Part shown: positions 1-64,000 of the stretch, one piece after another | How the letters are laid out: the number at the start of each line of letters is the position of its first letter | Position numbering within the stretch: the stretch's first letter is position 1 | Assembly: GCA_020161855.1 (NCBI GenBank) | Contig: JAIUNJ010000007.1 | Location: 62,001-126,000 of the forward strand | Direction: 5' to 3' | Length of the DNA: 64,000 nt | Source: Pseudomonadota bacterium | GTDB lineage: Bacteria > Pseudomonadota > Alphaproteobacteria > Rhizobiales > Aestuariivirgaceae | The notes under the pieces: model-generated | Databases searched by the model: none | What the model was told of the DNA's origin: nothing | The model's input: only the letters and a program-made list of their open reading frames with translations | Position numbers and translations under genes: made by a program

Positions 1-972
1 ACCCAAACTGACTTGACCGTCACAATCATTGGTGAGAGCGGCACAGGCAAGGAACTGGTCGCCCGCGCGCTGCATGACTTTTCCAAGCGACGGAAAGGTC
101 CGTTTGTTGCACTCAACATGGCGGCAATCCCGCGGGAACTGATCGAGTCTGAGCTTTTTGGCCATGAGAAAGGTGCCTTCACCGGCGCCGCATCGCGCGT
201 CGCCGGCCGCTTCGAACAGGCCGAAGGCGGCACGCTGTTCCTGGACGAAATCGGTGACATGCCGCTGGAGGCCCAGACGCGGTTGCTGCGCGTGCTGCAG
301 CAGGGGGAATATACGACGGTCGGCGGATCGACTCCGATCCGCACCAATGTGCGCATCATTTGCGCCACCCATCGCGATCTGAAGCGCCTGATCAATCAGG
401 GGCAGTTCCGGGAAGATCTCTACTATCGTCTCAACGTGGTGCCGTTGCGGCTGCCGCCGCTCCGCGACCGGCTTGAGGATGTGCCTGACCTCGTCCGTCA
501 TTTCCTGTCGCGGGCGACGGCAGAAGGCCTGCCAGCCAAGGAATTCTCGCAGGCCGCACTTGAGAAGCTGGTGGCTTACAAATGGCCAGGTAACATCCGC
601 GAACTGGAAAACCTGGTGAAACGCCTGCTTGCCATGGAGGTGCAGGATATTGTTTCGGCTGACGCAGTCGAACGCGAGTTGGAGGCGCATGCCTCCATCG
701 CGCAGGCGAGCAATTCCAACTCGCTGCCGCAGACGCTGCCGGAGTTCATGGAGCAGCATCTGACAGCCTATTTTCAATCCTATGGATCGGCGCTGCCGCC
801 TCCCGGGCTCTACGAGCGCATTCTGGCCGAAGTTGAGCCGCCGCTGCTGCGCGCCTCCCTTGCAGCAACCCATGGCAATCAACTGCGCGCCGCGGATCTC
901 CTCGGCATCAATCGCAACACATTGCGCTCCAAGCTCAGGGAACGGAACGTCATACCAGTTCGGGGGCTGTAA
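1..972 (+). CDS. ntrC: Nitrogen regulation response regulator NtrC, 5' truncated
   Basis: Sigma-54 enhancer-binding activator of nitrogen assimilation genes, normally phosphorylated by NtrB. The frame is open to base 1, so the receiver domain lies outside the window. What remains is the AAA+ domain with Walker A GESGTGKE (codons about 11-18), an intact GAFTGA sigma-54 contact loop (about 58-63), Walker B around [13 protein letters not shown], and a C-terminal Fis-type helix-turn-helix ([20 protein letters not shown]). The TTG at base 13 is internal, not a start. It is followed 58 bp later by ntrY on the same strand, the usual ntrBC-ntrYX order of alphaproteobacteria. A likely target, the sigma-54 promoter of glnB-glnA, is at 39384-39398. 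Confidence 0.96.
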
Positions 973-1030
973 CCCTTCCGCAACAGTCACTGTTGAAATT
1001 TCGCCACAGTGGCCGCATTAATGGCGTCTG

Positions 1031-3244
1031 ATGCTGCGCCGTCCGAGCCTTCCCGAAGTCCATTTCAGTGACCGTTTTCGCGGCCTCACGGCTTGGGCTG
1101 CTCTGGCACTCGTTACGCTCGGCATCCTCACAGGATTGAGCACGTTCGCAGTGCTGACTGGCCTTACGCCCATTCAGCCGACTGATAACATCGTCTGGTG
1201 GTTGCTCATCACCAACTTGGTAATCGTGGCGCTCATGAGCCTGATGGTGCTCACCCAGGTGTTCCATCTGGTGAGAGAGCAGAGACGGGGAACGCCGGGA
1301 GCAGGCCTCCATATCCGGCTGATCTCGCTGTTCAGCCTCGTGGCGATCGCCCCTGCCTTGTTGGTGGCCATCTTCGCATCAGTGACGCTCAACCGCGGTC
1401 TCGACGCCTGGTTCTCCGAGCGCACCCGCGCAATTGTCGATACGTCCTCCACGGTCGCCGAAGACTATCTGCGCAATGCTGGAGAGGCGACCCGCACCGA
1501 TCTTGCCAACATCTCGGCTGATCTCACGCAGCAGATCGAACTCTACACGAACGACAGGCCAGCCTATATCCGCCGCGTTGCCCGCCATGCTGCCCTGAGA
1601 AACTTGGCAGCTGCCTTTGTGTTCGAGGCCGGAACGCGACGCGTCGAAGCCAATACGACACTCAATGACCGCATCAAGTTCGTGGCGCCTGAGCCGGAAT
1701 ACCTGGCGCAGGCCGCAAAGGGCGACGCCGTCGTCATTCAGCCGCATGGCACCAGCAATGTGGTCCGGGCGCTTGTGAAGCTGCAGGGTTACCCCGATCA
1801 CTATCTCTACATCTATCGCCTGATTTCTCCGGTCGTTATTCAGCAGCTCAACACAACGCGGGAAGCGAAGGCGGAATATGATCGCATGATGGCGCAGCGC
1901 GTTGGTGTGCAGCTCACCTTTGGCCTTGTCTATGCGCTGGTGGCACTCGTCTTCCTCCTTGCAGCCATCTGGGCCGGGCTTCGCTTTTCAGACCGTCTCG
2001 TGGCGCCCATTGTCCGCTTGCTGAATGCCTCGAAGGAAGTCGCCCAGGGCAATTTCGGAGCCAAGGTTGCGATCACCGATGGACCGGGCGACCTCGTCAC
2101 ACTGTCCCAGACCTTCAACCTGATGACCGACCAGATCCGGCTTCATCAAGACCAGCTGATCGATACCAACCACAAGCTTGATGAGCGCAGGCGCTTCTCG
2201 GAGGCCATGCTGGCGGGCGTCAGTGCTGGCGTCATCGGTGTCGATCCGGATTTCAGAATCTCCGTCGTCAATCGCTCCACGACGAGCCTGCTGAGCCTGC
2301 CGGAGAAGAGCCTTGTCGGCCGCCATCTCGACGAAGTGGTGCCTGAGTTTGTACCCATGTTCGAACTGGCCATCTCGCGGCCGTCCGGCTCGTCCGAAGG
2401 GCAGGTGAGCATGATCGTCAACGGACGGGACGCGAATTTCTTTCTGCGCATCACGACGGAACGCGCCGAGGGCGAAGAACATGGCTATGTGCTGACCTTC
2501 GACGACATCACCGAACTTGTTTCAGCGCAGCGCAACTCGGCCTGGGCGGACATTGCCCGCCGCATCGCGCACGAGATCAAGAACCCGCTGACGCCGATCC
2601 AGCTTTCGGCGGAGCGGCTGAAGCGCAAGTACCTCAAGGAAATCCAGTCAGACAAGGCCGTCTTCGAGCAATGCACGGACACGATCATCCGCCAGGTCGG
2701 CGACCTCGGGCGCATCGTTGATGAATTCTCGTCATTCGCCCGCATGCCGAAGGCAGTGCCCGAGCCAAACAACCTCAAGGAAGTCGTGACTGATGCAACG
2801 GTGCTGCAGCGTGTTGCGGCCGGCGACCTCGACATCACGGTTGACGAAGTGGGGGAGGTTCCCACCTTCCCATTCGACAGGCGCCTGGTAACGCAGGCAA
2901 TCACCAACCTCGTCAAGAATGCGCGCGAAGCAATCGAGGGCCGCCAGGCCGGCGAGGACAAATCACCCGGCAGGATCAAGGTCGAATATGGGATCGAAAA
3001 CGACCGACCCTACATCGCTGTGACCGACAACGGCATTGGGTTGCCGCAAGAGAACAGGCACCGCCTCGCTGAACCCTATATGACCACCCGTGAAAAAGGG
3101 ACCGGACTGGGCCTTGCCATCGTCAAACGCATCATGGAAGAGCACGGCGGACAGCTGCAATTAAGCGATGCGCCAGAACAGCGCGGCGCCCGCGTGACGC
3201 TTCGCTTCGCTCCGATTACCGCCGAAGCGGAAGCCACGGCCTGA
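1031..3244 (+). CDS. ntrY: Nitrogen regulation sensor histidine kinase NtrY
   Basis: Membrane sensor kinase that phosphorylates NtrX; linked in alphaproteobacteria to nitrogen metabolism, redox and envelope control. The 737-residue protein has hydrophobic segments at about 20-43, 53-77 and 97-120, an extracytoplasmic region, a fourth membrane segment near 293-317, a HAMP region, a PAS-like domain, then the kinase core. The H box reads ARRIAHEIKNPLTPIQ with the phospho-acceptor His near residue 514. ATP-binding boxes DNGIGLP and GTGLGLAIV are intact. The ATG at 1031 is the first in frame; no clear Shine-Dalgarno sequence precedes it. ntrX follows after 21 bp, so the two are probably co-transcribed. 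Confidence 0.96.
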   Translation: MLRRPSLPEVHFSDRFRGLTAWAALALVTLGILTGLSTFAVLTGLTPIQPTDNIVWWLLITNLVIVALMSLMVLTQVFHLVREQRRGTPGAGLHIRLISLFSLVAIAPALLVAIFASVTLNRGLDAWFSERTRAIVDTSSTVAEDYLRNAGEATRTDLANISADLTQQIELYTNDRPAYIRRVARHAALRNLAAAFVFEAGTRRVEANTTLNDRIKFVAPEPEYLAQAAKGDAVVIQPHGTSNVVRALVKLQGYPDHYLYIYRLISPVVIQQLNTTREAKAEYDRMMAQRVGVQLTFGLVYALVALVFLLAAIWAGLRFSDRLVAPIVRLLNASKEVAQGNFGAKVAITDGPGDLVTLSQTFNLMTDQIRLHQDQLIDTNHKLDERRRFSEAMLAGVSAGVIGVDPDFRISVVNRSTTSLLSLPEKSLVGRHLDEVVPEFVPMFELAISRPSGSSEGQVSMIVNGRDANFFLRITTERAEGEEHGYVLTFDDITELVSAQRNSAWADIARRIAHEIKNPLTPIQLSAERLKRKYLKEIQSDKAVFEQCTDTIIRQVGDLGRIVDEFSSFARMPKAVPEPNNLKEVVTDATVLQRVAAGDLDITVDEVGEVPTFPFDRRLVTQAITNLVKNAREAIEGRQAGEDKSPGRIKVEYGIENDRPYIAVTDNGIGLPQENRHRLAEPYMTTREKGTGLGLAIVKRIMEEHGGQLQLSDAPEQRGARVTLRFAPITAEAEATA

Positions 3245-3265
3245 GGATCAAGAAGAACACCAGAC

Positions 3266-4651
3266 ATGCCAGCCGACATTCTTATCATCGACGACGAAGC
3301 AGATATCCGCGAACTGATCGCTGGAATCCTGCAGGACGAGGGCTTCGAGACCCGCCTTGCCCACAACTCCGATGCCGCGTTGGCGGAGGTCGCCCAGCGC
3401 CGGCCGTCGTTGATCATCCTCGATATCTGGCTACAGGGATCAAAGCTCGATGGCCTCGATCTCCTGCTGCAGTTCAAGCAGCGCGTTCCGGACGTGCCGG
3501 TCATCATCATCTCCGGCCACGGCAACATCGAGACGGCCGTTTCGGCCATCAAGCGCGGCGCCTACGACTACATCGAGAAGCCATTCAACGCCGACAAGCT
3601 GCTACTGGTCGTCGGCCGCGCCCTCGAGACCTTCCGGCTCAAGCGCGAGAACGAGGAACTGAAGGGCCGCTCCGGCCTCGATGTCGAACTCGTCGGCAAT
3701 TCGGCCGCAATGAAGAACCTCAGGCAGTTGCTGAAGAAGGTGGCGCCGAGCAACAGCCGCGTCCTCATCATGGGGCCCATGGGGGCGGGCAAGGAACTGG
3801 TGGCGCGCACGCTGCACGGTATGTCGGGCCGCGCCAACGGGCCGTTCGTGGTCCTGAGTGCTGCGACGATGCAGCCCGCGCGACTTGAAGAGAGTCTCTT
3901 CGGCATTGAGCAGGGGGCCGACAGGCTGCAAAGCATCGGCGCTCTCGAGGAAGCTCACGGCGGAACGCTCTACATCGACGAAGTGGCTGACATGCCGATG
4001 GAAACGCAAGCCAAGGTGCTGCGGGTGCTGCTTGAGCAGACGTTCCAGCGGGTGGGTGGCGCCAAGAAGGTGAAGGTTGACGTCCGCATAATCTCGTCGA
4101 CGGCGCGCGACTTACAGTCATTGATCGTTGCCCAGGCCTTCCGCGAGGATCTCTTCCATCGCCTCGGGGTTGTGCCAATCCGCGTGCCGGCCCTGACGGA
4201 ACGGCGCGAAGACATTCCGCAACTGATCGAGTTCTTTGCACAAGGCTACTCATCGTCATCCGGCCAGCCCTGCCGGCAATTCGCGGAGGATGCCATTGCC
4301 GTGCTGCAGACCCGGGAATGGCCGGGCAATGTTCGTGAACTGCGCAACAATGTGGAGCGCATCATGATCATGGCGGCGGGTGGGCCACAGGACGACATTA
4401 CCGCTGCAAGCCTCCCACCGGAGAGCCCCGCGGCCACAGGCAATTCCTTCGGCAGCGAACATCTCCTCACCATGCCTCTCAGAGAGGCGCGCGAGGCCTT
4501 CGAGCGCGATTACATTGCTGCCCAGCTTTCGCGCTTCGGTGGAAACATTTCGCGCACTTCAGCCTTCATTGGCATGGAGCGCTCGGCCCTCCACCGCAAG
4601 ATAAAGATGCTCGGGCTGAGCTCCAAGGACGAGGATAATTCAGAACAATAA
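3266..4651 (+). CDS. ntrX: Nitrogen regulation response regulator NtrX
   Basis: Response regulator partner of NtrY. The 461-residue protein has an N-terminal receiver with the phospho-acceptor Asp53 in IILDIW, an AAA+ domain and a C-terminal helix-turn-helix (ISRTSAFIGMERSALHRKIKML). Walker A is the variant GPMGAGKE (about 169-176). The GAFTGA loop present in NtrC is absent: after LFGIEQG the sequence runs directly into RLQSIGALEEAHGGTLYIDE. Loss of GAFTGA is known for alphaproteobacterial NtrX and implies it does not remodel sigma-54 holoenzyme like NtrC. It lies between ntrY and hfq. Confidence 0.96.
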   Translation: MPADILIIDDEADIRELIAGILQDEGFETRLAHNSDAALAEVAQRRPSLIILDIWLQGSKLDGLDLLLQFKQRVPDVPVIIISGHGNIETAVSAIKRGAYDYIEKPFNADKLLLVVGRALETFRLKRENEELKGRSGLDVELVGNSAAMKNLRQLLKKVAPSNSRVLIMGPMGAGKELVARTLHGMSGRANGPFVVLSAATMQPARLEESLFGIEQGADRLQSIGALEEAHGGTLYIDEVADMPMETQAKVLRVLLEQTFQRVGGAKKVKVDVRIISSTARDLQSLIVAQAFREDLFHRLGVVPIRVPALTERREDIPQLIEFFAQGYSSSSGQPCRQFAEDAIAVLQTREWPGNVRELRNNVERIMIMAAGGPQDDITAASLPPESPAATGNSFGSEHLLTMPLREAREAFERDYIAAQLSRFGGNISRTSAFIGMERSALHRKIKMLGLSSKDEDNSEQ

Positions 4652-4755
4652 CAGTGAGTTGAAGAAATTGCGCCGGTGTGCCTTTTGCCTCTTGCCGGAA
4701 CATGTTAGCCTTCCCATCTACTGGCGGCTCAAAACAACAAGAAGAGGGGCACAGA

Positions 4756-5001
4756 ATGGCACAAGAGAAACCCCAGAACCTGCAGGATACCTTCCTGAAT
4801 CATGTCCGGAAGACGAAGGTCCCGGTAACAGTGTTTCTGGTCAACGGCGTGAAATTGCAGGGTATCATCACCTGGTTTGATAATTTCTGCTTGCTGCTGC
4901 GCCGCGATGGCGTGTCCCAGCTGGTTTACAAACATGCGATCTCGACGATCATGCCGGGCGGGCCCATCAGCCTTTTTGATGACGAGAATGGTGGCCATTG
5001 A
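4756..5001 (+). CDS. hfq: RNA chaperone Hfq
   Basis: Hexameric Sm-like RNA chaperone that pairs small RNAs with mRNAs. The 81-residue protein has the Sm1 region ([22 protein letters not shown]) and the Sm2 signature YKHAIS. The start [10 protein letters not shown] was chosen over an upstream in-frame ATG at 4678 because it matches the family N terminus and is preceded by AGAAGAGGGG at a suitable distance. The C-terminal tail is short, as is usual in this class. Its stop overlaps the TTG start of hflX by four bases (TTGA), which suggests translational coupling. Hfq is relevant to the candidate small RNA at about 6472-6560. Confidence 0.97.
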
Positions 5002-6380
5002 GTGAACTGAAACCCGGCCGCAAAAAGGCCGGCGAAAAGATCAGGAAAGAAGTTGAGGCGGCGGGCGGCGATGCGACCCGGGCCGTCATCCTGCATGTGG
5101 AGCCGAAGCAGCGAGATGCTAACAGCCATGGCCGCTCCTCGGAAACCCGGCTGGCGGAGGCCGAGGGCCTTGCGCGCGCCATCGGGCTGACAATTGCCCA
5201 GTCGGTCATTGCGCCACTGGTGGCACCGAGGCCAGCCACACTGATCGGCAGCGGCAAGGTTGATGAAATCGCCCAGATCGTGGCCGAGCGCGATGCCGGG
5301 CTTGTCATCGTCAATGCGCAGCTCTCGCCGATCCAGCAGCGCAATCTCGAGCGCGCCTGGAAGGCGAAGGTTCTGGACCGCACCGGTCTCATTCTCGAAA
5401 TCTTCGGCGAGCGCGCCTCGACCAAGGAAGGCACGCTGCAAGTGGAACTGGCGCACCTTCGGTATCAGAAGAGCCGACTTGTGCGCTCATGGACCCATCT
5501 CGAGCGGCAGCGCGGCGGCTTCGGCTTCCTCGGCGGCCCGGGTGAAAGCCAGATCGAGGCCGACCGCCGCCAGATCCAGGAGCGCATCGCCCGCCTCGAG
5601 AAGCAGCTTGCCGATGTCGTGAAGACACGGAGCCTGCACAGGGCAGGGCGCGCCCGTGTGCCTTATCCCGTTGTCGCGTTGGTAGGCTACACCAACGCAG
5701 GCAAATCCACGCTGTTCAACCGGCTGACCGATGCGCGCGTGCTGGCAAAGGACATGCTCTTCGCCACGCTTGATCCCACCATGCGGGTGATCAAGCTGCC
5801 CAAGGGCCGCAAGGTCATTCTCTCGGATACGGTCGGTTTCATCTCGGATCTGCCGACTTCGCTGATCGCCGCCTTCCGCGCCACGCTGGAGGAGGTGATG
5901 GAGGCCGATGTCATCCTGCATGTGCGCGATGTCTCTCATCCCGAGACCGATGCGCAGGCCCATGACGTGCTTAAGGTGCTGGATGAACTCGGCATCGACG
6001 AGAGCAAGCGCGGCCATCTGGTCGAGGTCTGGAACAAGGCCGACCTGCTGGAGCCGCTGGAACATGCGCAGCGCGAAGCGGCGGCCTCTCGCCACAAGGA
6101 TTCGATCCTCGTCTCAGCACTCGATGGCCACGGCCTCGACGAGCTTCTGGCGCGGGTCGAAGCGATGATCGGTGAAACCGCAGACGTCTATTCTGTGACG
6201 CTTGAGCCCTCGGACGGCAAAGGCCTGGCCTGGCTCCACCGCCGTGGCGAGGTGATCGAACGCAAGCCGCTGAAGGATGGCAGGCTGAGGCTGGAGGTTC
6301 GGCTCGACGCCGACCGGGCAGGGCAGGCAACCGCCCTCTTTGGCCGTGCCCTGCGCAAGGAAAACCGGGCGCATCCCTGA
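4998..6380 (+). CDS. hflX: Ribosome-associated GTPase HflX
   Basis: GTPase that binds the 50S subunit and splits or rescues stalled ribosomes under stress. The 460-residue protein has the N-terminal HflX domain, a glycine-rich linker ([19 protein letters not shown]) and a G domain with G1 GYTNAGKST (about 229-237), G3 DTVGF and G4 NKADL. The only reasonable start is TTG at 4998, overlapping the hfq stop as TTGA; no in-frame ATG occurs before the G domain. It ends the ntr-hfq run; an A/T-rich hairpin and then a new promoter follow. Confidence 0.95.
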
Positions 6381-6401
6381 TCGCAGGCAGAATCCCACGC
6401 C

Positions 6402-6422
6402 AAAACAGTGCGTTCCTGTTTT
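6402..6422 (+). terminator. Weak hairpin after hflX
   Basis: AAAACAG (6402-6408) pairs with CTGTTTT (6416-6422) around a 7-base loop, 21 bp after the hflX stop. The stem is A/T-rich and ends in T residues, so it could act as a weak intrinsic terminator separating hflX from the promoter at 6436. This is seen directly; the function is inferred. Confidence 0.35.
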
Positions 6423-6423
6423 A

Positions 6424-6476
6424 TGAATTTAGTGCTTGACAGGCGCGCGGTGTTTCACTAGTTTTGTGGACAATCC
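6424..6476 (+). repeat. 53-bp promoter repeat, copy 1
   Basis: This block recurs as the reverse complement at 62534-62586 with one mismatch (T at 6462 here, A on the corresponding strand of the other copy). Similarity stops abruptly at both ends, and the flanking genes are unrelated. It holds a promoter-like arrangement, described in the next entry. Confidence 0.9.
6436..6464 (+). promoter_or_regulatory. Predicted sigma-70 type promoter, copy 1
   Basis: A perfect -35 hexamer TTGACA (6436-6441), a 17-bp spacer and a -10-like TAGTTT (6459-6464). The expected start of transcription is about 6471-6473. It points away from hflX and against mazG, so it is not placed to drive a protein gene; the structured region that follows is its likely product. 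Confidence 0.65.
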
Positions 6477-6560
6477 CGCATTGGGTCTCCACTCCCGCCA
6501 GCAATAGTCCTGCAAGCCCACGAGGACGACGTGGCGGAAAACCGGAGACTCGTAACGGAT
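6472..6560 (+). ncRNA. Candidate structured small RNA
   Basis: Downstream of the TTGACA promoter the sequence folds into a long rod by hand inspection. ATCC/GGAT (6473-6476 with 6557-6560) closes it. GGGTCTCC pairs with GGAGACTC (6483-6490 with 6544-6551, one G-T). CCGCC pairs with GGCGG (6495-6499 with 6533-6537). GTCCT pairs with AGGAC (6507-6511 with 6523-6527), capped by an 11-base loop. The predicted first base coincides with the base of the rod. Two small hairpins follow (6562-6576 and 6575-6592), but no T-run terminator was seen, so the 3' end is uncertain and may run antisense into the end of mazG. It matches no RNA family I can recognise. Confidence 0.55.
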
Positions 6561-6609
6561 CGCAAAGCGCCTTTGCCGGGACCGTATCCGGCGAGATCAG
6601 GCCGGAATG

Positions 6610-7419
6610 CTAAAGGCCTTTCGCCTTGGCCTCGTCCCAAAGGGCATCCATACCGGCAAGGCCGGAGGCTTCCGGCGACGAACCCGCAGCCGCCAGCCTG
6701 TCCTCGATGTAGCCGAAGCGGCGCTCAAACTTGGCATTGGCACCGCGCAGGGCGTCTTCCGGGTCAACACCATAGTGGCGGGCCAGATTGGCCACCACAA
6801 ATAGCAGGTCTCCGAGTTCCTCGGCGCGCTTGTCCGGCGGGGCGTCGCGGAGCTCGCCGATCTCTTCGCTGATCTTGTCATAGACGTGAGTGGTATCGGG
6901 CCAGTCAAAGCCGACCTTGGCGGCCTTGGCCTGAAGCTTGAGGGCGCGCGTCAGGGCGGGCAGGTTGAGCGGCACGGTGGCGAGCAGGGATGTCGTTTCT
7001 TTGCCAAGCTGCTTGCGCTCGGCGGCCTTGTTTGCCTCCCAGAAGCCCTTGGCAACACCAGCAGAGCGTGCCTGCGCGTCGCCGAAGACATGCGGATGCC
7101 GCCGGATCATCTTGGTGACGACGGCCTCGACCACGTCATCGAAGGTGAAACTGCCTTCCTCGGCCGCCATCTGCGCGTGGTAGACGGGTTGCAGGAGCAG
7201 GTCACCCAGCTCTTCGCAGAGGTCTTCACGGGAGCCACGCGCGATCGCGTCGGCGACTTCATAGGCCTCCTCGATGGTGTAGGGCGCGATCGTCTCGAAA
7301 CTCTGCTCCAGATCCCAGGGGCAGCCGGTGACTGGACGGCGCAGGGCAGCCATGATGGCGCGCAACGTTTCGATGGACCGCGGGTCCATCCGAGTGGGAT
7401 CAGGTGGCGTGGATGACAT
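6610..7419 (-). CDS. mazG: Nucleoside triphosphate pyrophosphohydrolase MazG
   Basis: Hydrolyses (d)NTPs to NMP and pyrophosphate, a house-cleaning enzyme. The 269-residue protein has two MazG repeats. The first carries the metal-binding motif EEAYEVADAI with EELGDLLLQ; the second carries EEIGELRD and EELGDLLFVVANL. Length is close to that of the E. coli protein (263). The start at 7419 leaves a slightly longer N terminus; Met 11 (7389) is an alternative. It lies antisense to the candidate RNA at 6472 and is followed upstream by a LysE-type exporter on the same strand. Confidence 0.95.
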   Translation of the reverse strand: MSSTPPDPTRMDPRSIETLRAIMAALRRPVTGCPWDLEQSFETIAPYTIEEAYEVADAIARGSREDLCEELGDLLLQPVYHAQMAAEEGSFTFDDVVEAVVTKMIRRHPHVFGDAQARSAGVAKGFWEANKAAERKQLGKETTSLLATVPLNLPALTRALKLQAKAAKVGFDWPDTTHVYDKISEEIGELRDAPPDKRAEELGDLLFVVANLARHYGVDPEDALRGANAKFERRFGYIEDRLAAAGSSPEASGLAGMDALWDEAKAKGL

Positions 7420-7437
7420 GCAGGAAGTCCTCGTATT

Positions 7438-8070
7438 CTACCTTCGCGCCTCAGTGGCGATGCGGAGCGCCATGCCGGCGAGAACGGTTCCCATGATCCA
7501 ACGCTGCGCCACGGCCCAGGCCGGGTGGCGCGCGAGGAACACGGAGATCGAGCCGGCCGAGAACACGATCATCGTGTTGACGGAGATGCTGACGCAGATC
7601 TGCAAGAAGCCGAGGGCCAGAAGCTGCAACAGCACGCTGCCTGCCGCCGGGTCGATGAACTGTGGCAACAGCGAAAGGTACATCGCAGCAATCTTGGGAT
7701 TGAGCAGGTTTGTGACGAAGCCCATCAGAAAGAGCTTGCGCGGGCTGTCCACAGGAAGATTGCGCACGTGGAAAGGCGAGCGGCCGCCCGGGCGCACGGC
7801 CTGCCAGGCGAGCCAGAGAAGATAGAGGGCTCCGCCGATCCGGATGGCGTCATAGGCATAAGGGATTGCGAAGACGATGGCCGTGAGGCCAAAGGCGGCA
7901 CAGAGCATGTAGACGACAAAGCCGAGCGCCACACCGCCGAGCGAGATCATGCCCGCAGTGCGCCCCTGACACACGGAACGCGAGACGAGATAGATCATGT
8001 TTGGACCAGGCGTCAGCACCATGGCAAGGGCAACAAGTGCAAAGGCAAAGAGACTCGCTGTGGTGGGCAT
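7438..8070 (-). CDS. LysE/RhtB family amino-acid exporter
   Basis: Inner-membrane exporter of amino acids or related metabolites; the exact substrate cannot be read from sequence. With the start at 8070 (MPTTASLFAF) the 210-residue protein matches the family length and contains the signature LTPGPNMIYLVSRSV near residue 20, with about six hydrophobic segments. The frame is open 28 codons further upstream to 8154, but that extension is not family-like. The dif-like site lies upstream of it, between this gene and pccA. Confidence 0.88.
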   Translation of the reverse strand: MPTTASLFAFALVALAMVLTPGPNMIYLVSRSVCQGRTAGMISLGGVALGFVVYMLCAAFGLTAIVFAIPYAYDAIRIGGALYLLWLAWQAVRPGGRSPFHVRNLPVDSPRKLFLMGFVTNLLNPKIAAMYLSLLPQFIDPAAGSVLLQLLALGFLQICVSISVNTMIVFSAGSISVFLARHPAWAVAQRWIMGTVLAGMALRIATEARR

Positions 8071-8182
8071 CTGTGTTCCTAAGCACAACTTGGATGACGC
8101 CCCAACAAGCAAGAGGGAAATCCAAGCCGTCTGATAGCGACAGGATACCTGCATTATTATCTTATAATAGGAGTATGATTCT

Positions 8183-8210
8183 TATTCGCATAATATATAT
8201 TATGGAATAT
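8183..8210 (+). other. dif: dif-like chromosome dimer resolution site (XerC/XerD)
   Basis: An 11-base left arm TATTCGCATAA (8183-8193), a 6-base centre TATATA (8194-8199) and an 11-base right arm TTATGGAATAT (8200-8210). The layout is that of the 28-bp dif site. Compared with the E. coli site, the left arm shares the CGCATAA core and the right arm the TTATG core. It is the only such sequence noticed in the window, lies in an intergenic region, and is a marked A/T island. The strand of GGGCAGGG octamers switches at this point, which supports it being the terminus. Confidence 0.75.
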
Positions 8211-8277
8211 TTTTATATCACCTGATCAAGTGTGTACCCTTGGGGAAAGTCAGCCCCCGTCAGTGGTTTAGCAGCAC

Positions 8278-10248
8278 TCAGGCGAATTCCATGATCACAG
8301 CATCGACGTTCAGGCTGTCGCCCTTCTTGGCGTTGACCTTCTTCACGGTCGCGTCGCGTTCGGCGCGCAGGATGTTTTCCATCTTCATGGCTTCGACGAT
8401 GGCCAGCGCCTCACCAGCCTTGACCTCCTGGCCCTCCGTCACGGCAATCGCCACGACGAGGCCTGGCATCGGACACAGGAGCTTCTTCGAGGTATCTGCG
8501 GGCTTCTTCTCGGGCATCAGCCGCACCAGTTCGGCTTCCCGCGGCGTATAGACATTGGCCGCCACGCTGATGCCGCGATAGCCAAGGCGGTAGCCATTGA
8601 GCACGCGCCGCACCTGGACGGCCAGCGTCTCACCGCCAACCTCCACGGTCGCCAGCGGCTCGCCGGGGCGCCACTGGATGCCGGTTGAACGCGCCTCGAG
8701 CTCCGGGGTGATTTCGATGACATGCCAGTCCGTGCCCAGCCTGACTTCGCGGCGGCGAGAGAACTTCACATCGCGGCCATTGAGCTGACCGCTGATCTTG
8801 CGCTTGCGGCTGTTCTCGACGTGATCGAGCATGACAGCCACCTCGGCAAGCCTCCCGGCGTTAACCATATCCAGGGCAGCGCCCTTGAAGCCACCCTCGA
8901 ATTCCTCGGCGATGAAACCGGTGGAAAGCTCTCCGGATTGCCAGCGGGCATTCTCCATGATGGCCGCGACAAACGGAATGTTGTGTTGAATGCCGTCGAT
9001 GACGAAGCGATCCAGGGCCGTGCTCATGGCCTTGATGGCTTCAAGGCGGCTAGGCGCATGTGTGCAAAGCTTGGCGATCATCGGGTCGTACCAGATGGAA
9101 ATCTCGCCACCCTCATAGACACCCGTGTCGTTGCGGACGGTGATGCCCTGCTCCACTTTCTCCTCCGGAGGGCGATACTGCACGAGACGCCCGGTGGAGG
9201 GCAGGAAGTTGCGATAGGGATCTTCGGCATAGACGCGGGATTCAACTGCCCAGCCGGTGAGTTTCACGTCCTTCTGTGCGAGCGCAAGCTTTTCTCCGGC
9301 GGCCACGCGGATCATCTGTTCGACAAGGTCGACGCCGGTGATGAGTTCCGTTACCGGATGCTCCACCTGCAGACGCGTGTTCATCTCGAGGAAGAAGAAG
9401 CTGCGGTCCTGGCCCGCCACGAATTCAACCGTGCCGGCGCTGTCGTATTCCACGGCCTTGGCCAGTGCGACGGCCTGCTCACCCATGGCCTTCCGTGTCT
9501 TCGCGTCGAGCAACGGTGACGGCGCTTCCTCGATAACCTTCTGGTTCCGGCGCTGAATGGAGCACTCACGCTCGCCGAGATAGATCACGTTGCCGTGCTT
9601 GTCGCCGAGTACCTGGATTTCGATGTGGCGGGGATTGGTGATGAATTTCTCGACGAACACCCGGTCATCACCGAACGAGGATTTCGCTTCCGACTTGGCG
9701 CGGGCAAAGCCATCGCGCACGTCGGCGTCGGAGTGGGCGATGCGCATGCCCTTGCCACCGCCACCGGCGGAGGCCTTGATCATTACGGGGTAGCCGATGT
9801 CTTTCGCGATGCGGACGGCCTCGTCCTCGCTTTCGATGATGCCCATGTAGCCAGGCACCGTTGAAACACCGGCTGCTGCCGCGGCCTTCTTGGATTCGAT
9901 CTTGTCGCCCATGGCATCAATGGCATGGGGATTGGGGCCGACGAACACGATCCCGGCTTCGGCAAGCGCCTTGGGAAAAGCGGAGCGCTCGGACAGGAAA
10001 CCGTAGCCCGGATGCACGGCCTCGGCTCCGGTTGCCTTGCAAGCGGCGATGATCTTCTCGATGACGAGATAGGATTGCGCCGCAGCGGCCGGCCCGATGT
10101 GAATGCGCTCATCGGCCATCTCGGTGTGCAGGGCCCGCGCGTCGGCGTCCGAATAGACGGCGACCGTCGCAATGCCCATCTTTCGGGCTGTCTTGATGAC
10201 CCGGCAAGCGATTTCGCCGCGGTTCGCAATAAGGATCTTCTTGAACAC
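8278..10248 (-). CDS. pccA: Propionyl-CoA carboxylase alpha subunit (biotin carboxylase plus biotin carrier)
   Basis: Carboxylates biotin with ATP and bicarbonate and carries it to the beta subunit to form methylmalonyl-CoA. The 656-residue protein has a biotin carboxylase domain (FKKILIANRGEIACRV at the N terminus, ATP-grasp with GGGGKGMR, HPGYGFLSER), a linker domain and a C-terminal biotinyl domain with the AMKMEN motif, its lysine near residue 622. The GTG at 10248 gives the typical family start; a further GTG at 10281 would add 11 residues. The partner beta subunit is at 15764-17296 on the same strand, separated by unrelated genes. The acyl-CoA substrate (propionyl versus another) is inferred from overall similarity. 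Confidence 0.92.
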   Translation of the reverse strand: MFKKILIANRGEIACRVIKTARKMGIATVAVYSDADARALHTEMADERIHIGPAAAAQSYLVIEKIIAACKATGAEAVHPGYGFLSERSAFPKALAEAGIVFVGPNPHAIDAMGDKIESKKAAAAAGVSTVPGYMGIIESEDEAVRIAKDIGYPVMIKASAGGGGKGMRIAHSDADVRDGFARAKSEAKSSFGDDRVFVEKFITNPRHIEIQVLGDKHGNVIYLGERECSIQRRNQKVIEEAPSPLLDAKTRKAMGEQAVALAKAVEYDSAGTVEFVAGQDRSFFFLEMNTRLQVEHPVTELITGVDLVEQMIRVAAGEKLALAQKDVKLTGWAVESRVYAEDPYRNFLPSTGRLVQYRPPEEKVEQGITVRNDTGVYEGGEISIWYDPMIAKLCTHAPSRLEAIKAMSTALDRFVIDGIQHNIPFVAAIMENARWQSGELSTGFIAEEFEGGFKGAALDMVNAGRLAEVAVMLDHVENSRKRKISGQLNGRDVKFSRRREVRLGTDWHVIEITPELEARSTGIQWRPGEPLATVEVGGETLAVQVRRVLNGYRLGYRGISVAANVYTPREAELVRLMPEKKPADTSKKLLCPMPGLVVAIAVTEGQEVKAGEALAIVEAMKMENILRAERDATVKKVNAKKGDSLNVDAVIMEFA

Positions 10249-10326
10249 TGCCCTGCCCGGTTCTGATGCTGTTTCAGGCACTTCTAGCCATTGGCAGACC
10301 CGGCGGCAATGAGACCAAAGCCAAGC

Positions 10327-11517
10327 TCAGTTGGGGCCCAGCAGGGCCCGCGCGGCGGGCGGCAACTCGCCATAATCCCTCTCGGCCATAAACTGGGCCA
10401 GGGCTTTGAGAACCGGCACGCGCTCCAGGTCATCGAAGTCACAGGTTTCCACCGGCTTGCCTGTCTTGCAGACCTGTGGCCCGAAGTCGCTTTTGCGGTC
10501 GGCATTCTCGGTGACCACCTGCCAGGCTTCGTCGCCCTGCCCGAGGCGCATCTTGGCTGCGAGCCACCCTGCCAGGAAGCCATTAGCGCGCCAGACCTGC
10601 GGGTCCAGCTTGGTTGAAAACTCCATGCGGGCGAGATCGCGCTTCAACTCGCTGCGGAAGGCAGGATCATTCGAGACATCCTGAAGCTTGCCGCCACGCA
10701 GTTGCGACACCCGAACCGGCGCAAAGGACCCGGCGTAGGAATCGAAGGCGTAGAGAAAGCTGTTGTCGACGGACATGAACTCCAGCACGCCATCTCCATC
10801 GAGATCCTTGTAGGCGTAGCCTCCGCCATCGAGCACATCAGCTTCGACCAGTGTCCAGGCCTCCTGGCCCTGCGGCTTCGTCGCCACCCAGGTTTGCGTG
10901 CAGCAGTGAGCGCCGCCGGTGAAGCGGGTAAAAACAAGCTGCGGATCGCTTGCCTGGGGATCCAATCGCAGCACGGCGGCTTCCGAGCCCCACTGGCTGT
11001 ATTCATCGTCCGTATGAAAGGAGAAGACGGCCTTGCCGTCCTTTGTGCCCTCCGCCGAGGTGGCGCCGGGTGCATCCTGTGTGCCGGCCATCGACACAAC
11101 GAAGTTCAGGGGACCGGCACTGAAGCGGGCGGGCTTGCCGATCTCATATTCCGTCATCGCCTGAAAGGCATCGCGCGGCTCATCCCAGACCGTCTCAAGA
11201 TAGTTCTCGCCACGCGACAGCCGCGCATCGCGCGGCACCTCGCCGATGTTCGGATTGGCCTTGAGCACCTGCTCGACAGAAGCCCCCGAATACGGGCCCA
11301 GCACGACGGCGAACCAACCGCTTTTCGATGACACGACACGCCACGGCTCAGTGCCATAGGCGCGGCCAATGCCGATGGCGGTATCGAGATCCTTGCTGGA
11401 TGCGACGGCAAGCCAGCGCTTCTCGCCTGCAAGCGATAGTGAAGCAGCTTGAGATTGATCGACAAAGATAAGAGTCAAGACAGAGAATGCAAACGCGGTG
11501 AAGGCTCTGTGAATCAT
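10327..11517 (-). CDS. Secreted protein of unknown function with SPOR-like N-terminal part
   Basis: The function is not recognised. The 396-residue product starts with a signal peptide (MIHRAFTAFAFSVLTLIFVD, cleavage likely after SQA). Residues about 35-90 (WLAVASSKDLDTAIGIGR, then GWFAVVLGPYSG) resemble a SPOR-type peptidoglycan-binding fold. The middle has a paired cysteine HCCTQTW and an EF-hand or VCBS-like stretch DLDGDGVLEF, and the C-terminal part has two more cysteines (VCKTGKPVETCDFDD). It is probably periplasmic or envelope-bound. ATG at 11517 is preferred over a GTG at 11529. It is divergent from the TadG-like gene. Confidence 0.8.
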   Translation of the reverse strand: MIHRAFTAFAFSVLTLIFVDQSQAASLSLAGEKRWLAVASSKDLDTAIGIGRAYGTEPWRVVSSKSGWFAVVLGPYSGASVEQVLKANPNIGEVPRDARLSRGENYLETVWDEPRDAFQAMTEYEIGKPARFSAGPLNFVVSMAGTQDAPGATSAEGTKDGKAVFSFHTDDEYSQWGSEAAVLRLDPQASDPQLVFTRFTGGAHCCTQTWVATKPQGQEAWTLVEADVLDGGGYAYKDLDGDGVLEFMSVDNSFLYAFDSYAGSFAPVRVSQLRGGKLQDVSNDPAFRSELKRDLARMEFSTKLDPQVWRANGFLAGWLAAKMRLGQGDEAWQVVTENADRKSDFGPQVCKTGKPVETCDFDDLERVPVLKALAQFMAERDYGELPPAARALLGPN

Positions 11518-11696
11518 GACATCACGCACCAGCCATCCAGCACCAACTCACGCTAGAGAAATTCAACGCCAGGGCGAGAGAACAACTGTTCATGCGCATC
11601 TCACGAGAGAATCCATAGGGCGGACAATAGGTTGGCTTTAGTCAAATTTACAATGGCGGACACTACAAGACGAGCCGGTTCAAAGAGGATTTCCAC

Positions 11697-12905
11697 ATGG
11701 CTCGCCCGCTTCTCTCCCGCCTGTTTGCCAACGGCGACGGCAATGTCGCCATCATCGCCGGGCTCTCCGCGATCCCGCTTGTCGCCGCGGCGGGCGTTGC
11801 CATTGATACGGTGCGGGCCGAGAACCTGCGGACCTCGCTGGCAGCGGCGCTTGATGGTGCAGTTCTTGCCGGCGCCGTCGCCAGCACCGACAACATCGGA
11901 CAATCCGCCCTCTTCTTCGATGCAAATTTCGCCAACGGCGATGCGACCAACATTCACCGCAGCTTCAAGAAGTCCGCCAACGTGAAAGTGGAAGGCAGCG
12001 CTTCCGCAGAACTTGAACCGGCACTCCTCACCGCCCTCGGCCTTGGCCCCGTGACCGTCGCCGTCAATGCAACGGCCGAAACATCGCAGAGTGCTGTCAC
12101 AAGCGATCCCGCGCTCTGCATCCTTGCGCTCTCAGGTTCGACCTCGCAGGCTTTCCTCGCCAATAGCGGTGCCAATGTGAGCGCCACCGGCTGCGAGATC
12201 CACGTCAAGAGCACGGTCAATCCCGCCGCCATCTTCAACGCTGGCACGACGATCAACTCGGCCAAGCTCTGCCTGCAGGGCACGAAGATCATCGATAACG
12301 GCGGCGTTCACCCCAATCTGCAGACAGGCTGCAAAACGCTCTCCGACCCTTACGCAGGAAAGGTGGTTGCGCCCGACAGCTCCACCTGCAACTTCAACAA
12401 CCTCAACTACTCGGGAAAGACGACCCTGAAGCCGGGTGTCTACTGCGGCTGGCACAACTTCAATTCAGGGACAGACGTGACGCTGCAGCCCGGCACCTAT
12501 GTGATCAAGAATGGCGGCTGGAACGTCAACGGCGGCACATGGACGGGAACCGGTGTCACCTTCTACTATGCGGACACGTCGAAAATTCAGTTCAACAGCG
12601 CCGTCAAGGCAACGCTGAGCGCGCCAAAATCCGGCACATATGCAGGTTTCCTTTTTGCCGAGAAGAGCGGGCTGTCCAACAGCCAGTTCATTCTCGACGA
12701 CAACAAGGGCTTCGACATGGAAGGCATCATCTACCTGCCGAGCCGAGACGTGGTTTTCAACTCTTCGACGACGGTGAACTCGCGCAAGATGACAGCCGTG
12801 GTGAACACGGTGATCTTCAACGGCGTCAAATGGAACATCACCGCCTATGACGGCAGCGGCAGCTCCGGCAGTGCGGCGGCCGTGACGGCCCGGCTCATCA
12901 AGTAG
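11697..12905 (+). CDS. Orphan TadE/TadG-like pilus-type protein with beta-rich C-terminal domain
   Basis: The first 60 residues ([29 protein letters not shown]) form the N-terminal membrane segment typical of TadG/TadE pseudopilin-like proteins. The remaining 340 residues are rich in Gly, Thr, Asn and Ser and suggest a parallel beta-helix (for example [19 protein letters not shown]). Cysteines recur in the middle (CILAL, GCEIHV, LCLQG, GCKT, CNF, YCGW). AGAGGA lies 8-10 bp before the ATG. No other tad/cpa pilus genes are nearby, so it is an orphan; a role in the envelope or cell surface is inferred. Confidence 0.82.
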
Positions 12906-12951
12906 CGGCACTGTTTGCCCTTTTCAGGCCGCTCGGCTAAAGGCCGCGGCC

Positions 12952-14277
12952 ATGACCATCCATGTCCCGAAAGTGGGCCTCGTCCAGCTTGGCTGCCCCA
13001 AGAACCTGGTCGACTCCGAGCGTATCCTGACGCAGCTCCGTGCAGAGGGCTATGTCATTGCGCCCGGCTATGACGATGCTGACGTGGTCATCGTCAATAC
13101 CTGCGGCTTCCTCGACAGTGCCAAGGCCGAAAGCCTATCTGCCATCGGCGAGGCCATGGAAGAGAACGGGCGGGTCATCGTGACGGGCTGCTATGGCGTC
13201 GAGGCCGACACCATCCGCAAGACACACCCTTCCGTGCTGGCGATCACAGGCCCGCATCAATACGAGGAAGTGGTGAAGGCCGTGCACGAGGCAGTGCCGC
13301 CGGCTCATGACCCGAAGATGGATCTCGTGCCGCCCCAGGGCCTCCATCTCACGCCGAAGCACTATGCCTATCTGAAGATTTCCGAAGGCTGCAACAACCG
13401 CTGTACCTTCTGCATCATCCCCTCGATCCGCGGCGATCTCGTGTCGCGGCCGGCTGCCGCGCTGATCTATGAAGCCGAACGGCTGGTGAAGGCGGGGGTC
13501 AAGGAACTGCTGGTGATCTCACAGGACACCAGTGCCTATGGCGTCGATATCAAGTACGCCACATCGAAGTTCCGGGGCCGCGAGGTGCGGGCCAAGTTCT
13601 ATGACCTGGCCAAGGAACTGGGCGATCTCGGCGCCTGGGTGCGGATGCATTATGTCTATCCCTACCCGCATGTGGACGATGTGATCCCGCTGATGGCCGA
13701 GGGCAAAATCCTGCCCTATCTCGACATCCCATTCCAGCATGCCGCACCCCAGGTGCTGAAGGCGATGCGCCGCCCGGCAAACCAGGAGAAGGTGCTGCAG
13801 CGGCTCGCCAAATGGCGCGCGATCTGCCCGGACATCGCCATCCGCTCAACCTTCATTGTGGGTTTCCCCGGTGAGACAGACGAGGACTTCGAATACCTCC
13901 TCTCCTGGATGAAGGAAGCGCGCCTCGATCGCGTTGGCTGCTTCAAGTACGAACCTGTTTCGGGTGCGACGGCCAATGACCTTGGCCTGCCGCAGGTTCC
14001 CGATGCGGTGAAGGATGAGCGCTACGCCCGCTTCATGGAAACCCAGCAGGAGATTTCTTCGGCGATCCTCACTTCCAAGGAAGGCCGTATCATCGAAGTG
14101 CTGGTTGACGAGATTGATGCCGAGAACGGCGAAGCCGTTGCCCGCTCAGTCTGGGATGCCCCGGAGATCGACGGCAACGTCTTCATCCCCGGCGCCACGC
14201 ATCTCAAGCCCGGCGATCTGGTGAAGGTGAAGGTCATCGAAGCCGAAGAGTACGATCTCGTCGCCGAACTGCTCTAG
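12952..14277 (+). CDS. rimO: Ribosomal protein S12 methylthiotransferase RimO
   Basis: Radical-SAM enzyme that adds a methylthio group to the conserved Asp of ribosomal protein S12. The 441-residue protein has the N-terminal MTTase domain with cysteines in LGCPKN, TCGF and GCYG, the radical-SAM cluster motif CNNRCTFC (Cys147, 151, 154) and a C-terminal TRAM domain. Its length is standard. Its stop overlaps the stop of the convergent membrane-protein gene by four bases. Confidence 0.97.
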
Positions 14278-15059
14278 AAGTCGCGGCTCTGCACAAAGAA
14301 GCCGTAGAGGCTGGTCAGCGTCGTCACACTGACAATCGTGACGGCCCAGGTGACAAGCACCTGGAAGATCGTGAAGGCCAAAACGCCTATACCCGGCACC
14401 GCCACGATCAGGGCCCCGACAAGCGCTGCCGCCAGGGCAATGGCCAGGACAACAGCAAAAAGCAGCAGGCCCAGCCCGATGATCTGCCAGTTGTTGCCGG
14501 CCGTTGCGGCCCAAGCCTTGCTTAAGGTGAAATCCTGGTCACCCAGGGCCACCGCCGGAAGCGTGATGCTGAGACGGTAGAAAGCCGCGATACAACCCAG
14601 ACAAAGTGCGATGACGCCGGGCACTGAGATAACCGTGCCCAGTTGCCCCAGAATCCAACTGAGAACACCCAGGGCAATCGCAATTGGGACGACCACCGCC
14701 AGCAGGACAAAGAATATCTTCAGCGTGTTCCCGAAGTAACGCCAAACCACCGCATCAGTCCGCAGCCGCGCAGCCCCCTGGGGTATCTCATCCTTGAGGA
14801 TGTAGCGATGCCAGGCCACGGCAATCGAGGCAAAGGCGAATATCGAGAACAACCCGACGACAAGCTCGGACACGGCCCCATAGCCCGTCGGTGCCGCCAT
14901 GGGATCTTCTGACGAGAGCTTCAGTAAGTTCGAGCCAAATGTCAGCGGCACGAGGATCAAAATCCATGGCCAACTGATATGGAAGGCAAAGGGCAGATTA
15001 TTGGTTGTCGACCGCCAGATATGCTGAAAGGCGGCGAGAACTGGCAGCTTGCGCATCAT
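14274..15059 (-). CDS. Integral membrane protein of unknown function
   Basis: A 261-residue protein with about six hydrophobic segments (near 28-45, 62-85, 112-135, 140-165, 195-225 and 228-252) and an alanine/leucine-rich composition. No catalytic motif was recognised. It converges on rimO with a 4-bp overlap and lies downstream of a small secreted-protein gene on the same strand. It may belong to one of the DUF membrane families. Confidence 0.8.
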
Positions 15060-15129
15060 GAGGCTCCGTCGCGCACCGTTTAGAGGCTTCGCCCCGGAAA
15101 AGGCAATGCCACGGCAAGCTGTCCGGCTA

Positions 15130-15558
15130 TCAAAGTGCGGAACGAGTGTCCTTGAAGGAAAGCTCGAGCCGGCTACCGCTGGCGAGCTCCACGCGAGTGA
15201 CAGTCACGCTGCGCCCCGTCATGGGGTCAACCGCAAGATTCACGTCTAGGCTGCCCATGAGGTTGTCCAGGCCACGGCGAAGAGGTGTGACCACATAGCC
15301 AAGTGACGCATAGCGGCCAAGAAGCTCCTTCAGCTCAGCTTCGCCTGAACTTGTCAGACTGAACACGACATTGCCGCTGCTGCCTTCAACGCCCATGGCA
15401 CCGGTGAGCTCGATCGTGGGGATGGACGCCACTGCGGGTGTGAGCACCCAAGCAGGAGCTCTCGCATCAGGGATGGCCTCTGCGGGCGGCGTCAAGGCGA
15501 CCGTACCTGATAAAGCCAGCAATCCGAGCGCAGCAGCCAGCAGGACCCCGAGTTTCAT
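15130..15558 (-). CDS. Small secreted protein of unknown function
   Basis: The 142-residue product begins MKLGVLLAAALGLLALSG, a clear signal peptide. The rest has no recognised domain and ends in a strand-rich segment with VTVTRVELASGSRLELSF. The start at 15558 is preceded by GGAGGG at 7 bases, better than the upstream in-frame start at 15582. Between this gene and pccB (15559-15763) I see no further gene or strong terminator. Confidence 0.75.
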   Translation of the reverse strand: MKLGVLLAAALGLLALSGTVALTPPAEAIPDARAPAWVLTPAVASIPTIELTGAMGVEGSSGNVVFSLTSSGEAELKELLGRYASLGYVVTPLRRGLDNLMGSLDVNLAVDPMTGRSVTVTRVELASGSRLELSFKDTRSAL

Positions 15559-15763
15559 GTGTTTCCCTCCTAGCGGAGGCATCTACAGCACGCGGGCTAA
15601 GGCCTGATGGAGTACACTACTAAAACTGTAGCTATCTCTCGTCCGGGCCCAAGTCTGGCATCACTAAGCCGACGTCAGAGACATAGGTATTTTAGATGCC
15701 GTCGCCGTTTAGATCTGCGCGGCCCAATCCTGCTGGTCCATACTCAGGCGCCTTGGCTAACAT

Positions 15764-17296
15764 CTAAAGCGGGATATTGTCGTGCTTCTTCCAGGGGTTC
15801 GCCAATTCCTTGCCCTTGAGCATATCAAGGGCTCTGGCGATGCGGCGGCGGGTCGAGTGTGGCATGATCACGTCATCAAGGAAGCCCCGTTCTGCTGCAA
15901 CGAATGGATTGGCGAAGCGCGCCTCGTAGTCCTTCACGCGGGCCGCGATCTTCTGCTTGTCCTCAAGTTCAGCGCGGTAGATGATTTCGGCAGCCCCCCT
16001 AGAGCCCATCACCGCGATCTCGGCTGTCGGCCAGGCATAGTTGATGTCGCCGCGCAGATGCTTTGAAGCCATCACGACATAGGCCCCGCCATAGGCCTTG
16101 CGTGTGATCAGTGTGATCTTGGGCACCGTGGCCTCGGCATAGGCAAAAAGCAGCTTGGCTCCATGCTTGATGAGGCCACCATACTCCTGCGCCGTTCCGG
16201 GCAGGAAGCCCGGCACGTCAACGAAACTGATGATCGGGATGTTGAAGCAATCACAGAAGCGTACGAAACGCGCGCCCTTCCTGCCGGCGTCTGAGTCAAG
16301 AACCCCGGCGAGCACCATCGGCTGGTTGGCGACCACACCGACCGTGCGGCCCTTGATGCGGGCAAGACCGGTAACGATGTTGCGGGCGTGGGCCTCCTGG
16401 ATCTCGAAGAAGTCACCGTCGTCGACTGTCTTGAGGATCAGTTCCTTCATGTCATAGGGCTGGTTCGGATTGGCCGGGATCAATGTGTCCAGTGACTCGT
16501 CACTGTCCTCAGCGCTCTGAAGGCAGGGAATGACCGGCAACTCCGCCGTGTTCGAGGACGGCAGGAAATCAATGAGCCGGCGCATCTGCAGCAGCGCTTC
16601 GACGTCGTTGTCATAGCCCTTGTCGGCAATCGACGATTTCGTGGTGTGAACGGAAGCACCACCCAGTTCCTCGGCCGTCACGGTTTCATTGGTGACGGTC
16701 TTCACCACATCGGGCCCGGTCACAAACATGTAGCTCGTGTCACGCACCATAAAGATGAAATCCGTCATGGCAGGCGAATAGACATCGCCGCCGGCGCAAG
16801 GCCCCATGATCACGGAAATCTGCGGAATGACACCTGATGCCAACACATTGCGCTGGAAGACCTCACCGTAGCCGCCGAGGGCATCGACACCCTCCTGAAT
16901 GCGCGCACCACCCGCATCAAACAGGCCAATGATCGGCGCACGGTTGCGCAAAGCCATGTCCTGCAGCTTGGTGATCTTGCGGGCATGGGCCTCCGAGAGC
17001 GAGCCGCCAAAAACGGTAAAGTCCTTGGCGAAGACATAGATGGTGCGGCCATTCACTGTGCCCCAGCCGGTCACAACGCCGTCACCAGGAATACGCTGGG
17101 TCTCCATGGCGAAATCCGTGCAGCGATGCTCCACGAACATGTCGAATTCCTCGAACGAGCCCTCGTCCAGCAGGAGCTCGATCCGTTCGCGCGCCGTCAG
17201 TTTGCCGCGCCCATGCTGGGCATCGGTACGCTTCTTGCCGCCACCGGCGCGCGCCTCGCCCCGGCGCTTGTCGAGCTTCTCGAGAATTTCCTGCAT
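15764..17296 (-). CDS. pccB: Propionyl-CoA carboxylase beta subunit (carboxyltransferase)
   Basis: Transfers the carboxyl group from biotin to propionyl-CoA. The 510-residue protein has both halves of the carboxyltransferase fold: glycine-rich elements around [24 protein letters not shown] and [32 protein letters not shown]. The N terminus ([43 protein letters not shown]) is diagnostic for the family. It is the partner of pccA at 8278-10248. It is followed on the same strand by the nitrile hydratase genes upstream, with 62 bp between. Confidence 0.95.
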
Positions 17297-17358
17297 AGTC
17301 TCTCCCTGCCCCCGGGCGGGAGCCTGCGCGGCAACCTAGTGAAAGCCGCCCCGTGCCG

Positions 17359-17688
17359 TCAAACTGGCTGAAAGTCAAAGACTGGCGCTGCGTTTTCCAG
17401 AAGGATCGGCTGGCCATGGGGCGTGGCCCGCGCGGCGCGATCCCAAGCCGCAACCCGGTCCAGCCTCTCCGCGTCGGAAAGCAGGGCCTTTGCCGCGGTC
17501 ATGCGCTCAAGCGCGACAAGCCAGGATTCGTAGTAGGCGCGTTCGGGCTGGGCCTTGAGCTCAGCACCCAGCATTTCCGCCCATTCGGGCCAGGTGAAAT
17601 GGCCGCGTTCGTGGAGCCTGACCACCATGGCAAAGGCCTGGGCCTGCCACGGCTCTTCAAATGGCCGCTCCGGATCAGAGCAGCTCAA
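17359..17688 (-). CDS. Nitrile hydratase accessory (activator) protein
   Basis: Small chaperone needed to insert cobalt into, and swap alpha subunits of, cobalt-type nitrile hydratase. The 109-residue protein has the family features FEEPWQAQAFAMVV and FTWPEWAEMLGAEL, followed by YYESWLVALER. It overlaps the 3' end of the beta-subunit gene by 14 bp, so translation is likely coupled. The gene order alpha-beta-accessory is that of cobalt-type enzymes. Confidence 0.9.
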   Translation of the reverse strand: MSCSDPERPFEEPWQAQAFAMVVRLHERGHFTWPEWAEMLGAELKAQPERAYYESWLVALERMTAAKALLSDAERLDRVAAWDRAARATPHGQPILLENAAPVFDFQPV

Positions 17689-18328
17689 GATAGGGCTCCC
17701 AGAGATCGATCACGACAGTGTCGGGCGTCGCCCTGCCCCAAAGCTCCTGCGCTGTAAAGCGCACGGCGTAGAGCCAGTGGGGATCGTCTCCCAATCCCAT
17801 GCCGGAGGAGTCGGGATAGATGAAAAAACCATGGATGCGCTCAACAGTTCCCACTTTCTCGCTGGCATAGCCCGGAAGCCGCGTATGGCCCGGCGTATCA
17901 GCCTTGCGCGTACGGACCTTCTGCCCGATGGCGAGGCTGGCCTTGCCCACCGCAGGGCGGCTGTAGTCGGTGCCCTTCGCGAGCGTGGCAGCGACTTCAT
18001 ACGCCGGCAGCACCCGTGCAACAGGCTTGGGCGGCTCCTGCATGTGGCCGCTTGCCACTTCGGCACCACTCACCATGTCGCGCTTCAGCATCAGGTTCGT
18101 AAGGCCTTCAAGCCAGATGTGATAGTAGGTGGCGGCACGGTAGAAGCGCTCCGGGAGCTTCTCGCGTTCATGGCGTGATTGATCGCCGGTCCAGCTCCGC
18201 GTTGCGCCCATGGCCAAGGTGAAGCCCAGCACCCGGCGTTCCCATGGTGCATGGAAGATGGGTTCATTGGCTTCGGCTTCGACAGCACCGAAGCCCGGCA
18301 AGCCTCCAAGATCCTGGCCACCCCTCAT
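17675..18328 (-). CDS. nthB: Nitrile hydratase beta subunit
   Basis: Beta subunit of the enzyme that hydrates nitriles to amides. The 217-residue protein starts with the family pattern D-LGGLPGFG, followed by [19 protein letters not shown], and has the C-terminal SH3-like domain with [20 protein letters not shown]. It starts in an ATGA overlap with the alpha-subunit stop (18325-18328). Confidence 0.95.
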
Positions 18329-18939
18329 GACGGCAAACTCACGATTGCGGTACCGATCATCGAGTCACGGCTCACGATTGCCGCAAGTTTCTCCTCGCTC
18401 CAGCCATCAGTGCCTGACGGCCGCTCCGGAATGACAAGGTATCTGATCTCGGCCGTCGAATCCCACACACGCACCTCGCGCGAAGGATCGATCGTCAGGC
18501 CAAAATCCTTCAAAACCTCCCGCGGCTCCGATACGGCTCGGGCGCGATAAGGTGGCGACTTGTACCAGACCGGCGGCAGGCCCAGGACCGGCCACGGGTA
18601 GCAGGAGCACAAGGTGCAGACGACCATGTTGTGAACCTGTGGTGTGTTGAACAGGGCCACCATGTGCTCGCCCTGACGCCCGGTATACCCAAGCGAGGCA
18701 ATGGCAGCGCTTGCATCCCTGGCGAGCCATTCGGCAAAGCCCGGATCGCTCCATGCCCTGGCGACGACCCGTGCACCATTACGGGGACCGATCTTGTGTT
18801 CGTAGGTTTCGATCAGCTCATCGATCGCGGCCGGGTCCACATAGCCCTTCTCGATAAGCAGGGACTCCATCGCCTTGACCCTGAGGGCGATGGGGGAAAG
18901 TTCAGAACCCTCGCGGTGGTCGTGTCCGTCATGCGCCAT
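18325..18939 (-). CDS. nthA: Nitrile hydratase alpha subunit, cobalt type
   Basis: Catalytic metal-binding subunit. The 204-residue protein has the metal claw VCTLCSC (Cys108, Cys111, Ser112, Cys113). Thr in CTLCSC is the mark of cobalt enzymes; iron enzymes have Ser there. The surrounding [23 protein letters not shown] fits the family. Start [11 protein letters not shown] at 18939 is chosen because it gives the usual length; the frame is open 36 codons upstream, but that stretch overlaps a separate small gene. The His/Asp-rich N terminus could handle metal. No amidase lies in the cluster to use the amide product. Confidence 0.95.
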
Positions 18940-18988
18940 GGAAGCAGCCTCCGCAGCCTGAATAGCTGCTTGGCCCGGCAGGAAGAAA

Positions 18989-19108
18989 TCAGTTTCTTGA
19001 ATGAATGGTATGAGCGGCCACAGGCTGCGGCGCCTTGACATGGGCAAGCACGGCGCCAGCCGTCAGCAGCGTGGCGAAAACAAGGGAAATCAGGAGCTTG
19101 AAGGACAT
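18989..19108 (-). CDS. Predicted 39-residue membrane peptide at the head of the nitrile hydratase operon
   Basis: This ORF starts ATG at 19108 and ends TGA at 18989, 49 bp before nthA. It encodes a positively charged start (MSFK), one hydrophobic segment of about 18 residues ([18 protein letters not shown]) and a short tail with three histidines ending in HSRN. It could be a small inner-membrane protein or a secreted peptide. Its position suggests a link with the hydratase or with cobalt supply, but that is inference. It is too short for homology judgement by eye. Confidence 0.5.
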
Positions 19109-19172
19109 GGGCGGATTCTCGAGGCCGCTTCCTGCCGATCAATCATGGCCGGTATGCGGCAGAGCCGCCAGT

Positions 19173-19928
19173 TCAGTTGCCGAGCAGCTCCAGCAGCCGC
19201 ACCAGCCCGTCAAAATCGCCACGCCGCGCCTCCCGCCGCGCCAGCGCCTCGTGGTCAACACCCCATTCCATCGACTGGAAATCTTCATCGACATGGGCGG
19301 CAGCCCACACCTTCTCTGCCGTGGTCTCGCCCCTGACCAACATCAGAGACAGCAACGCTGACCCCGTCAACGTGGTAAGGTTGTATAGGATCGTCAGGCG
19401 AAAGGGGTCAACAGCTCCTGCTTCAGCCGCAACGGCGTCCAGCGATTCTCCCGGCTGCGGAACATGTGACAGGCCGGTTGTGGCTGTGAACGTTGCAGCC
19501 AGACTGTCCCGCGCGAAAGTGATGACCGGATCCCAGTGCTGGGCCTGCAGCCGCACCAAGGTCTCCGGCCTCTCAGCCCGGTAACAAACGAGATCGGTCC
19601 CGGCATAGGAGACAATCTCCTCCAACACCTTCTCGAGCTCCGAGACGGCCCGGTCGATAGCGGTGTTGGCATATTTCGTGACAGGCATGAGCCCCGGATT
19701 GATCACGCCCTGCTGAGCCTCCCATTCGGCAGCAACGGCCTCGGCCAGAGCCCGGTTTGGCAAGCGCAGCGGCGCCTTCATGGGGGTGCGCAGCGGGCGG
19801 CCATCGAGCAGCACACTGTTCTCGTCGCCTACACTTGCCTCCTTATAGAAACGCTTGGGCAATGGCCGCTCATAGCGGTCCTTCGCCAGCCTCTGCAGGC
19901 GCACCTCGGGGCTTTCGTCTTCAGTCAT
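19173..19928 (-). CDS. ATP12 family F1-ATPase assembly chaperone
   Basis: Related to mitochondrial Atp12, which binds F1 alpha subunits before assembly; common in alphaproteobacteria. The 251-residue protein contains KRFYKEASV, LDGRPLRTPMKAPLRLP and a C-terminal alpha-helical part with FQSMEWGVDHEALARREAR. Start MTEDESPEVRL at 19928 overlaps the rluC stop by 8 bp (ATGACTGA). An 11-codon extension to 19961 is possible but less likely. It ends the corA-crcB-rluC-atp12 run. Confidence 0.9.
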   Translation of the reverse strand: MTEDESPEVRLQRLAKDRYERPLPKRFYKEASVGDENSVLLDGRPLRTPMKAPLRLPNRALAEAVAAEWEAQQGVINPGLMPVTKYANTAIDRAVSELEKVLEEIVSYAGTDLVCYRAERPETLVRLQAQHWDPVITFARDSLAATFTATTGLSHVPQPGESLDAVAAEAGAVDPFRLTILYNLTTLTGSALLSLMLVRGETTAEKVWAAAHVDEDFQSMEWGVDHEALARREARRGDFDGLVRLLELLGN

Positions 19929-20904
19929 CGCCGGGGTCAAAACGGTTAGCGTCAAAGCCAAAAAGGCGGAAGGTATTCAACATATGAGCAGGCAGAGGGG
20001 CCGTCACGTCGATATTGCCGCCTCTCGGGTGCGGAAAAACCAGCCGTCGCGCATGGAGATGAAGCTTGTCTTCAACACCATCCGGTAACTCATTGTCAAC
20101 GTTATATTTATTATCGCCAAGAATGGGCGTTCCGATATGCGCTGTGTGGGCCCGGAGTTGGTGCTGACGGCCCGTGAGCGGGCGAAGCGACAGCCATGAC
20201 AGGACTTTGGCATGGTCGAGGACGGCATATTGCGTCACGGCCCGCTGCTCGTCCTCTTCCTCGCCCTCGCGGGAAGCCCGCATGCGATCACCTTCGTCGC
20301 TGCGGGCCTTGACCAGCGCGACATCGATCTTGCCCTGGGCAGGCTTGGGGACGCCCTTCACAACCGCCCAATAGGTCTTCTTGACGGACCGGGTTGCAAA
20401 CAGCTTGCCCAAAGCCGAGGCCACCGCCCGCCGCTTTGCCACGACGATGACCCCGGATGTGTCCCGGTCCAGGCGGTGCACCAGAAGGGGCCGTTCGCCC
20501 AGCTCCACACCAAGGCCCATCAGCAGGCCGTCGAGATGGCGAAAGGTCTTGGTGCCCCCCTGCACGGCAAAGCCCGACGGCTTGTTGAGCACATAGAGAT
20601 CCTTGTCCTCGTGCAGCACCATGGAATTGAAGAGGCGCCGCTCCTCACGCGTTAACGGAGCGACGTCTTCCTTCGGTGCGTCCGCCGGGCGCTTGTCGAA
20701 GGCCAGCGGAGGAACGCGAATCTCCTGCCCCTCGGCAAGGCGCGTATTGGTCTTGACCCGGCCTGCCCCGATCCGCACCTGACCGGTGCGCGTCAGCTTG
20801 TTGAGGTAGGCAAAGGTCACCTGTGGAAAATGGACCTTGAACCAGCGATCAAGACGCATGCCATCTTCATCGGCAGACACGACGTGGCGCTTGACCTCCG
20901 CCAT
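19921..20904 (-). CDS. rluC: RluA/RluC family 23S rRNA pseudouridine synthase
   Basis: Converts uridine to pseudouridine in 23S rRNA. The 327-residue protein has an N-terminal S4 RNA-binding domain (DGMRLDRWFKVHFPQVTFAYL) and the catalytic motif HRLDRDTSGVIVVAK with the nucleophilic Asp. It starts in an ATGA overlap with crcB (20904) and ends overlapping atp12. The exact target uridines are inferred from the family, not visible. Confidence 0.93.
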   Translation of the reverse strand: MAEVKRHVVSADEDGMRLDRWFKVHFPQVTFAYLNKLTRTGQVRIGAGRVKTNTRLAEGQEIRVPPLAFDKRPADAPKEDVAPLTREERRLFNSMVLHEDKDLYVLNKPSGFAVQGGTKTFRHLDGLLMGLGVELGERPLLVHRLDRDTSGVIVVAKRRAVASALGKLFATRSVKKTYWAVVKGVPKPAQGKIDVALVKARSDEGDRMRASREGEEEDEQRAVTQYAVLDHAKVLSWLSLRPLTGRQHQLRAHTAHIGTPILGDNKYNVDNELPDGVEDKLHLHARRLVFPHPRGGNIDVTAPLPAHMLNTFRLFGFDANRFDPGDD

Positions 20905-21284
20905 CAGCCGAGCGCCAGCCTGACCAGGAAAAGGCCCAGAAATGCCGCGGAAACCGACAGGACGACCGAACCGAGCACATAGGCAAAGGCCAGCGCGCTC
21001 TCACCACGCAGAACGAGATTTACGGCATCCATTGAGAAGGCCGAAAAGGTGGTAAAGCCACCGAGCACACCCGTGGTGAGGAACAGCCGCGCCTCGGCGG
21101 CCTCCGGCCATTTGCGCATGAAAGCGCCGACAAGAAGCCCCATCACAAGGCTGCCTGCGACATTGACCGTGAACGTGCCCCAGGGAAAGCCGGTCCCGTA
21201 GCTGCGGGCCGTCCAGAGATTGACACCATGACGGGCCATCGAACCAAGCGCCCCGCCGAGGGCGACCCAGAGCAGGCCCGGCAT
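20904..21284 (-). CDS. crcB: Fluoride channel CrcB/Fluc
   Basis: Dual-topology fluoride exporter. The 126-residue protein has four membrane helices and the family motifs GGALGSMARHGV, GTFTVNVAGSLVMG and TTGVLGGFTTFSAFS, the last with the conserved Phe/Thr residues of the pore. Start at 21284 lies in an ATGA overlap with the corA stop. No fluoride riboswitch was seen; it is read through from corA. Confidence 0.94.
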   Translation of the reverse strand: MPGLLWVALGGALGSMARHGVNLWTARSYGTGFPWGTFTVNVAGSLVMGLLVGAFMRKWPEAAEARLFLTTGVLGGFTTFSAFSMDAVNLVLRGESALAFAYVLGSVVLSVSAAFLGLFLVRLALG

Positions 21285-22288
21285 CAGAGCCAGCCCTTCC
21301 GCCGGAAATAGATAAAGGGGATGACGGCCGACAAGACCATGATGGCAATGGCCATTGGATAGCCGTACTGCCACTTGATCTCGGGCATGACGGCAAAGTT
21401 CATGCCATAGATCGAGGCTACCAGCGTGGGCGGCAGGAAGGCCACTGCAGCAACCGAGAAGATCTTGATGATGCCGTTCTGCTCGATGCTGATCATGCCG
21501 AGGACGGCATCGAGCAGGAAGCTGATCTTGCCCGACAGGAAGCTGGCGTGATCCGCCAGCGACTGGATATCGCGCTGCAGGATCTTCACGCGCGCCTTGT
21601 TCTCGCGCATCTCCTTGGTCTCACGCGCCTGGTCAGTCAGGACCTGCATGAAGGCCACCAGACGGCCAATCGAGACAAGGCTTTCGCGCATCTTGGAATT
21701 GAAGTCGCCTTCTTCGCCGACTTTCGCCAGAAGCTCTTCCAAGTTCTTGGGTTTCTTCCTTTTTTTATCTCTCTTACGCTGCACGAAACTGGTGTCGAAG
21801 ACCTTTTTCGAGGTCTCGTCGACGATCGCCCCGACCCTCTCAAGATGGTCGGCGGCACGGTCGACCACGGCTTCCAGCAATGAGATCAGGATACCCCAGC
21901 CCGTCATTGCCGTGTTCTGCGGCTTCATGGCCTGCCGGATATAGACCGGGAAGGCCTGCGGATGATGATAGCGGATGGTGATGAGCTGGTTGCCCTTGAT
22001 GATGAAGGTCACCGGGCTTGACTCCGGGCTGTCATCATCGCCACGGCGGATGAGGTTGGCCGTCATGAAGGCGGCCCCGTCCTCCTGATAGAGGCGGCTT
22101 GACGCCTCGATCTCGGCGAGTTCGCCGCGGGTCGGAATGTCGATCTTGAAGGCTGCCTCGACCGCCTTTTCCTCGGCACTCGTTGGCTCGACGAGATCGA
22201 TCCACACGGCCCGCGCCAAGGCCTCGACCGACCACTCGGAGGGTGGCTCGATCAGGCAGTCCTTCTCGGTTGTGTAGGCCGACAGCAT
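21284..22288 (-). CDS. corA: CorA family divalent metal transporter
   Basis: Pentameric magnesium/cobalt channel. The 334-residue protein has the long cytoplasmic N-terminal domain, two C-terminal membrane helices and the GMN motif in SIYGMNFAVMPE. A basic insert RKRDKKRKKPKN lies in the helical region. Start MLSAYTTEKD at 22288 is chosen for family length; the frame is open to 22357 but that would nearly reach trmFO. It leads the corA-crcB-rluC-atp12 run and is divergent from trmFO. Confidence 0.92.
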   Translation of the reverse strand: MLSAYTTEKDCLIEPPSEWSVEALARAVWIDLVEPTSAEEKAVEAAFKIDIPTRGELAEIEASSRLYQEDGAAFMTANLIRRGDDDSPESSPVTFIIKGNQLITIRYHHPQAFPVYIRQAMKPQNTAMTGWGILISLLEAVVDRAADHLERVGAIVDETSKKVFDTSFVQRKRDKKRKKPKNLEELLAKVGEEGDFNSKMRESLVSIGRLVAFMQVLTDQARETKEMRENKARVKILQRDIQSLADHASFLSGKISFLLDAVLGMISIEQNGIIKIFSVAAVAFLPPTLVASIYGMNFAVMPEIKWQYGYPMAIAIMVLSAVIPFIYFRRKGWL

Positions 22289-22374
22289 GCCGTGATTTGG
22301 CGCGGCCCAGTTGGAAAGGCAAGCACCATTCGGCAAAGGCTGGCATCCGGCGCGCAATGTGGTAGCGAGCCCCC

Positions 22375-23751
22375 ATGTTGAAACCCATTCACATCATCGG
22401 CGGCGGCATGGCGGGCTCGGAAGCGGCCTGGCAGGCGGCGCAACAGGGCGTTCCTGTCATCCTCCATGAAATGCGCCCTCACGTCGTTACAGACGCCCAC
22501 CGCACGGAGAACCTGGCGGAGCTGGTGTGTTCCAACTCCTTCCGCAGCGACGACAAGGACCAGAATGCTGTCGGCCTCCTACATGAGGAGATGCGGCTGG
22601 CCGGTTCCCTCATCATGGCGGTGGCAGACGTTCACAAAGTGCCGGCCGGTGGCGCTCTTGCCGTCGATCGCGATGGCTTCTCTGCCGAAGTGACCGCGCG
22701 TATTGCCGCACATCCCCTAATCACTGTCGAACGGGGCGAGATTGCAGGTTTGCCCCCTGACGACTGGGATAATGTCATCATCGCCACGGGTCCGCTGACT
22801 TCGACGGCACTGGCAGAGGCGGTACGTAGCCTAACCGGCGAGGCCGACCTGGCATTCTTCGACGCCATCGCCCCGATCATTCATCGGGAATCGATCAACA
22901 TGGATGTCGCCTGGTTCCAGTCCCGCTACGATAAGGTCGGACCCGGCGGAACCGGCAAGGACTACATCAACTGCCCCATGAACAAGGAGCAGTACGACAC
23001 CTTTGTCGCCGCTCTGAACACGGGGGAGAAAGCCGACTTCAAGGAGTGGGAGAAGACAACGCCCTATTTCGATGGCTGCCTGCCGGTCGAGGTGATGGCC
23101 GAGCGTGGCCTCGAAACCCTGCGCCATGGCCCCATGAAGCCCATGGGCCTGACCAATGCTCACAAGCCTACAGAGAAGGCTTATGCGGTCGTGCAGCTGC
23201 GCCAGGACAATGCCCTCGCCACGCTCTACAACATGGTCGGATTCCAGACGAAGCTGAAATACGCCGAACAGGTGCGCGTCTTCCGCACCATTCCCGGGCT
23301 GGAGAACGCCGAGTTTGCCAGGCTGGGCGGTCTGCATCGCAACACCTTCCTGAACTCGCCGAAGGTGCTCGATGGCATGATGCGCCTGAAGGCGGCGCCC
23401 CGTCTCCGCTTTGCCGGGCAGATCACAGGCGTTGAAGGCTATGTTGAAAGCGCCGCCATGGGTCTCATGGCCGGCCGCATGGCCGCTGCCGAGCGGCAGG
23501 CACGGCCTTTCACTGTGCCTCCAGGCACCACAGCGCATGGCGCCCTGATCAACCACATCACCGGCGGCCATCTTGTGACGACTGACGGCCGGCACGGATC
23601 GTTCCAGCCCATGAACATCAACTTCGGGCTGATGCCGCCGCCGGATTTCGACAAGAAGAAGGTCAAGATGTCGGAGCGGGCCGTATCGCGGAAACGCGCC
23701 TATACATCCCGGGCCATGCAGGACTTTCAGGCGTGGCTGGCCGGGGCCTGA
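22375..23751 (+). CDS. trmFO: Folate-dependent tRNA (uracil-5-)-methyltransferase TrmFO
   Basis: Methylates U54 of tRNA using methylene-tetrahydrofolate and FAD. The 458-residue protein has the N-terminal FAD-binding motif [13 protein letters not shown], the CSNSFRSDD region, the catalytic-cysteine context [12 protein letters not shown] and the C-terminal GLMAGRMAA. The length is usual for the family. It is transcribed divergently from corA. Confidence 0.96.
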
Positions 23752-23898
23752 AACAATGGCTGCCATATCCCCCGCTCATGGGCCGCATGACATTGTTTCC
23801 GCTAGCCAAAAGGCTCGATTCATAGAATGTTGCCGGGGTCGCCGGTCAAATCAGACAGACAAACAGGCCTGTGGCAAATGAGGATCCAGGAAAACACC

Positions 23899-24891
23899 AT
23901 GAACATTCTGATTATCGGCGGTGCCGGCATGCTCGGCGCGAAGCTTGTGGCCAGGCTTTGCAAGGAAGGCCGCATTTGCGGCCAGGCAATCAGCAAGGTT
24001 GTGCGGCATGATGTGGTGCTGGCCGCCGCACCGCCCACAAGCCCTTTCAAGATTGAAACACACATCGGCGACCTCTCCGAGCCCGGCGAGGCCGAGAAGA
24101 TTATCGCTGACCGGCCCGACCTGATCTTCCACCTCGCAGCCGTCGTTTCCGGTGAGGCTGAGGCCGATTTCGAGAAGGGCTACCGGATCAACCTGGATGG
24201 CACGCGCTTCCTGATTGAAGCCATCCGCAAGGCAGGTGGCGGCTATTGCCCACGCCTCGTCTTCACCTCTTCAATCGCTGTGTTTGGCTCGCCCTTCCCC
24301 GACGCCATCGGTGATGAGTTCCTTACGGCGCCTCTGACCAGCTACGGCACCCAGAAGGCCGTCGATGAGTTGCTGATCAGCGATTATTCGCGGCGCGGTT
24401 TTCTTGACGGCATGGCGCTTCGCATGCCCACGGTTTGCGTACGCCCCGGCAAGCCAAACAAGGCAGCTTCCGGCTTCTTTTCCAACATCATCCGGGAGCC
24501 GTTGAACGGCATCGAAGCGGTGCTTCCAGTCGACGTGGACGTGCGGCACTGGCACGCTTCGCCGCGCGCCGCTGTGGGCTTCCTGGTACAAGCCGCCGAG
24601 ATGGGCGGGGCAGCCTTGGGCGCACGCCGTGCCCTGACCCTGCCCGGACTTTCCTGCACGGTTGGCGAGCAGATTGAAGCGCTGCGCCGTGTTGCAGGCG
24701 ACAAGGCTGTGAAGCTGATCAAGCATCAGCCAGACGACACGATCCGCAAGATCGTCTCTGGCTGGCCAAGAAACTTCGACGCCAAGCGCGCCCATGATCT
24801 CGGCTTCCGGTCGGAAAAGACCTTTGACGAGATCATTCGCGTCCACATCGAGGACGAACTTGGCGGCAAGCTGGCCCAAGCCTACCCCTAG
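23899..24891 (+). CDS. denD: D-erythronate dehydrogenase-like NAD-dependent epimerase/dehydrogenase
   Basis: Extended short-chain dehydrogenase resembling DenD, which oxidises D-erythronate in tetronate catabolism. The 330-residue protein begins MNILIIGGAGMLGAKL (Rossmann motif), has the active-site SYGTQKAVDELL (Tyr-xxx-Lys) and the DVDVRHWHASPRAAVGF region of the family. Start at 23899 has AGG 8 bases upstream; in-frame starts at 23878 and 23827 are weaker. The usual partner kinase and aldolase (DenK, OtnC) are absent nearby, so the substrate remains uncertain. Confidence 0.85.
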   Translation: MNILIIGGAGMLGAKLVARLCKEGRICGQAISKVVRHDVVLAAAPPTSPFKIETHIGDLSEPGEAEKIIADRPDLIFHLAAVVSGEAEADFEKGYRINLDGTRFLIEAIRKAGGGYCPRLVFTSSIAVFGSPFPDAIGDEFLTAPLTSYGTQKAVDELLISDYSRRGFLDGMALRMPTVCVRPGKPNKAASGFFSNIIREPLNGIEAVLPVDVDVRHWHASPRAAVGFLVQAAEMGGAALGARRALTLPGLSCTVGEQIEALRRVAGDKAVKLIKHQPDDTIRKIVSGWPRNFDAKRAHDLGFRSEKTFDEIIRVHIEDELGGKLAQAYP

Positions 24892-24966
24892 TCATGCAAG
24901 GACTACGGGCCGGTTATCCGAACTGCGGGCTGGTCTGAGGCGGAGCACCGGGCTAGCTGGCCTTTG

Positions 24967-25893
24967 ATGACGGCGAACAGCCCCGCTCCGATCGAGAATC
25001 GCATGGTTGGCATCCTCTGGATGCTGACCACGATGTTGTGTTTCATCACGCTCGACACGATCATCAAGTATGCTCTCGAAACCTATTCCCTAGTACAGGT
25101 GACCTGGGGCCGCTTTTTCTTTGCCACCATCTTCGCGGCATTGATCTGTGCCAAGGATCTCTGGCGTTACGCCCAGTCGGCATCGCCCGGCATCCAGCTG
25201 ATCCGCTCCCTGTTGCTGATGACCACGACCGGCCTTTTCAATGCCGGTGTCAGCAAGCTGCCGCTGGCGACGGCAACGACAATCATGTTCCTGAGCCCCA
25301 TCCTCGTCACGGTCCTTTCCATTGCGATTCTGGGAGAGCAAGTGGGCCTGCGCCGCTGGATCGGCATTGGGCTGGGCTTCATTGGCGCGGTGATCGTTGT
25401 CCAGCCGTGGCATTCCGTGAGCACAACCTTCACCGCCGGAGCGTTGTTTCTCCTCGCCGCCGCCTTCAGCAATGCCTGCTATCAGATTGCGACACGGCAC
25501 GTACGCCATGACGATCCGCTGACATCCTTGCTCTTCACGGCGGCGGCCGGAGCCATCGTGACCAGCGCCCTGCTGCCGTCGCATTGGTCGAGCCCGGATG
25601 CCTGGGGCTGGGTCCTGTTTGTCTTGAGTGGGCTGGCCGGCTGCATTGGCCACCTCTGCCTGATCCGGGCCTTCAGGGCAGCACCTGCCAGCGTCGTGGC
25701 GCCGTTTTCCTACAGCTCCTTGCTGTGGGCGACACTCTTCGGCTTCGCCATCTGGAACGAGATCCCGGATTTCTACACGACCCTTGGCGCCGCCTTCATC
25801 GTGACAGCCGGGCTCTACATCTTCCTGAGAGAGCGGCAACTGGCTGCCCGCCGCCGCGCTGAACTGGACTCAGTCGAGACCGGAACGGCCTAA
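24967..25893 (+). CDS. EamA/DMT family transporter
   Basis: Drug/metabolite exporter with ten predicted membrane helices in two EamA repeats (first around 15-140, second around 155-290). The 308-residue protein contains PLATATTIMFLSPILVTVLS and APASVVAPFSYSSLLWATLFGF, typical repeat ends. ATG at 24967 follows an in-frame TTG at 24964. The substrate is not predictable. It lies 75 bp downstream of the DenD-like gene on the same strand. Confidence 0.88.
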   Translation: MTANSPAPIENRMVGILWMLTTMLCFITLDTIIKYALETYSLVQVTWGRFFFATIFAALICAKDLWRYAQSASPGIQLIRSLLLMTTTGLFNAGVSKLPLATATTIMFLSPILVTVLSIAILGEQVGLRRWIGIGLGFIGAVIVVQPWHSVSTTFTAGALFLLAAAFSNACYQIATRHVRHDDPLTSLLFTAAAGAIVTSALLPSHWSSPDAWGWVLFVLSGLAGCIGHLCLIRAFRAAPASVVAPFSYSSLLWATLFGFAIWNEIPDFYTTLGAAFIVTAGLYIFLRERQLAARRRAELDSVETGTA

Positions 25894-25899
25894 AGCGGA

Positions 25900-26208
25900 C
25901 TACTCTGCGGCCGCAGCCACGACAGCCGCACCGGCGCGGCGCGCATCTTCGCCCAGCCGGTCCAGCCGCTCCAGTTCCCCTTCCGGCATCTCCACCTGAT
26001 GGGCCGCGGCATAGGCGGCATAGTAGGTGAGCTCCAGAAGTGAGCGGGTTGACTGCAGTTCGGCCCCCTTGGCGAGGTTGCGCAATTCCAACGCAAGGTC
26101 CGCGATGTAAAGAGCCGTGTCACGTCGTTCGCCAGAGTCAGTGGAAACAGGCCCTGCATCCCGAGTATTTCCCGGTCTATCGGCTGCGTTGTGGGAAAGT
26201 GCTATCAT
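25900..26208 (-). CDS. Small helical protein of unknown function
   Basis: The 102-residue product has a polar N terminus and a helical C-terminal half (ELRNLAKGAELQSTRSLLELTYYAAYAAAH) ending in an Ala/Val/Glu-rich tail. No family was recognised. GGGGGA lies about 6 bases before the ATG at 26208, which favours this start over the 40-codon longer frame. It is convergent with the EamA gene and divergent from the CDF transporter; the 26209-26348 gap probably holds both promoters. Confidence 0.65.
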   Translation of the reverse strand: MIALSHNAADRPGNTRDAGPVSTDSGERRDTALYIADLALELRNLAKGAELQSTRSLLELTYYAAYAAAHQVEMPEGELERLDRLGEDARRAGAAVVAAAAE

Positions 26209-26348
26209 CAAGAATCCCCCTTTCAAACCACTACTGCAAGATATACGCGTGCAATCTGATTTGAAGAAATCATAGGTTGCATAATGCATGATTGCGGGGC
26301 CGATGAGCGGCCTCGTCATGTTTCGCACAAGCCGCTAAGTGCCTCCTC

Positions 26349-27740
26349 ATGAACCCATCGCTCGAGAAGCAACGCGTAGCACTCGTTTCCTTCATTGCCA
26401 GCCTTGTCCTGACCATCGTCAAGCTTGCGGCCGGTCTTGTGTCCGGCTCACTGTCGGTGCTTTCCGAAGGACTCCAGACGCTCTTTGACTGCATGGCCAC
26501 GGCAGCAACGCTGTTTGCCGTGCGTGAGGCTGACAAGCCCGCCGACGACACCCATCACTATGGCCACGCCAAGATTGAAAGCGTGGCGGCGCTGTTGCAG
26601 TCCGTTGCTCTTTTCGCGGTCACGGTCTGGATCGCCTACCAGGCGATATCCCGGATCCTTGGCGTGCCGCATGAAGTCGACGTGACCTGGTGGCTCCTTG
26701 CCATCCTGGTCGGTTCCATCATCATCGACTGGAATCGCTCCCGCGCCCTGCAACGAACGGCAGACAGAACGGGCAGCGAGGCCCTGGCGGCCGATGCCCT
26801 GCACTTCCGTTCCGACATGCTGAGCTCAGGTGCCGTGCTTCTCGGTCTTATCGTGAGCTGGCTCGGCTTTCCGCTGGGCGATCCGCTGGCCGCGCTCTTT
26901 GTGGCCCTGCTCATCGGCCATGCGGCATGGGAGCTTGCCAAAAAGACCCTCGCCACCCTGCTTGACGCAGCACCGCAGGGCGTGGCCGCCGTCCTCAGGA
27001 GTGAGGCGCTCAGCGAGGACGGGGTGCTCTCCGTCCGCCAGCTTCGCGTGCGTCCTGCCGGGCCCACCCTCTTCATTGAAATGGCCGTCGACGTGCCGCG
27101 CACCCTGCCGGTGACCGAGATCGACGCCATCCAGAACCGCTTGACGGACACCGTGCTGCGCCTGCATCCGAGCGCTGACATCTCGGTGAATGCTATTCCG
27201 GTGGAACTCGACTCCGAAACTGCGCTGGAAAAGGTGTCGCTCATCGCCGCCGAACACCGGGCCGCCATACACCACCTGATGGTTCAGGATATCGACGGCA
27301 GGTTAGCCGTCAGTTTTGATTTCGAGATCGACGGCGCCACGCCGCTCAGTGACGCTCATGACCGTGCGACCGCCCTCGAAATGGCGATCCGCGCCGGCCT
27401 CGGTGATCATGTCGAGGTTGAAAGCCACATCGAGCCGCTTCCACAACGTCTGCTCACCGGAAAGCCTGCCACCAGTGCTGTGCAGCAGAAAGTTCAGGCG
27501 GCACTTGTCCAGCTCGCACGCCGGCACAAGCTGCTCTCTGATCTGCACAATGTTCGCGTTCGCAGGACCGAGGACGGCCTGATCGTCCACTATCATTGCC
27601 GCTTTGCTCCGGATGTGACCGTGGACATCGTTCACGACGCTTTGGACGACATCGAGAATGCACTGAAGGCCAAGCAAAAAGGCATCAACCGGGTGGTTGC
27701 CCATGCCGAACCGGTCGGCGCGGGCCAGCACGCACTCTAG
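26349..27740 (+). CDS. Cation diffusion facilitator with three C-terminal cytoplasmic domains
   Basis: Metal-proton antiporter of the CDF family. The 463-residue protein is much longer than the usual 300. The membrane part covers about residues 10-200. Transport-site positions appear to be Gln43 and Asp47 in helix 2 (QTLFD) and His152 and Asp156 in helix 5 (HFRSD), so Gln replaces the common Asp or His. After it come three tandem alpha/beta domains: about 205-285, 290-372 (HHLMVQDIDGRLAVSFDFEIDG) and 380-455. The metal is unknown. Its stop overlaps that of ratA (CTAG). Confidence 0.9.
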   Translation: MNPSLEKQRVALVSFIASLVLTIVKLAAGLVSGSLSVLSEGLQTLFDCMATAATLFAVREADKPADDTHHYGHAKIESVAALLQSVALFAVTVWIAYQAISRILGVPHEVDVTWWLLAILVGSIIIDWNRSRALQRTADRTGSEALAADALHFRSDMLSSGAVLLGLIVSWLGFPLGDPLAALFVALLIGHAAWELAKKTLATLLDAAPQGVAAVLRSEALSEDGVLSVRQLRVRPAGPTLFIEMAVDVPRTLPVTEIDAIQNRLTDTVLRLHPSADISVNAIPVELDSETALEKVSLIAAEHRAAIHHLMVQDIDGRLAVSFDFEIDGATPLSDAHDRATALEMAIRAGLGDHVEVESHIEPLPQRLLTGKPATSAVQQKVQAALVQLARRHKLLSDLHNVRVRRTEDGLIVHYHCRFAPDVTVDIVHDALDDIENALKAKQKGINRVVAHAEPVGAGQHAL

Positions 27741-28198
27741 CTTGCCTCTGCCATCACTTGCCGGGCCCGGGCCTCAAAGGCCGCCATTACCTTCTGTACG
27801 GCAAAATCCATCACGCCAGCCGCCGCAATCTGAATGAATGGATTGCGGAAAGCGTAGTCGATCGACACCGAAACATCGGAACCGCTCCCGCCATCCTTGA
27901 TGAGCCACTCCACCGTGAGCGACCGAAACGGGCCATCCGTCGACACCGCCCGCACAAGCCGCGACGCCACGAAAGTTTCCACACGGCTTACGAAGGACTC
28001 GGTCAGGCCAAGCTTGGGGTAGCTCACGGCCAGTTCCGCATCAAAGCTTTCGCCTTCTTCCGTGCGAACCCGCGGCCCACGCACCACGGACCGCGTCAGC
28101 AATGGCAGGAATTGCTTGTAGGCCGCAACGTCAGAGGCCACCGCAAAAGCAATCTCCGGCGGCACCGCCACCTGTCTGCTGGTCCTGAATACCGGCAC
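27737..28198 (-). CDS. RatA/Coq10-like START-domain protein
   Basis: SRPBCC-fold protein of the Coq10/RatA group, which binds polyprenyl quinones or acts at ribosomes depending on the family member. The 153-residue protein contains the typical VPPEIAFAVASDVAAYKQFLPLL and the FRSLTVEWLI strand. The start is GTG at 28198, sharing its last base with the lipA stop (TAG), so the genes are probably co-translated. A role in ubiquinone trafficking is inferred from the family. Confidence 0.88.
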   Translation of the reverse strand: MPVFRTSRQVAVPPEIAFAVASDVAAYKQFLPLLTRSVVRGPRVRTEEGESFDAELAVSYPKLGLTESFVSRVETFVASRLVRAVSTDGPFRSLTVEWLIKDGGSGSDVSVSIDYAFRNPFIQIAAAGVMDFAVQKVMAAFEARARQVMAEAS

Positions 28199-29154
28199 TA
28201 ACCCGAAACCCTGGCGTTCCGCGCCGCGCGCAACCGCGCAAAATCCTCGCCGGCATGATGTGAGGAGCGCGTCAGAGGTGAAGATGACACCATCAGGAAG
28301 CCCTTGGCATAGGCGATCGTCTCATAGGCCTTGAACTCTTCAGGATCGACGAAGCGATCAATCGCGGCATGCTTGCGCGACGGCTGCAGATATTGCCCGA
28401 TGGTGATGAAATCGATGTCAGCGGAACGCATGTCATCCATCACCTGCATCACCTGCTCGCGCGTCTCACCGAGACCCACCATGATGCCCGACTTGGTGAA
28501 CATCGCCGGATCAAGCTCCTTCACCCGCTGCAGCAAACGCAACGAATGAAAATAGCGGCCACCCGGCCTGATCTTGAGATAGAGCGACGGCACCGTTTCG
28601 AGATTGTGATTGAATACGTCCGGGCGCGCCTCGACCACGCGCTCAACGGCACCATCTTTCTTGAGGAAATCGGGAGTGAGAATCTCGATGGTCGTCTGCG
28701 GCGCCAGTTCGCGCGCATGACGGATCATCTCAACAAAATGCCCGGCACCGCCATCAGCAAGATCGTCGCGATCGACAGAAGTGATGACTGCGTGTGAAAG
28801 GCCCATGGCGGCAATGGCTTCCGCCACGCGGCGCGGCTCGCCCGGATCAAGGGCCTCGGGCAATCCCGTCTTGACGTTGCAGAAGGCGCAAGCCCTTGTG
28901 CAGGTGTCGCCCATGATCATGAAGGTCGCGTGCTTCTTCGACCAGCATTCGCCGATGTTCGGGCAACCCGCCTCCTCGCAGACCGTGACCAGCTTCTGGT
29001 CACGGACGATCTTCTGCGTCTCGGCATAGACAGGAGAGCCCGGCGCCCTCACCCGGATCCACTCTGGCTTTTTCAGAAGTGGTGTATCGGCCTTGCGGGC
29101 CTTTTCCGGATGACGGGGCCGGGCTTTCGTAAGTGTGTCTATCAGTGTGGCCAT
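28198..29154 (-). CDS. lipA: Lipoyl synthase LipA
   Basis: Radical-SAM enzyme that inserts two sulfurs into octanoyl groups on lipoyl domains, such as those of PdhB and PdhC encoded at 32-35 kb. The 318-residue protein has the auxiliary cluster motif [12 protein letters not shown] and the radical-SAM motif CTRACAFC, plus the C-terminal RSSHHAGED element that ligates the auxiliary cluster. ATG at 29154 follows an in-frame GTG at 29157. Confidence 0.97.
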
Positions 29155-29163
29155 CACACCCCG

Positions 29164-29415
29164 TTAGCCGCGACCCTTGATCGCCCGATAGGCGAGGATC
29201 AGGATGCAGGCGCCTGCAACGGCCACGATCAGCTGGCCGAGGAAACCACCGAGGCCGACGCCCAGGAGCCCGAGCAAGAAATTACCCACCACGGCGCCGA
29301 CAATGCCGAGGATGATGTTCATGATCAGGCCCGTGTCGAATTTCATGATCTTCTCGGCAATCCAGCCTGCGAGGCCGCCGATGATGATCGACATGATCCA
29401 GCCAAAACCTTCCAT
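29164..29415 (-). CDS. GlsB/YeaQ/YmgE family small membrane protein, copy 1
   Basis: An 83-residue protein with three hydrophobic segments and the family pattern GGLAGWIAEKIMKFDTGLIMNIILGIVGAVVGNFLL. GGAGGG lies 7 bases before the ATG. Family members are general-stress membrane proteins of unclear function. It is the third of three tandem paralogues in transcription order, between lpdA and lipA. Confidence 0.88.
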   Translation of the reverse strand: MEGFGWIMSIIIGGLAGWIAEKIMKFDTGLIMNIILGIVGAVVGNFLLGLLGVGLGGFLGQLIVAVAGACILILAYRAIKGRG

Positions 29416-29430
29416 TGTAGTTCCCTCCTC

Positions 29431-29721
29431 TTAGGCCCGCCTGCCGCGGACCAGCTTCAGTACAGCAAGCAGAATAACCGCACCTACGGTAGAAACAAGC
29501 ACATTGCCCCAGAACCAGCCGTGGAAAAACTCGCCCAGGCGGATATCCGCCGCATTGGCGAGGAGACCGCCGATATAGGCGCCGATGATGCCCACAATGA
29601 TGTTCATGATGAGCCCCATGCTGGAGCCCGTCAGCTTCTCGGCGATCCAGCCCGCAACGCCGCCAATGAGCAACGTGCCGAAAATGCCGACACCGCCGCC
29701 AAGATCCATGAATTCGTTCAT
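29431..29721 (-). CDS. GlsB/YeaQ/YmgE family small membrane protein, copy 2
   Basis: A 96-residue protein with the same layout as its neighbours: GGVAGWIAEKLTGSSMGLIMN and then IIGAYIGGLLA. It is slightly longer because of a loop with DIRLGEFFHGWFWGN. It lies 15 bp before copy 1 and 12 bp after copy 3 and is probably co-transcribed. Confidence 0.87.
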   Translation of the reverse strand: MNEFMDLGGGVGIFGTLLIGGVAGWIAEKLTGSSMGLIMNIIVGIIGAYIGGLLANAADIRLGEFFHGWFWGNVLVSTVGAVILLAVLKLVRGRRA

Positions 29722-29733
29722 TTCAACGCCTCC

Positions 29734-29982
29734 TCAGACGAGAATATTGGCGATCACCATGACGATGATCGCACCGATGGTTGCTGTTACGACGTCCCGG
29801 CCGACTTCATTGTTGATGCCGAGATTGACATTGAACTTGTTGAGCACAAACGACCCTACAAACGAGCCCAAGACACCACTGATCAGATACTGCAGGATGC
29901 CACTGCCGCCGACGATGAAGCTCGCCAGCCAACCGGCCACGAGGCCGATCAGAACTGCGATGATGACGTTGCGAGTGTCCAT
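29734..29982 (-). CDS. GlsB/YeaQ/YmgE family small membrane protein, copy 3
   Basis: An 82-residue protein with VLIGLVAGWLASFIVGGSGILQYLISGVLGSFVGSFVL, the most divergent of the trio (Ser-Phe in place of Ala-Glu after GWL/I). GGAGGG precedes the ATG. It is the first of the three in the direction of transcription and follows lpdA by 58 bp. Confidence 0.85.
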   Translation of the reverse strand: MDTRNVIIAVLIGLVAGWLASFIVGGSGILQYLISGVLGSFVGSFVLNKFNVNLGINNEVGRDVVTATIGAIIVMVIANILV

Positions 29983-30040
29983 GTGACCCCCTCCAATCTT
30001 GCGCGCGACATATGGGAATACCCGTCGCGCACTTCAAGCA

Positions 30041-31480
30041 TCACATGTGGATGACGCGGCCATAGGCATCCAGCACGCTCTCGTGCATCATCTCAGAAAG
30101 CGTTGGATGCGGGAAGACGGCATGGATGAGCTCTTCCTCTGTGGTCTCGAGACCCATGGCAATGACAAACCCCTGGATCAGTTCAGTCACTTCCGCACCC
30201 ACAAGGTGGGCGCCGAGCAGCCTGCCGGTCTTTGCATCGAAGACGGTCTTGACCAACCCCTGATCCTCTCCGAGGGCAATGGCCTTGCCATTGGCGAGGA
30301 ACGGGAAACGTCCGATCTTGAGTTCATAGCCCGCCGCCTTGGCCTTGGCTTCCGTGAGGCCCACGCTCGCCACCTGGGGATGACAATAGGTGCAGCCCGG
30401 AATCTGCTCTTTCTTCATCGGATGTGTATCGAGGCCCTTGATCTTCTCAACACAGATAACGCCTTCGTGCTCGGCCTTGTGGGCAAGCATCGGTGGACCC
30501 GCCACGTCACCAATGGCGTAGATGCCCGGCACGCTGGTGCGGCCATAGCCATCAGCAACGATGCAGCCCTTTTCTGTCTTCACACCCAGGGCCTCAAGGC
30601 CGAGGTTCTCGATATTGGCGACGACGCCAGCGGCCGCAATGACCCGGTCAACCGTCACCTGCTCCTGCTTGCCGCCGGCTTCAATGGTGGCCGTCACGCT
30701 GTCGGCTCTTCGATCAAGCTTGACCACTTTGGCGCCAAGCCGGAATTTGAGACCCTTCTTCTCAAGCTGCTTCTGGGCGATCTTGGATATCTCGGCGTCT
30801 TCCACCGGCATGATTTGGTCCATGATCTCGACGACTGTGACGTCGACACCCATGGCATTGTAGAAGCTTGCAAACTCGATGCCGATGGCACCCGAGCCGA
30901 TCACTAGCAAAGACTTTGGCATCTTCGGCGGCACCATGGCCTCGAAATAGGTCCAGACAAGCTTGCCGTCCGGCTCAAGACCGGGGAGCACGCGGGGACG
31001 GGCGCCAGTCGCGATGATGATGTGCTTGGCAGTATAGGTGCCTGCGCCCAGCGCGCCCTTGGGTTCGGGATTCTGCGGCTGATAGGCTGCACGCGATGGC
31101 TTGCCGACGACCACCTCGCCCGGCTTCGTGACTTTCGCCTCGCCCCAGATAATCTGAACCTTGTTCTTCTTGAGCAGACCGTTCACGCCCATGTTGAGGC
31201 GGCCCGAGACGCCGCGCGAACGCTGCACGACCTTGGCCGCGTCGAAGCTTACGCCCGATGCCGACAGGCCATAGGCGTCCGCGTGCTTCATGTAGTCATA
31301 AATCTCCGCCGAGCGCAGCAGCGCCTTCGTCGGTATACACCCCCAGTTCAGGCAGATGCCGCCCAAATGCTCCCGCTCGACAACGGCTGTCTTGAAGCCG
31401 AGCTGCGCGGCGCGGATGGCCGCCACATAGCCGCCCGGTCCGGCGCCGATGATCAGGATGTCGAATGCGTTGTCGGCCAT
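30041..31480 (-). CDS. lpdA: Dihydrolipoyl dehydrogenase (E3)
   Basis: FAD enzyme that reoxidises the dihydrolipoyl arms of pyruvate dehydrogenase. The 479-residue protein has the FAD motif IIGAGPGGYVAAIRAAQLG, the redox disulfide GGICLNWGCIPTKALL (Cys43, Cys48), the NAD site VIGSGAIGIEFASF and the C-terminal interface with ETTEEELIHAVFPHPTLSE. ATG at 31480 has GAGGA upstream; an in-frame TTG lies at 31492. It follows pdhC and a GDSL hydrolase in the same direction, as an operon. Confidence 0.96.
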   Translation of the reverse strand: MADNAFDILIIGAGPGGYVAAIRAAQLGFKTAVVEREHLGGICLNWGCIPTKALLRSAEIYDYMKHADAYGLSASGVSFDAAKVVQRSRGVSGRLNMGVNGLLKKNKVQIIWGEAKVTKPGEVVVGKPSRAAYQPQNPEPKGALGAGTYTAKHIIIATGARPRVLPGLEPDGKLVWTYFEAMVPPKMPKSLLVIGSGAIGIEFASFYNAMGVDVTVVEIMDQIMPVEDAEISKIAQKQLEKKGLKFRLGAKVVKLDRRADSVTATIEAGGKQEQVTVDRVIAAAGVVANIENLGLEALGVKTEKGCIVADGYGRTSVPGIYAIGDVAGPPMLAHKAEHEGVICVEKIKGLDTHPMKKEQIPGCTYCHPQVASVGLTEAKAKAAGYELKIGRFPFLANGKAIALGEDQGLVKTVFDAKTGRLLGAHLVGAEVTELIQGFVIAMGLETTEEELIHAVFPHPTLSEMMHESVLDAYGRVIHM

Positions 31481-31488
31481 AGTCGTCC

Positions 31489-32127
31489 TCAAATCGAAAG
31501 TATCTTCTTGACGACAGGCACCAGAGCCTCGCCAAGCTTGTGTGTTTCAGATGCGGTCAGGTGGCCGCCATCGACGGGATCCGCCTTGCAGACGCTGGCA
31601 GCATCAAAGAAATGGCAGCCGGTGTTGTCTGCAACTCGTTTGTAGTGCCGCGCAAAAAGCTGCGACTCCGCAATGGCATGGCCCCACAGATCGTTGAACC
31701 ACTCATCCTCCGTCGCCACGATATGCGGCGGCGACACGATCAGAACCTGCGGCACAGCATAGTCAGCACTGTAGTCGTGGGTTTTCACCAGGGAGACGAG
31801 CCGTTCAATCCCCATCGACGCATCAAAGGCGCGGCAGCGATTGGCATATTTCACGTCGTTGGTACCCAGCATGATGATCACGAGATCCAGTGGGTGGTGG
31901 CTTTCAAGCAGGATCGGCAGAGCAACTGCGCCATTGCGTTCGGCGGTGCAGGTCGGGTCCGGAAACACGGTCGTCCGGCCGTTCATGCCCTCCTCGATCA
32001 CATGCGCTTTGCCACCAAGCCCCAGAGCCAGCGCATTCGGCCAGCGATGGGCAAAGCCGTGGCGCTTGAATGTACCTGCCTCAAAACCCCAGGTGAGCGA
32101 GTCACCGAATGCAAGAATAGTTTTCAT
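31489..32127 (-). CDS. SGNH/GDSL hydrolase family protein
   Basis: Esterase/lipase of the arylesterase type. The 212-residue protein has the Ser block AFGDSLTWGFEAG, the GTNDVKY oxyanion block and the Asp/His pair in DPVDGGHLTASETHKLG. It has no signal peptide when started at MKTILAFG (32127), so it is probably cytoplasmic. The gene sits between pdhC and lpdA, a position that recurs in related alphaproteobacteria as far as I recall; the link to pyruvate dehydrogenase is not understood. Confidence 0.88.
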   Translation of the reverse strand: MKTILAFGDSLTWGFEAGTFKRHGFAHRWPNALALGLGGKAHVIEEGMNGRTTVFPDPTCTAERNGAVALPILLESHHPLDLVIIMLGTNDVKYANRCRAFDASMGIERLVSLVKTHDYSADYAVPQVLIVSPPHIVATEDEWFNDLWGHAIAESQLFARHYKRVADNTGCHFFDAASVCKADPVDGGHLTASETHKLGEALVPVVKKILSI

Positions 32128-32131
32128 GATT

Positions 32132-33436
32132 TCACACCAGCATGAGGCCAGGCTCCTCGAGATAGAGCTTGATGGCATTGATGAACTCGGCGGCCAGAGC
32201 GCCGTCGACGCAGCGATGATCCGTCGAAAGTGTCATGGTCATCTGCTGCTCGATGACGATGCTATTGCCGCGCACCACCGGCCGCCGCTCGCCGGAGCCG
32301 ATGGCAAGGATCGTGGCGTGCGGTGGATTGACGATGGCGGCAAAGTTCTTGACGTTGAGCATGCCCATGTTTGAGACCGCTGCCGAGCCGCCCGTATATT
32401 CCTCGGGCTTCAGCTTCCTGTCGCGCGCCCGCTTGCCGTAATCCTTCATCTCCTGGGAGATAAGGGCCAGGCCCTTGATCTCTGCCTTGCGCACAATCGG
32501 AGTGATCAATCCACCGGGGATCGAGACAGCCACGCCGATGTCGGCATGCTTGTGCTTCACCATGGCGCTGTCGGTCCAGCTCACATTGGCATCGGGAACC
32601 TTCATCAAGGCCATGGCCATCGCTTTGATGATGAAGTCATTCACCGAAATCTTCCACGACGGCAGGCCGTCCTTGGTTTTCGGTGACTGTCCATTGAGAC
32701 GCTCGCGCAGATCCAGCAGGTTATCGAGTGTCACATCCACCGACACATAGAAGTGCGGGATATGCTGCTTTGACTCGGTCAGGCGTCGGGCAATCGTCTT
32801 CCGCATGCCGTCATGCGGTACGAGCTCATAGCTGCCAGCCTCAAACATCCTGAGCACGGCCTCATCCGACGGAGGCGGCACGAAGCCCGCTGCACTCGTG
32901 GCTTTGGCAGTTGGAGCAGCCACACCTGGCTTTGCATTCTCGACGTCGCGGGAGACAACGCGCCCGTGAGGGCCGGTTCCCTTCAAAGCCGCAAGATCAA
33001 TGCCCTTCTGCTTGGCCAGCCGCTTCGCGAGCGGCGAGGCGAAGACCCGTGCTCCCGAACTCCGGACCGCTTCGGTGACAGCAGCGGGTGTCGCCGCAGC
33101 AGGCGCGGCGGCAACGGCCGCAGGCGCTACGGGAGATGATGGTTTGCTCGCTACCGCGGGCACTGGTGCCGCAGCAATGTCGCCAGCCTTCTCGCCATCA
33201 CCAAGGATGACGGCAATCGGCGTGTTGACCAGAACATCTTCCGTTCCGGCAGGCACCATGATTCTGCCGAGCGTGCCTTCATCCACTGCCTCGACTTCCA
33301 TCGTGGCCTTGTCGGTCTCGATCTCGGCAAGCACGTCGCCGGATTTCACCTTATCGCCTTCCTTCTTGAGCCATTTGGCAAGCTTGCCCTTCTCCATCGT
33401 CGGAGAAAGAGCGGGCATCAGAATTGTGGCGGGCAT
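32132..33436 (-). CDS. pdhC: Pyruvate dehydrogenase E2, dihydrolipoyl acetyltransferase
   Basis: Core of the pyruvate dehydrogenase complex, making acetyl-CoA. The 434-residue protein has an N-terminal lipoyl domain with the lipoylated Lys43 in TDKATMEV, an Ala/Pro-rich linker, a peripheral subunit-binding domain (FASPLAKRLAKQKGIDL and GRVVSRDVE) and a catalytic domain ending with STDHRCVDGALAAEF, the active-site His motif. It is separated from pdhB by a small DUF5076 gene. Confidence 0.96.
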   Translation of the reverse strand: MPATILMPALSPTMEKGKLAKWLKKEGDKVKSGDVLAEIETDKATMEVEAVDEGTLGRIMVPAGTEDVLVNTPIAVILGDGEKAGDIAAAPVPAVASKPSSPVAPAAVAAAPAAATPAAVTEAVRSSGARVFASPLAKRLAKQKGIDLAALKGTGPHGRVVSRDVENAKPGVAAPTAKATSAAGFVPPPSDEAVLRMFEAGSYELVPHDGMRKTIARRLTESKQHIPHFYVSVDVTLDNLLDLRERLNGQSPKTKDGLPSWKISVNDFIIKAMAMALMKVPDANVSWTDSAMVKHKHADIGVAVSIPGGLITPIVRKAEIKGLALISQEMKDYGKRARDRKLKPEEYTGGSAAVSNMGMLNVKNFAAIVNPPHATILAIGSGERRPVVRGNSIVIEQQMTMTLSTDHRCVDGALAAEFINAIKLYLEEPGLMLV

Positions 33437-33455
33437 GGCTGCGTCTTCCCGGTTA

Positions 33456-33821
33456 TCAAGACTTGTTGGCGAGAACCGAATGCTGGGCCGCCGCCTTGGC
33501 GAGGCCTTCGTTCAGCGTCTTGCGGATTTCCTCGAGATTGGCGCCGGCCTTGCCGTGCCCCATCTCCTCCATCGAACCCGCGACCTGGCTGGCCATCGCG
33601 GCCAGCACATGCCCCCAGACATCGGCCTTGCCGAAGGCCATGGAATGCAGCGACAGGCTCAGATGGCCATTGGTGATCCAGGCGCGCGCGATCTCGCCGG
33701 CCTTCGGATCATGGAAAACCTCGTGGGGCGGTTCCAGCTGATGCGGATGCATCTCGCCAGCATGATTGTGGTGGTGATGATCCTCATGGCCGTGACCGCC
33801 ATGATCCTGCTTCTTAGACAT
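33456..33821 (-). CDS. His-rich DUF5076 protein within the pdh operon
   Basis: A 121-residue protein with a histidine/aspartate-rich head ([15 protein letters not shown]) followed by a compact domain ([24 protein letters not shown]) that I match to DUF5076. No enzyme motif is visible. It overlaps the pdhB 3' end by 8 bp, so it is translated with the complex genes. The head could bind metal such as zinc, copper or nickel; this is inference. Confidence 0.8.
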
Positions 33822-35169
33822 AGAGAACTCCCTTTACGGCGGCCACCACCTCGTCGGCGGATGGCAGAGCCAGCTTTTCAAGATTGGATGCATAGGGCAT
33901 GGGCACATCCTTGCCGGCAACGCGCGCAACCGGCGCATCCAGATAGTCAAAGGCATGTGTCATGATTTCGGCGGCGAGTTCGCTCGTCACCGAGAAGCGC
34001 GGGAAGCCCTCCTCCACGCAGACGCAGCGGTTGGTCTTCTTCACCGACTCGACCACTGTGCCGATATCCATCGGGCGAATGGTGCGCAGATCGATGATCT
34101 CGCAATCGATGCCTTCCGCTGCCAGCTTGTCGGCCGCAGCGTGGGCATAGGTCATGCCGATGCCGAACGAAACGATGGTGCAATCCACACCGGGGCGTGC
34201 CACGCGCGCCTTGCCGATGGGTACAATCCAGTCGTCCACTTTCGGAACGTCGAAGCTCTTGCCGTAGAGAATCTCATTCTCGAGGAAGACCACGGGATTG
34301 GGATCGCGGATCGCAGCCTTCATCAGGCCTTTGGCGTCAGCGGCCGTGTAAGGCATCACCACCTTGAGCCCGGGAATCTGGCTGTACCAGGCGGCATAAT
34401 CCTGGCTGTGCTGCGCGGCCACGCGGGCCGCCGCGCCGTTGGGGCCACGGAACACGATGGAACAGCCCATCTGCCCGCCCGACATGTAAAGCGTCTTGGC
34501 GGCAGAGTTGATGATCTGGTCGATGGCCTGCATTGCGAAGTTGAAGGTCATGAACTCCACGATCGGCTTGAGGCCGGCGAACGCCGCACCGACCGCAATG
34601 CCGGTGAAGCCATGCTCGGTGATCGGCGTATCAATGATCCGTTTGTCACCGAACTCGTCGAGCATGCCCTGGGAGATCTTGTAGGCGCCCTGGTACTGGC
34701 CCACTTCCTCACCGATCAGGAACACGTCCGGATCGCTGCGCATTTCTTCACTCATGGCCGCGCGGATCGCCTCACGCACGGTCATGGTCACCATTTCCGT
34801 GCCCGCCGGAATATCAGGATCCGCAACGGCAACAGGCGTAGCCACGATGATCGGCGCGGCATCCGTGACGGCTGCAGCAACCGGCGCAGCCACAGGTTCA
34901 GGCGCGGCGGCGGCCGGGCCCTTGGCAGCGCTCGCCTCGCCGATGACGGCGATGGGCGTGTTGACCTTCACGTTCTCCGTGCCTGCAGCAATCAAGATTT
35001 CGCTAAGCGGCCCTTCATCGACGGCCTCAACTTCCATGGTCGCCTTGTCGGTCTCGATCTCTGCGATTACGTCACCGGGCTTAACGGCATCACCGACGTT
35101 CTTGAGCCATTTTGAGAGCTTGCCCTCTTCCATGGTCGGCGAAAGGGCGGGCATGAGGATGGTTGGCAT
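33814..35169 (-). CDS. pdhB: Pyruvate dehydrogenase E1 beta with N-terminal lipoyl domain
   Basis: Beta subunit of the thiamine-diphosphate decarboxylase. The 451-residue protein has an extra N-terminal lipoyl domain with Lys42 in [12 protein letters not shown], joined by an Ala-rich linker to the E1-beta domain (starting near [18 protein letters not shown]; then [28 protein letters not shown]). A lipoyl domain on E1 beta is characteristic of alphaproteobacteria. It follows pdhA by 12 bp. Confidence 0.96.
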
Positions 35170-35181
35170 TTGCTATTGTCC

Positions 35182-36249
35182 TCAGGCGTTCACATAGATG
35201 TCGGTCCACAGCTCGGAGGCATCCGGCAGTGGATCGTTGGTGGCGAAGTCGGCGGCGCGCGTCACAACATCGCGGATTTCACCGTCAATCTTCTTGAGAT
35301 CATCTTCGCTGGCCCGGTTTGACTTGAGCAGCCGCGCCTTCACCTGCTCGATTGGGTCATGCTCCTCGCGCATCTTCTGCACTTCTTCCTTGGAGCGGTA
35401 TTTCGCAGGGTCCGACATGGAGTGTCCGCGGTAGCGGTAGGTCATCATCTCCAAAATATAGGGGCCCTCACCGCTGCGGCAATGTTCGGTGGCCCGGTCC
35501 GCCGCGTCCTTGACCGCGCGGACGTCCATGCCATCGACCTGCTCGGCCGGAATGCCGAAGGCCTCGCCGCGCTTACCAAGTTCCTCGGCAACGGCCGTCG
35601 AACGGGTTGCCGCCGTACCCATGGCATAGCGGTTGTTCTCAATCACGAAGATGCAAGGCAGCTTCCAGATCGAGGCCATGTTGAAGGTTTCATAGACCTG
35701 CCCCTGGTTGGCAGCGCCATCACCATAATAGGTCATCGAAACATTGGTATTGCCGCGATAGCGGTTGGCGAAGGCCAGTCCCGCCCCCAGCGGCACCTGC
35801 GCGCCGACAATGCCATGACCACCATAAAAATGCTTCTCGCGGCTGAACATGTGCATGGAACCGCCCTTGCCCTTCGAGATACCGCCGCGGCGCCCCGTGA
35901 GCTCGGCCATCACGCCGGCCGGGTCCATGCCACAGGCAAGCATATGACCATGGTCGCGATAGGAAGTGATCACCTGGTCACCTTCCTGCGCCGCCATCTG
36001 CATCCCCACAACCACAGCTTCCTGGCCGATATAGAGATGGCAGAAACCGCCGATCAGACCCATGCCATAGAGCTGTCCCGCCTTTTCCTCGAAACGCCGG
36101 ATCAGCAGCATGTCGCGATAGGCATTGATCTCTTCCTCAGCCGAAAAGCCTGAATTCTTGAGGTCCGTTGCCTTTGGGCCCTTGCCGCCCTTTTCGCCTT
36201 TGCTGCCCTTCTCGCCCTTGCGCGCCAGATAAGCCGACTTGACCGCCAT
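35182..36249 (-). CDS. pdhA: Pyruvate dehydrogenase E1 alpha
   Basis: Thiamine-diphosphate binding subunit. The 355-residue protein has the cofactor motif YYGDGAANQGQVYE through to IFVIENN, the phosphorylation-loop-like RYRGHSMSDPAKYR and a Lys/Gly-rich N terminus (ARKGEKGSKGEKGGKGPK) of low complexity. GAGGAGG lies about 8 bases before the ATG. It begins the pdhA-pdhB-DUF5076-pdhC-GDSL-lpdA run. Confidence 0.96.
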   Translation of the reverse strand: MAVKSAYLARKGEKGSKGEKGGKGPKATDLKNSGFSAEEEINAYRDMLLIRRFEEKAGQLYGMGLIGGFCHLYIGQEAVVVGMQMAAQEGDQVITSYRDHGHMLACGMDPAGVMAELTGRRGGISKGKGGSMHMFSREKHFYGGHGIVGAQVPLGAGLAFANRYRGNTNVSMTYYGDGAANQGQVYETFNMASIWKLPCIFVIENNRYAMGTAATRSTAVAEELGKRGEAFGIPAEQVDGMDVRAVKDAADRATEHCRSGEGPYILEMMTYRYRGHSMSDPAKYRSKEEVQKMREEHDPIEQVKARLLKSNRASEDDLKKIDGEIRDVVTRAADFATNDPLPDASELWTDIYVNA

Positions 36250-36277
36250 GCCGATGCCTCCTCAAACGAGAGGCAAC

Positions 36278-36307
36278 ATAACACTAAACTGTTGTGTGCA
36301 CTTGCAA
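36278..36307 (-). promoter_or_regulatory. Predicted pdhA promoter
   Basis: On the minus strand a -35-like TTGCAA (36302-36307) and a -10-like TGTTAT (36278-36283) are separated by 18 bp, about 30 bp upstream of the pdhA start. The region between ftsB and pdhA is A/T-rich. Spacing is one base longer than ideal, so this is tentative. Confidence 0.35.
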
Positions 36308-36356
36308 AATCAACAATTAACTGAATTTCGGTTTATCGGCTGGATTCCACAAGCTT

Positions 36357-36659
36357 TTATGGGTCGTAGCGGACAATGAGCTCGTTGGGCCGTGACAGCT
36401 CGAGCTGCGTGCGGGCCAGTTCTTCCAGCATATCGGGGTCGATGTGCTCCGGCCGCATGAGAACGACCTTCCCTTCCATAACGCCCTGACGGCTGCGGCT
36501 TTCGGCAAGCTGTGCTTCGAGCCTGGCCTTGTTCTGGTGGAGCGCATCAAGATACTGGTAGCCGCGTGGTCCCTCGAAGGCGTACCAGGCAAAATAGCCG
36601 AGCAACGCCAGACAACCCAGCGTGACCAGCCAGTCGAATCTCCGCAGTCGCATCAGCAT
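36357..36659 (-). CDS. ftsB: FtsB/DivIC family septum formation protein
   Basis: Small bitopic cell-division protein. The 100-residue protein has a basic N terminus, one membrane helix (WLVTLGCLALLGYFAWYAF), a short coiled coil (LHQNKARLEAQLAESRSRQ) and the conserved C-terminal DPDMLEELARTQLELSRPNELIV. It lies between eno and pdhA on the same strand, the usual order in this group, but here an Rrf2 gene separates it from eno. Confidence 0.9.
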   Translation of the reverse strand: MLMRLRRFDWLVTLGCLALLGYFAWYAFEGPRGYQYLDALHQNKARLEAQLAESRSRQGVMEGKVVLMRPEHIDPDMLEELARTQLELSRPNELIVRYDP

Positions 36660-36692
36660 GGCGCGGACTTGAGACCGAAGAGGTTAATGCAA

Positions 36693-36723
36693 TGTAACTT
36701 TTTTCGTTCCTGGCCCCGTTACA
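36693..36723. promoter_or_regulatory. Inverted repeat, possible Rrf2 operator
   Basis: TGTAAC (36693-36698) and GTTACA (36718-36723) form an inverted repeat with a 19-bp spacer in the gap between the divergent ftsB and Rrf2 genes. Its position suits autoregulation by the Rrf2 protein. Only the repeat itself is seen; binding is inferred. Confidence 0.3.
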
Positions 36724-36759
36724 CTTGATTTTTACACATCCAGGGCTGATCTAAGGCCC

Positions 36760-37194
36760 ATGTTGTCAAGCTCTCGCTTTGTCGTTGCCGTTCATGCCCT
36801 GTCCGTTTTGGTTTGCCAGCGGGGCAAGGCGCCGGTGTGCTCGAATGCCATCGCGGCCAGCGTCCATACCAACCCGGTGGTCATCCGCCGCCTCATGACT
36901 GAGCTGGAAGCGGCAGGCCTGGTCACCTCTACTGCCGGCCGCTCTGGCGGTTTCTCGCTGGCGCGGGCCGCGGAGAGCATCACGCTCGCTGACGTGTACA
37001 CCGCCGTCGAGGACGAGACTGTCTTCCGCATGCACAAGATTGATCCGAACGCGGACTGCCCTGTCGCTGCACAGCTCGGCAAGGCGCTGTCGCCCTCGCT
37101 CCGCGCCGCTGAATCCGCGATGACGCGGTCTCTCGGACTGACCAGCCTCGCCGATGTATCACAGGCCATCCACCGGGAAGAAGCTGCTGCCTGA
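36760..37194 (+). CDS. Rrf2 family transcriptional regulator, probably without an Fe-S cluster
   Basis: Winged-helix regulator. The 144-residue protein contains the family helix-turn-helix (NAIAASVHTNPVVIRRLMTELEAAGLVTSTAGRSGGFSLAR). The three-cysteine cluster site of IscR/NsrR is missing: only one cysteine lies in that region (DPNADCPVAAQL). It is therefore closer to YwnA-like members. Its gene interrupts the eno-ftsB synteny on the opposite strand. Confidence 0.88.
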   Translation: MLSSSRFVVAVHALSVLVCQRGKAPVCSNAIAASVHTNPVVIRRLMTELEAAGLVTSTAGRSGGFSLARAAESITLADVYTAVEDETVFRMHKIDPNADCPVAAQLGKALSPSLRAAESAMTRSLGLTSLADVSQAIHREEAAA

Positions 37195-37236
37195 CAGTCT
37201 TCCCGGCTAGTTTTAGTTGGCCATGCCTATCGGCAC

Positions 37237-38550
<1,314 letters not shown>

Positions 38551-38668
38551 TTATGCGAAGCTTCCATGACGATTGCAAGAAATATGAGGAACGCACCTCA
38601 TGGAGGAATTCCTTGAATCCGATGTGGCAGCCACCATGTTTGCCGGACAACCAAGGAGGGTACTTGCA

Positions 38669-39184
38669 ATGACACATGCGTCCAGTGCGACAGCCGAAGG
38701 CGTTACTCTGGAACACGAAGCCCGTGACGGCCGGCATTCCTGCCGCAAGGGCAAATACCGCTGGTCCGGTCTTGAGATCGTGGCCGTGATTGCCGGCTTT
38801 GTGGTCTTCTGGCCGCTGGGTCTTCTGGCTCTCGCGCTGAAGCTGATCCGCGGAGAAATCTGGGCCGGCGCAAGCCAGAGCGTTCCGCCCTGGGTCGCCT
38901 TCAAGACCTGGAAGCAGCAGAACCGGCCCGAAGGTTTCGGTTTTGCCAGCAACACCTGGCAGAAGCCGTGGCAAGCCCAGGCTTCCTCGGGCAACGCCGC
39001 CTTCGACGCTTACCGCAAGGAGCAGCTGGATCGCCTCGAAGCCGAGCGCCGCAAGCTTGAAGAAGAGCAGAAGGCCTTTGCCGAGCATCTTGCCAAGCTG
39101 CGCCGCGCCAAGGACCAGGAAGAGTTCGATCGCTTCATGGCCGAACGCCGGGATGCTGCGAGCGGCAATACTGCTGCAGGCTAA
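38669..39184 (+). CDS. DUF2852 membrane-anchored protein
   Basis: A 171-residue protein of the alphaproteobacterial DUF2852 family, of unknown function. It has one hydrophobic segment (WSGLEIVAVIAGFVVFWPLGLLALALKLI), an aromatic linker and a C-terminal coiled coil (LDRLEAERRKLEEEQKAFAEHLAKLRRAKDQEEFDRFM). An excellent AAGGAGG lies about 9 bases before ATG 38669, which decides this start over 38600. A strong terminator follows. Confidence 0.88.
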   Translation: MTHASSATAEGVTLEHEARDGRHSCRKGKYRWSGLEIVAVIAGFVVFWPLGLLALALKLIRGEIWAGASQSVPPWVAFKTWKQQNRPEGFGFASNTWQKPWQAQASSGNAAFDAYRKEQLDRLEAERRKLEEEQKAFAEHLAKLRRAKDQEEFDRFMAERRDAASGNTAAG

Positions 39185-39207
39185 TTCAAGTACTCACTGA
39201 CAATCGA

Positions 39208-39237
39208 GGCCCAGCCTTCCCGGCTGGGCCTTTTCTT
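39208..39237 (+). terminator. Intrinsic terminator after the DUF2852 gene
   Basis: GGCCCAGCC (39208-39216) pairs perfectly with GGCTGGGCC (39222-39230) around a 5-base loop and is followed by TTTTCTT. It separates the DUF2852 gene from the glnB promoter region. Confidence 0.9.
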
Positions 39238-39365
39238 ATTGGGCGTAGCACTCGCCATCTGGACACCATCCCTGCACCAGGCGACAGCACATTATTTAAT
39301 CACACAGGCTATTTATCAGGCATTCGAGGCGCCTAAAATTCGATCAAGGGGCTCTAAATCCTTGA

Positions 39366-39776
<411 letters not shown>

Positions 39777-39827
39777 GCGTTCACAGCAAGAAACTATTCC
39801 AAGCCAGAAACGAGAGGACAATCAAAC

Positions 39828-41246
39828 ATGGCCAAGGACAGTGCAATCGAGAAAGCCTTGAAAACCATCAAGGACAAGGACGTCAAATACGTTGACCTCC
39901 GCTTCACCGACCCGCGTGGCAAAATGCAGCATCTGACGATGGACGTCTCCCAGATGCATGAAGAAGCCTGGGAAGAAGGACTGATGTTCGACGGTTCTTC
40001 CATCGCTGGCTGGAAGGCGATCAACGAGTCCGACATGATCCTCAAGCCCGACGCAGAGTCGGTGCATCTCGACCCCTTCTATGCCCAGACCACGCTCGCC
40101 GTGTTCTGCGACATCGCCGATCCGGGCACGGGCGAAGGCTACAACCGTGATCCACGCTCGATCGCCAAGCGCACCGAGACCTATCTCAAGTCCACCAAGA
40201 TCGGTGACACGGTGTTCGTCGGACCTGAGGCCGAATTCTTCGTGTTCGATGACGTGAAGTTCTCGACCAGCCCCTACAAGACCGGCTTCGAGCTCGACGG
40301 CGTTGAACTGCCGAAGAACTCGGATCGCGACTATGAGTCGGGCAACCTCGGCCACCGCATGCGTACCAAGGGTGGCTATTTCCCAGTCAACCCGATGGAT
40401 TCCGCCCAGGACATGCGCGGCGAAATGCTTTCGGTGATGGGCGAGATGGGCCTGGTCGTCGAGAAGCACCACCACGAAGTTGCATCGAGCCAGCACGAAC
40501 TCGGCACCCGCTACCAGCCGCTCGTTGTCGCGGCCGACCACATGCAGATCTACAAGTATGTGATCCACAACGTCGCCCATTCCTACGGCAAGACGGCAAC
40601 CTTCATGCCGAAGCCGGTGTTCGGCGACAACGGCTCGGGCATGCACTGCCACTTCTCGATCTGGAAGGACGGCAAGACCCAGATGGCCGGCAATCAGTAT
40701 GCCGATCTCTCCGAAGCCTGCCTCTACTTCATCGGTGGCGTGATCAAGCATGCCAAGTCGCTCAACGCCTTCACCAACCCCTCGACGAACTCCTACAAGC
40801 GTCTCGTCCCGGGCTATGAGGCACCGGTGCTGCTGGCCTACTCCTCGCGCAACCGGTCGGCCTCGTGCCGCATTCCCTTCACCTCCAACCCGAAGGCAAA
40901 GCGCGTTGAAGTCCGCTTCCCCGATCCAACGGCGAACCCCTACCTGGCGTTCTCGGCTGTCATCATGGCCGGCCTCGATGGCATCGTGAACAAGATCCAT
41001 CCCGGCCCGGCCATGGACAAGAACCTTTATGATCTGCCGCCGGCAGAACTTGCCAAGGTTCCGACCGTTTGCGGTTCACTCCAGGAAGCCATCGACAGCC
41101 TCGCTGCCGACCACGACTACCTCACCAAGGGTGGCGTGTTCTCCAAGGATCAGATCGAAAGCTATCTTGAACTGAAGCAGGAAGAACAGGACCGCTACCG
41201 GATGATGCCGCATCCGATCGAGTACGACATGTACTACAGCTGCTGA
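39828..41246 (+). CDS. glnA: Glutamine synthetase type I
   Basis: Forms glutamine from glutamate, ammonia and ATP. The 472-residue protein has the family motifs [32 protein letters not shown], and [11 protein letters not shown] followed by [12 protein letters not shown]. The adenylylation tyrosine is near residue 401 in [15 protein letters not shown] lies upstream of the ATG. A strong terminator follows at 41284. Confidence 0.98.
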
Positions 41247-41283
41247 TCGGCAGCCGAACGGTAACCGATACGAAACTGATGGG

Positions 41284-41310
41284 AAACCCCGGTGGCAACA
41301 CCGGGGTTTT
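41284..41310 (+). terminator. Intrinsic terminator of glnB-glnA
   Basis: An 11-bp perfect stem, AAACCCCGGTG (41284-41294) with CACCGGGGTTT (41299-41309), is closed by a GCAA tetraloop and ends in TTTT. Confidence 0.92.
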
Positions 41311-41349
41311 CCGCTATTTGGATGGTAGTACGCATCACAAAGACATCAC

Positions 41350-41715
41350 ATGAAGCGCTTCGCCCCATCTCTTTGCCTGGCATTCCTCTTGGCCGCAGGT
41401 CCCGCCCTGGCCGAAACACGATGCGGGTGGATTCAAAACCCGACGCCGGGCAACTGGTGGCTCACAGATGCGCAGGGTGAATGGACCATCGGAACACAGG
41501 GCGGCGCCCAGGCCGAAGGCATGGACCTTCTCCCGGATTTCACAGCCGGCGAATGGGTGGTGACCAACGGATCATCCTATGGCTACGGCTGCGCTTGCCT
41601 TGAAGTCACGACAGAACACGGCAACGGCCAGACCATCACTGCCATCATGGATGTGGATCAACTGCCCCTCAAGCGTTGCACAGCCGATTCCGCACTATCA
41701 CCGCCGAACAACTAG
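41350..41715 (+). CDS. DUF4087 secreted protein
   Basis: A 121-residue protein with a signal peptide (KRFAPSLCLAFLLAAGPALA) and the DUF4087 pattern ETRCGWIQNPTPGNWWLTDAQGEW, then YGYGCACLEV. Four cysteines could form disulfides in the periplasm. Function unknown. It is followed by a short gap and the convergent RTX gene. Confidence 0.85.
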   Translation: MKRFAPSLCLAFLLAAGPALAETRCGWIQNPTPGNWWLTDAQGEWTIGTQGGAQAEGMDLLPDFTAGEWVVTNGSSYGYGCACLEVTTEHGNGQTITAIMDVDQLPLKRCTADSALSPPNN

Positions 41716-41783
41716 GCCCCCGGCACCAACGGCAAGGGCCGGAACGTGATGTCCAGGCCCTGATGTCGTCCCTGGCGCCGATG

Positions 41784-42605
41784 TCAGAGTATGAAGTCAC
41801 TACCGACTAGGAACTTGTGCCCGGTCAGGAAGATCTGAATATCGGCAACCCTGTCACCGTTGATGTCGCCTTCGATCACCGTCTTCGCAGAGGCTCCGGC
41901 CCCAGTGTAGAAGAAGTGCAACTCTCCCTGTGAGCCGTTGAAGGTCGCATCATAGCCCTTCCAGGCAAAGGCGTTGTTGCCACCGACACCCGTCTTGGCG
42001 TCGATGCTGCTCAGGTCGATCATGTCGACATCGAGCTGGAAGTCCGTGATCGTATCGCGACCGTAGGCCGCGTTGCTGTCGTTGATCGACTCGAAAATGA
42101 AATAGTCATAGCCTGAGCCGCCAGTCAGCAGGTCACTGCCACGGTTTCCGTAGATATCGTCGTTGCCGCCGCCACCGCGAATGTCGTCGCTACCGGCGCC
42201 GCCCTTCAGCACGTTTGACGCCGAGTTGCCGATGATGATGTCCGCCCGTGCGGAACCCGTGACGCCCTCGATCGATACCAGTTCGTCATCGACATAGCCG
42301 CCACCCGTCGGCCGGTCCCAGGCCTGGCCGAGGCTGAGATCAATATACATCCCAAGGCTCGAGCCGGTGTTGAAGAAGGAGTAGTCCACGGTGTCGAAGC
42401 CGGTACCACCATCCAGGTAGTTCCAACCGTAACCGCCATTCAGCGTGTCGTTGCCCGCACCACCATAGAGATCGTCGTCGCCGTTGCCCGCGATCAGCGT
42501 GTCGTGGCCGCCGTTGCCAAAAATCGCAAAGTCATAATCCCAAGCCCAGTTAGGAACCTTCAGGACATTGCTGCTGCCGTTGCCGCTGAGCGTGTAATCA
42601 ACCAT
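41784..42605 (-). CDS. RTX-type calcium-binding secreted protein
   Basis: The 273-residue protein has two blocks of GGxGxDxL nonapeptide repeats (about 30-75, including AGNGDDDLYGGAGNDTLNGG, and about 145-180) that bind calcium in a beta roll. A C-terminal M10/serralysin-like domain follows (DTITDFQLDVDMIDLSSIDAK), and the tail ends in FLVGSDFIL. No enzymatic domain is present. Export by a type I system is inferred; no transporter genes are nearby. AGGAGAG lies before ATG 42605. Confidence 0.88.
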   Translation of the reverse strand: MVDYTLSGNGSSNVLKVPNWAWDYDFAIFGNGGHDTLIAGNGDDDLYGGAGNDTLNGGYGWNYLDGGTGFDTVDYSFFNTGSSLGMYIDLSLGQAWDRPTGGGYVDDELVSIEGVTGSARADIIIGNSASNVLKGGAGSDDIRGGGGNDDIYGNRGSDLLTGGSGYDYFIFESINDSNAAYGRDTITDFQLDVDMIDLSSIDAKTGVGGNNAFAWKGYDATFNGSQGELHFFYTGAGASAKTVIEGDINGDRVADIQIFLTGHKFLVGSDFIL

Positions 42606-42740
42606 TTGAACTCTCCTTCTCACGAGTTGAGCGGAGAGTTGCACGGCGCAGCTGAGCCGCTGCTGAAGTCTGTGTTCACCGTGGATTCAGCGGAGGAACA
42701 CCCCAAAAACACAATCCGGGCAATTGCTTGCGGAATGAGA

Positions 42741-42776
42741 CAAGAAAGCCTCCTCTCCATGGCGGAAAGGAGGCTT
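42741..42776 (-). terminator. Probable terminator of the glycine-zipper gene
   Basis: On the minus strand AAGCCTCCT pairs with AGGAGGCTT (42768-42776 and 42746-42754) around a 13-base loop and is followed by TTTCTTG. The rest of the 42606-42812 gap shows nothing clear. Confidence 0.55.
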
Positions 42777-42812
42777 CAATCGGTTCAACTGACTTCAGCG
42801 CCGCAGCGCTGA

Positions 42813-43172
42813 TCAGTCATACAGCTCATCAATGTCGTCCGCGATGCGGCACTTCTTGTAGTACTTTTTATAAGTCTTCTTCCACTTGTCATTGGCTGCA
42901 ACACCGCCGAGTGCCGTGCCGCCAACGCCGCCGATGATGGCGCCCGTCGCCGCGCCCTTCTTGCTGCCGGTGGCAACGGAGCCAATGGCCAGACCTGCCA
43001 GTGCGCCAATGGCCAGGCCTTCAACAACCTTCTTGTTGGACTTCTTGTTGGCTTTCTTCGTTGCGTAGCTGTCGCAGAAGCCCTTCGACAGAGCGAAGCT
43101 CTGTGTAGATGTCACGGCCGCCAGCGGCAACGACATCGAGGCGCACATCAGTGCGGCGATAATCTTCTTCAT
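42813..43172 (-). CDS. Small secreted glycine-zipper protein
   Basis: A 119-residue protein with a signal peptide (KKIIAALMCASMSLPLAAVTSTQSFA), a Lys/Asn-rich stretch (KKANKKSNKK), a glycine-zipper region (IGALAGLAIGSVATG and AIIGGVGGTALGG) and a basic, Tyr-rich tail (KKTYKKYYKKCR). It is probably an outer-membrane or periplasmic protein. GGAGGAG precedes the start. Function unknown. Confidence 0.8.
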   Translation of the reverse strand: MKKIIAALMCASMSLPLAAVTSTQSFALSKGFCDSYATKKANKKSNKKVVEGLAIGALAGLAIGSVATGSKKGAATGAIIGGVGGTALGGVAANDKWKKTYKKYYKKCRIADDIDELYD

Positions 43173-43237
43173 TCCTCAACTCCTCCTGAAATCCGCCCGA
43201 CTCCTCGTAAGCACCAATCATGGCGATAAAAGGAGCA

Positions 43238-44137
43238 TTATTCAAGGCGGGCGGGAAAGCCAGGAGCCCGGAGGTCAGTCCCGAGCGCTTCCTCGAGCAG
43301 TTTGGCGATCTGTGTCGACTGCGCCGAGCCTCCATAGGCGGCCTTGCCGCGCACAAAGGTCTGGTTTGTCATCCCGGCGAGATCCAGGGGCACGCCGAAC
43401 TCGCGCCCGAACTGCATGGCAAAACCCAGATCCTTGAGAGCAAGGTCCATCGTGAAGGCGATGTCGTAACTTCCGTTCAGGATCAGCTGGCCTTCCGTTT
43501 CATGCACGAAGCTCGTTCCCGAACTGGCAGCAATCGCCTGCCACGCCTGCCCCAGGTCGAGGCCGCCCCGCTTCGCCAGCATCAGGGCCTCAGCGTCGGC
43601 CACCAGATGGATGAAGGCCAGCATATTCGTGATGACCTTGATGACAGCCGCAGCTCCCAAAGGCCCCATATGGAAAATCCTGCTGCCGATGGCCTCAAGA
43701 ACCTTCCGATGCTCTTCGAACAGCGCCTTGTCGCCGCCCACGAGCACGGTGATCTCGCCGCGCGCTGCCAGGTGAACACCGCCGGTCACTGGCGCTTCGA
43801 GAACCCGGATTCCCCTTGCTTCAGCAACCGCGGCCAGGCGCTGCACCTCATCGCGGCCAAGCGTCGAGTTCTCGATCCAGGTCGCGCCCGGCTTCAGCCC
43901 CTTCAGGACTTCGCCGAGCACTTTCTCCGACACGGCGGGTGATGGAAGGCAGGTCAGCACCACATCAACCTGCCGCGCCAGCTCGGAGGGGCTTGCAGCC
44001 CATGCCGCCCCCGCGGCGAGGTGCCTGTCCGCAAGCGACTTGTCGATGTCATGGACAACCAGTGGAAAGCCTCTGCGCTGCAGGCTTGCCGCCAGATGTC
44101 CCCCAAGGTTCCCGAGACCGATATATCCGTATTTCAT
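43238..44137 (-). CDS. 3-hydroxyisobutyrate dehydrogenase family NAD(P)-dependent oxidoreductase
   Basis: Beta-hydroxyacid dehydrogenase. The 299-residue protein has the nucleotide motif YGYIGLGNLGGHLA, the substrate motif LEAPVTGGVHLAARGEITVLVGG and the catalytic lysine region GAAAVIKVITNMLAF. It starts in an ATGA overlap with the enolase-superfamily gene, so the two are co-translated and probably act in one sugar-acid or hydroxyacid pathway. The substrate is unknown (tartronate semialdehyde, hydroxyisobutyrate or similar). Confidence 0.9.
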   Translation of the reverse strand: MKYGYIGLGNLGGHLAASLQRRGFPLVVHDIDKSLADRHLAAGAAWAASPSELARQVDVVLTCLPSPAVSEKVLGEVLKGLKPGATWIENSTLGRDEVQRLAAVAEARGIRVLEAPVTGGVHLAARGEITVLVGGDKALFEEHRKVLEAIGSRIFHMGPLGAAAVIKVITNMLAFIHLVADAEALMLAKRGGLDLGQAWQAIAASSGTSFVHETEGQLILNGSYDIAFTMDLALKDLGFAMQFGREFGVPLDLAGMTNQTFVRGKAAYGGSAQSTQIAKLLEEALGTDLRAPGFPARLE

Positions 44138-45330
44138 CAGCGCACCGGCTCGTTGGTCATCTCGAGGTGCAGCCCCGTTCCGGTGTAGGGATGTGCCAGC
44201 GCCACCTCTTCGTTCAACTCGATGCCGAGACCGGGTTCGGTTGGCGGAATGACGTAGCCCTCCTCCCAGCGGATCGGCTTCTTGAGCAGTTTGCCATGGA
44301 ACCCACCCCAGGTTTCGATGCTCTCCAGGATAAGGAAATTCGGCAGTGTGCAGGAGAACTGGATATTGGCCGCCCCTTCGACCGGGCCGGCATAGAGATG
44401 CGGCGCGATCTGTGCATAGTGAGCCTCGGCCATGGCCGCGATTTTCTTGGCTTCCATGATGCCGCCAACGCGGCCAAGCGCCATCTGCAGGATCGAGGCA
44501 GCCCGGCATTCAAGCACGCGCGCAAATTCATACTTCGTGGTCAGCCGCTCGCCGGTGGCAATGGGGATCGATGTCCCCCTGGCCACAAGCGCCATCTCCT
44601 CAGGCTTTTCAGGCGGTGTCGGCTCCTCAAACCACAAGGGATCATAGGCCTCGATCTTCTTGGCGAAACGGATGGCGCCGGAGGCTGTGAATTGGCCATG
44701 GGTACCAAACAGGAGATCGGCCTTGCTGCCCACAGCGTCACGGATCAGCTTGCAGAACTTGACGCAGAGATCGATCGATTCCAGGGATGGCTGGCGCGGA
44801 TCGAAGGCCGAATAGGGCGCCGCCGGATCGAACTTGACCGCGGTGAAGCCCATCTTCGCATAGTGGGCCGCCCGCTCCGCCGACTGCTCGGGATTCCAGA
44901 AAATCTTTGAGTCCTGTCCCTTCGCGGGGTCCGGGTAGATGTAGGTGTAGGAGCGCAAACGCTCATGCACCTTGCCGCCGATCAGTTCATAGACCGGCTT
45001 GCCCAGCGCCTTGCCGTTGATGTCCCAGAGCGCGATCTCAAGGCCGGACAGCACTCCCATCAGGGTGGGGTCGGGCCGCTGCGAATAGCCCGAGGAATAG
45101 ACCTTGCGCCAGAGCTTCTCGACCTCGAAGGGATTGATTCCCTGCACATAGCGCTGGAACACATCCTCGATCATGTGAACCATGGGCTTCGGCCCGAAGG
45201 CCGCACCATAGCACTCGCCGATCCCGGTTATGCCATTGTCGGTCGTCAATTTGACGAAGGTGAAATAGCGTCCGCCCCATTCGCCAGGCGGTGTGCCGAC
45301 GATGAAAACCTTGAGATCCTGAATCTTCAT
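44137..45330 (-). CDS. Mandelate racemase/muconate lactonizing family protein (enolase superfamily)
   Basis: Probable sugar-acid dehydratase or isomerase. The 397-residue protein has the capping domain (KIQDLKVFIVGTPPGEWGG) and a barrel with the acid residues of WFEEP and IATGERLTT and the late-barrel histidine in IAPHLYAG. At the third strand, where related enzymes have Asp-x-His, this protein reads FGTHGQ, so the first metal ligand seems replaced by Gly. Start MKIQDL at 45330 follows a GGGAGAG. It pairs with the dehydrogenase downstream and is divergent from a GMC oxidoreductase. Confidence 0.88.
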   Translation of the reverse strand: MKIQDLKVFIVGTPPGEWGGRYFTFVKLTTDNGITGIGECYGAAFGPKPMVHMIEDVFQRYVQGINPFEVEKLWRKVYSSGYSQRPDPTLMGVLSGLEIALWDINGKALGKPVYELIGGKVHERLRSYTYIYPDPAKGQDSKIFWNPEQSAERAAHYAKMGFTAVKFDPAAPYSAFDPRQPSLESIDLCVKFCKLIRDAVGSKADLLFGTHGQFTASGAIRFAKKIEAYDPLWFEEPTPPEKPEEMALVARGTSIPIATGERLTTKYEFARVLECRAASILQMALGRVGGIMEAKKIAAMAEAHYAQIAPHLYAGPVEGAANIQFSCTLPNFLILESIETWGGFHGKLLKKPIRWEEGYVIPPTEPGLGIELNEEVALAHPYTGTGLHLEMTNEPVR

Positions 45331-45461
45331 AGCGCTCTCCCTGCCCCTACATGGCAAAACCGCAGGGCCATTGCCTAGCCCCGCCGTCCTTGGCACCCCT
45401 GTAGTTTTTTTCACCGCCACAATGGTTTGAGCGCAGCGGGCCGCTTCGCTAGACAGAGCGA

Positions 45462-47078
45462 ATGGAATTCGACTTCATCATCGTCGGCGCCGGATCGGCG
45501 GGCTGCGTTCTCGCCAACCGGCTGACCGAGAGCGGAAAATACACGGTTCTCCTTCTGGAGGCCGGCGGCACGGACAAGCGCTTCTTCATCCAGATGCCGC
45601 TTGGCTACGGCAAGACCTTCTACGACCCCAAGGTCAACTGGCTTTACCGGGCCGAGGCGGACTCGGGCCTCAACGGCCAGGAAGACCATTGGCCACGCGG
45701 CAGGGTGCTTGGTGGCTCAAGTTCCATCAATGCCATGGTCTACATCCGCGGCCAGCGCGCCGACTACGAAAGCTGGAAGGACGCCGGCAATCCAGGCTGG
45801 GGCTGGGATGATGTCCTTCCTGCTTACAAGGCCATGGAAGATTTCGAACATGGCGCCAACGCTTTCCACGGTGCCGGCGGCCCGCTCCACATCACCGACC
45901 AGACGGGCAAGGTCCACCCCCTTACGCTTGATTATATCAAGGCATGCGAGGCGCTCGGCCTTCCCCACAACCCAGACTTCAACGGTGAAAACCAGGAAGG
46001 CGCCGGCATCTATCACGTCACCACGCGGGGTGGTCTGCGGCTCAGTTCTGCCCGCGCCTTCCTTGACCCGGCCAGGCGCCGGCTAAATCTCAAGGTCCAA
46101 ACGAGCGCACTTGTAGAACAGATTGATTTTGAAGGACAAAGAGCTATCGGTGTCACCTGGTCGGGTTTCGATGGCAGGAGCTCTGCCAGGGCCCGGCGGG
46201 AGGTCATACTGGCCGGAGGGGCCGTCAATTCACCGCAACTTCTGGAGCTCTCGGGTATCGGTTCCACCGAACGACTAAGGGCACTTGGGATCTCGGTTCG
46301 CCATCACAGTTCCCAGGTCGGCGAGAACCTAGAGGATCATGTCGGCCTGAACTACACCTACCGCATGAAGGTGCCGACGATGAACGACCGGCTGCGGCCC
46401 TGGTGGGGCAAGCTGCTGGTCGGCATTGAGTACCTGCTTTTCCAGACCGGGCCTTTGAGCCTTTCGATCAATCATGGCGGCGGCTTCTTCAAGACCAACC
46501 CCTCCTACGAGCGGCCTAACATGCAGCTCTACATGCAGGCCTTCTCCACGCTCAAGCCGAAGCCCGGCGAGCGGCCGATTCTCACGCCGGACCCGTTCTC
46601 CGGTCTCTCCATCGGCCTTTCAAACTGCCGCCCGACCTCGCGAGGGTCGATTCACGTCCGCAGCGCTGATCCGCGCCAGCACCCGCGCATCTGGGCCAAT
46701 GCCTATGGCACGGAACACGACGTCGAGGAGATGCTGGCGGCCGTGAAATTCCTGCGTCGCCTCGCTGAAACCGAGCCGCTCAAGAGTCTGATCGCGGAGG
46801 AACTGCGCCCGGGGCCGCAAGTGCAAACGAATGCCGAATTGATCCACGACTTCAAGCAGCGCAGCGGCACCGTCTATCATCCGTCCTGCACCTGCCGGAT
46901 GGGCCCCGATCCTGCGACCTCCGTGGTCGATCCGCGGCTCCGGGTTCACGGCATTGCCGGTCTCCGGGTCTGCGATGCCTCCGTGTTTCCCAATCTCATC
47001 GCGGGAAACACCAATGCACCTGCCATGATGGTGGGGTGGAAGGGCGCTGAACTGATCCTTGAGGACGCTTCCGCCTGA
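45462..47078 (+). CDS. GMC family FAD-dependent oxidoreductase
   Basis: Choline-dehydrogenase-like alcohol oxidoreductase. The 538-residue protein has FDFIIVGAGSAGCVLANRL (FAD), the GMC signatures GRVLGGSSSINAMVYIRG and GGAVNSPQLLELSGIG, and the catalytic His in GTVYHPSCTCRMG with Asn in AGNTNAPAMM. No signal peptide or Tat motif is seen. It is divergent from the enolase-superfamily gene and may feed the same pathway. The substrate is not predictable; it is too unlike BetA context (no betB) to call choline dehydrogenase. Confidence 0.9.
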   Translation: MEFDFIIVGAGSAGCVLANRLTESGKYTVLLLEAGGTDKRFFIQMPLGYGKTFYDPKVNWLYRAEADSGLNGQEDHWPRGRVLGGSSSINAMVYIRGQRADYESWKDAGNPGWGWDDVLPAYKAMEDFEHGANAFHGAGGPLHITDQTGKVHPLTLDYIKACEALGLPHNPDFNGENQEGAGIYHVTTRGGLRLSSARAFLDPARRRLNLKVQTSALVEQIDFEGQRAIGVTWSGFDGRSSARARREVILAGGAVNSPQLLELSGIGSTERLRALGISVRHHSSQVGENLEDHVGLNYTYRMKVPTMNDRLRPWWGKLLVGIEYLLFQTGPLSLSINHGGGFFKTNPSYERPNMQLYMQAFSTLKPKPGERPILTPDPFSGLSIGLSNCRPTSRGSIHVRSADPRQHPRIWANAYGTEHDVEEMLAAVKFLRRLAETEPLKSLIAEELRPGPQVQTNAELIHDFKQRSGTVYHPSCTCRMGPDPATSVVDPRLRVHGIAGLRVCDASVFPNLIAGNTNAPAMMVGWKGAELILEDASA

Positions 47079-47142
47079 GGCCGGGGTTCACGGCTTGCTA
47101 ACCCTTGCCGGGGCAGATTTGCCCGTCTCGGTTGGGGGGAAC

Positions 47143-49167
47143 ATGGGCCTGCGTACTGTTCGGAAAAAGGGAATCGGCAATCGGGTTGCCCGGCTCATGG
47201 CGGTGGCCGTGATCCTGGCCGTTGTCGTCGTCGCGGGCCTCATCAGCGTCTATGACGCCAATGTCGCCGCCCAGCAGAAGCGGGCGGCGGTCGAGGGCAC
47301 GGCCTATGTCTTTGCCTCGGCCGTTGCAGATCACGTTGCCACCCGCGATGCCAGCGCCATTCGCACCGTCCTGCGTTCGCTGGATCGTGTTCCCGGCGTC
47401 ATCTCGGCCACCGTGCATGGCGCCGACGGCAAGGCTATCGCGACACTCGGCCAGAAGGCCCTGCTCACATCGGACGTCATCGTCACGGATCCGAGCTTCT
47501 TCGACATGATGAGCAAGGGGATCGTCCCTGTCTCAGTCGACATCATCAAGGGCGGGGCCGTGCAGGGCACGCTCGTGCTCACCACTGACATCTCCGATCT
47601 CCGGCAGGACTTTTTCCAGACCATGATGGCGGTCGTCGCAGCCTCGTTGCTGGCAGCCGCCTTTGCCATGCTTCTCTTGACGCCCCTGCTCCGCAAGATC
47701 GTCGATCCCATCCAGAAGCTCACCCGCTCCGTTCAGGATCTTCGCGTTTCGCAGAACTACGCTGTCACACTGCCGCGTGCGAGTGACGACGAAACCGGCA
47801 TTCTTGTGGAGAACTTCAATGGGCTGCTCCACGACATTCGCGACCGTGATCAGTCGCTCCAGCAACTCGCCTATTTCGACACGCTGACAGGTCTGCCGAA
47901 CCGCGCCGCCTTCCAGCGCGACCTGGCCGAGCGCCTGGCTGGCCTCCAACAGGATGGGTCGCAAGTCGCAGCCATTCTACTCGACATCGATGGCTTCCGG
48001 GCCCTCAACAACGCCTTCGGTCTGGCCGCAGGAGACGCAATCTTGCAGCACGTCGGCAGCATTCTCACCGAACAATCGCCACCGGGCGCCCTCGTTGCCC
48101 GCCTTGGTGGTGATGAATTCGGTATCCTAGTTCCCGATCGCCTCGACGGTGAGGCCGCAATGGCCACGCTCGCGCACATTCACGCCACGTTCTACCAGCC
48201 TATCAATGTCAACGGCATGGAACTGCACCTCACCCTGTCGGCGGGCGCCACGCTGGCTCCTGTTCACGCTCCGACAGTCTCTGACGCGCTCCGCTTCATG
48301 GATCTCGCCGCCAACGCGGCGCGCAAGCAGGGCGCAGGACGCAGTGCCTTCTTCCGTCAGGAAATGGACGAAACGCTGCGCAAGGAAACGGAACTCGCCC
48401 AGCGCCTGCGCAGCGCCATCGACAACAATGAACTCACACTACACTTTCAGCCGCAGCAGCAGCTGTCATCCTGGCAGATCGTCGGGTTCGAGGCTCTGGT
48501 CCGCTGGAATCACCCAACGCTGGGCACAGTGTCTCCAGCCCTTTTCATCCCGATTGCCGAACGCAGCGGCTTCGTTGCCGCCATCGGTGACTGGGTGCTG
48601 CGTGAGGCCTGTGCGCAGGCCCGGACCTGGCTCGACGAGACAGGCCGGCCCTATGTCGTCGCGGTCAATGTCTCGCCCGCGCAGATTCTCCAGTCAGGAT
48701 TTGTCCGGCGTGTCGAGGCCGCACTTGCCGACGCACGTCTGCCCGGCGAACTGCTCTGCCTTGAGTTGACGGAGTCGATCTTCCTCGGCCGCTCCCTTGG
48801 TGGCGTCCGCAGCATCCTTGACGAATTGAGCCAACTGGGCGTGAACCTCGCTCTGGACGATTTCGGCACCGGCTTCTCATCCCTCGCCTATCTCTCCCAG
48901 TTGCCCTTCAACAAGCTCAAGATCGACCGTTCCTTCGTCACCGCGTCACAAACCTCGGTCAAGCGCACCGAGATCCTGCGTTCTATCGTCCAGATGGCAC
49001 ATTCGCTGGAAATGACCGTGGTGGCAGAAGGTGCGGAGACACAAGCCGAACTGCAGCTTCTTCATGATCTTGGCGCCGATCAGGTTCAGGGGTTCGTCGT
49101 CTCGAAGCCCGTTCCGGCCCCGCAGGCGCTTGCCCTGGCGGAGCATCTCAACAGCGCCGCAGCATGA
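47143..49167 (+). CDS. Membrane GGDEF-EAL cyclic-di-GMP enzyme
   Basis: The 674-residue protein has an N-terminal membrane helix (LMAVAVILAVVVVAGLISVY), a periplasmic sensor part (about 40-170), a second helix near 178-203, a HAMP-like linker, a GGDEF domain with intact LGGDEFGIL, and an EAL domain. EAL catalytic residues are present: FEALVRW, ELTES, DDFGTGFSSL, KIDRSFV, AEGAET and VQGF. It could therefore both make and degrade cyclic-di-GMP, with phosphodiesterase activity very likely. GGGGGGAAC precedes ATG 47143. Confidence 0.93.
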   Translation: MGLRTVRKKGIGNRVARLMAVAVILAVVVVAGLISVYDANVAAQQKRAAVEGTAYVFASAVADHVATRDASAIRTVLRSLDRVPGVISATVHGADGKAIATLGQKALLTSDVIVTDPSFFDMMSKGIVPVSVDIIKGGAVQGTLVLTTDISDLRQDFFQTMMAVVAASLLAAAFAMLLLTPLLRKIVDPIQKLTRSVQDLRVSQNYAVTLPRASDDETGILVENFNGLLHDIRDRDQSLQQLAYFDTLTGLPNRAAFQRDLAERLAGLQQDGSQVAAILLDIDGFRALNNAFGLAAGDAILQHVGSILTEQSPPGALVARLGGDEFGILVPDRLDGEAAMATLAHIHATFYQPINVNGMELHLTLSAGATLAPVHAPTVSDALRFMDLAANAARKQGAGRSAFFRQEMDETLRKETELAQRLRSAIDNNELTLHFQPQQQLSSWQIVGFEALVRWNHPTLGTVSPALFIPIAERSGFVAAIGDWVLREACAQARTWLDETGRPYVVAVNVSPAQILQSGFVRRVEAALADARLPGELLCLELTESIFLGRSLGGVRSILDELSQLGVNLALDDFGTGFSSLAYLSQLPFNKLKIDRSFVTASQTSVKRTEILRSIVQMAHSLEMTVVAEGAETQAELQLLHDLGADQVQGFVVSKPVPAPQALALAEHLNSAAA

Positions 49168-49186
49168 CGCAGGGCCTAGGATGAGG

Positions 49187-49262
49187 TGGTGGGCCCGCCA
49201 GGACTCGAACCTGGAACCAGGCGGTTATGAGCCGCCAGCTCTAACCATTGAGCTACAGGCCC
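49187..49262 (-). tRNA. tRNA with CAT anticodon, probably tRNA-Ile2
   Basis: A complete 76-base cloverleaf on the minus strand. The acceptor stem is GGGCCTG with CGGGCCC, the D arm contains AGCTCAATGGTTAGAGC, the anticodon stem GGCGG/CCGCC encloses the loop CTCATAA, the T arm has GGTTCGAGTCC, and the 3' CCA is encoded. The anticodon CAT could be Met. The CTCATAA loop and acceptor resemble the bacterial isoleucine tRNA whose C34 is changed to lysidine, so I favour Ile2. An 8-bp hairpin (49269-49289) lies just upstream of it. Confidence 0.93.
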
Positions 49263-49335
49263 ACCGTGAGCCCGGCTCGTTGCCGGGCTGTCGGCGTGGC
49301 TACAGCAAAACTGTGCTCTATGCTATAGGCCCGGC

Positions 49336-50805
49336 ATGAAAGAGCAGAACCAACAGCAGACCCTCACGCCCGAAGCCGCCGTAGAGCGCTTGATCACTAT
49401 GCATGCGGACGCCACAGCGGCCCTGCGGCAGGCTCTGGAAGCCTATTTCAAGGACCGGGTTCCACCAGCCGCCACAGCCCGCGCCCGCTTTTGCTATCCC
49501 GAATTGCGCGTGACTTATGAGGCGCACGGCATCCAGCCCACGATTTCCCGCGCCTATGCCAAGTTTCAGGGGCCGGGCGTTTATGCCACGACGATCACCC
49601 ATCCCGCGCATTTCCGGCGCTATCTGATCGAGCAACTCACCTATCTGGTGAAGGACTACAACGCGACCATCGCGGTCGGGCCATCGAAGCAGGAAATCCC
49701 CTATCCTTACGTCCTCGACAAGGGTGACGATCTCGGCGCAGGCGGCCTCCTCGCCGCCGAACTGGCACTGCATTTTCCTACGCCTCAGCTCTCGCTGGTG
49801 GGAGACGAAATCGCCGATGGCATCTGGGTCAATCCACCGGGAGAACCTTTGCCGCTTTCGCTCTTCGATGCCGTACGCGTCGACTATTCGCTGAAGCGCC
49901 TGCAGCACTACACCGGCAACCACTGGGACAAGACGCAGCCCTGGATCCTGCTCACCAACTATCACCGCTACGTCGATCAGTTCGTGCAGTGGGGCCGCAA
50001 GCGCATGCAGGAAGGCGGCCCCTGGAACGCGCTTCATCTTCCCGGAGGCGGCGTCCTCACCCCGGAAGACTCCGACGAAGCAGCTGAGCACACCATCGGC
50101 AACTCCCCGTGGCACCGCTTCCAGATGCCCGCCTACCACCTCACGCGCAAGGACGGAGAAGGTGGCATCACGCTGGTAAACGTCGGCGTTGGCCCGTCGA
50201 ATGCCAAGACCATGACCGATCATCTGGCGGTGCTGCGCCCGCATTGCTGGCTGATGATCGGCCATTGTGGCGGTCTGCGCCAGTCACAGCGCATCGGCGA
50301 CTATGTGCTGGCACACGGCTATCTGCGCGAAGACCGCATACTCGACTCCATCGTGCCGCCCTCAATTCCGATTCCGGCCCTGGCCGAAATCCAGGTCGCT
50401 CTGCAGGGTGCTGCGGCAGCGATCACAGGTGAGTCAGGTGAAGACCTGAAGCAACGCCTGCGCACCGGTACGGTCGTGACCTACGACGACCGCAACTGGG
50501 AACTGCGCTGGTCGCAGGAACGCCGCCCCATCAATCTCTCCCGCGCCATCGCCGTAGATATGGAAAGCGGCACGGTGGCGGCCCAGGGCTATCGACTGCG
50601 CGTTCCCTACGGCACCCTGCTCTGTGTCTCCGACAAGCCTCTGCATGGTGAGATCAAGCTGCCCGGCGCCGCCAACGCCTTCTACGACCGGGCCGTCGGC
50701 GAGCACCTGCTGATCGGGCTCGAGACGCTCGAACGCCTGCGGCGTGACCGCAAGGGCCTGCATTCGCGCAAGCTCCGCAGCTTCGACGAACCGCCATTCC
50801 GCTGA
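49336..50805 (+). CDS. amn: AMP nucleosidase
   Basis: Cleaves AMP to adenine and ribose-5-phosphate. The 489-residue protein has the N-terminal Amn regulatory domain (ARFCYPELRVTYEAHG) and the C-terminal phosphorylase-fold domain with VGVGPSNAKTMTDHLAVLRPHCWLMIGHCGGLR and the ribose-binding AVDMESGTVAAQG. It is followed in the same direction by mtnK, so nucleoside and methylthioribose salvage genes are together. Confidence 0.95.
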   Translation: MKEQNQQQTLTPEAAVERLITMHADATAALRQALEAYFKDRVPPAATARARFCYPELRVTYEAHGIQPTISRAYAKFQGPGVYATTITHPAHFRRYLIEQLTYLVKDYNATIAVGPSKQEIPYPYVLDKGDDLGAGGLLAAELALHFPTPQLSLVGDEIADGIWVNPPGEPLPLSLFDAVRVDYSLKRLQHYTGNHWDKTQPWILLTNYHRYVDQFVQWGRKRMQEGGPWNALHLPGGGVLTPEDSDEAAEHTIGNSPWHRFQMPAYHLTRKDGEGGITLVNVGVGPSNAKTMTDHLAVLRPHCWLMIGHCGGLRQSQRIGDYVLAHGYLREDRILDSIVPPSIPIPALAEIQVALQGAAAAITGESGEDLKQRLRTGTVVTYDDRNWELRWSQERRPINLSRAIAVDMESGTVAAQGYRLRVPYGTLLCVSDKPLHGEIKLPGAANAFYDRAVGEHLLIGLETLERLRRDRKGLHSRKLRSFDEPPFR

Positions 50806-50885
50806 GCCATCCCCGGCTTGCGCAGCGGCGCCGTTGGTGCCACATATCGCCCCAAGAAACTGAATGGAAACAGAGAGTTCGCCCC

Positions 50886-52181
50886 ATGGGAGAAGCCGCA
50901 AAGGTCCACCCGGATTACAAGCCCCAGACTGCCGGCAGCCTGAAGGACTATCTGGCACGGCTGCCTGATGTCGCAAGCCGCCTGGGTGGCAAGCCAGATG
51001 GCTGGACAGTCGAGGAAGTGGGCGACGGCAATCTGAACCTCGTCTTCATCGTCAAGGGTCCGTCCGGTGGTATCGCTGTCAAGCAGGCCCTTCCCTATGT
51101 GCGCCTTGTCGGCGAGGCTTGGCCCCTGCCGCTGTCACGTGCGCACTACGAGTACATGACGCTCACGCATCATGGAAAGGCGGCCCCCGGCCTCACGCCC
51201 ACCATCTACCACTATGACGAAGCCATGGCCCTCATCGTCATGGAGCTCCTGCAGCCGCACATCATCATGCGCCGCGGCATGATCGCGGGAACGGTCTATC
51301 CGCTTTTTGCCGGCGTCATATCGACCTATATGGCCAACACGCTCTTCGCGACGAGCGACATGGCCCTCTCTGCCAAGGACAAGAAGGCGCTCATCGGTGA
51401 TTTTGCCGGCAACACCGCGCTCTGCAAAATCACCGAAGACCTGATCTTCACCGATCCCTATCGCATTGCCGAGTTGAATCGCTGGACCAAGCCATGGCTC
51501 GATGGCCATGCTGCCGCTTTCCGCAGCGATGGCCCGCTGAAAGTGGCCGTTTCCCGGCTCAAGGTGAAGTTCCTGAGCTCAGCCGAGGCCCTGATCCATG
51601 GCGACCTGCACACGGGCTCGGTCATGCTCACGGAGCAGGACACTCGCATTATCGATCCCGAATTCGCCTTTGTCGGGCCGATGGGTTTTGACGTCGGTGC
51701 GGTGATCGCCAACCTCGTCATCAACTATCTCTCCCAGGTGGGCCACGAAGAGAAGCCCGGCGCCCGTGATGCTTATCGCGACTGGGTGCTGCGGACGGCC
51801 GAAGAAGTCTGGGTGCAGTTCCGGGCCAAGTTCATCGCGAACTGGGAAAAGGGCGGCATCGGCGATGCCTATCCACGCGACCTGTTCGCCGGCGCAGAAG
51901 GCCAGCGTACATTGGCTGCAGAGCGCGAGGCCTACATGGACCGCCTCTGGCAGGATACCGTCGGCTTTGCCTCCGCAAAGATGATCCGCCGCGTGCTCGG
52001 CCTCGCCCACAACATCGATCTCGAATGGATCAAGGATGAGAGGCTGCGCGCCACCGCTGAAGCCCGCGTCCTGGAGCTTGCCCGCGACATGATGGTGAAC
52101 ACCGGCGACTACCGGAAAATCACCGACATCACTGCCGCCGCGCGCAAGGCCAATGCCTCGCAGCCGAAGCTGACGGGCTAG
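50886..52181 (+). CDS. mtnK: S-methyl-5-thioribose kinase
   Basis: Phosphorylates methylthioribose in methionine salvage. The 431-residue protein has the aminoglycoside-phosphotransferase-like fold with [17 protein letters not shown], the catalytic [10 protein letters not shown] and the metal-binding [17 protein letters not shown]. It converges on mtnA, the next enzyme, with a 4-bp stop overlap (CTAG). Confidence 0.96.
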
Positions 52182-53278
52182 CTGCCCGAGCGTTCCGGGA
52201 ACAGCTTGGCGATACTCGCCTCGTTGGCAGCGGCAACGCCCTTCTCAGTGATGAGGCCGGTCACGAGGCGCGCAGGCGTCACGTCGAAGCCGTAGTTGGC
52301 AACGGGAGAGCCGGAGGCCACGATCTCGACCGTTGCGATGGCGCCCGAGGCCAGCCGGCCGGTCATGTGGGTCACTTCCTCCGGCGAGCGCTGCTCGATC
52401 GGGATATCCCGCACCCCGTCTTCCAGTTTGAAATCGATGGTGGGTGACGGCAGCGCAACATAGAACGGCACGCCATTGTCCTTGGCGGCAAGCGCCTTGA
52501 GATAGGTGCCGATCTTGTTGGCAACATCGCCTGTGCGGGTCGTCCGGTCAGTGCCGACAATCACCATGTCCACCATGCCATGCTGCATGACATGGCCTCC
52601 GGTGTTGTCCGGGATCACTGTGTGCGGCACGCCATGATGGCCAAGTTCGAAGGCCGTGAGCGAGGCGCCCTGGTTTCGGGGCCGGGTCTCGTCCACCCAG
52701 ACATGGATCTTCATGCCCTTGTCATGCGCCATGTAGATCGGCGCCGTTGCCGTCCCCCAATCCACGGTCGCCAGCCACCCGGCATTGCAGTGAGTCAGGA
52801 TGTTGATTGTGCTGCCGGCTGGCTTTTTGGCGGCAATGGCCTCGATGATGGCAAGGCCGTTGCGGCCGATCGCGGCGTTGATCTCGACGTCCTCGTCACA
52901 GATTTCCGCGGCGCGCTTGTAGGCGGCGGCCCGGCGCTCACCCGGCGCGAGCGGCGCAAGAAAGCCACGCATCTCGTCCAGCGCCCAGCGCAGGTTGACG
53001 GCGGTGGGCCTCGTGCGCATCAGCCGCTCGTAAGCGGTAGCCAGCCCCTTGTCGCTTGTGTCGCCAGCCATGCCCAGCGCCATGCCATAGGCAGCCGTGG
53101 CGCCGATCAGCGGTGCGCCACGCACTGTCATGTCCTCAATGCAGACGGCCACATCCTCGAGGCTCTTGAGAGGCTTCACCACAAGTTCAAACGGCAACCG
53201 GGTCTGGTCGATCACCTCGACCGTCGTTCCATCCTTTCCGAGCCAGATGGTGCGATAGGGTTTGCCGTCAATCTTCAT
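52178..53278 (-). CDS. mtnA: S-methyl-5-thioribose-1-phosphate isomerase
   Basis: Converts methylthioribose-1-phosphate to methylthioribulose-1-phosphate. The 366-residue protein has [16 protein letters not shown], the catalytic Cys in [13 protein letters not shown] and Asp in [18 protein letters not shown]. It is co-transcribed with the upstream MFS gene (ATGA overlap) and convergent with mtnK. Later salvage genes (mtnB, C, D) are not in the window. Confidence 0.96.
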
Positions 53279-54468
53279 GCGAGGTTACTCCGGGTTCGTG
53301 TCAGGGCGAGCCAACCGATCAGGGCGAGAGCAATCGCCGCTGGCGGAAACAGTGCAAAAGGTACGGCATGCCAGCCGAGGTCGGCAAGGATGAGGCCCGA
53401 CGACGACGACGCAATCGCCATGAGGATGGAGATGCCAAGATCGTTGGCCGCCTGCACCTTGCCGCGCTCGGACGGCCTGTAGCAGTCGGTCAGCATGGTT
53501 GTGCCGCCGATAAAGCCGAAATTCCAGCCAAGGCCGAGCACAATCAGGGCGATGGCGAAGTGTCCGAACGTGATGCCGGCAAGGCCTACGCCCGCCGCCA
53601 GCATCAGCAGGATCATGCCCGCCGCGGTGACGCGCTCCGGTCCGAAACGCTGGATCAGTTGCCCCGTGAAGAAACTCGGAACGAACATCGCCAGCACATG
53701 CCACTGGATCACCCAGCTGGCGTCAGCCTGGGTGAATCCGCACCCGATCATGGCAACCGGTGCTGCGGTCATCATCAGGTTCATCAACGCATAAGCGATC
53801 ATGGCGGAAGCCATCGCCACGATCAGCTTGCGCTGCTGCAGAAGCTCGCCCCAGCTGCGCTGCGGCCCTTCAATCTGGGCAGCGGTCGGCTTGGCAATCC
53901 TCAGCTGTGAAACGACCACAAGGTTCGCCAGCGCCAGCAGTGCTGCAGCGGCGTAGGAACCAGCAAACATGTAGGGCGCAAAGAGATCGCTGCTCTTGCT
54001 TGAAATCAGTGTTCCGGCCACCGCAGCGACCACACCGCCGGTCAGTACCCATGAGATGGCGATCGACTTGCTGCGTTCGTCCGCAGCTTCGGCGGCGGCA
54101 AAGCGGTAGAACCCGCTTGTCGCTTGGAAAACACCCTGCATCGCGGTGGCAAAGCAGAAGACGGAAAAATTCGCATTGACGATCGCCCAGACAGCCAGCA
54201 GCGCGCCCAGGATGCTCACCAGCGCACCGGCCAGAAACACCGGCTTCCGCCCGATCCGTTGCATGATCAGCGACGCGGGAACTGTCGTCACCATGGCGCC
54301 CAGCACGAAAGTCGTCACCGGCAAGGTGGCATAACCCGGGCTTGGTGCAATCTGCAGGCCCACGAGGCCAGCTGTCGCGAACACCGTGATGATGCAGCAC
54401 GAATACAGCGCCTGCGCGATCGCAAGCAGCAGGATCGTCTTGCGTGCGCTGGGAACAGCCGTCGTCAA
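53275..54468 (-). CDS. Major facilitator superfamily transporter
   Basis: A 397-residue protein with about twelve membrane helices, the MFS loop motif [13 protein letters not shown] after helix 2 and a symmetrical second half. It lies between nusB and mtnA with overlaps on both sides. TTG at 54468 overlaps the nusB stop as TTGA and has GAGGAA about 8-9 bases upstream; a GTG at 54492 is the alternative. Its neighbours make methylthio-compound transport a guess only. Confidence 0.87.
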
Positions 54469-54938
54469 ACGCTGAATTCCTCGGGCCTGCACCCACGGGC
54501 CAGTGTGTTCAAGACGCCGTTGATGAAGCGCGGCTCATCGCCGCCATCAAAGAAGGCATCGGCCACGCCGACATATTCCGAGATCGCGACCCGCGACGGA
54601 ACCTTGTCCATGAAGAAGATTTCAAAGGCTGCCGCGCGAAGGATCGCCCGAACGGTTGAATCGAGGCGGTGCAACGGCCAGTCCTTGTCGAGAATCTTGT
54701 CCAGCGAAACGTCAAGAAGGGCCTGCTCACGGACAGTCCCCTCCACGACAGTGCGCAGATGCGCGTAGTCGGCCTCGCCACATTCACCATTATCGAAATT
54801 GTCGCCTGCGGCCCGGGACGAGAACTGCGCCAGCGTCTCCCCTACATCGGAGGCGGCAATATCCATCTGGTATAAGGCCTGGACGGCGCCCAGCCGGGCG
54901 GCGGAGCGGGCAACGGGCGGTTTGCGGGGGGTGTTCAT
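54465..54938 (-). CDS. nusB: Transcription antitermination factor NusB
   Basis: RNA-binding protein for rRNA antitermination. The 157-residue all-helical protein has ARLGAVQALYQMDIA near the N terminus, LDKILDKDWPLHRLDSTVRAILRAAAFEI and the C-terminal AISEYVGVADAFFDGGDEPRFINGVLNTLA, all typical. The start MNTPRKPPVAR at 54938 is preferred over 54953. Confidence 0.95.
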   Translation of the reverse strand: MNTPRKPPVARSAARLGAVQALYQMDIAASDVGETLAQFSSRAAGDNFDNGECGEADYAHLRTVVEGTVREQALLDVSLDKILDKDWPLHRLDSTVRAILRAAAFEIFFMDKVPSRVAISEYVGVADAFFDGGDEPRFINGVLNTLARGCRPEEFSV

Positions 54939-55080
54939 GTCTGGCGGTTTCAATCAGCTTTGCGCCACCGCTTAGCCCGCCTCCGCCGCCAGCACAACGC
55001 CGGCCCGGCATGCCACCCCAGACTTGCGCACAGGGCGGCTCCCCCCTATTTCCGGCCATCCTCAGGGGAGAGACAGGCGG

Positions 55081-55998
55081 ATGACCCTACCTTCAGCAAA
55101 GGCGAAGAGCCCGGCCACCGGCGCGATCTTCATGGTTTCCGCCGGGATTGCCTTTGCGGTCATCAACGTCATCACCCAGACGGTCACAGGTGACCCTGCC
55201 TATGGCGGGCTTGGCTTCAAGCCGACCTCCGATGCCTTCTGGCAGTATTTCATCGCCCTCCTGATCTCCCTGCCCTTCATCCTGAAAAGTGGCCCTGGCG
55301 CCATGCGCACGGCCTTCCCCGGGCAGCATGTGATCCGCGTCATCTTCTCGGCCCTGGGCGTGCAGGCTTTCGTCTTCGGCCTCGCCCATGGTGTGCCCAT
55401 CTGGCAGGTCATCGCCCTTGTCATGACCTCGCCCTTCTTCATTCTTCTGGGCGCAAAATTCTCTCTTGGTGAGCATGTCGGGCTGGACCGCTGGTTCGCA
55501 GCGAGCCTCGGCTTTGCCGGTGCCCTGATCGTGCTGCAGCCCTGGTCGTCTGGCTTTACGGTCTGGTCGCTGGCGCCCGTTGCCGCCGCCATCCTGTGGG
55601 GCGCTGCCTCACTCATGACCAAGCGCCTCACCGCCTCCGAGAGTCCCGAGACCATCACCATGTGGCTGCTGCTCCTGCTCTCGCCCATCAATCTCGGGCT
55701 TTCGCTGGCCGCGGGCTTCGAGTGGCCAAGCGGCAGGATCCTTCACCTCATCCTGCTGGGCGGCGTCATCCAGTTCGTGGCACAGTGGTGCCTCACCAAG
55801 GCCTATGACAAGGCCGATGCCTCTTTCCTCCAGCCCTTCGACGATCTGCGCCTGCCCTTCAATGTCATCGCGGGCTATGTGGCCTTCCGCTACCTGCCCG
55901 AAGGCAATCTGTGGATCGGCATTGCCCTCATCATGGCGGCCTCGGCCTTCCTGATGTGGCGGGAACATGTGAAGCGCCGCACAGCCACGGCGGCCTGA
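55081..55998 (+). CDS. EamA/DMT family transporter
   Basis: A 305-residue drug/metabolite exporter with ten membrane helices in two EamA repeats (FMVSAGIAFAVINVITQTV at the start, and LGGVIQFVAQWCLTKAYDKADASFLQPFDDLRLPFN in the second repeat). It is related to but clearly different from the one at 24967. Start MTLPSAKAKS at 55081 follows an AGGCGG. The substrate is unknown. It is convergent with the DUF1906 gene. Confidence 0.88.
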   Translation: MTLPSAKAKSPATGAIFMVSAGIAFAVINVITQTVTGDPAYGGLGFKPTSDAFWQYFIALLISLPFILKSGPGAMRTAFPGQHVIRVIFSALGVQAFVFGLAHGVPIWQVIALVMTSPFFILLGAKFSLGEHVGLDRWFAASLGFAGALIVLQPWSSGFTVWSLAPVAAAILWGAASLMTKRLTASESPETITMWLLLLLSPINLGLSLAAGFEWPSGRILHLILLGGVIQFVAQWCLTKAYDKADASFLQPFDDLRLPFNVIAGYVAFRYLPEGNLWIGIALIMAASAFLMWREHVKRRTATAA

Positions 55999-56002
55999 AC
56001 GC

Positions 56003-57007
56003 TCACCAGCTCGGCTTGCACTTCTCGGGCAGGCCCGCGGCCGGCGTCACCTTGCCCTTCTTCGACCACTGGCCGAAATCCTTGCGCTGCACGCGGTTGA
56101 AATCGAAGCGCGCCGTTTCCTTGCCGTTGAACTGCCAGTTCTTGCAGAAGGTCGTATGCTGCTGCACCAGGGTCCACTTGCCGCTGGCGAGGAATTCCTT
56201 GGACCTTGGCCAGCCGGTCGACATGGCCAGCCAGCAGAATTCCACCAGCTTTCTGTTCAGCAGGTGCTCGCACACAAGCCCGCTGCCATAGCCGCCGATG
56301 CGATAGCGCCCGTCCGCCTTCAGCACGCGGTTCAACTCGCTGAAATAGTGATCGACAAAGGGCAGCATGTCGCCGTGCGTGATGGCTTCCGGCGGCTTGC
56401 CAAAGGCCAGCCGGTGATAGATCCGGAAGCGCTCATAGAACTTGATGTGCTTGCGGAAGCTGGGGTCAGCAGCGAGCAGCCGCTTCTTGCGCTCAGGCTG
56501 CACCACCTGCCCCTTGTTGACGCGCCATTCAAAGACGGAGTCCTTGATCGTCTGGTCGACGCCATCGACGGCAAAATAGATGGCCGAGCCCGCAGGCTGC
56601 CCGTTGGCCCCGGCGAGTTTCAGGGCCTCGCGCGCATCGCGCGCCCCGCGAGACTTGTCGAGGAAGGTCTCCGGATCGGAGTTCTCGTGCTGGAAGATCG
56701 TCACGATGCTGAGGCCCGCCGCCAACAGTGCATCGGTTTCCTTTGGAAACAGCGACTTGCAGGTCGTGTCCGGCCCGACCCAGTCATAGTAGCGGGCAAT
56801 GGTTTTGATGCCGATAGCCTTGAAGGCTTCAACGCCCGTTTTCCCGCTCTTCGTCGTGATCGTCATCACCGGTTGCGAAAGATCAACGAGCGGATATTGC
56901 GGATGGGTGTTGCAGGATGGCGCCGCCGCGGCAGGCAATACCCCCAGCAGAAGAGCCACGAGCCCCGCCCCGGCGCATCTCAGGCCAGAACCAATCACGC
57001 ACACCAT
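56003..57007 (-). CDS. Secreted DUF1906 glycoside-hydrolase-like protein
   Basis: A 334-residue protein with a signal peptide (ending near LPAAAAPSC) and a TIM-barrel-like domain similar to DUF1906/Rv2525c, which resembles peptidoglycan-degrading hydrolases. Blocks such as IGIKTIARYYDWVG, LSIVTIFQHENSDPETF and SAIYFAVDGVDQ fit. It starts in an ATGA overlap with the nrdR stop. A cell-wall role is inferred. Confidence 0.85.
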   Translation of the reverse strand: MVCVIGSGLRCAGAGLVALLLGVLPAAAAPSCNTHPQYPLVDLSQPVMTITTKSGKTGVEAFKAIGIKTIARYYDWVGPDTTCKSLFPKETDALLAAGLSIVTIFQHENSDPETFLDKSRGARDAREALKLAGANGQPAGSAIYFAVDGVDQTIKDSVFEWRVNKGQVVQPERKKRLLAADPSFRKHIKFYERFRIYHRLAFGKPPEAITHGDMLPFVDHYFSELNRVLKADGRYRIGGYGSGLVCEHLLNRKLVEFCWLAMSTGWPRSKEFLASGKWTLVQQHTTFCKNWQFNGKETARFDFNRVQRKDFGQWSKKGKVTPAAGLPEKCKPSW

Positions 57008-57480
57008 CAGGTGTCGTTCTCGCTGCTGTCGTCATTGGCCAGTTCGCCAATGATCTCCTCGAAATCCTTCGCCTCGCGGAAATTGCGGTACACCGAGGCA
57101 AAGCGCACATAGGCCACGTCATCGAGGTTCTTGAGCCCCTCCATGACGAGCTCGCCGATCTGCTCCGACTTGATCTCGTTTTCGCCCAGGCTTTCCAATT
57201 GCCGCACGATCCCGGAAACCATGCGCTCGATACGCTCGGCATCGACAGGCCGCTTGCGCAGGGCCACCTGCACGGAACGTGCGAGCTTGTCGCGGTCGAA
57301 GGGCGTGCGGCGGCCGGACCGCTTCACCACCATCAACTCGCGCAACTGGATGCGTTCAAAGGTCGTGAAGCGTCCGCCGCAATCCGGGCAGGCCCGGCGG
57401 CGGCGGATGGCGGAATTGTCTTCCGTGGCGCGGCTGTCCTTCACCTGGGTTTCGGCATTGCCGCAGAACGGACAGCGCAT
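57007..57480 (-). CDS. nrdR: Transcriptional repressor NrdR
   Basis: Represses ribonucleotide reductase genes in response to ATP/dATP. The 157-residue protein has the N-terminal zinc ribbon (Cys3, Cys6, Cys31, Cys34) and the ATP-cone domain ([31 protein letters not shown]). It lies 14 bp after glyA in the same direction, the usual glyA-nrdR pairing. Confidence 0.97.
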
Positions 57481-57494
57481 CGTCTGGAAAGCTC

Positions 57495-58826
57495 CTAGCT
57501 GTAGATCGGGAACCTCTTGGTCAGCGCCATCACCTTGCGCTTCACCGCCGATTCCACCTTGCCGTTGCCATCTTCGCCATTCTTGGCAAGCCCGTCCAGA
57601 ACCTCGGTGATCAACCGGCCCACTTCGCGGAATTCGGCTTCGCCGAAGCCACGCGTCGTTCCGGCCGGTGTGCCAAGGCGGATGCCGCTCGTCACCATCG
57701 GCTTCTCCGGGTCGAAGGGAATGCCGTTCTTGTTGCAGGTGATATAGGCGCGGCCCAGTGACTGTTCTGCGGCCTTGCCAGTCAGGCCCTTCTTGCGCAG
57801 GTCGACCAGCATCAGGTGCGTGTCGGTGCCGCCCGTGGTGATGTCGCAGCCGCCTGCAATCATGGCATCCGAGAGCGCCTTGGCGTTCTTCACAACCTGC
57901 CCTGCATACTTCTTGAAGGCGGGCCTCAGAGCTTCGCCAAAGGCCACGGCCTTGGCTGCAATCACATGTTCCAGCGGTCCACCGATGATGCCCGGGAAAA
58001 CCGCGGAATTGATCTTCTTGCCCAGATCCTCGTCGCGCGAGAGGATCATACCGCCGCGCGGTCCGCGCAGCGTCTTGTGCGTCGTCGTCGTCACCACATG
58101 GGCATGTTCCAGCGGGCTCGGATGCACACCACCCGCCACGAGGCCGGCAAAATGCGCCATGTCGACAAACAGATAGGCGCCCACGCTGTCGGCGATCTCG
58201 CGGAAGCGCTTGAAGTCGATGATCCGCGGATAGGCCGAACCACCGGCGATGATAAGCTTCGGCCGCACCTCGAGGGCCTGGCGGGCAACATCGTCATAGT
58301 CGATCTGCTGGTTGTCCTCGCGCACCTTGTAGGAAGCAACCTTGAACCACTTGCCGGATTGGTTGACCGGCGAACCATGTGTCAGGTGGCCACCACAGGC
58401 GAGGTCGAGACCCATGAAGGTGTCGCCCGGCTGCAGCAGCGCAAAGAACACTGCCTGATTGGCCGTGGCCCCGGAATGGGGCTGCACATTGGCATAGTTG
58501 GCGCCGAACAGCTGCTTCGCCCTGTCGATCGCCAGTTGTTCTGAAACGTCCACATGCTGGCAGCCCCCATAGTAGCGGCGGCCCGGATAGCCCTCGGCAT
58601 ACTTGTTCGTCATCACCGAACCCTGCGCCTCAAGCACGGCGCGCGAGACGATGTTCTCGGAGGCGATCAGTTCGATCTCGTGCTGCTGCCGCCCCAGCTC
58701 GGCGGCGATTGCCTTGGCGATCTTCGGGTCGGTCTTGGCCAGCTTGTCCTTGAAGAAGCCGGGGTAAAGCGGGGCTTTCTTGGTGGCAGCTTTCTTGACG
58801 GTCTTCTTGGCGGGCTTGCGGGCCAT
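57495..58826 (-). CDS. glyA: Serine hydroxymethyltransferase
   Basis: PLP enzyme interconverting serine and glycine with one-carbon transfer to tetrahydrofolate. The 443-residue protein has [39 protein letters not shown] and the PLP lysine in [16 protein letters not shown]. An unusual Lys/Ala-rich N-terminal extension ([16 protein letters not shown]) precedes the conserved start. GGAGA lies before the ATG. The next gene upstream is hemA, which uses glycine. Confidence 0.97.
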
Positions 58827-58930
58827 GGCAGGTGTCTCCGGGTGGCAGATGGGGCCGCTCTATACAGGCTCCGAAAGCGCCGTCCATGCCGAAAGCGACA
58901 TGACGGACAAGGCCCGCCCTGTCCGCCTGC

Positions 58931-60151
58931 TCAGGCCGCCCGCTTCAGCGCGAGGCGCTCCCAGCATTCATCGAGGGCGGCGGCCAGCCGGGCGATTTCA
59001 AGCTCGCCATGAAGCGGCCCAGGCGTCAGCCGGATGCGCTCCGTGCCCTTGGCGACGGTCGGATAGTTGATCGGCTGCACATAGATCGCATGCTTGTCCA
59101 GAAGCCGGTCCGTCAACGCCTTGCACTGCACCGGATCGCCGATCATCACCGGCACGATATGGGTCGGCGTATCGAGTGCCGGCAGGCCGCGCCCGCGCAG
59201 CGCCGCATAAAGCTTCCGGGCATGGCTCTGCTGCAGGGCCCGCTCCTTGTCCGACAGCTTGAGATGCCGCACCGAGGCCAGAGCCCCGGCGGCGATCACC
59301 GGCGAGATCGACGTCGTGAAAATGAACCCGGGCGCATTGCTGCGGATGGCATCGATGACATTGGCCTGCCCAGCCAGATAGCCACCCATGAGCCCGAAGG
59401 CCTTGGCCAGCGTACCCTCGATCACGTCGATCCGCCCGAGCAGCCCGTCCCGTTCGGCGACACCGCCGCCACGGGGACCATACATGCCCACGGCATGAAC
59501 CTCGTCCAGATAGGTCAGGGCCCCGAACTCGCGCGCCAGATCGCAGATGGCCGCCATCGGCGAGATGTCGCCATCCATGGAGTAGATCGACTCGAAGGCA
59601 ATGATCTTCGGCCGGGCCCGCTCGATGCGGCTGAGCTTGGCCCGCAGGTCGGCGAGGTCATTGTGCGCGAAAACCATCTTCTCGCAGCGCCCCTGGCGGA
59701 TGCCGTCAATCATCGAGGCGTGGTTCTTGGCGTCCGAGAGGATCACACAGCCCGGAAGAAGCTGCGCCAGGGTGGAGAGCCCGGCGGCGTTGGCCATGTA
59801 GCCGGAGTTGAACAGAAGTGCCGCCTCCTTGCCGTGAAGGTCGGCAAGCTCGCGTTCGAGCGCCACATGATAGCGTGTCGTGCCAGAGATATTGCGCGTT
59901 CCGCCGGAACCGGCGCCGACCTCGTCGATTGCTTCGTGCATGGCCTGCAGCACCTCGGGATGCTGGCCCATGCCGAGATAGTCGTTGGAACACCACACCG
60001 CGACATCGCGCGGGCCATCTGGCCCGTGCCATGTTGCCCGTGGAAACTGCCCGCACTTGCGGCTCAGTTCGATGAACTGCCGATACCGGCCCTCGCGGTG
60101 AAGCGCTTCAAGGGCCCCGTCAAAGGCCGCTGCATAGTCAAAACGTGTCAT
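58931..60151 (-). CDS. hemA: 5-aminolevulinate synthase
   Basis: Condenses glycine and succinyl-CoA to start haem synthesis by the Shemin route of alphaproteobacteria. The 406-residue protein has [45 protein letters not shown] and the PLP lysine in [17 protein letters not shown] at 60151 follows an in-frame TTG at 60157. A GGACA/TGTCC inverted repeat lies between hemA and glyA but lacks a T run. Confidence 0.97.
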
Positions 60152-60167
60152 GCACAACCGTTTAGCC

Positions 60168-60201
60168 GGTCAAGTGCACCCGCGCACTTGACCTGGCTCA
60201 A
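60168..60201. promoter_or_regulatory. Long palindrome and FNR-like box before hemA
   Basis: GGTCAAGTGC (60168-60177) and GCACTTGACC (60184-60193) form a perfect 10-bp inverted repeat. Overlapping it, TTGAC-N4-CTCAA (60188-60201) resembles an FNR/FixK site with one change per half. Without a T run the stem is not a normal terminator for the L,D-transpeptidase gene, so a regulatory role for hemA is possible. The box is only 37 bp from the hemA start, which is close for an activator. Confidence 0.35.
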
Positions 60202-60206
60202 TCGTG

Positions 60207-62219
60207 TCAGTTGGCCGCAGTCTCAGGCTTTGCCTTGTCGGCGGCTGGCTTTTTGACTGCCTCAACCGGCTTCTTGGCAGGAGCAGCATCAGCGGTCTTG
60301 CAGCCATCAGGCAGCTTGCCATTCTTGTCGGGTTTGCAGGCAGCAGGCTTCTTTGTGGCCGACTTCTTGTCGTCCACCTTCTTCTTGTCGGCCGTGGCGT
60401 TGTCGGTCGGTTTCTTCTTGGCTGCCGCAGCATCCTTGCTGTCGGTGGCGGCCACCTTCTTGGCATCGGCCTTGCCGGTCTTTGCAACCTTCTTCTTGTC
60501 GGTGGCCTTCTTGCCCTTCTTTGCGGCCTGTTCCTTGCGGTACTTGCCCCAGTCAAAAAGGCCCGGAACGCCGTCGTCGTTCTTCTTGATCTTGGCCGGC
60601 TTCGTTGTCGACTTACCCAGCAGCGTCTTCTTCGGCGGAGTGCTGTCCTCGTCGTCCGCTCCAGCAGAAGGCTCGTCAGCGGACTTCCAGCTCGAGGACA
60701 TCACAGGGCCGTCGTCGCTGTTCTTGGCAAGCCGCAGCATTAGCTTGCGCGTAATGTCGCTCGCCTTGCCCCTGCTCATGCTGGTGCCGCCCTGGTTGGA
60801 ACCGCCAAGGAATGAACCGCCGGAAGTCTTGCGGTTGCCGAACAGGAAGAAGCCGGCCGAGTTACCGTCTTCGATCGACTGCACGAGGCGTGGCAGCGGC
60901 TTCAGCACGAAGCGGCTGCCATCCGGAGCAACTTCGCCCAGCGGCATCGGCTGGCCGACAGTGAAGCCCGAGTTGTCGAGGTCATAGATGTCGTAGCGGA
61001 AGGCAACCGTGTTGCCGATCGGCCAGGCAGTCAGATAGACCTGCCGCAGTTGTGGCGGTGCCGTCAGATTGACATCGAGGCGCTCCAGCGTTTCAGCCAG
61101 AGCCGAAATCTGCGTTTCGCCGATGCCGTCCTGGCCATTCACAATCCACTTCACCAGACCCGGCATATCCTGCACACGCACGCAGCCCGAGCTGTAGAAA
61201 CGGGTCTTGGACTCGAACAGCGGCTTCTCCGGCGTGTCGTGGAGATAGACACCAAACGGGCTCTTGAAGGTCACCTTGGCCGTGGCCATGGCGTTGCCCG
61301 GCCCCGGCTCCTGACGGAAATGGTAGTCGTCAGGAATGGCGCGGCGCCAGTTCACCGAGCGGGGATCGATTTCCGGGCCACCGTAGCCCTTGAAAACCTT
61401 CATGTTCATGTCGTCGAGGACACGCGTGCCGGTGCGCAGCTTCGGGAAAATGTCAGCTTCGACAATCGAAACCGGCGCATTCCAGTACGGGTTGAAGTTG
61501 ATTGCCTCCAGCGGCGTCATCACCACCGGCGAAGGCCGCGAGGGGCGGCCGACAATGGCATTGTGGTGCGAGTAGACGCGGCCATTCTCAACGGTTTCGA
61601 TCTGCTGCGCCGGAATGTTGACGATCACGTAGCGCGGCCCGAGGTCCTTCTCATAGACCTCCAGCCGGTTGATGTTCGCCAGAATGGTGCGCAGGCGCAC
61701 ATCCGCCGGTACGTTGAGATAAGCCAGCGTCACCTGGTCAACACGCCCGGTGACGGCCAGCCCCATATTGCGCTGGAAGCGGCGCACACCGTCTTCAGTC
61801 GCGCTGGTGAACCGCGAAGCAAATTCGCTCTGCGTGGCCTCAACGCGGACATAGCCGTCGAGGTAGAGGCGCTGATTGAGGATCACCACGCCTTTGCCCG
61901 TTGAGCCCTTCTTGTAGTTGCCGCCTGGAACCTTGGGGAACCCACCCTGGGCCACGATGTTACGATAGCGGTCGGCGATGGCGCGCATCCGTTCGGCACT
62001 GTCGGGTGCCAGCATCGGCGACAGGTTGTTGTCGAAAACATACTCGGTCTTTGTTTCGACCTTTGAGGCCGCCGGCAGGTTCTCGGCGGGGCCACCTGCG
62101 GCACCGGCCTCGCGGGCCACAATTGGAAGTGCCAGGGCGGCAATCAGGGCCACTACGAACAGACGCATATGCGCCAGGTGGAAGATATTGAAATGGTTCA
62201 TATTTGTCAGTGTGCGCAT
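60207..62219 (-). CDS. ldtP: L,D-transpeptidase, target of LdtR
   Basis: Periplasmic peptidoglycan cross-linking enzyme of the YcbB type. After a signal segment (MRLFVVALIAALALPIVA) the roughly 670-residue protein has a peptidoglycan-binding motif (DGVRRFQRNMGLAVTGRVDQVTLAYLN), then the YkuD catalytic domain with the Cys motif SSGCVRVQD, and a Lys/Ala-rich low-complexity tail of about 130 residues. Start sites at 62219, 62201 and 62168 are possible; a GTG at 62255 is less likely. The neighbour ldtR and the family pairing known from related bacteria support the name. A leader of about 320 bases separates it from the repeated promoter. Confidence 0.88.
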   Translation of the reverse strand: MRTLTNMNHFNIFHLAHMRLFVVALIAALALPIVAREAGAAGGPAENLPAASKVETKTEYVFDNNLSPMLAPDSAERMRAIADRYRNIVAQGGFPKVPGGNYKKGSTGKGVVILNQRLYLDGYVRVEATQSEFASRFTSATEDGVRRFQRNMGLAVTGRVDQVTLAYLNVPADVRLRTILANINRLEVYEKDLGPRYVIVNIPAQQIETVENGRVYSHHNAIVGRPSRPSPVVMTPLEAINFNPYWNAPVSIVEADIFPKLRTGTRVLDDMNMKVFKGYGGPEIDPRSVNWRRAIPDDYHFRQEPGPGNAMATAKVTFKSPFGVYLHDTPEKPLFESKTRFYSSGCVRVQDMPGLVKWIVNGQDGIGETQISALAETLERLDVNLTAPPQLRQVYLTAWPIGNTVAFRYDIYDLDNSGFTVGQPMPLGEVAPDGSRFVLKPLPRLVQSIEDGNSAGFFLFGNRKTSGGSFLGGSNQGGTSMSRGKASDITRKLMLRLAKNSDDGPVMSSSWKSADEPSAGADDEDSTPPKKTLLGKSTTKPAKIKKNDDGVPGLFDWGKYRKEQAAKKGKKATDKKKVAKTGKADAKKVAATDSKDAAAAKKKPTDNATADKKKVDDKKSATKKPAACKPDKNGKLPDGCKTADAAPAKKPVEAVKKPAADKAKPETAAN

Positions 62220-62334
62220 CTTCTCTACCAACTCGTCCTCACCCGCTCTGTCCACATAGCATCGCTGGCGAGGCCCGTCAAAACTGAGGCCATTTCAGGT
62301 GCAAATGAGGCAGATTCGAGATTCGCAGGATTAA

Positions 62335-62539
62335 ATTACGACAATCCGGCCACAATTGCCGGAAATCACTGATCTTTGCCGAGGCACTGAGACTTATTCG
62401 CCACAGCCACTGGCCCCCTTTGCCCAATGATTGGGCGAAGGCGCGACGCGTTGGCTGTTCAAATCTTTTTGAGGGAAATTGATGCCGGAGGCTCTCCTCC
62501 GGTGGAGATACGCTCTTGCAGGGGCGCAGTTCAGGATTG
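62335..62539 (-). ncRNA. Candidate leader or small RNA upstream of ldtP
   Basis: The 62220-62651 gap contains no convincing gene. Transcription from the repeated promoter would start near 62539 with ACAATCC (62533-62539), which is complementary to GGATTGT about 190 bases later (62341-62347). In between lie a CCGGAGG/CCTCCGG hairpin exposing GGAGG/CCTCC sequences (62484-62501) and a GCCCAAT/ATTGGGC hairpin (62422-62436). A TCCGGC/GCCGGA stem (62345-62363) near the 3' end is followed by a T-rich stretch. It may be an independent RNA of about 200 bases or the ldtP leader. Pairings were found by eye, so confidence is limited. Confidence 0.4.
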
Positions 62540-62586
62540 TCCACAAATCTAGTGAAACACCGCGCGCCTGTCAAGCACTAAATTCA
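62534..62586 (-). repeat. 53-bp promoter repeat, copy 2
   Basis: Reverse complement of 6424-6476 with a single mismatch. It lies directly downstream of the ldtR terminator and points toward ldtP. Sequence outside the block is not similar to copy 1. Confidence 0.9.
62546..62574 (-). promoter_or_regulatory. Predicted sigma-70 type promoter, copy 2
   Basis: On the minus strand, TTGACA (62569-62574), a 17-bp spacer and TAGATT (62546-62551). The one base that differs from copy 1 falls in the -10 element and brings it slightly nearer to consensus. Expected start about 62539. It may drive the candidate RNA and ldtP. Confidence 0.65.
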
Positions 62587-62591
62587 CATGA

Positions 62592-62634
62592 AATGAAAAT
62601 ACCACCCTGCCCCTTATCTGGGACAAGGTGGTAT
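62592..62634 (-). terminator. Intrinsic terminator of ldtR
   Basis: On the minus strand ATACCACC (62627-62634) pairs with GGTGGTAT (62599-62606), with further GTCCC/GGGGC pairing inside, followed by ATTTTCATTT. It ends 18 bp after the ldtR stop and insulates the promoter copy downstream. Confidence 0.75.
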
Positions 62635-62651
62635 CCGATTTCTCGCTTGCC

Positions 62652-63167
62652 TCAGAGGCGATAGAGGATCTGGTCGGTCCAGTAGCGCTCAAGACGGGTC
62701 AGCGCCTTGTTGATGCGCTCGAACTCATCCGCCGAGATGCCCACGACCTCTTCGATGGCCTGAAGCTGGCGATTGTAGAGGGCATCGACCCGCTGCCGGA
62801 TCTCCTGGCCCTTCTCGGTGAGGCTGACGCGCACCGAACGCTTGTCATTCGACGAACGCTCATGGTTCACATAGCCAGACTCGACCAGCTTCTTCAGATT
62901 GTAGGAAACGTTCGAGCCCTGATAGTGGCCCCGCGTCTTGAGTTCGCCCGCCGTCAGTTCGGCGTCCGAAATGTTGAACAACAGGAGCGCCTGCACCGGG
63001 TTCACTTCCTTCTCACCCGTACGCTCGAAATCGTCCTTGATCACGTCAAGAAGCCTGCGATGCAGACGCTCGATCAGCGTCAGGGCTTCCAGATAGCGAT
63101 GCTTGATGTTCTGCCGCTTTGCCTCGATGGGCTGTACGGCTGCCTTCCCCAGCAACTGCGTTGTCAT
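62652..63167 (-). CDS. ldtR: MarR family regulator LdtR
   Basis: Winged-helix regulator known in Hyphomicrobiales and Liberibacter to control an L,D-transpeptidase and osmotic tolerance. The 171-residue protein contains IEAKRQNIKHRYLEALTLIERLHRRLLDVIKDDFER, the recognition region LTAGELKTRGHYQGSNVSYNLKKLVESGYV and the wing NDKRSVRVSLTEKGQEIRQR. GGAG precedes ATG 63167; an in-frame GTG at 63176 is less likely. It lies just upstream of ldtP. Confidence 0.92.
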   Translation of the reverse strand: MTTQLLGKAAVQPIEAKRQNIKHRYLEALTLIERLHRRLLDVIKDDFERTGEKEVNPVQALLLFNISDAELTAGELKTRGHYQGSNVSYNLKKLVESGYVNHERSSNDKRSVRVSLTEKGQEIRQRVDALYNRQLQAIEEVVGISADEFERINKALTRLERYWTDQILYRL

Positions 63168-63275
63168 GTTCTCCACCTATCCCGTTTCGGGACCAGCCTC
63201 TGTTTGGTGGGCCGTTTTCCCGATTGGACAGAAAGTAACGCAGGCGTTTTTAAGGTCGCCTCAACAGGCTCGGTA

Positions 63276-63301
63276 AATTTGGACTTACATTTTCACAAAT
63301 T
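63276..63301. promoter_or_regulatory. Inverted repeat upstream of ldtR, possible operator
   Basis: AATTTG (63276-63281) and CAAATT (63296-63301) flank 14 bp in the 204-bp gap before ldtR. In the same gap AGAGTTTAC occurs twice in direct orientation (63318-63326 and 63352-63360). Either could be bound by LdtR or another regulator. Only the repeats are seen. Confidence 0.25.
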
Positions 63302-63371
63302 CGCGCCGGTTTTGCATAGAGTTTACAAGGGCTTTTCAGCCATTGTGAATCAGAGTTTACCGGCTTCCGCC

Positions 63372-64000
63372 CTAACAGGAGCGGCTGGCCGCCCGCGCCT
63401 TGGCTGTTGAGAGCATCTGGCGCACCGCCGCAGCACCCTGGGCGCGGACCGCCGCCTTGTGCTCGCGAACCACGCGGGAATACATGGCGCTTACCTGCGC
63501 ATACGGCATCGTGCGGCAGCGCAGCTCCTTGTAGTAGCTTTCCGCCAGAGCGGGATAGGCTCCCGAGACCTTGGGCGTCTTGGCGGGCTTCGGCATGGCC
63601 GGCTCAACCACCTTCACCTTGGGCTTGGGTTTGGTTTTAGGCTTTGCCACAGGCTCCACGGCCGCGGCGGCCTTCTCCTCGACCACGACCGCCTGTTCCT
63701 CATCCGGCAGGCTCGTTTTCGGCGGCGTATTCAGGGCCAAGGCCTTGTCGACCGCCTCTTTCACGTCCTGGCTAACTTCACTGTTCATCGCCAGGCCGCT
63801 GCTATCCATAACGCCATCGGATGTGGCTTTGCGCGCCGCCGATAGAACGTCGCGAACGCTTTGAGATGAAGCTTCGCCACAGGTGGCCGAGCGGCCAATC
63901 GCCCTGCCCTTGGTCAGAGCCGACTTTGCGGCCTTTACCGATATCTTCTCGGCCAGCGAAAGTTCGGCGCGGGCGACAAAGTCGGAAAGCTCCTGCCGGT
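63372..64000 (-). CDS. Partial protein of unknown function, 5' end beyond the window
   Basis: The frame is open from the stop at 63372 to the window edge; the ATG at 63809 is probably internal because the upstream 63 codons are open and protein-like. The visible part is about 209 residues: an Ala/Ser-rich stretch with one Cys (SATCGEASSQ), a Lys/Pro/Val-rich low-complexity linker (KPKTKPKPKVKVVEPAMPKPAK) and a C-terminal basic helical region (YYKELRCRTMPYAQVSAMYSRVVREHKAAVRAQG) ending in Cys. No family was recognised. Confidence 0.65.
   Translation of the reverse strand, partial: RQELSDFVARAELSLAEKISVKAAKSALTKGRAIGRSATCGEASSQSVRDVLSAARKATSDGVMDSSGLAMNSEVSQDVKEAVDKALALNTPPKTSLPDEEQAVVVEEKAAAAVEPVAKPKTKPKPKVKVVEPAMPKPAKTPKVSGAYPALAESYYKELRCRTMPYAQVSAMYSRVVREHKAAVRAQGAAAVRQMLSTAKARAASRSC

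Follow-up and report, generated by a model that had tools for sequence, protein, structure and literature searches.

Dispersed homologues of a gene transfer agent promoter, many followed by a conserved hairpin, in an alphaproteobacterial genome

One question in the biology of gene transfer agents (GTAs) is how the cell keeps a lytic, self-sacrificing programme of DNA transfer in step with its other activities. Antitermination reportedly links GTA loci in Bartonella, to judge from the title of a study of BaGTA. Phage lambda has one late promoter per phage. The accessible parts of the literature describe activation of GTA clusters by GafA in Rhodobacter (PMC6363796, PMC9638019) and by a split form, GafY/GafZ, in Caulobacter (PMC11150451, PMC9632790), and gafA relatives are reported in 196 of 208 alphaproteobacterial genomes (PMC9765227, in part). 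The GTA promoter of Rhodobacter capsulatus is bound by GafA, an activator with DUF6456-annotated relatives, the C-terminal part of which binds around the -10 and -35 (PMC6363796, PMC9638019). In Caulobacter, GafZ is reported to be an antiterminator with one chromosomal target, and GafY has 18 further sites (PMC11150451, PMC9632790). A putative GafZ-binding element (ZBE), a near-perfect palindrome, lies between the -10 and -35 of the Caulobacter GTA promoter; it has been compared with the lambda Q site at pR', also an antiterminator site within a promoter with a terminator downstream, and the Q and GafZ proteins are unrelated (PMC11150451).

The promoter described here resembles Caulobacter crescentus PgtaT, as portrayed in the available part of that report (PMC11150451), in preceding a GTA cluster, in carrying between -35 and -10 a palindrome, imperfect in this genome, in sharing its genome with a GafZ-class gene and, in 11 of its copies, in having a terminator downstream. 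The two differ in the -35, TTGACA here versus AATCAT in PgtaT, and in number: Caulobacter GafZ has one target, whereas our genome holds 27 promoter copies, 21 of them with a hairpin. Dispersed copies go unmentioned in the accessible parts of the R. capsulatus reports (PMC6363796, PMC9638019), and our searches of open-licence PMC papers brought up no account of GTA promoters dispersed in this way; those for mobile promoters likewise gave nothing usable. REPIN/MITE repeats and mobile promoters share with our block the character of short, dispersed intergenic repeats, including a REP-like tail in 11 copies. Unlike them, the block is tied to the GTA promoter and to a covarying hairpin, and no termini were seen.

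The window, the whole 64,000-nt stretch that we analysed, belongs to a genome of 3,363,020 bases in 19 contigs (G000; other genomes of the genus are labelled G001 to G036, and loci carry L numbers). A sequence-only reading of the window had pointed to a block present in two inverted copies, and both are real. Positions 6424-6476 (+) and 62534-62586 (-) match at 52 of 53 bases, the sole mismatch falling in the -10 hexamer (TAGTTT in copy 1, TAGATT in copy 2). Both have TTGACA, at 6436-6441 and 62574-62569, and a 17-bp spacer; their flanks are unrelated, as had been said, save for a weak likeness of the leaders over about 12 bases, seen by eye. The features of the two sites are as follows.

4998..6380, plus strand: hflX, directly upstream of copy 1 (Pfam)
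6413..6427, plus strand: upstream dyad TTCCT-N5-ATGAA, a degenerate TTCCT-N5-AGGAA, possible activator site (by eye)
6424..6476, plus strand: block copy 1, GTA-type promoter core (BLAST, 27 genome copies)
6436..6441, plus strand: -35 TTGACA of copy 1; intact in 26 of 27 copies, TTGGCA in one
6442..6452, plus strand: putative GafZ-binding element (operator), between -35 and -10, placed like the Caulobacter ZBE in the available part of PMC11150451
6459..6464, plus strand: -10 TAGTTT of copy 1; TAGATT in 25 of 27 copies
6470..6489, plus strand: conserved leader, putative 5' end of the transcript, its start placed by the spacing from the -10
6495..6537, plus strand: motif 2 hairpin CCGCCA..GTCCT..AGGAC..TGGCGG (model match, covariation in relatives)
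6610..7419, minus strand: mazG, convergent, downstream of copy 1 (Pfam)
60207..62255, minus strand: L,D-transpeptidase (YkuD) gene, downstream of copy 2 (Pfam)
about 62250-62283: apparent native promoter of the L,D-transpeptidase gene (by eye)
62485..62502, minus strand: hairpin CCGGAGG-AGAG-CCTCCGG after copy 2 (by eye)
62534..62586, minus strand: block copy 2, GTA-type promoter core (BLAST)
62546..62551, minus strand: -10 TAGATT of copy 2
62569..62574, minus strand: -35 TTGACA of copy 2
62652..63176, minus strand: MarR-family regulator, upstream of copy 2 (Pfam)

Motif 2 was not found after copy 2. A specific link between the two window genes through the block finds no support here: copy 1 faces the 3' side of mazG, and some 290 bp separate copy 2 from the transpeptidase gene's own apparent promoter further downstream (by eye). 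Neither site is occupied in the relatives that we read. No block follows hflX in six relatives with the locus in the right direction (L047, L048, L055, L070, L072, L074), and hflX and mazG almost touch in G006 and G011. Nor is there a block within about 330 bp after the MarR-type gene in nine relatives (L077, L079, L081, L082, L084, L087, L089, L098, L105), seven of which have, by eye, a TTTGACG..-type sequence like that before the window transpeptidase gene. Since these relatives have the native-like promoter and lack the block, it seems that copy 2 was added where a native promoter already stood. A dyad TTCCT-N5-AGGAA also stands, by eye, before promoters in other families of Hyphomicrobiales, again upstream of the -35; it is a candidate site for GafY or another activator. 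A tRNA promoter reading was dropped, with no tRNA near the window copies or in the loci of 22 relatives, and parS-, attC- and CRISPR-like readings were dropped on inspection by eye.

The two window copies are a small part of the set. A BLAST search of G000 with window positions 6415-6485 returned 27 matches (E 3.5e-31 to 1.6e-15), bearing out the view that the identity is far above chance and enlarging, without overturning, the picture of a block that occurs twice. A sequence profile recovers the same 27 promoter copies, and in their ungapped 54-column alignment most columns are invariant in 27/27. The hexamers, TTGACA-17-TAGATT/TAGTTT, have the 16-18 bp spacing of sigma-70 promoters. Past the block, eleven copies (class A) have about 235 bp in common; these hold a hairpin-T5 terminator and another hairpin, motif 2, and end in the REP-like stretch GGTTCCAGC..GCTGGAA. 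Ten more (class B) share the promoter, the start of the leader and motif 2, with linkers that look dissimilar by eye. Motif 2 thus lies within 160 bases of the block in 21 of the 27 copies, and the other six have none in that range. In one of these six, L017 (G000:C7:368354-374416), motif 2 is found 1.1 kb beyond the block, past a Gfo/Idh/MocA oxidoreductase ORF (Pfam) that stands between them. Outside class A the hairpins have no clear T run by eye.

One copy identifies the block. L027, at 154.9 kb on contig C1, has the consensus base at all 41 core positions and lies directly upstream of the GTA cluster. Behind it we find Terminase_6N/6C, Phage_portal, Peptidase_S78 and Phage_capsid (HK97), and further back Tail_completion_gp17, DUF2460, a baseplate hub and GTA_TIM (Pfam, with NCBIfam in agreement). 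An HTH-like ORF of 200 aa, with no match in Pfam or NCBIfam, sits between L027 and TerL; we call it g1 because of its position and the known GTA layout. The other 26 copies are dispersed, none of them upstream of g1 and TerL. A self-regulated HTH gene was considered as a reading and dropped, since an overlapping terminase identified the ORF as GTA g1.

Related promoters stand before GTA-type genes elsewhere. Profile R2, built without structure from 47 sequences (out of 75 references, class-A copies left out), has a match in at least 43 of 397 genomes of the order. Thirty matching genomes lie outside the genus, none with more than two matches, and these order-wide figures are lower bounds because seven candidates were scored per genome and the model leans towards the genus. 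In 24 matching genomes, nine in the genus and 15 outside, we read one locus each, viewing ORFs up to 150 residues. An HTH-like g1-type ORF (..YE....v..IA...g......l..rA...GW..R) follows the promoter at six of the nine genus loci (all but L300, L301 and L302) and at eight of the 15 others (L303, L304, L308, L310, L311, L313, L315, L317). With L305, L306 and L307, which have a terminase P-loop ORF (GGRGAGKTR) and no clear HTH, related promoters precede GTA-type genes at 11 of the 15 loci in other Hyphomicrobiales. L314 and L319 show neither feature, and L309 and L312 are ambiguous; a terminase-type P-loop is visible at 7 of the 24 loci within the residues viewed. Among 20 additional loci in the genus, a g1-type ORF follows the promoter at nine, and the terminase comes after it where visible. 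From the cluster behind L027 and these related promoters we conclude that the block is a GTA promoter, a homology that is established at the level of sequence comparison.

The block would thus be the host GTA promoter: one copy stands at the GTA cluster, 26 others are scattered over the chromosome, and these dispersed copies probably form a set of GTA-type promoters, of the GafZ/antiterminator class, that make structured RNAs. In such a unit the dyad would come first, then a sigma-70-like promoter that holds a GafZ-type operator between its hexamers, then a conserved 5' leader, with an intrinsic terminator added in 11 copies and the conserved hairpin in 21 of 27. The earlier idea of a dedicated regulator has a concrete candidate, a GafZ/DUF6456-class gene encoded at C1:131125-131538 (Pfam 3.6e-42). 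DUF6456 turns up in 34 of the 37 genomes of the genus, among them G000, and in Caulobacter, which served as control. Of the 18 GTA promoters of the genus compared, 12 carry a 10-bp palindrome without mismatch in the interval from -35 to -10: ACCGTACGGT, ACCGCGCGGT, AGCGCGCGCT or AGCGTACGCT. These palindromes differ between species yet stay perfect, which indicates that both arms changed together (ACCG..CGGT, AGCG..CGCT). In G000 the operator is the imperfect palindrome AGGCGCGCGGTG, and only copy L033 has ACCGCGCGGT.

Co-regulation of the copies by GafZ is the best-supported candidate mechanism. On this view the dispersed units would be transcribed, bound by GafZ and antiterminated, and their RNAs may have a function. 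When GafY/GafZ-class proteins are made, GafZ would load on RNA polymerase at all operators together, so that the GTA operon and the dispersed units would be driven simultaneously; read-through of the unit terminators would yield structured RNAs and antiterminated transcripts running into neighbouring DNA. Several observations weigh against this reading: the imperfect operator of G000, the one target of Caulobacter GafZ (PMC11150451, PMC9632790), the copies in other species that lie nearer to another species' GTA promoter than to their own, the promoters kept by G020 and G017, which seem to lack most GTA structural genes, the six copies without motif 2 nearby, the unremarkable -10 region at sites shared between species, and the modest fold of the hairpin of window copy 1. 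This arrangement suggests that DNA-transfer particles and a small-RNA family are under one control. If the matches do answer to the GTA antiterminator, the single known site of Caulobacter would be extended to many chromosomal sites.

How closely do the copies follow the GTA promoter of their own species? We compared 43 bases across 18 species with a GTA promoter, using 26 copies from G000, 24 from G007, 19 from G024, 18 each from G003 and G020, six each from G028, G001 and G017, and one each from G022, G016, G023, G006, G012 and G036; these are fewer than the R2 counts for most species, and 4 of 24 G024 matches lie outside the set. The own GTA promoter is nearest for 26/26 copies in G000 (mean 41.1/43, versus 23.5 for the best other species) and for 19/19 in G024 (39.0 versus 31.1). 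In the sister species G003 and G020 it is nearest for 7/18 each (about 32 versus 33-34), in G028 for 4/6, in G001 for 1/6, in G017 for 3/6, in G016 and G023 for 1/1 each (both copies at most 2 kb from the GTA promoter), and in G012 and G036 for 0/1 each; no GTA promoter was identified among the G007 copies read. The tight match to the own species is thus confined to two genomes, G000 and G024. In the rest, members of a clade have the same operator type, and a clade-level match is all that is seen in the five other species for which at least six copies were compared.

Mean identity within species is 41.5 in G000, 38.8 in G007, 37.7 in G024 and 31.3-34.5 in G003, G020, G028, G001 and G017. Positions that vary in G003 and G020 are nearly fixed in G000, though the class-B linkers are dissimilar by eye. 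Homogenisation of the block alone, by gene conversion, or unusually strict selection would explain the near-fixed block. The sequence-only reading, which had offered duplication, gene conversion or strong selection, came close: the copies are GTA-promoter homologues, homogeneous within the genome. Strong selection acting on housekeeping promoters of various genes, alike and unrelated to the GTA, would account for the consensus -35 and the 17-bp spacing, but we find it barely credible given the identity with the GTA promoter, the near-fixation in G000 of spacer positions that vary in G003 and G020 (56/84), and the fact that about half of the downstream genes face the promoter.

The second conserved part of the unit is the hairpin. 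A model, R1, was built from 16 mostly-G000 sequences (alignment A1). In G000 it finds 22 places, of which 21 adjoin blocks and one is in L017, and it matches in 11 of 37 genus genomes (G007 24, G000 22, G003 16, G020 16, G024 8, G012 6, G015 6, G022 5, G036 4, G008 1, G009 1). In relatives, a related but different promoter precedes the hairpin at 25 of 26 loci, L232 being cut by a contig end, and also in 56 copies of G003, G007 and G020. R1 has no match in G001, G017 or G028, where several dispersed promoters are followed by REP-like hairpins, none with motif 2 (L301, L302, L392-L409).

Pairing was examined in a set of 67 hairpins from four species other than G000 (A3), which omits one identical G007 hairpin, the short G007 hairpin L257 and 5 of 18 G024 loci (C129, C150, C306, C286, C241). 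The G000 hairpins, which have a bulge in another register, were left out of A3 and are present in A1. In A3, 85.1% of cells are paired (helix 2 100%, outer helix 76.7%), and both sides have changed at 12 of 14 pairs, that is, in compensatory fashion. Covariation is 0.277 versus 0.170 in shuffles, and none of the 500 shuffles equals the alignment on any of the five measures, in a test whose shuffles ignore the kinship of the sequences. Slid structures score below the proposed hairpin. The same test on A1 gives weaker support: of 500 shuffles, 10, 17, 1, 164 and 3 reach the observed value on the respective measures. Folded alone, the hairpin of window copy 1 gives z -1.22, with 29 of 200 shuffles as good; a class-A unit, terminator included, gives -4.60, and two G007 units give -2.37 and -2.96.

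At the gathering threshold, Rfam returned only a tRNA from the window. Six loci (window copy 1 and five others) gave two chance-level matches and none at the unit, and a known RNA family was ruled out on this ground. The genus thus supplies a hairpin family without an Rfam match.

Sites shared between species show which parts are constrained. G003 and G020 have 14 sites in common, judged by upstream proteins 87-99% identical. Identity there is 208/224 for -35 plus operator, 159/180 for the leader and 606/672 for the hairpin, against 56/84 for the remainder of the spacer, 113/146 for the linker and 866/1540 downstream. The -39..-1 stretch as a whole has 477/560. In the upstream DNA, some of which is coding, the figure is 873/1120, and neither the discriminator (105/126) nor the -10 region (75/98) rises much, if at all, above linker and upstream DNA. 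Fisher tests give P = 4e-8 for operator versus spacer remainder and 7e-5 for hairpin versus linker, values that are rough, as the bases of a single copy do not vary independently. At these sites, then, conservation is higher in operator, leader and hairpin than in spacer, linker and downstream DNA.

This constraint bears on whether a passive MITE- or REP-like repeat captured the GTA promoter and spread, leaving copies that have no role and are identical because they are young. Many scattered copies were indeed found, and scattered copies that lack transcripts are what the sequence-only reading had named as the mark of an ordinary repeat; the roughly 235 bp with a REP-like end common to 11 copies, the lack of any site common to G000 and G007, and the empty window sites in six and nine relatives all fit. 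Yet ten copies share little past the promoter, leader start and hairpin, the 11 aligned class-A copies show by eye neither terminal inverted repeats nor target duplication, and the hairpin's compensatory changes and the constraint at the 14 shared sites speak for selection on operator, leader and hairpin in relatives. We regard a passive repeat as distinctly unlikely.

The genus includes species with 1 and with 35 promoter matches and lineages that keep the promoters, seemingly without most GTA structural genes. R2 matches in 34 of 37 genomes: 35 in G007, 29 in G000 (27 promoters and two partial), 24 in G024, 23 each in G003 and G020, then 15, 13, 13, 12, 11 and fewer, G017 having 13. A near-exact block was absent from 60 other genomes (BLAST, 62-base query), and a degenerate core pattern gave 0 hits in named genomes and 0 in viral contigs, in searches from which records of G000 itself were possibly excluded.

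GTA_TIM is detected in 22 of 37 genus genomes. Of the 15 without it we examined two, G020 and G017, reported as 100% complete. About 19 kb in each held, together, 37 minus-strand ORFs of at least 120 aa, nine of which were run against Pfam. The G020 locus (L411, G020:C37:205000-224600) yielded terminase, response regulator, histidine kinase, sub-threshold MTHFR and CcmE, and the G017 locus (L412, G017:C12:160000-179400) a g1-type ORF (no match), response regulator, kinase and CcmE; portal and capsid were absent among the nine. Most GTA structural genes thus seem to be gone from both genomes, and dispersed promoters (23 matches in G020, 13 in G017) and DUF6456 genes persist. This persistence may reflect an independent role, or a recent loss of the GTA; the sister species of G020, G003, retains GTA_TIM. 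A stronger form of our favoured reading is a genome-wide antitermination regulon, in which dozens of GTA late promoters, copied from the GTA and homogenised within the species, would fire together in cells that produce GTA, yield a new structured-RNA family and read-through transcripts along the chromosome, and have a role of their own because they are kept in such lineages. We put this forward tentatively, as a possibility with the balance somewhat against it.

Placement was scored for 116 sites in eight genomes with simple codon-usage gene calls, three sites falling inside a called ORF. The upstream neighbour has the same direction as the unit in 84 of 112 scored cases; the downstream neighbour does so in 53 of 101, which is unbiased. 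These counts indicate that a unit usually follows the end of a gene, and that driving the gene ahead does not govern where the units lie. An unbiased downstream direction would also be expected of a decoy array, in which the copies, as DNA, titrate GafY/GafZ and set the threshold for all-or-none lysis in few cells, with RNA as a by-product. The -35 plus operator is the best conserved part, as titration would have it, and copies in G000 and G024 match their own GTA promoter, but a conserved hairpin and leader would be superfluous, and we think a decoy array unlikely.

The dispersed units could instead be promoters of accessory GTA genes, comparable to the 18 further GafY sites in Caulobacter (PMC11150451, in its available part); the L017 copy, where an oxidoreductase ORF lies between block and hairpin, would suit this. 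Sites that differ between G000 and G007, the unbiased direction, and neighbours such as mazG, hflX and the transpeptidase gene (Pfam) and dcd- and tuf-like genes (by eye) make it improbable, and GTA-type promoters that make structured RNAs remain the reading that we prefer.

Sites turn over between species, partly as segments of about 235 bp. No site is common to G000 (27) and G007 (22 of 24 copies compared, many on short contigs; two with a variant sequence after the -35 were omitted here and from the placement counts). One G000 site, L022, may recur in G003 and G020, where the upstream protein is 70-71% identical over 76-80 aa. Another copy, L029 (G000:C12:1-3369), lies near a contig end between mfd- and tuf-like genes (by eye). 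A partial leader-hairpin match at G000:C13:115233-115309 (-), about 0.5 kb past a full copy, is perhaps a decayed unit, and in G007 two like-oriented units, C308:2314-2361 and 2973-3021, lie 0.66 kb apart.
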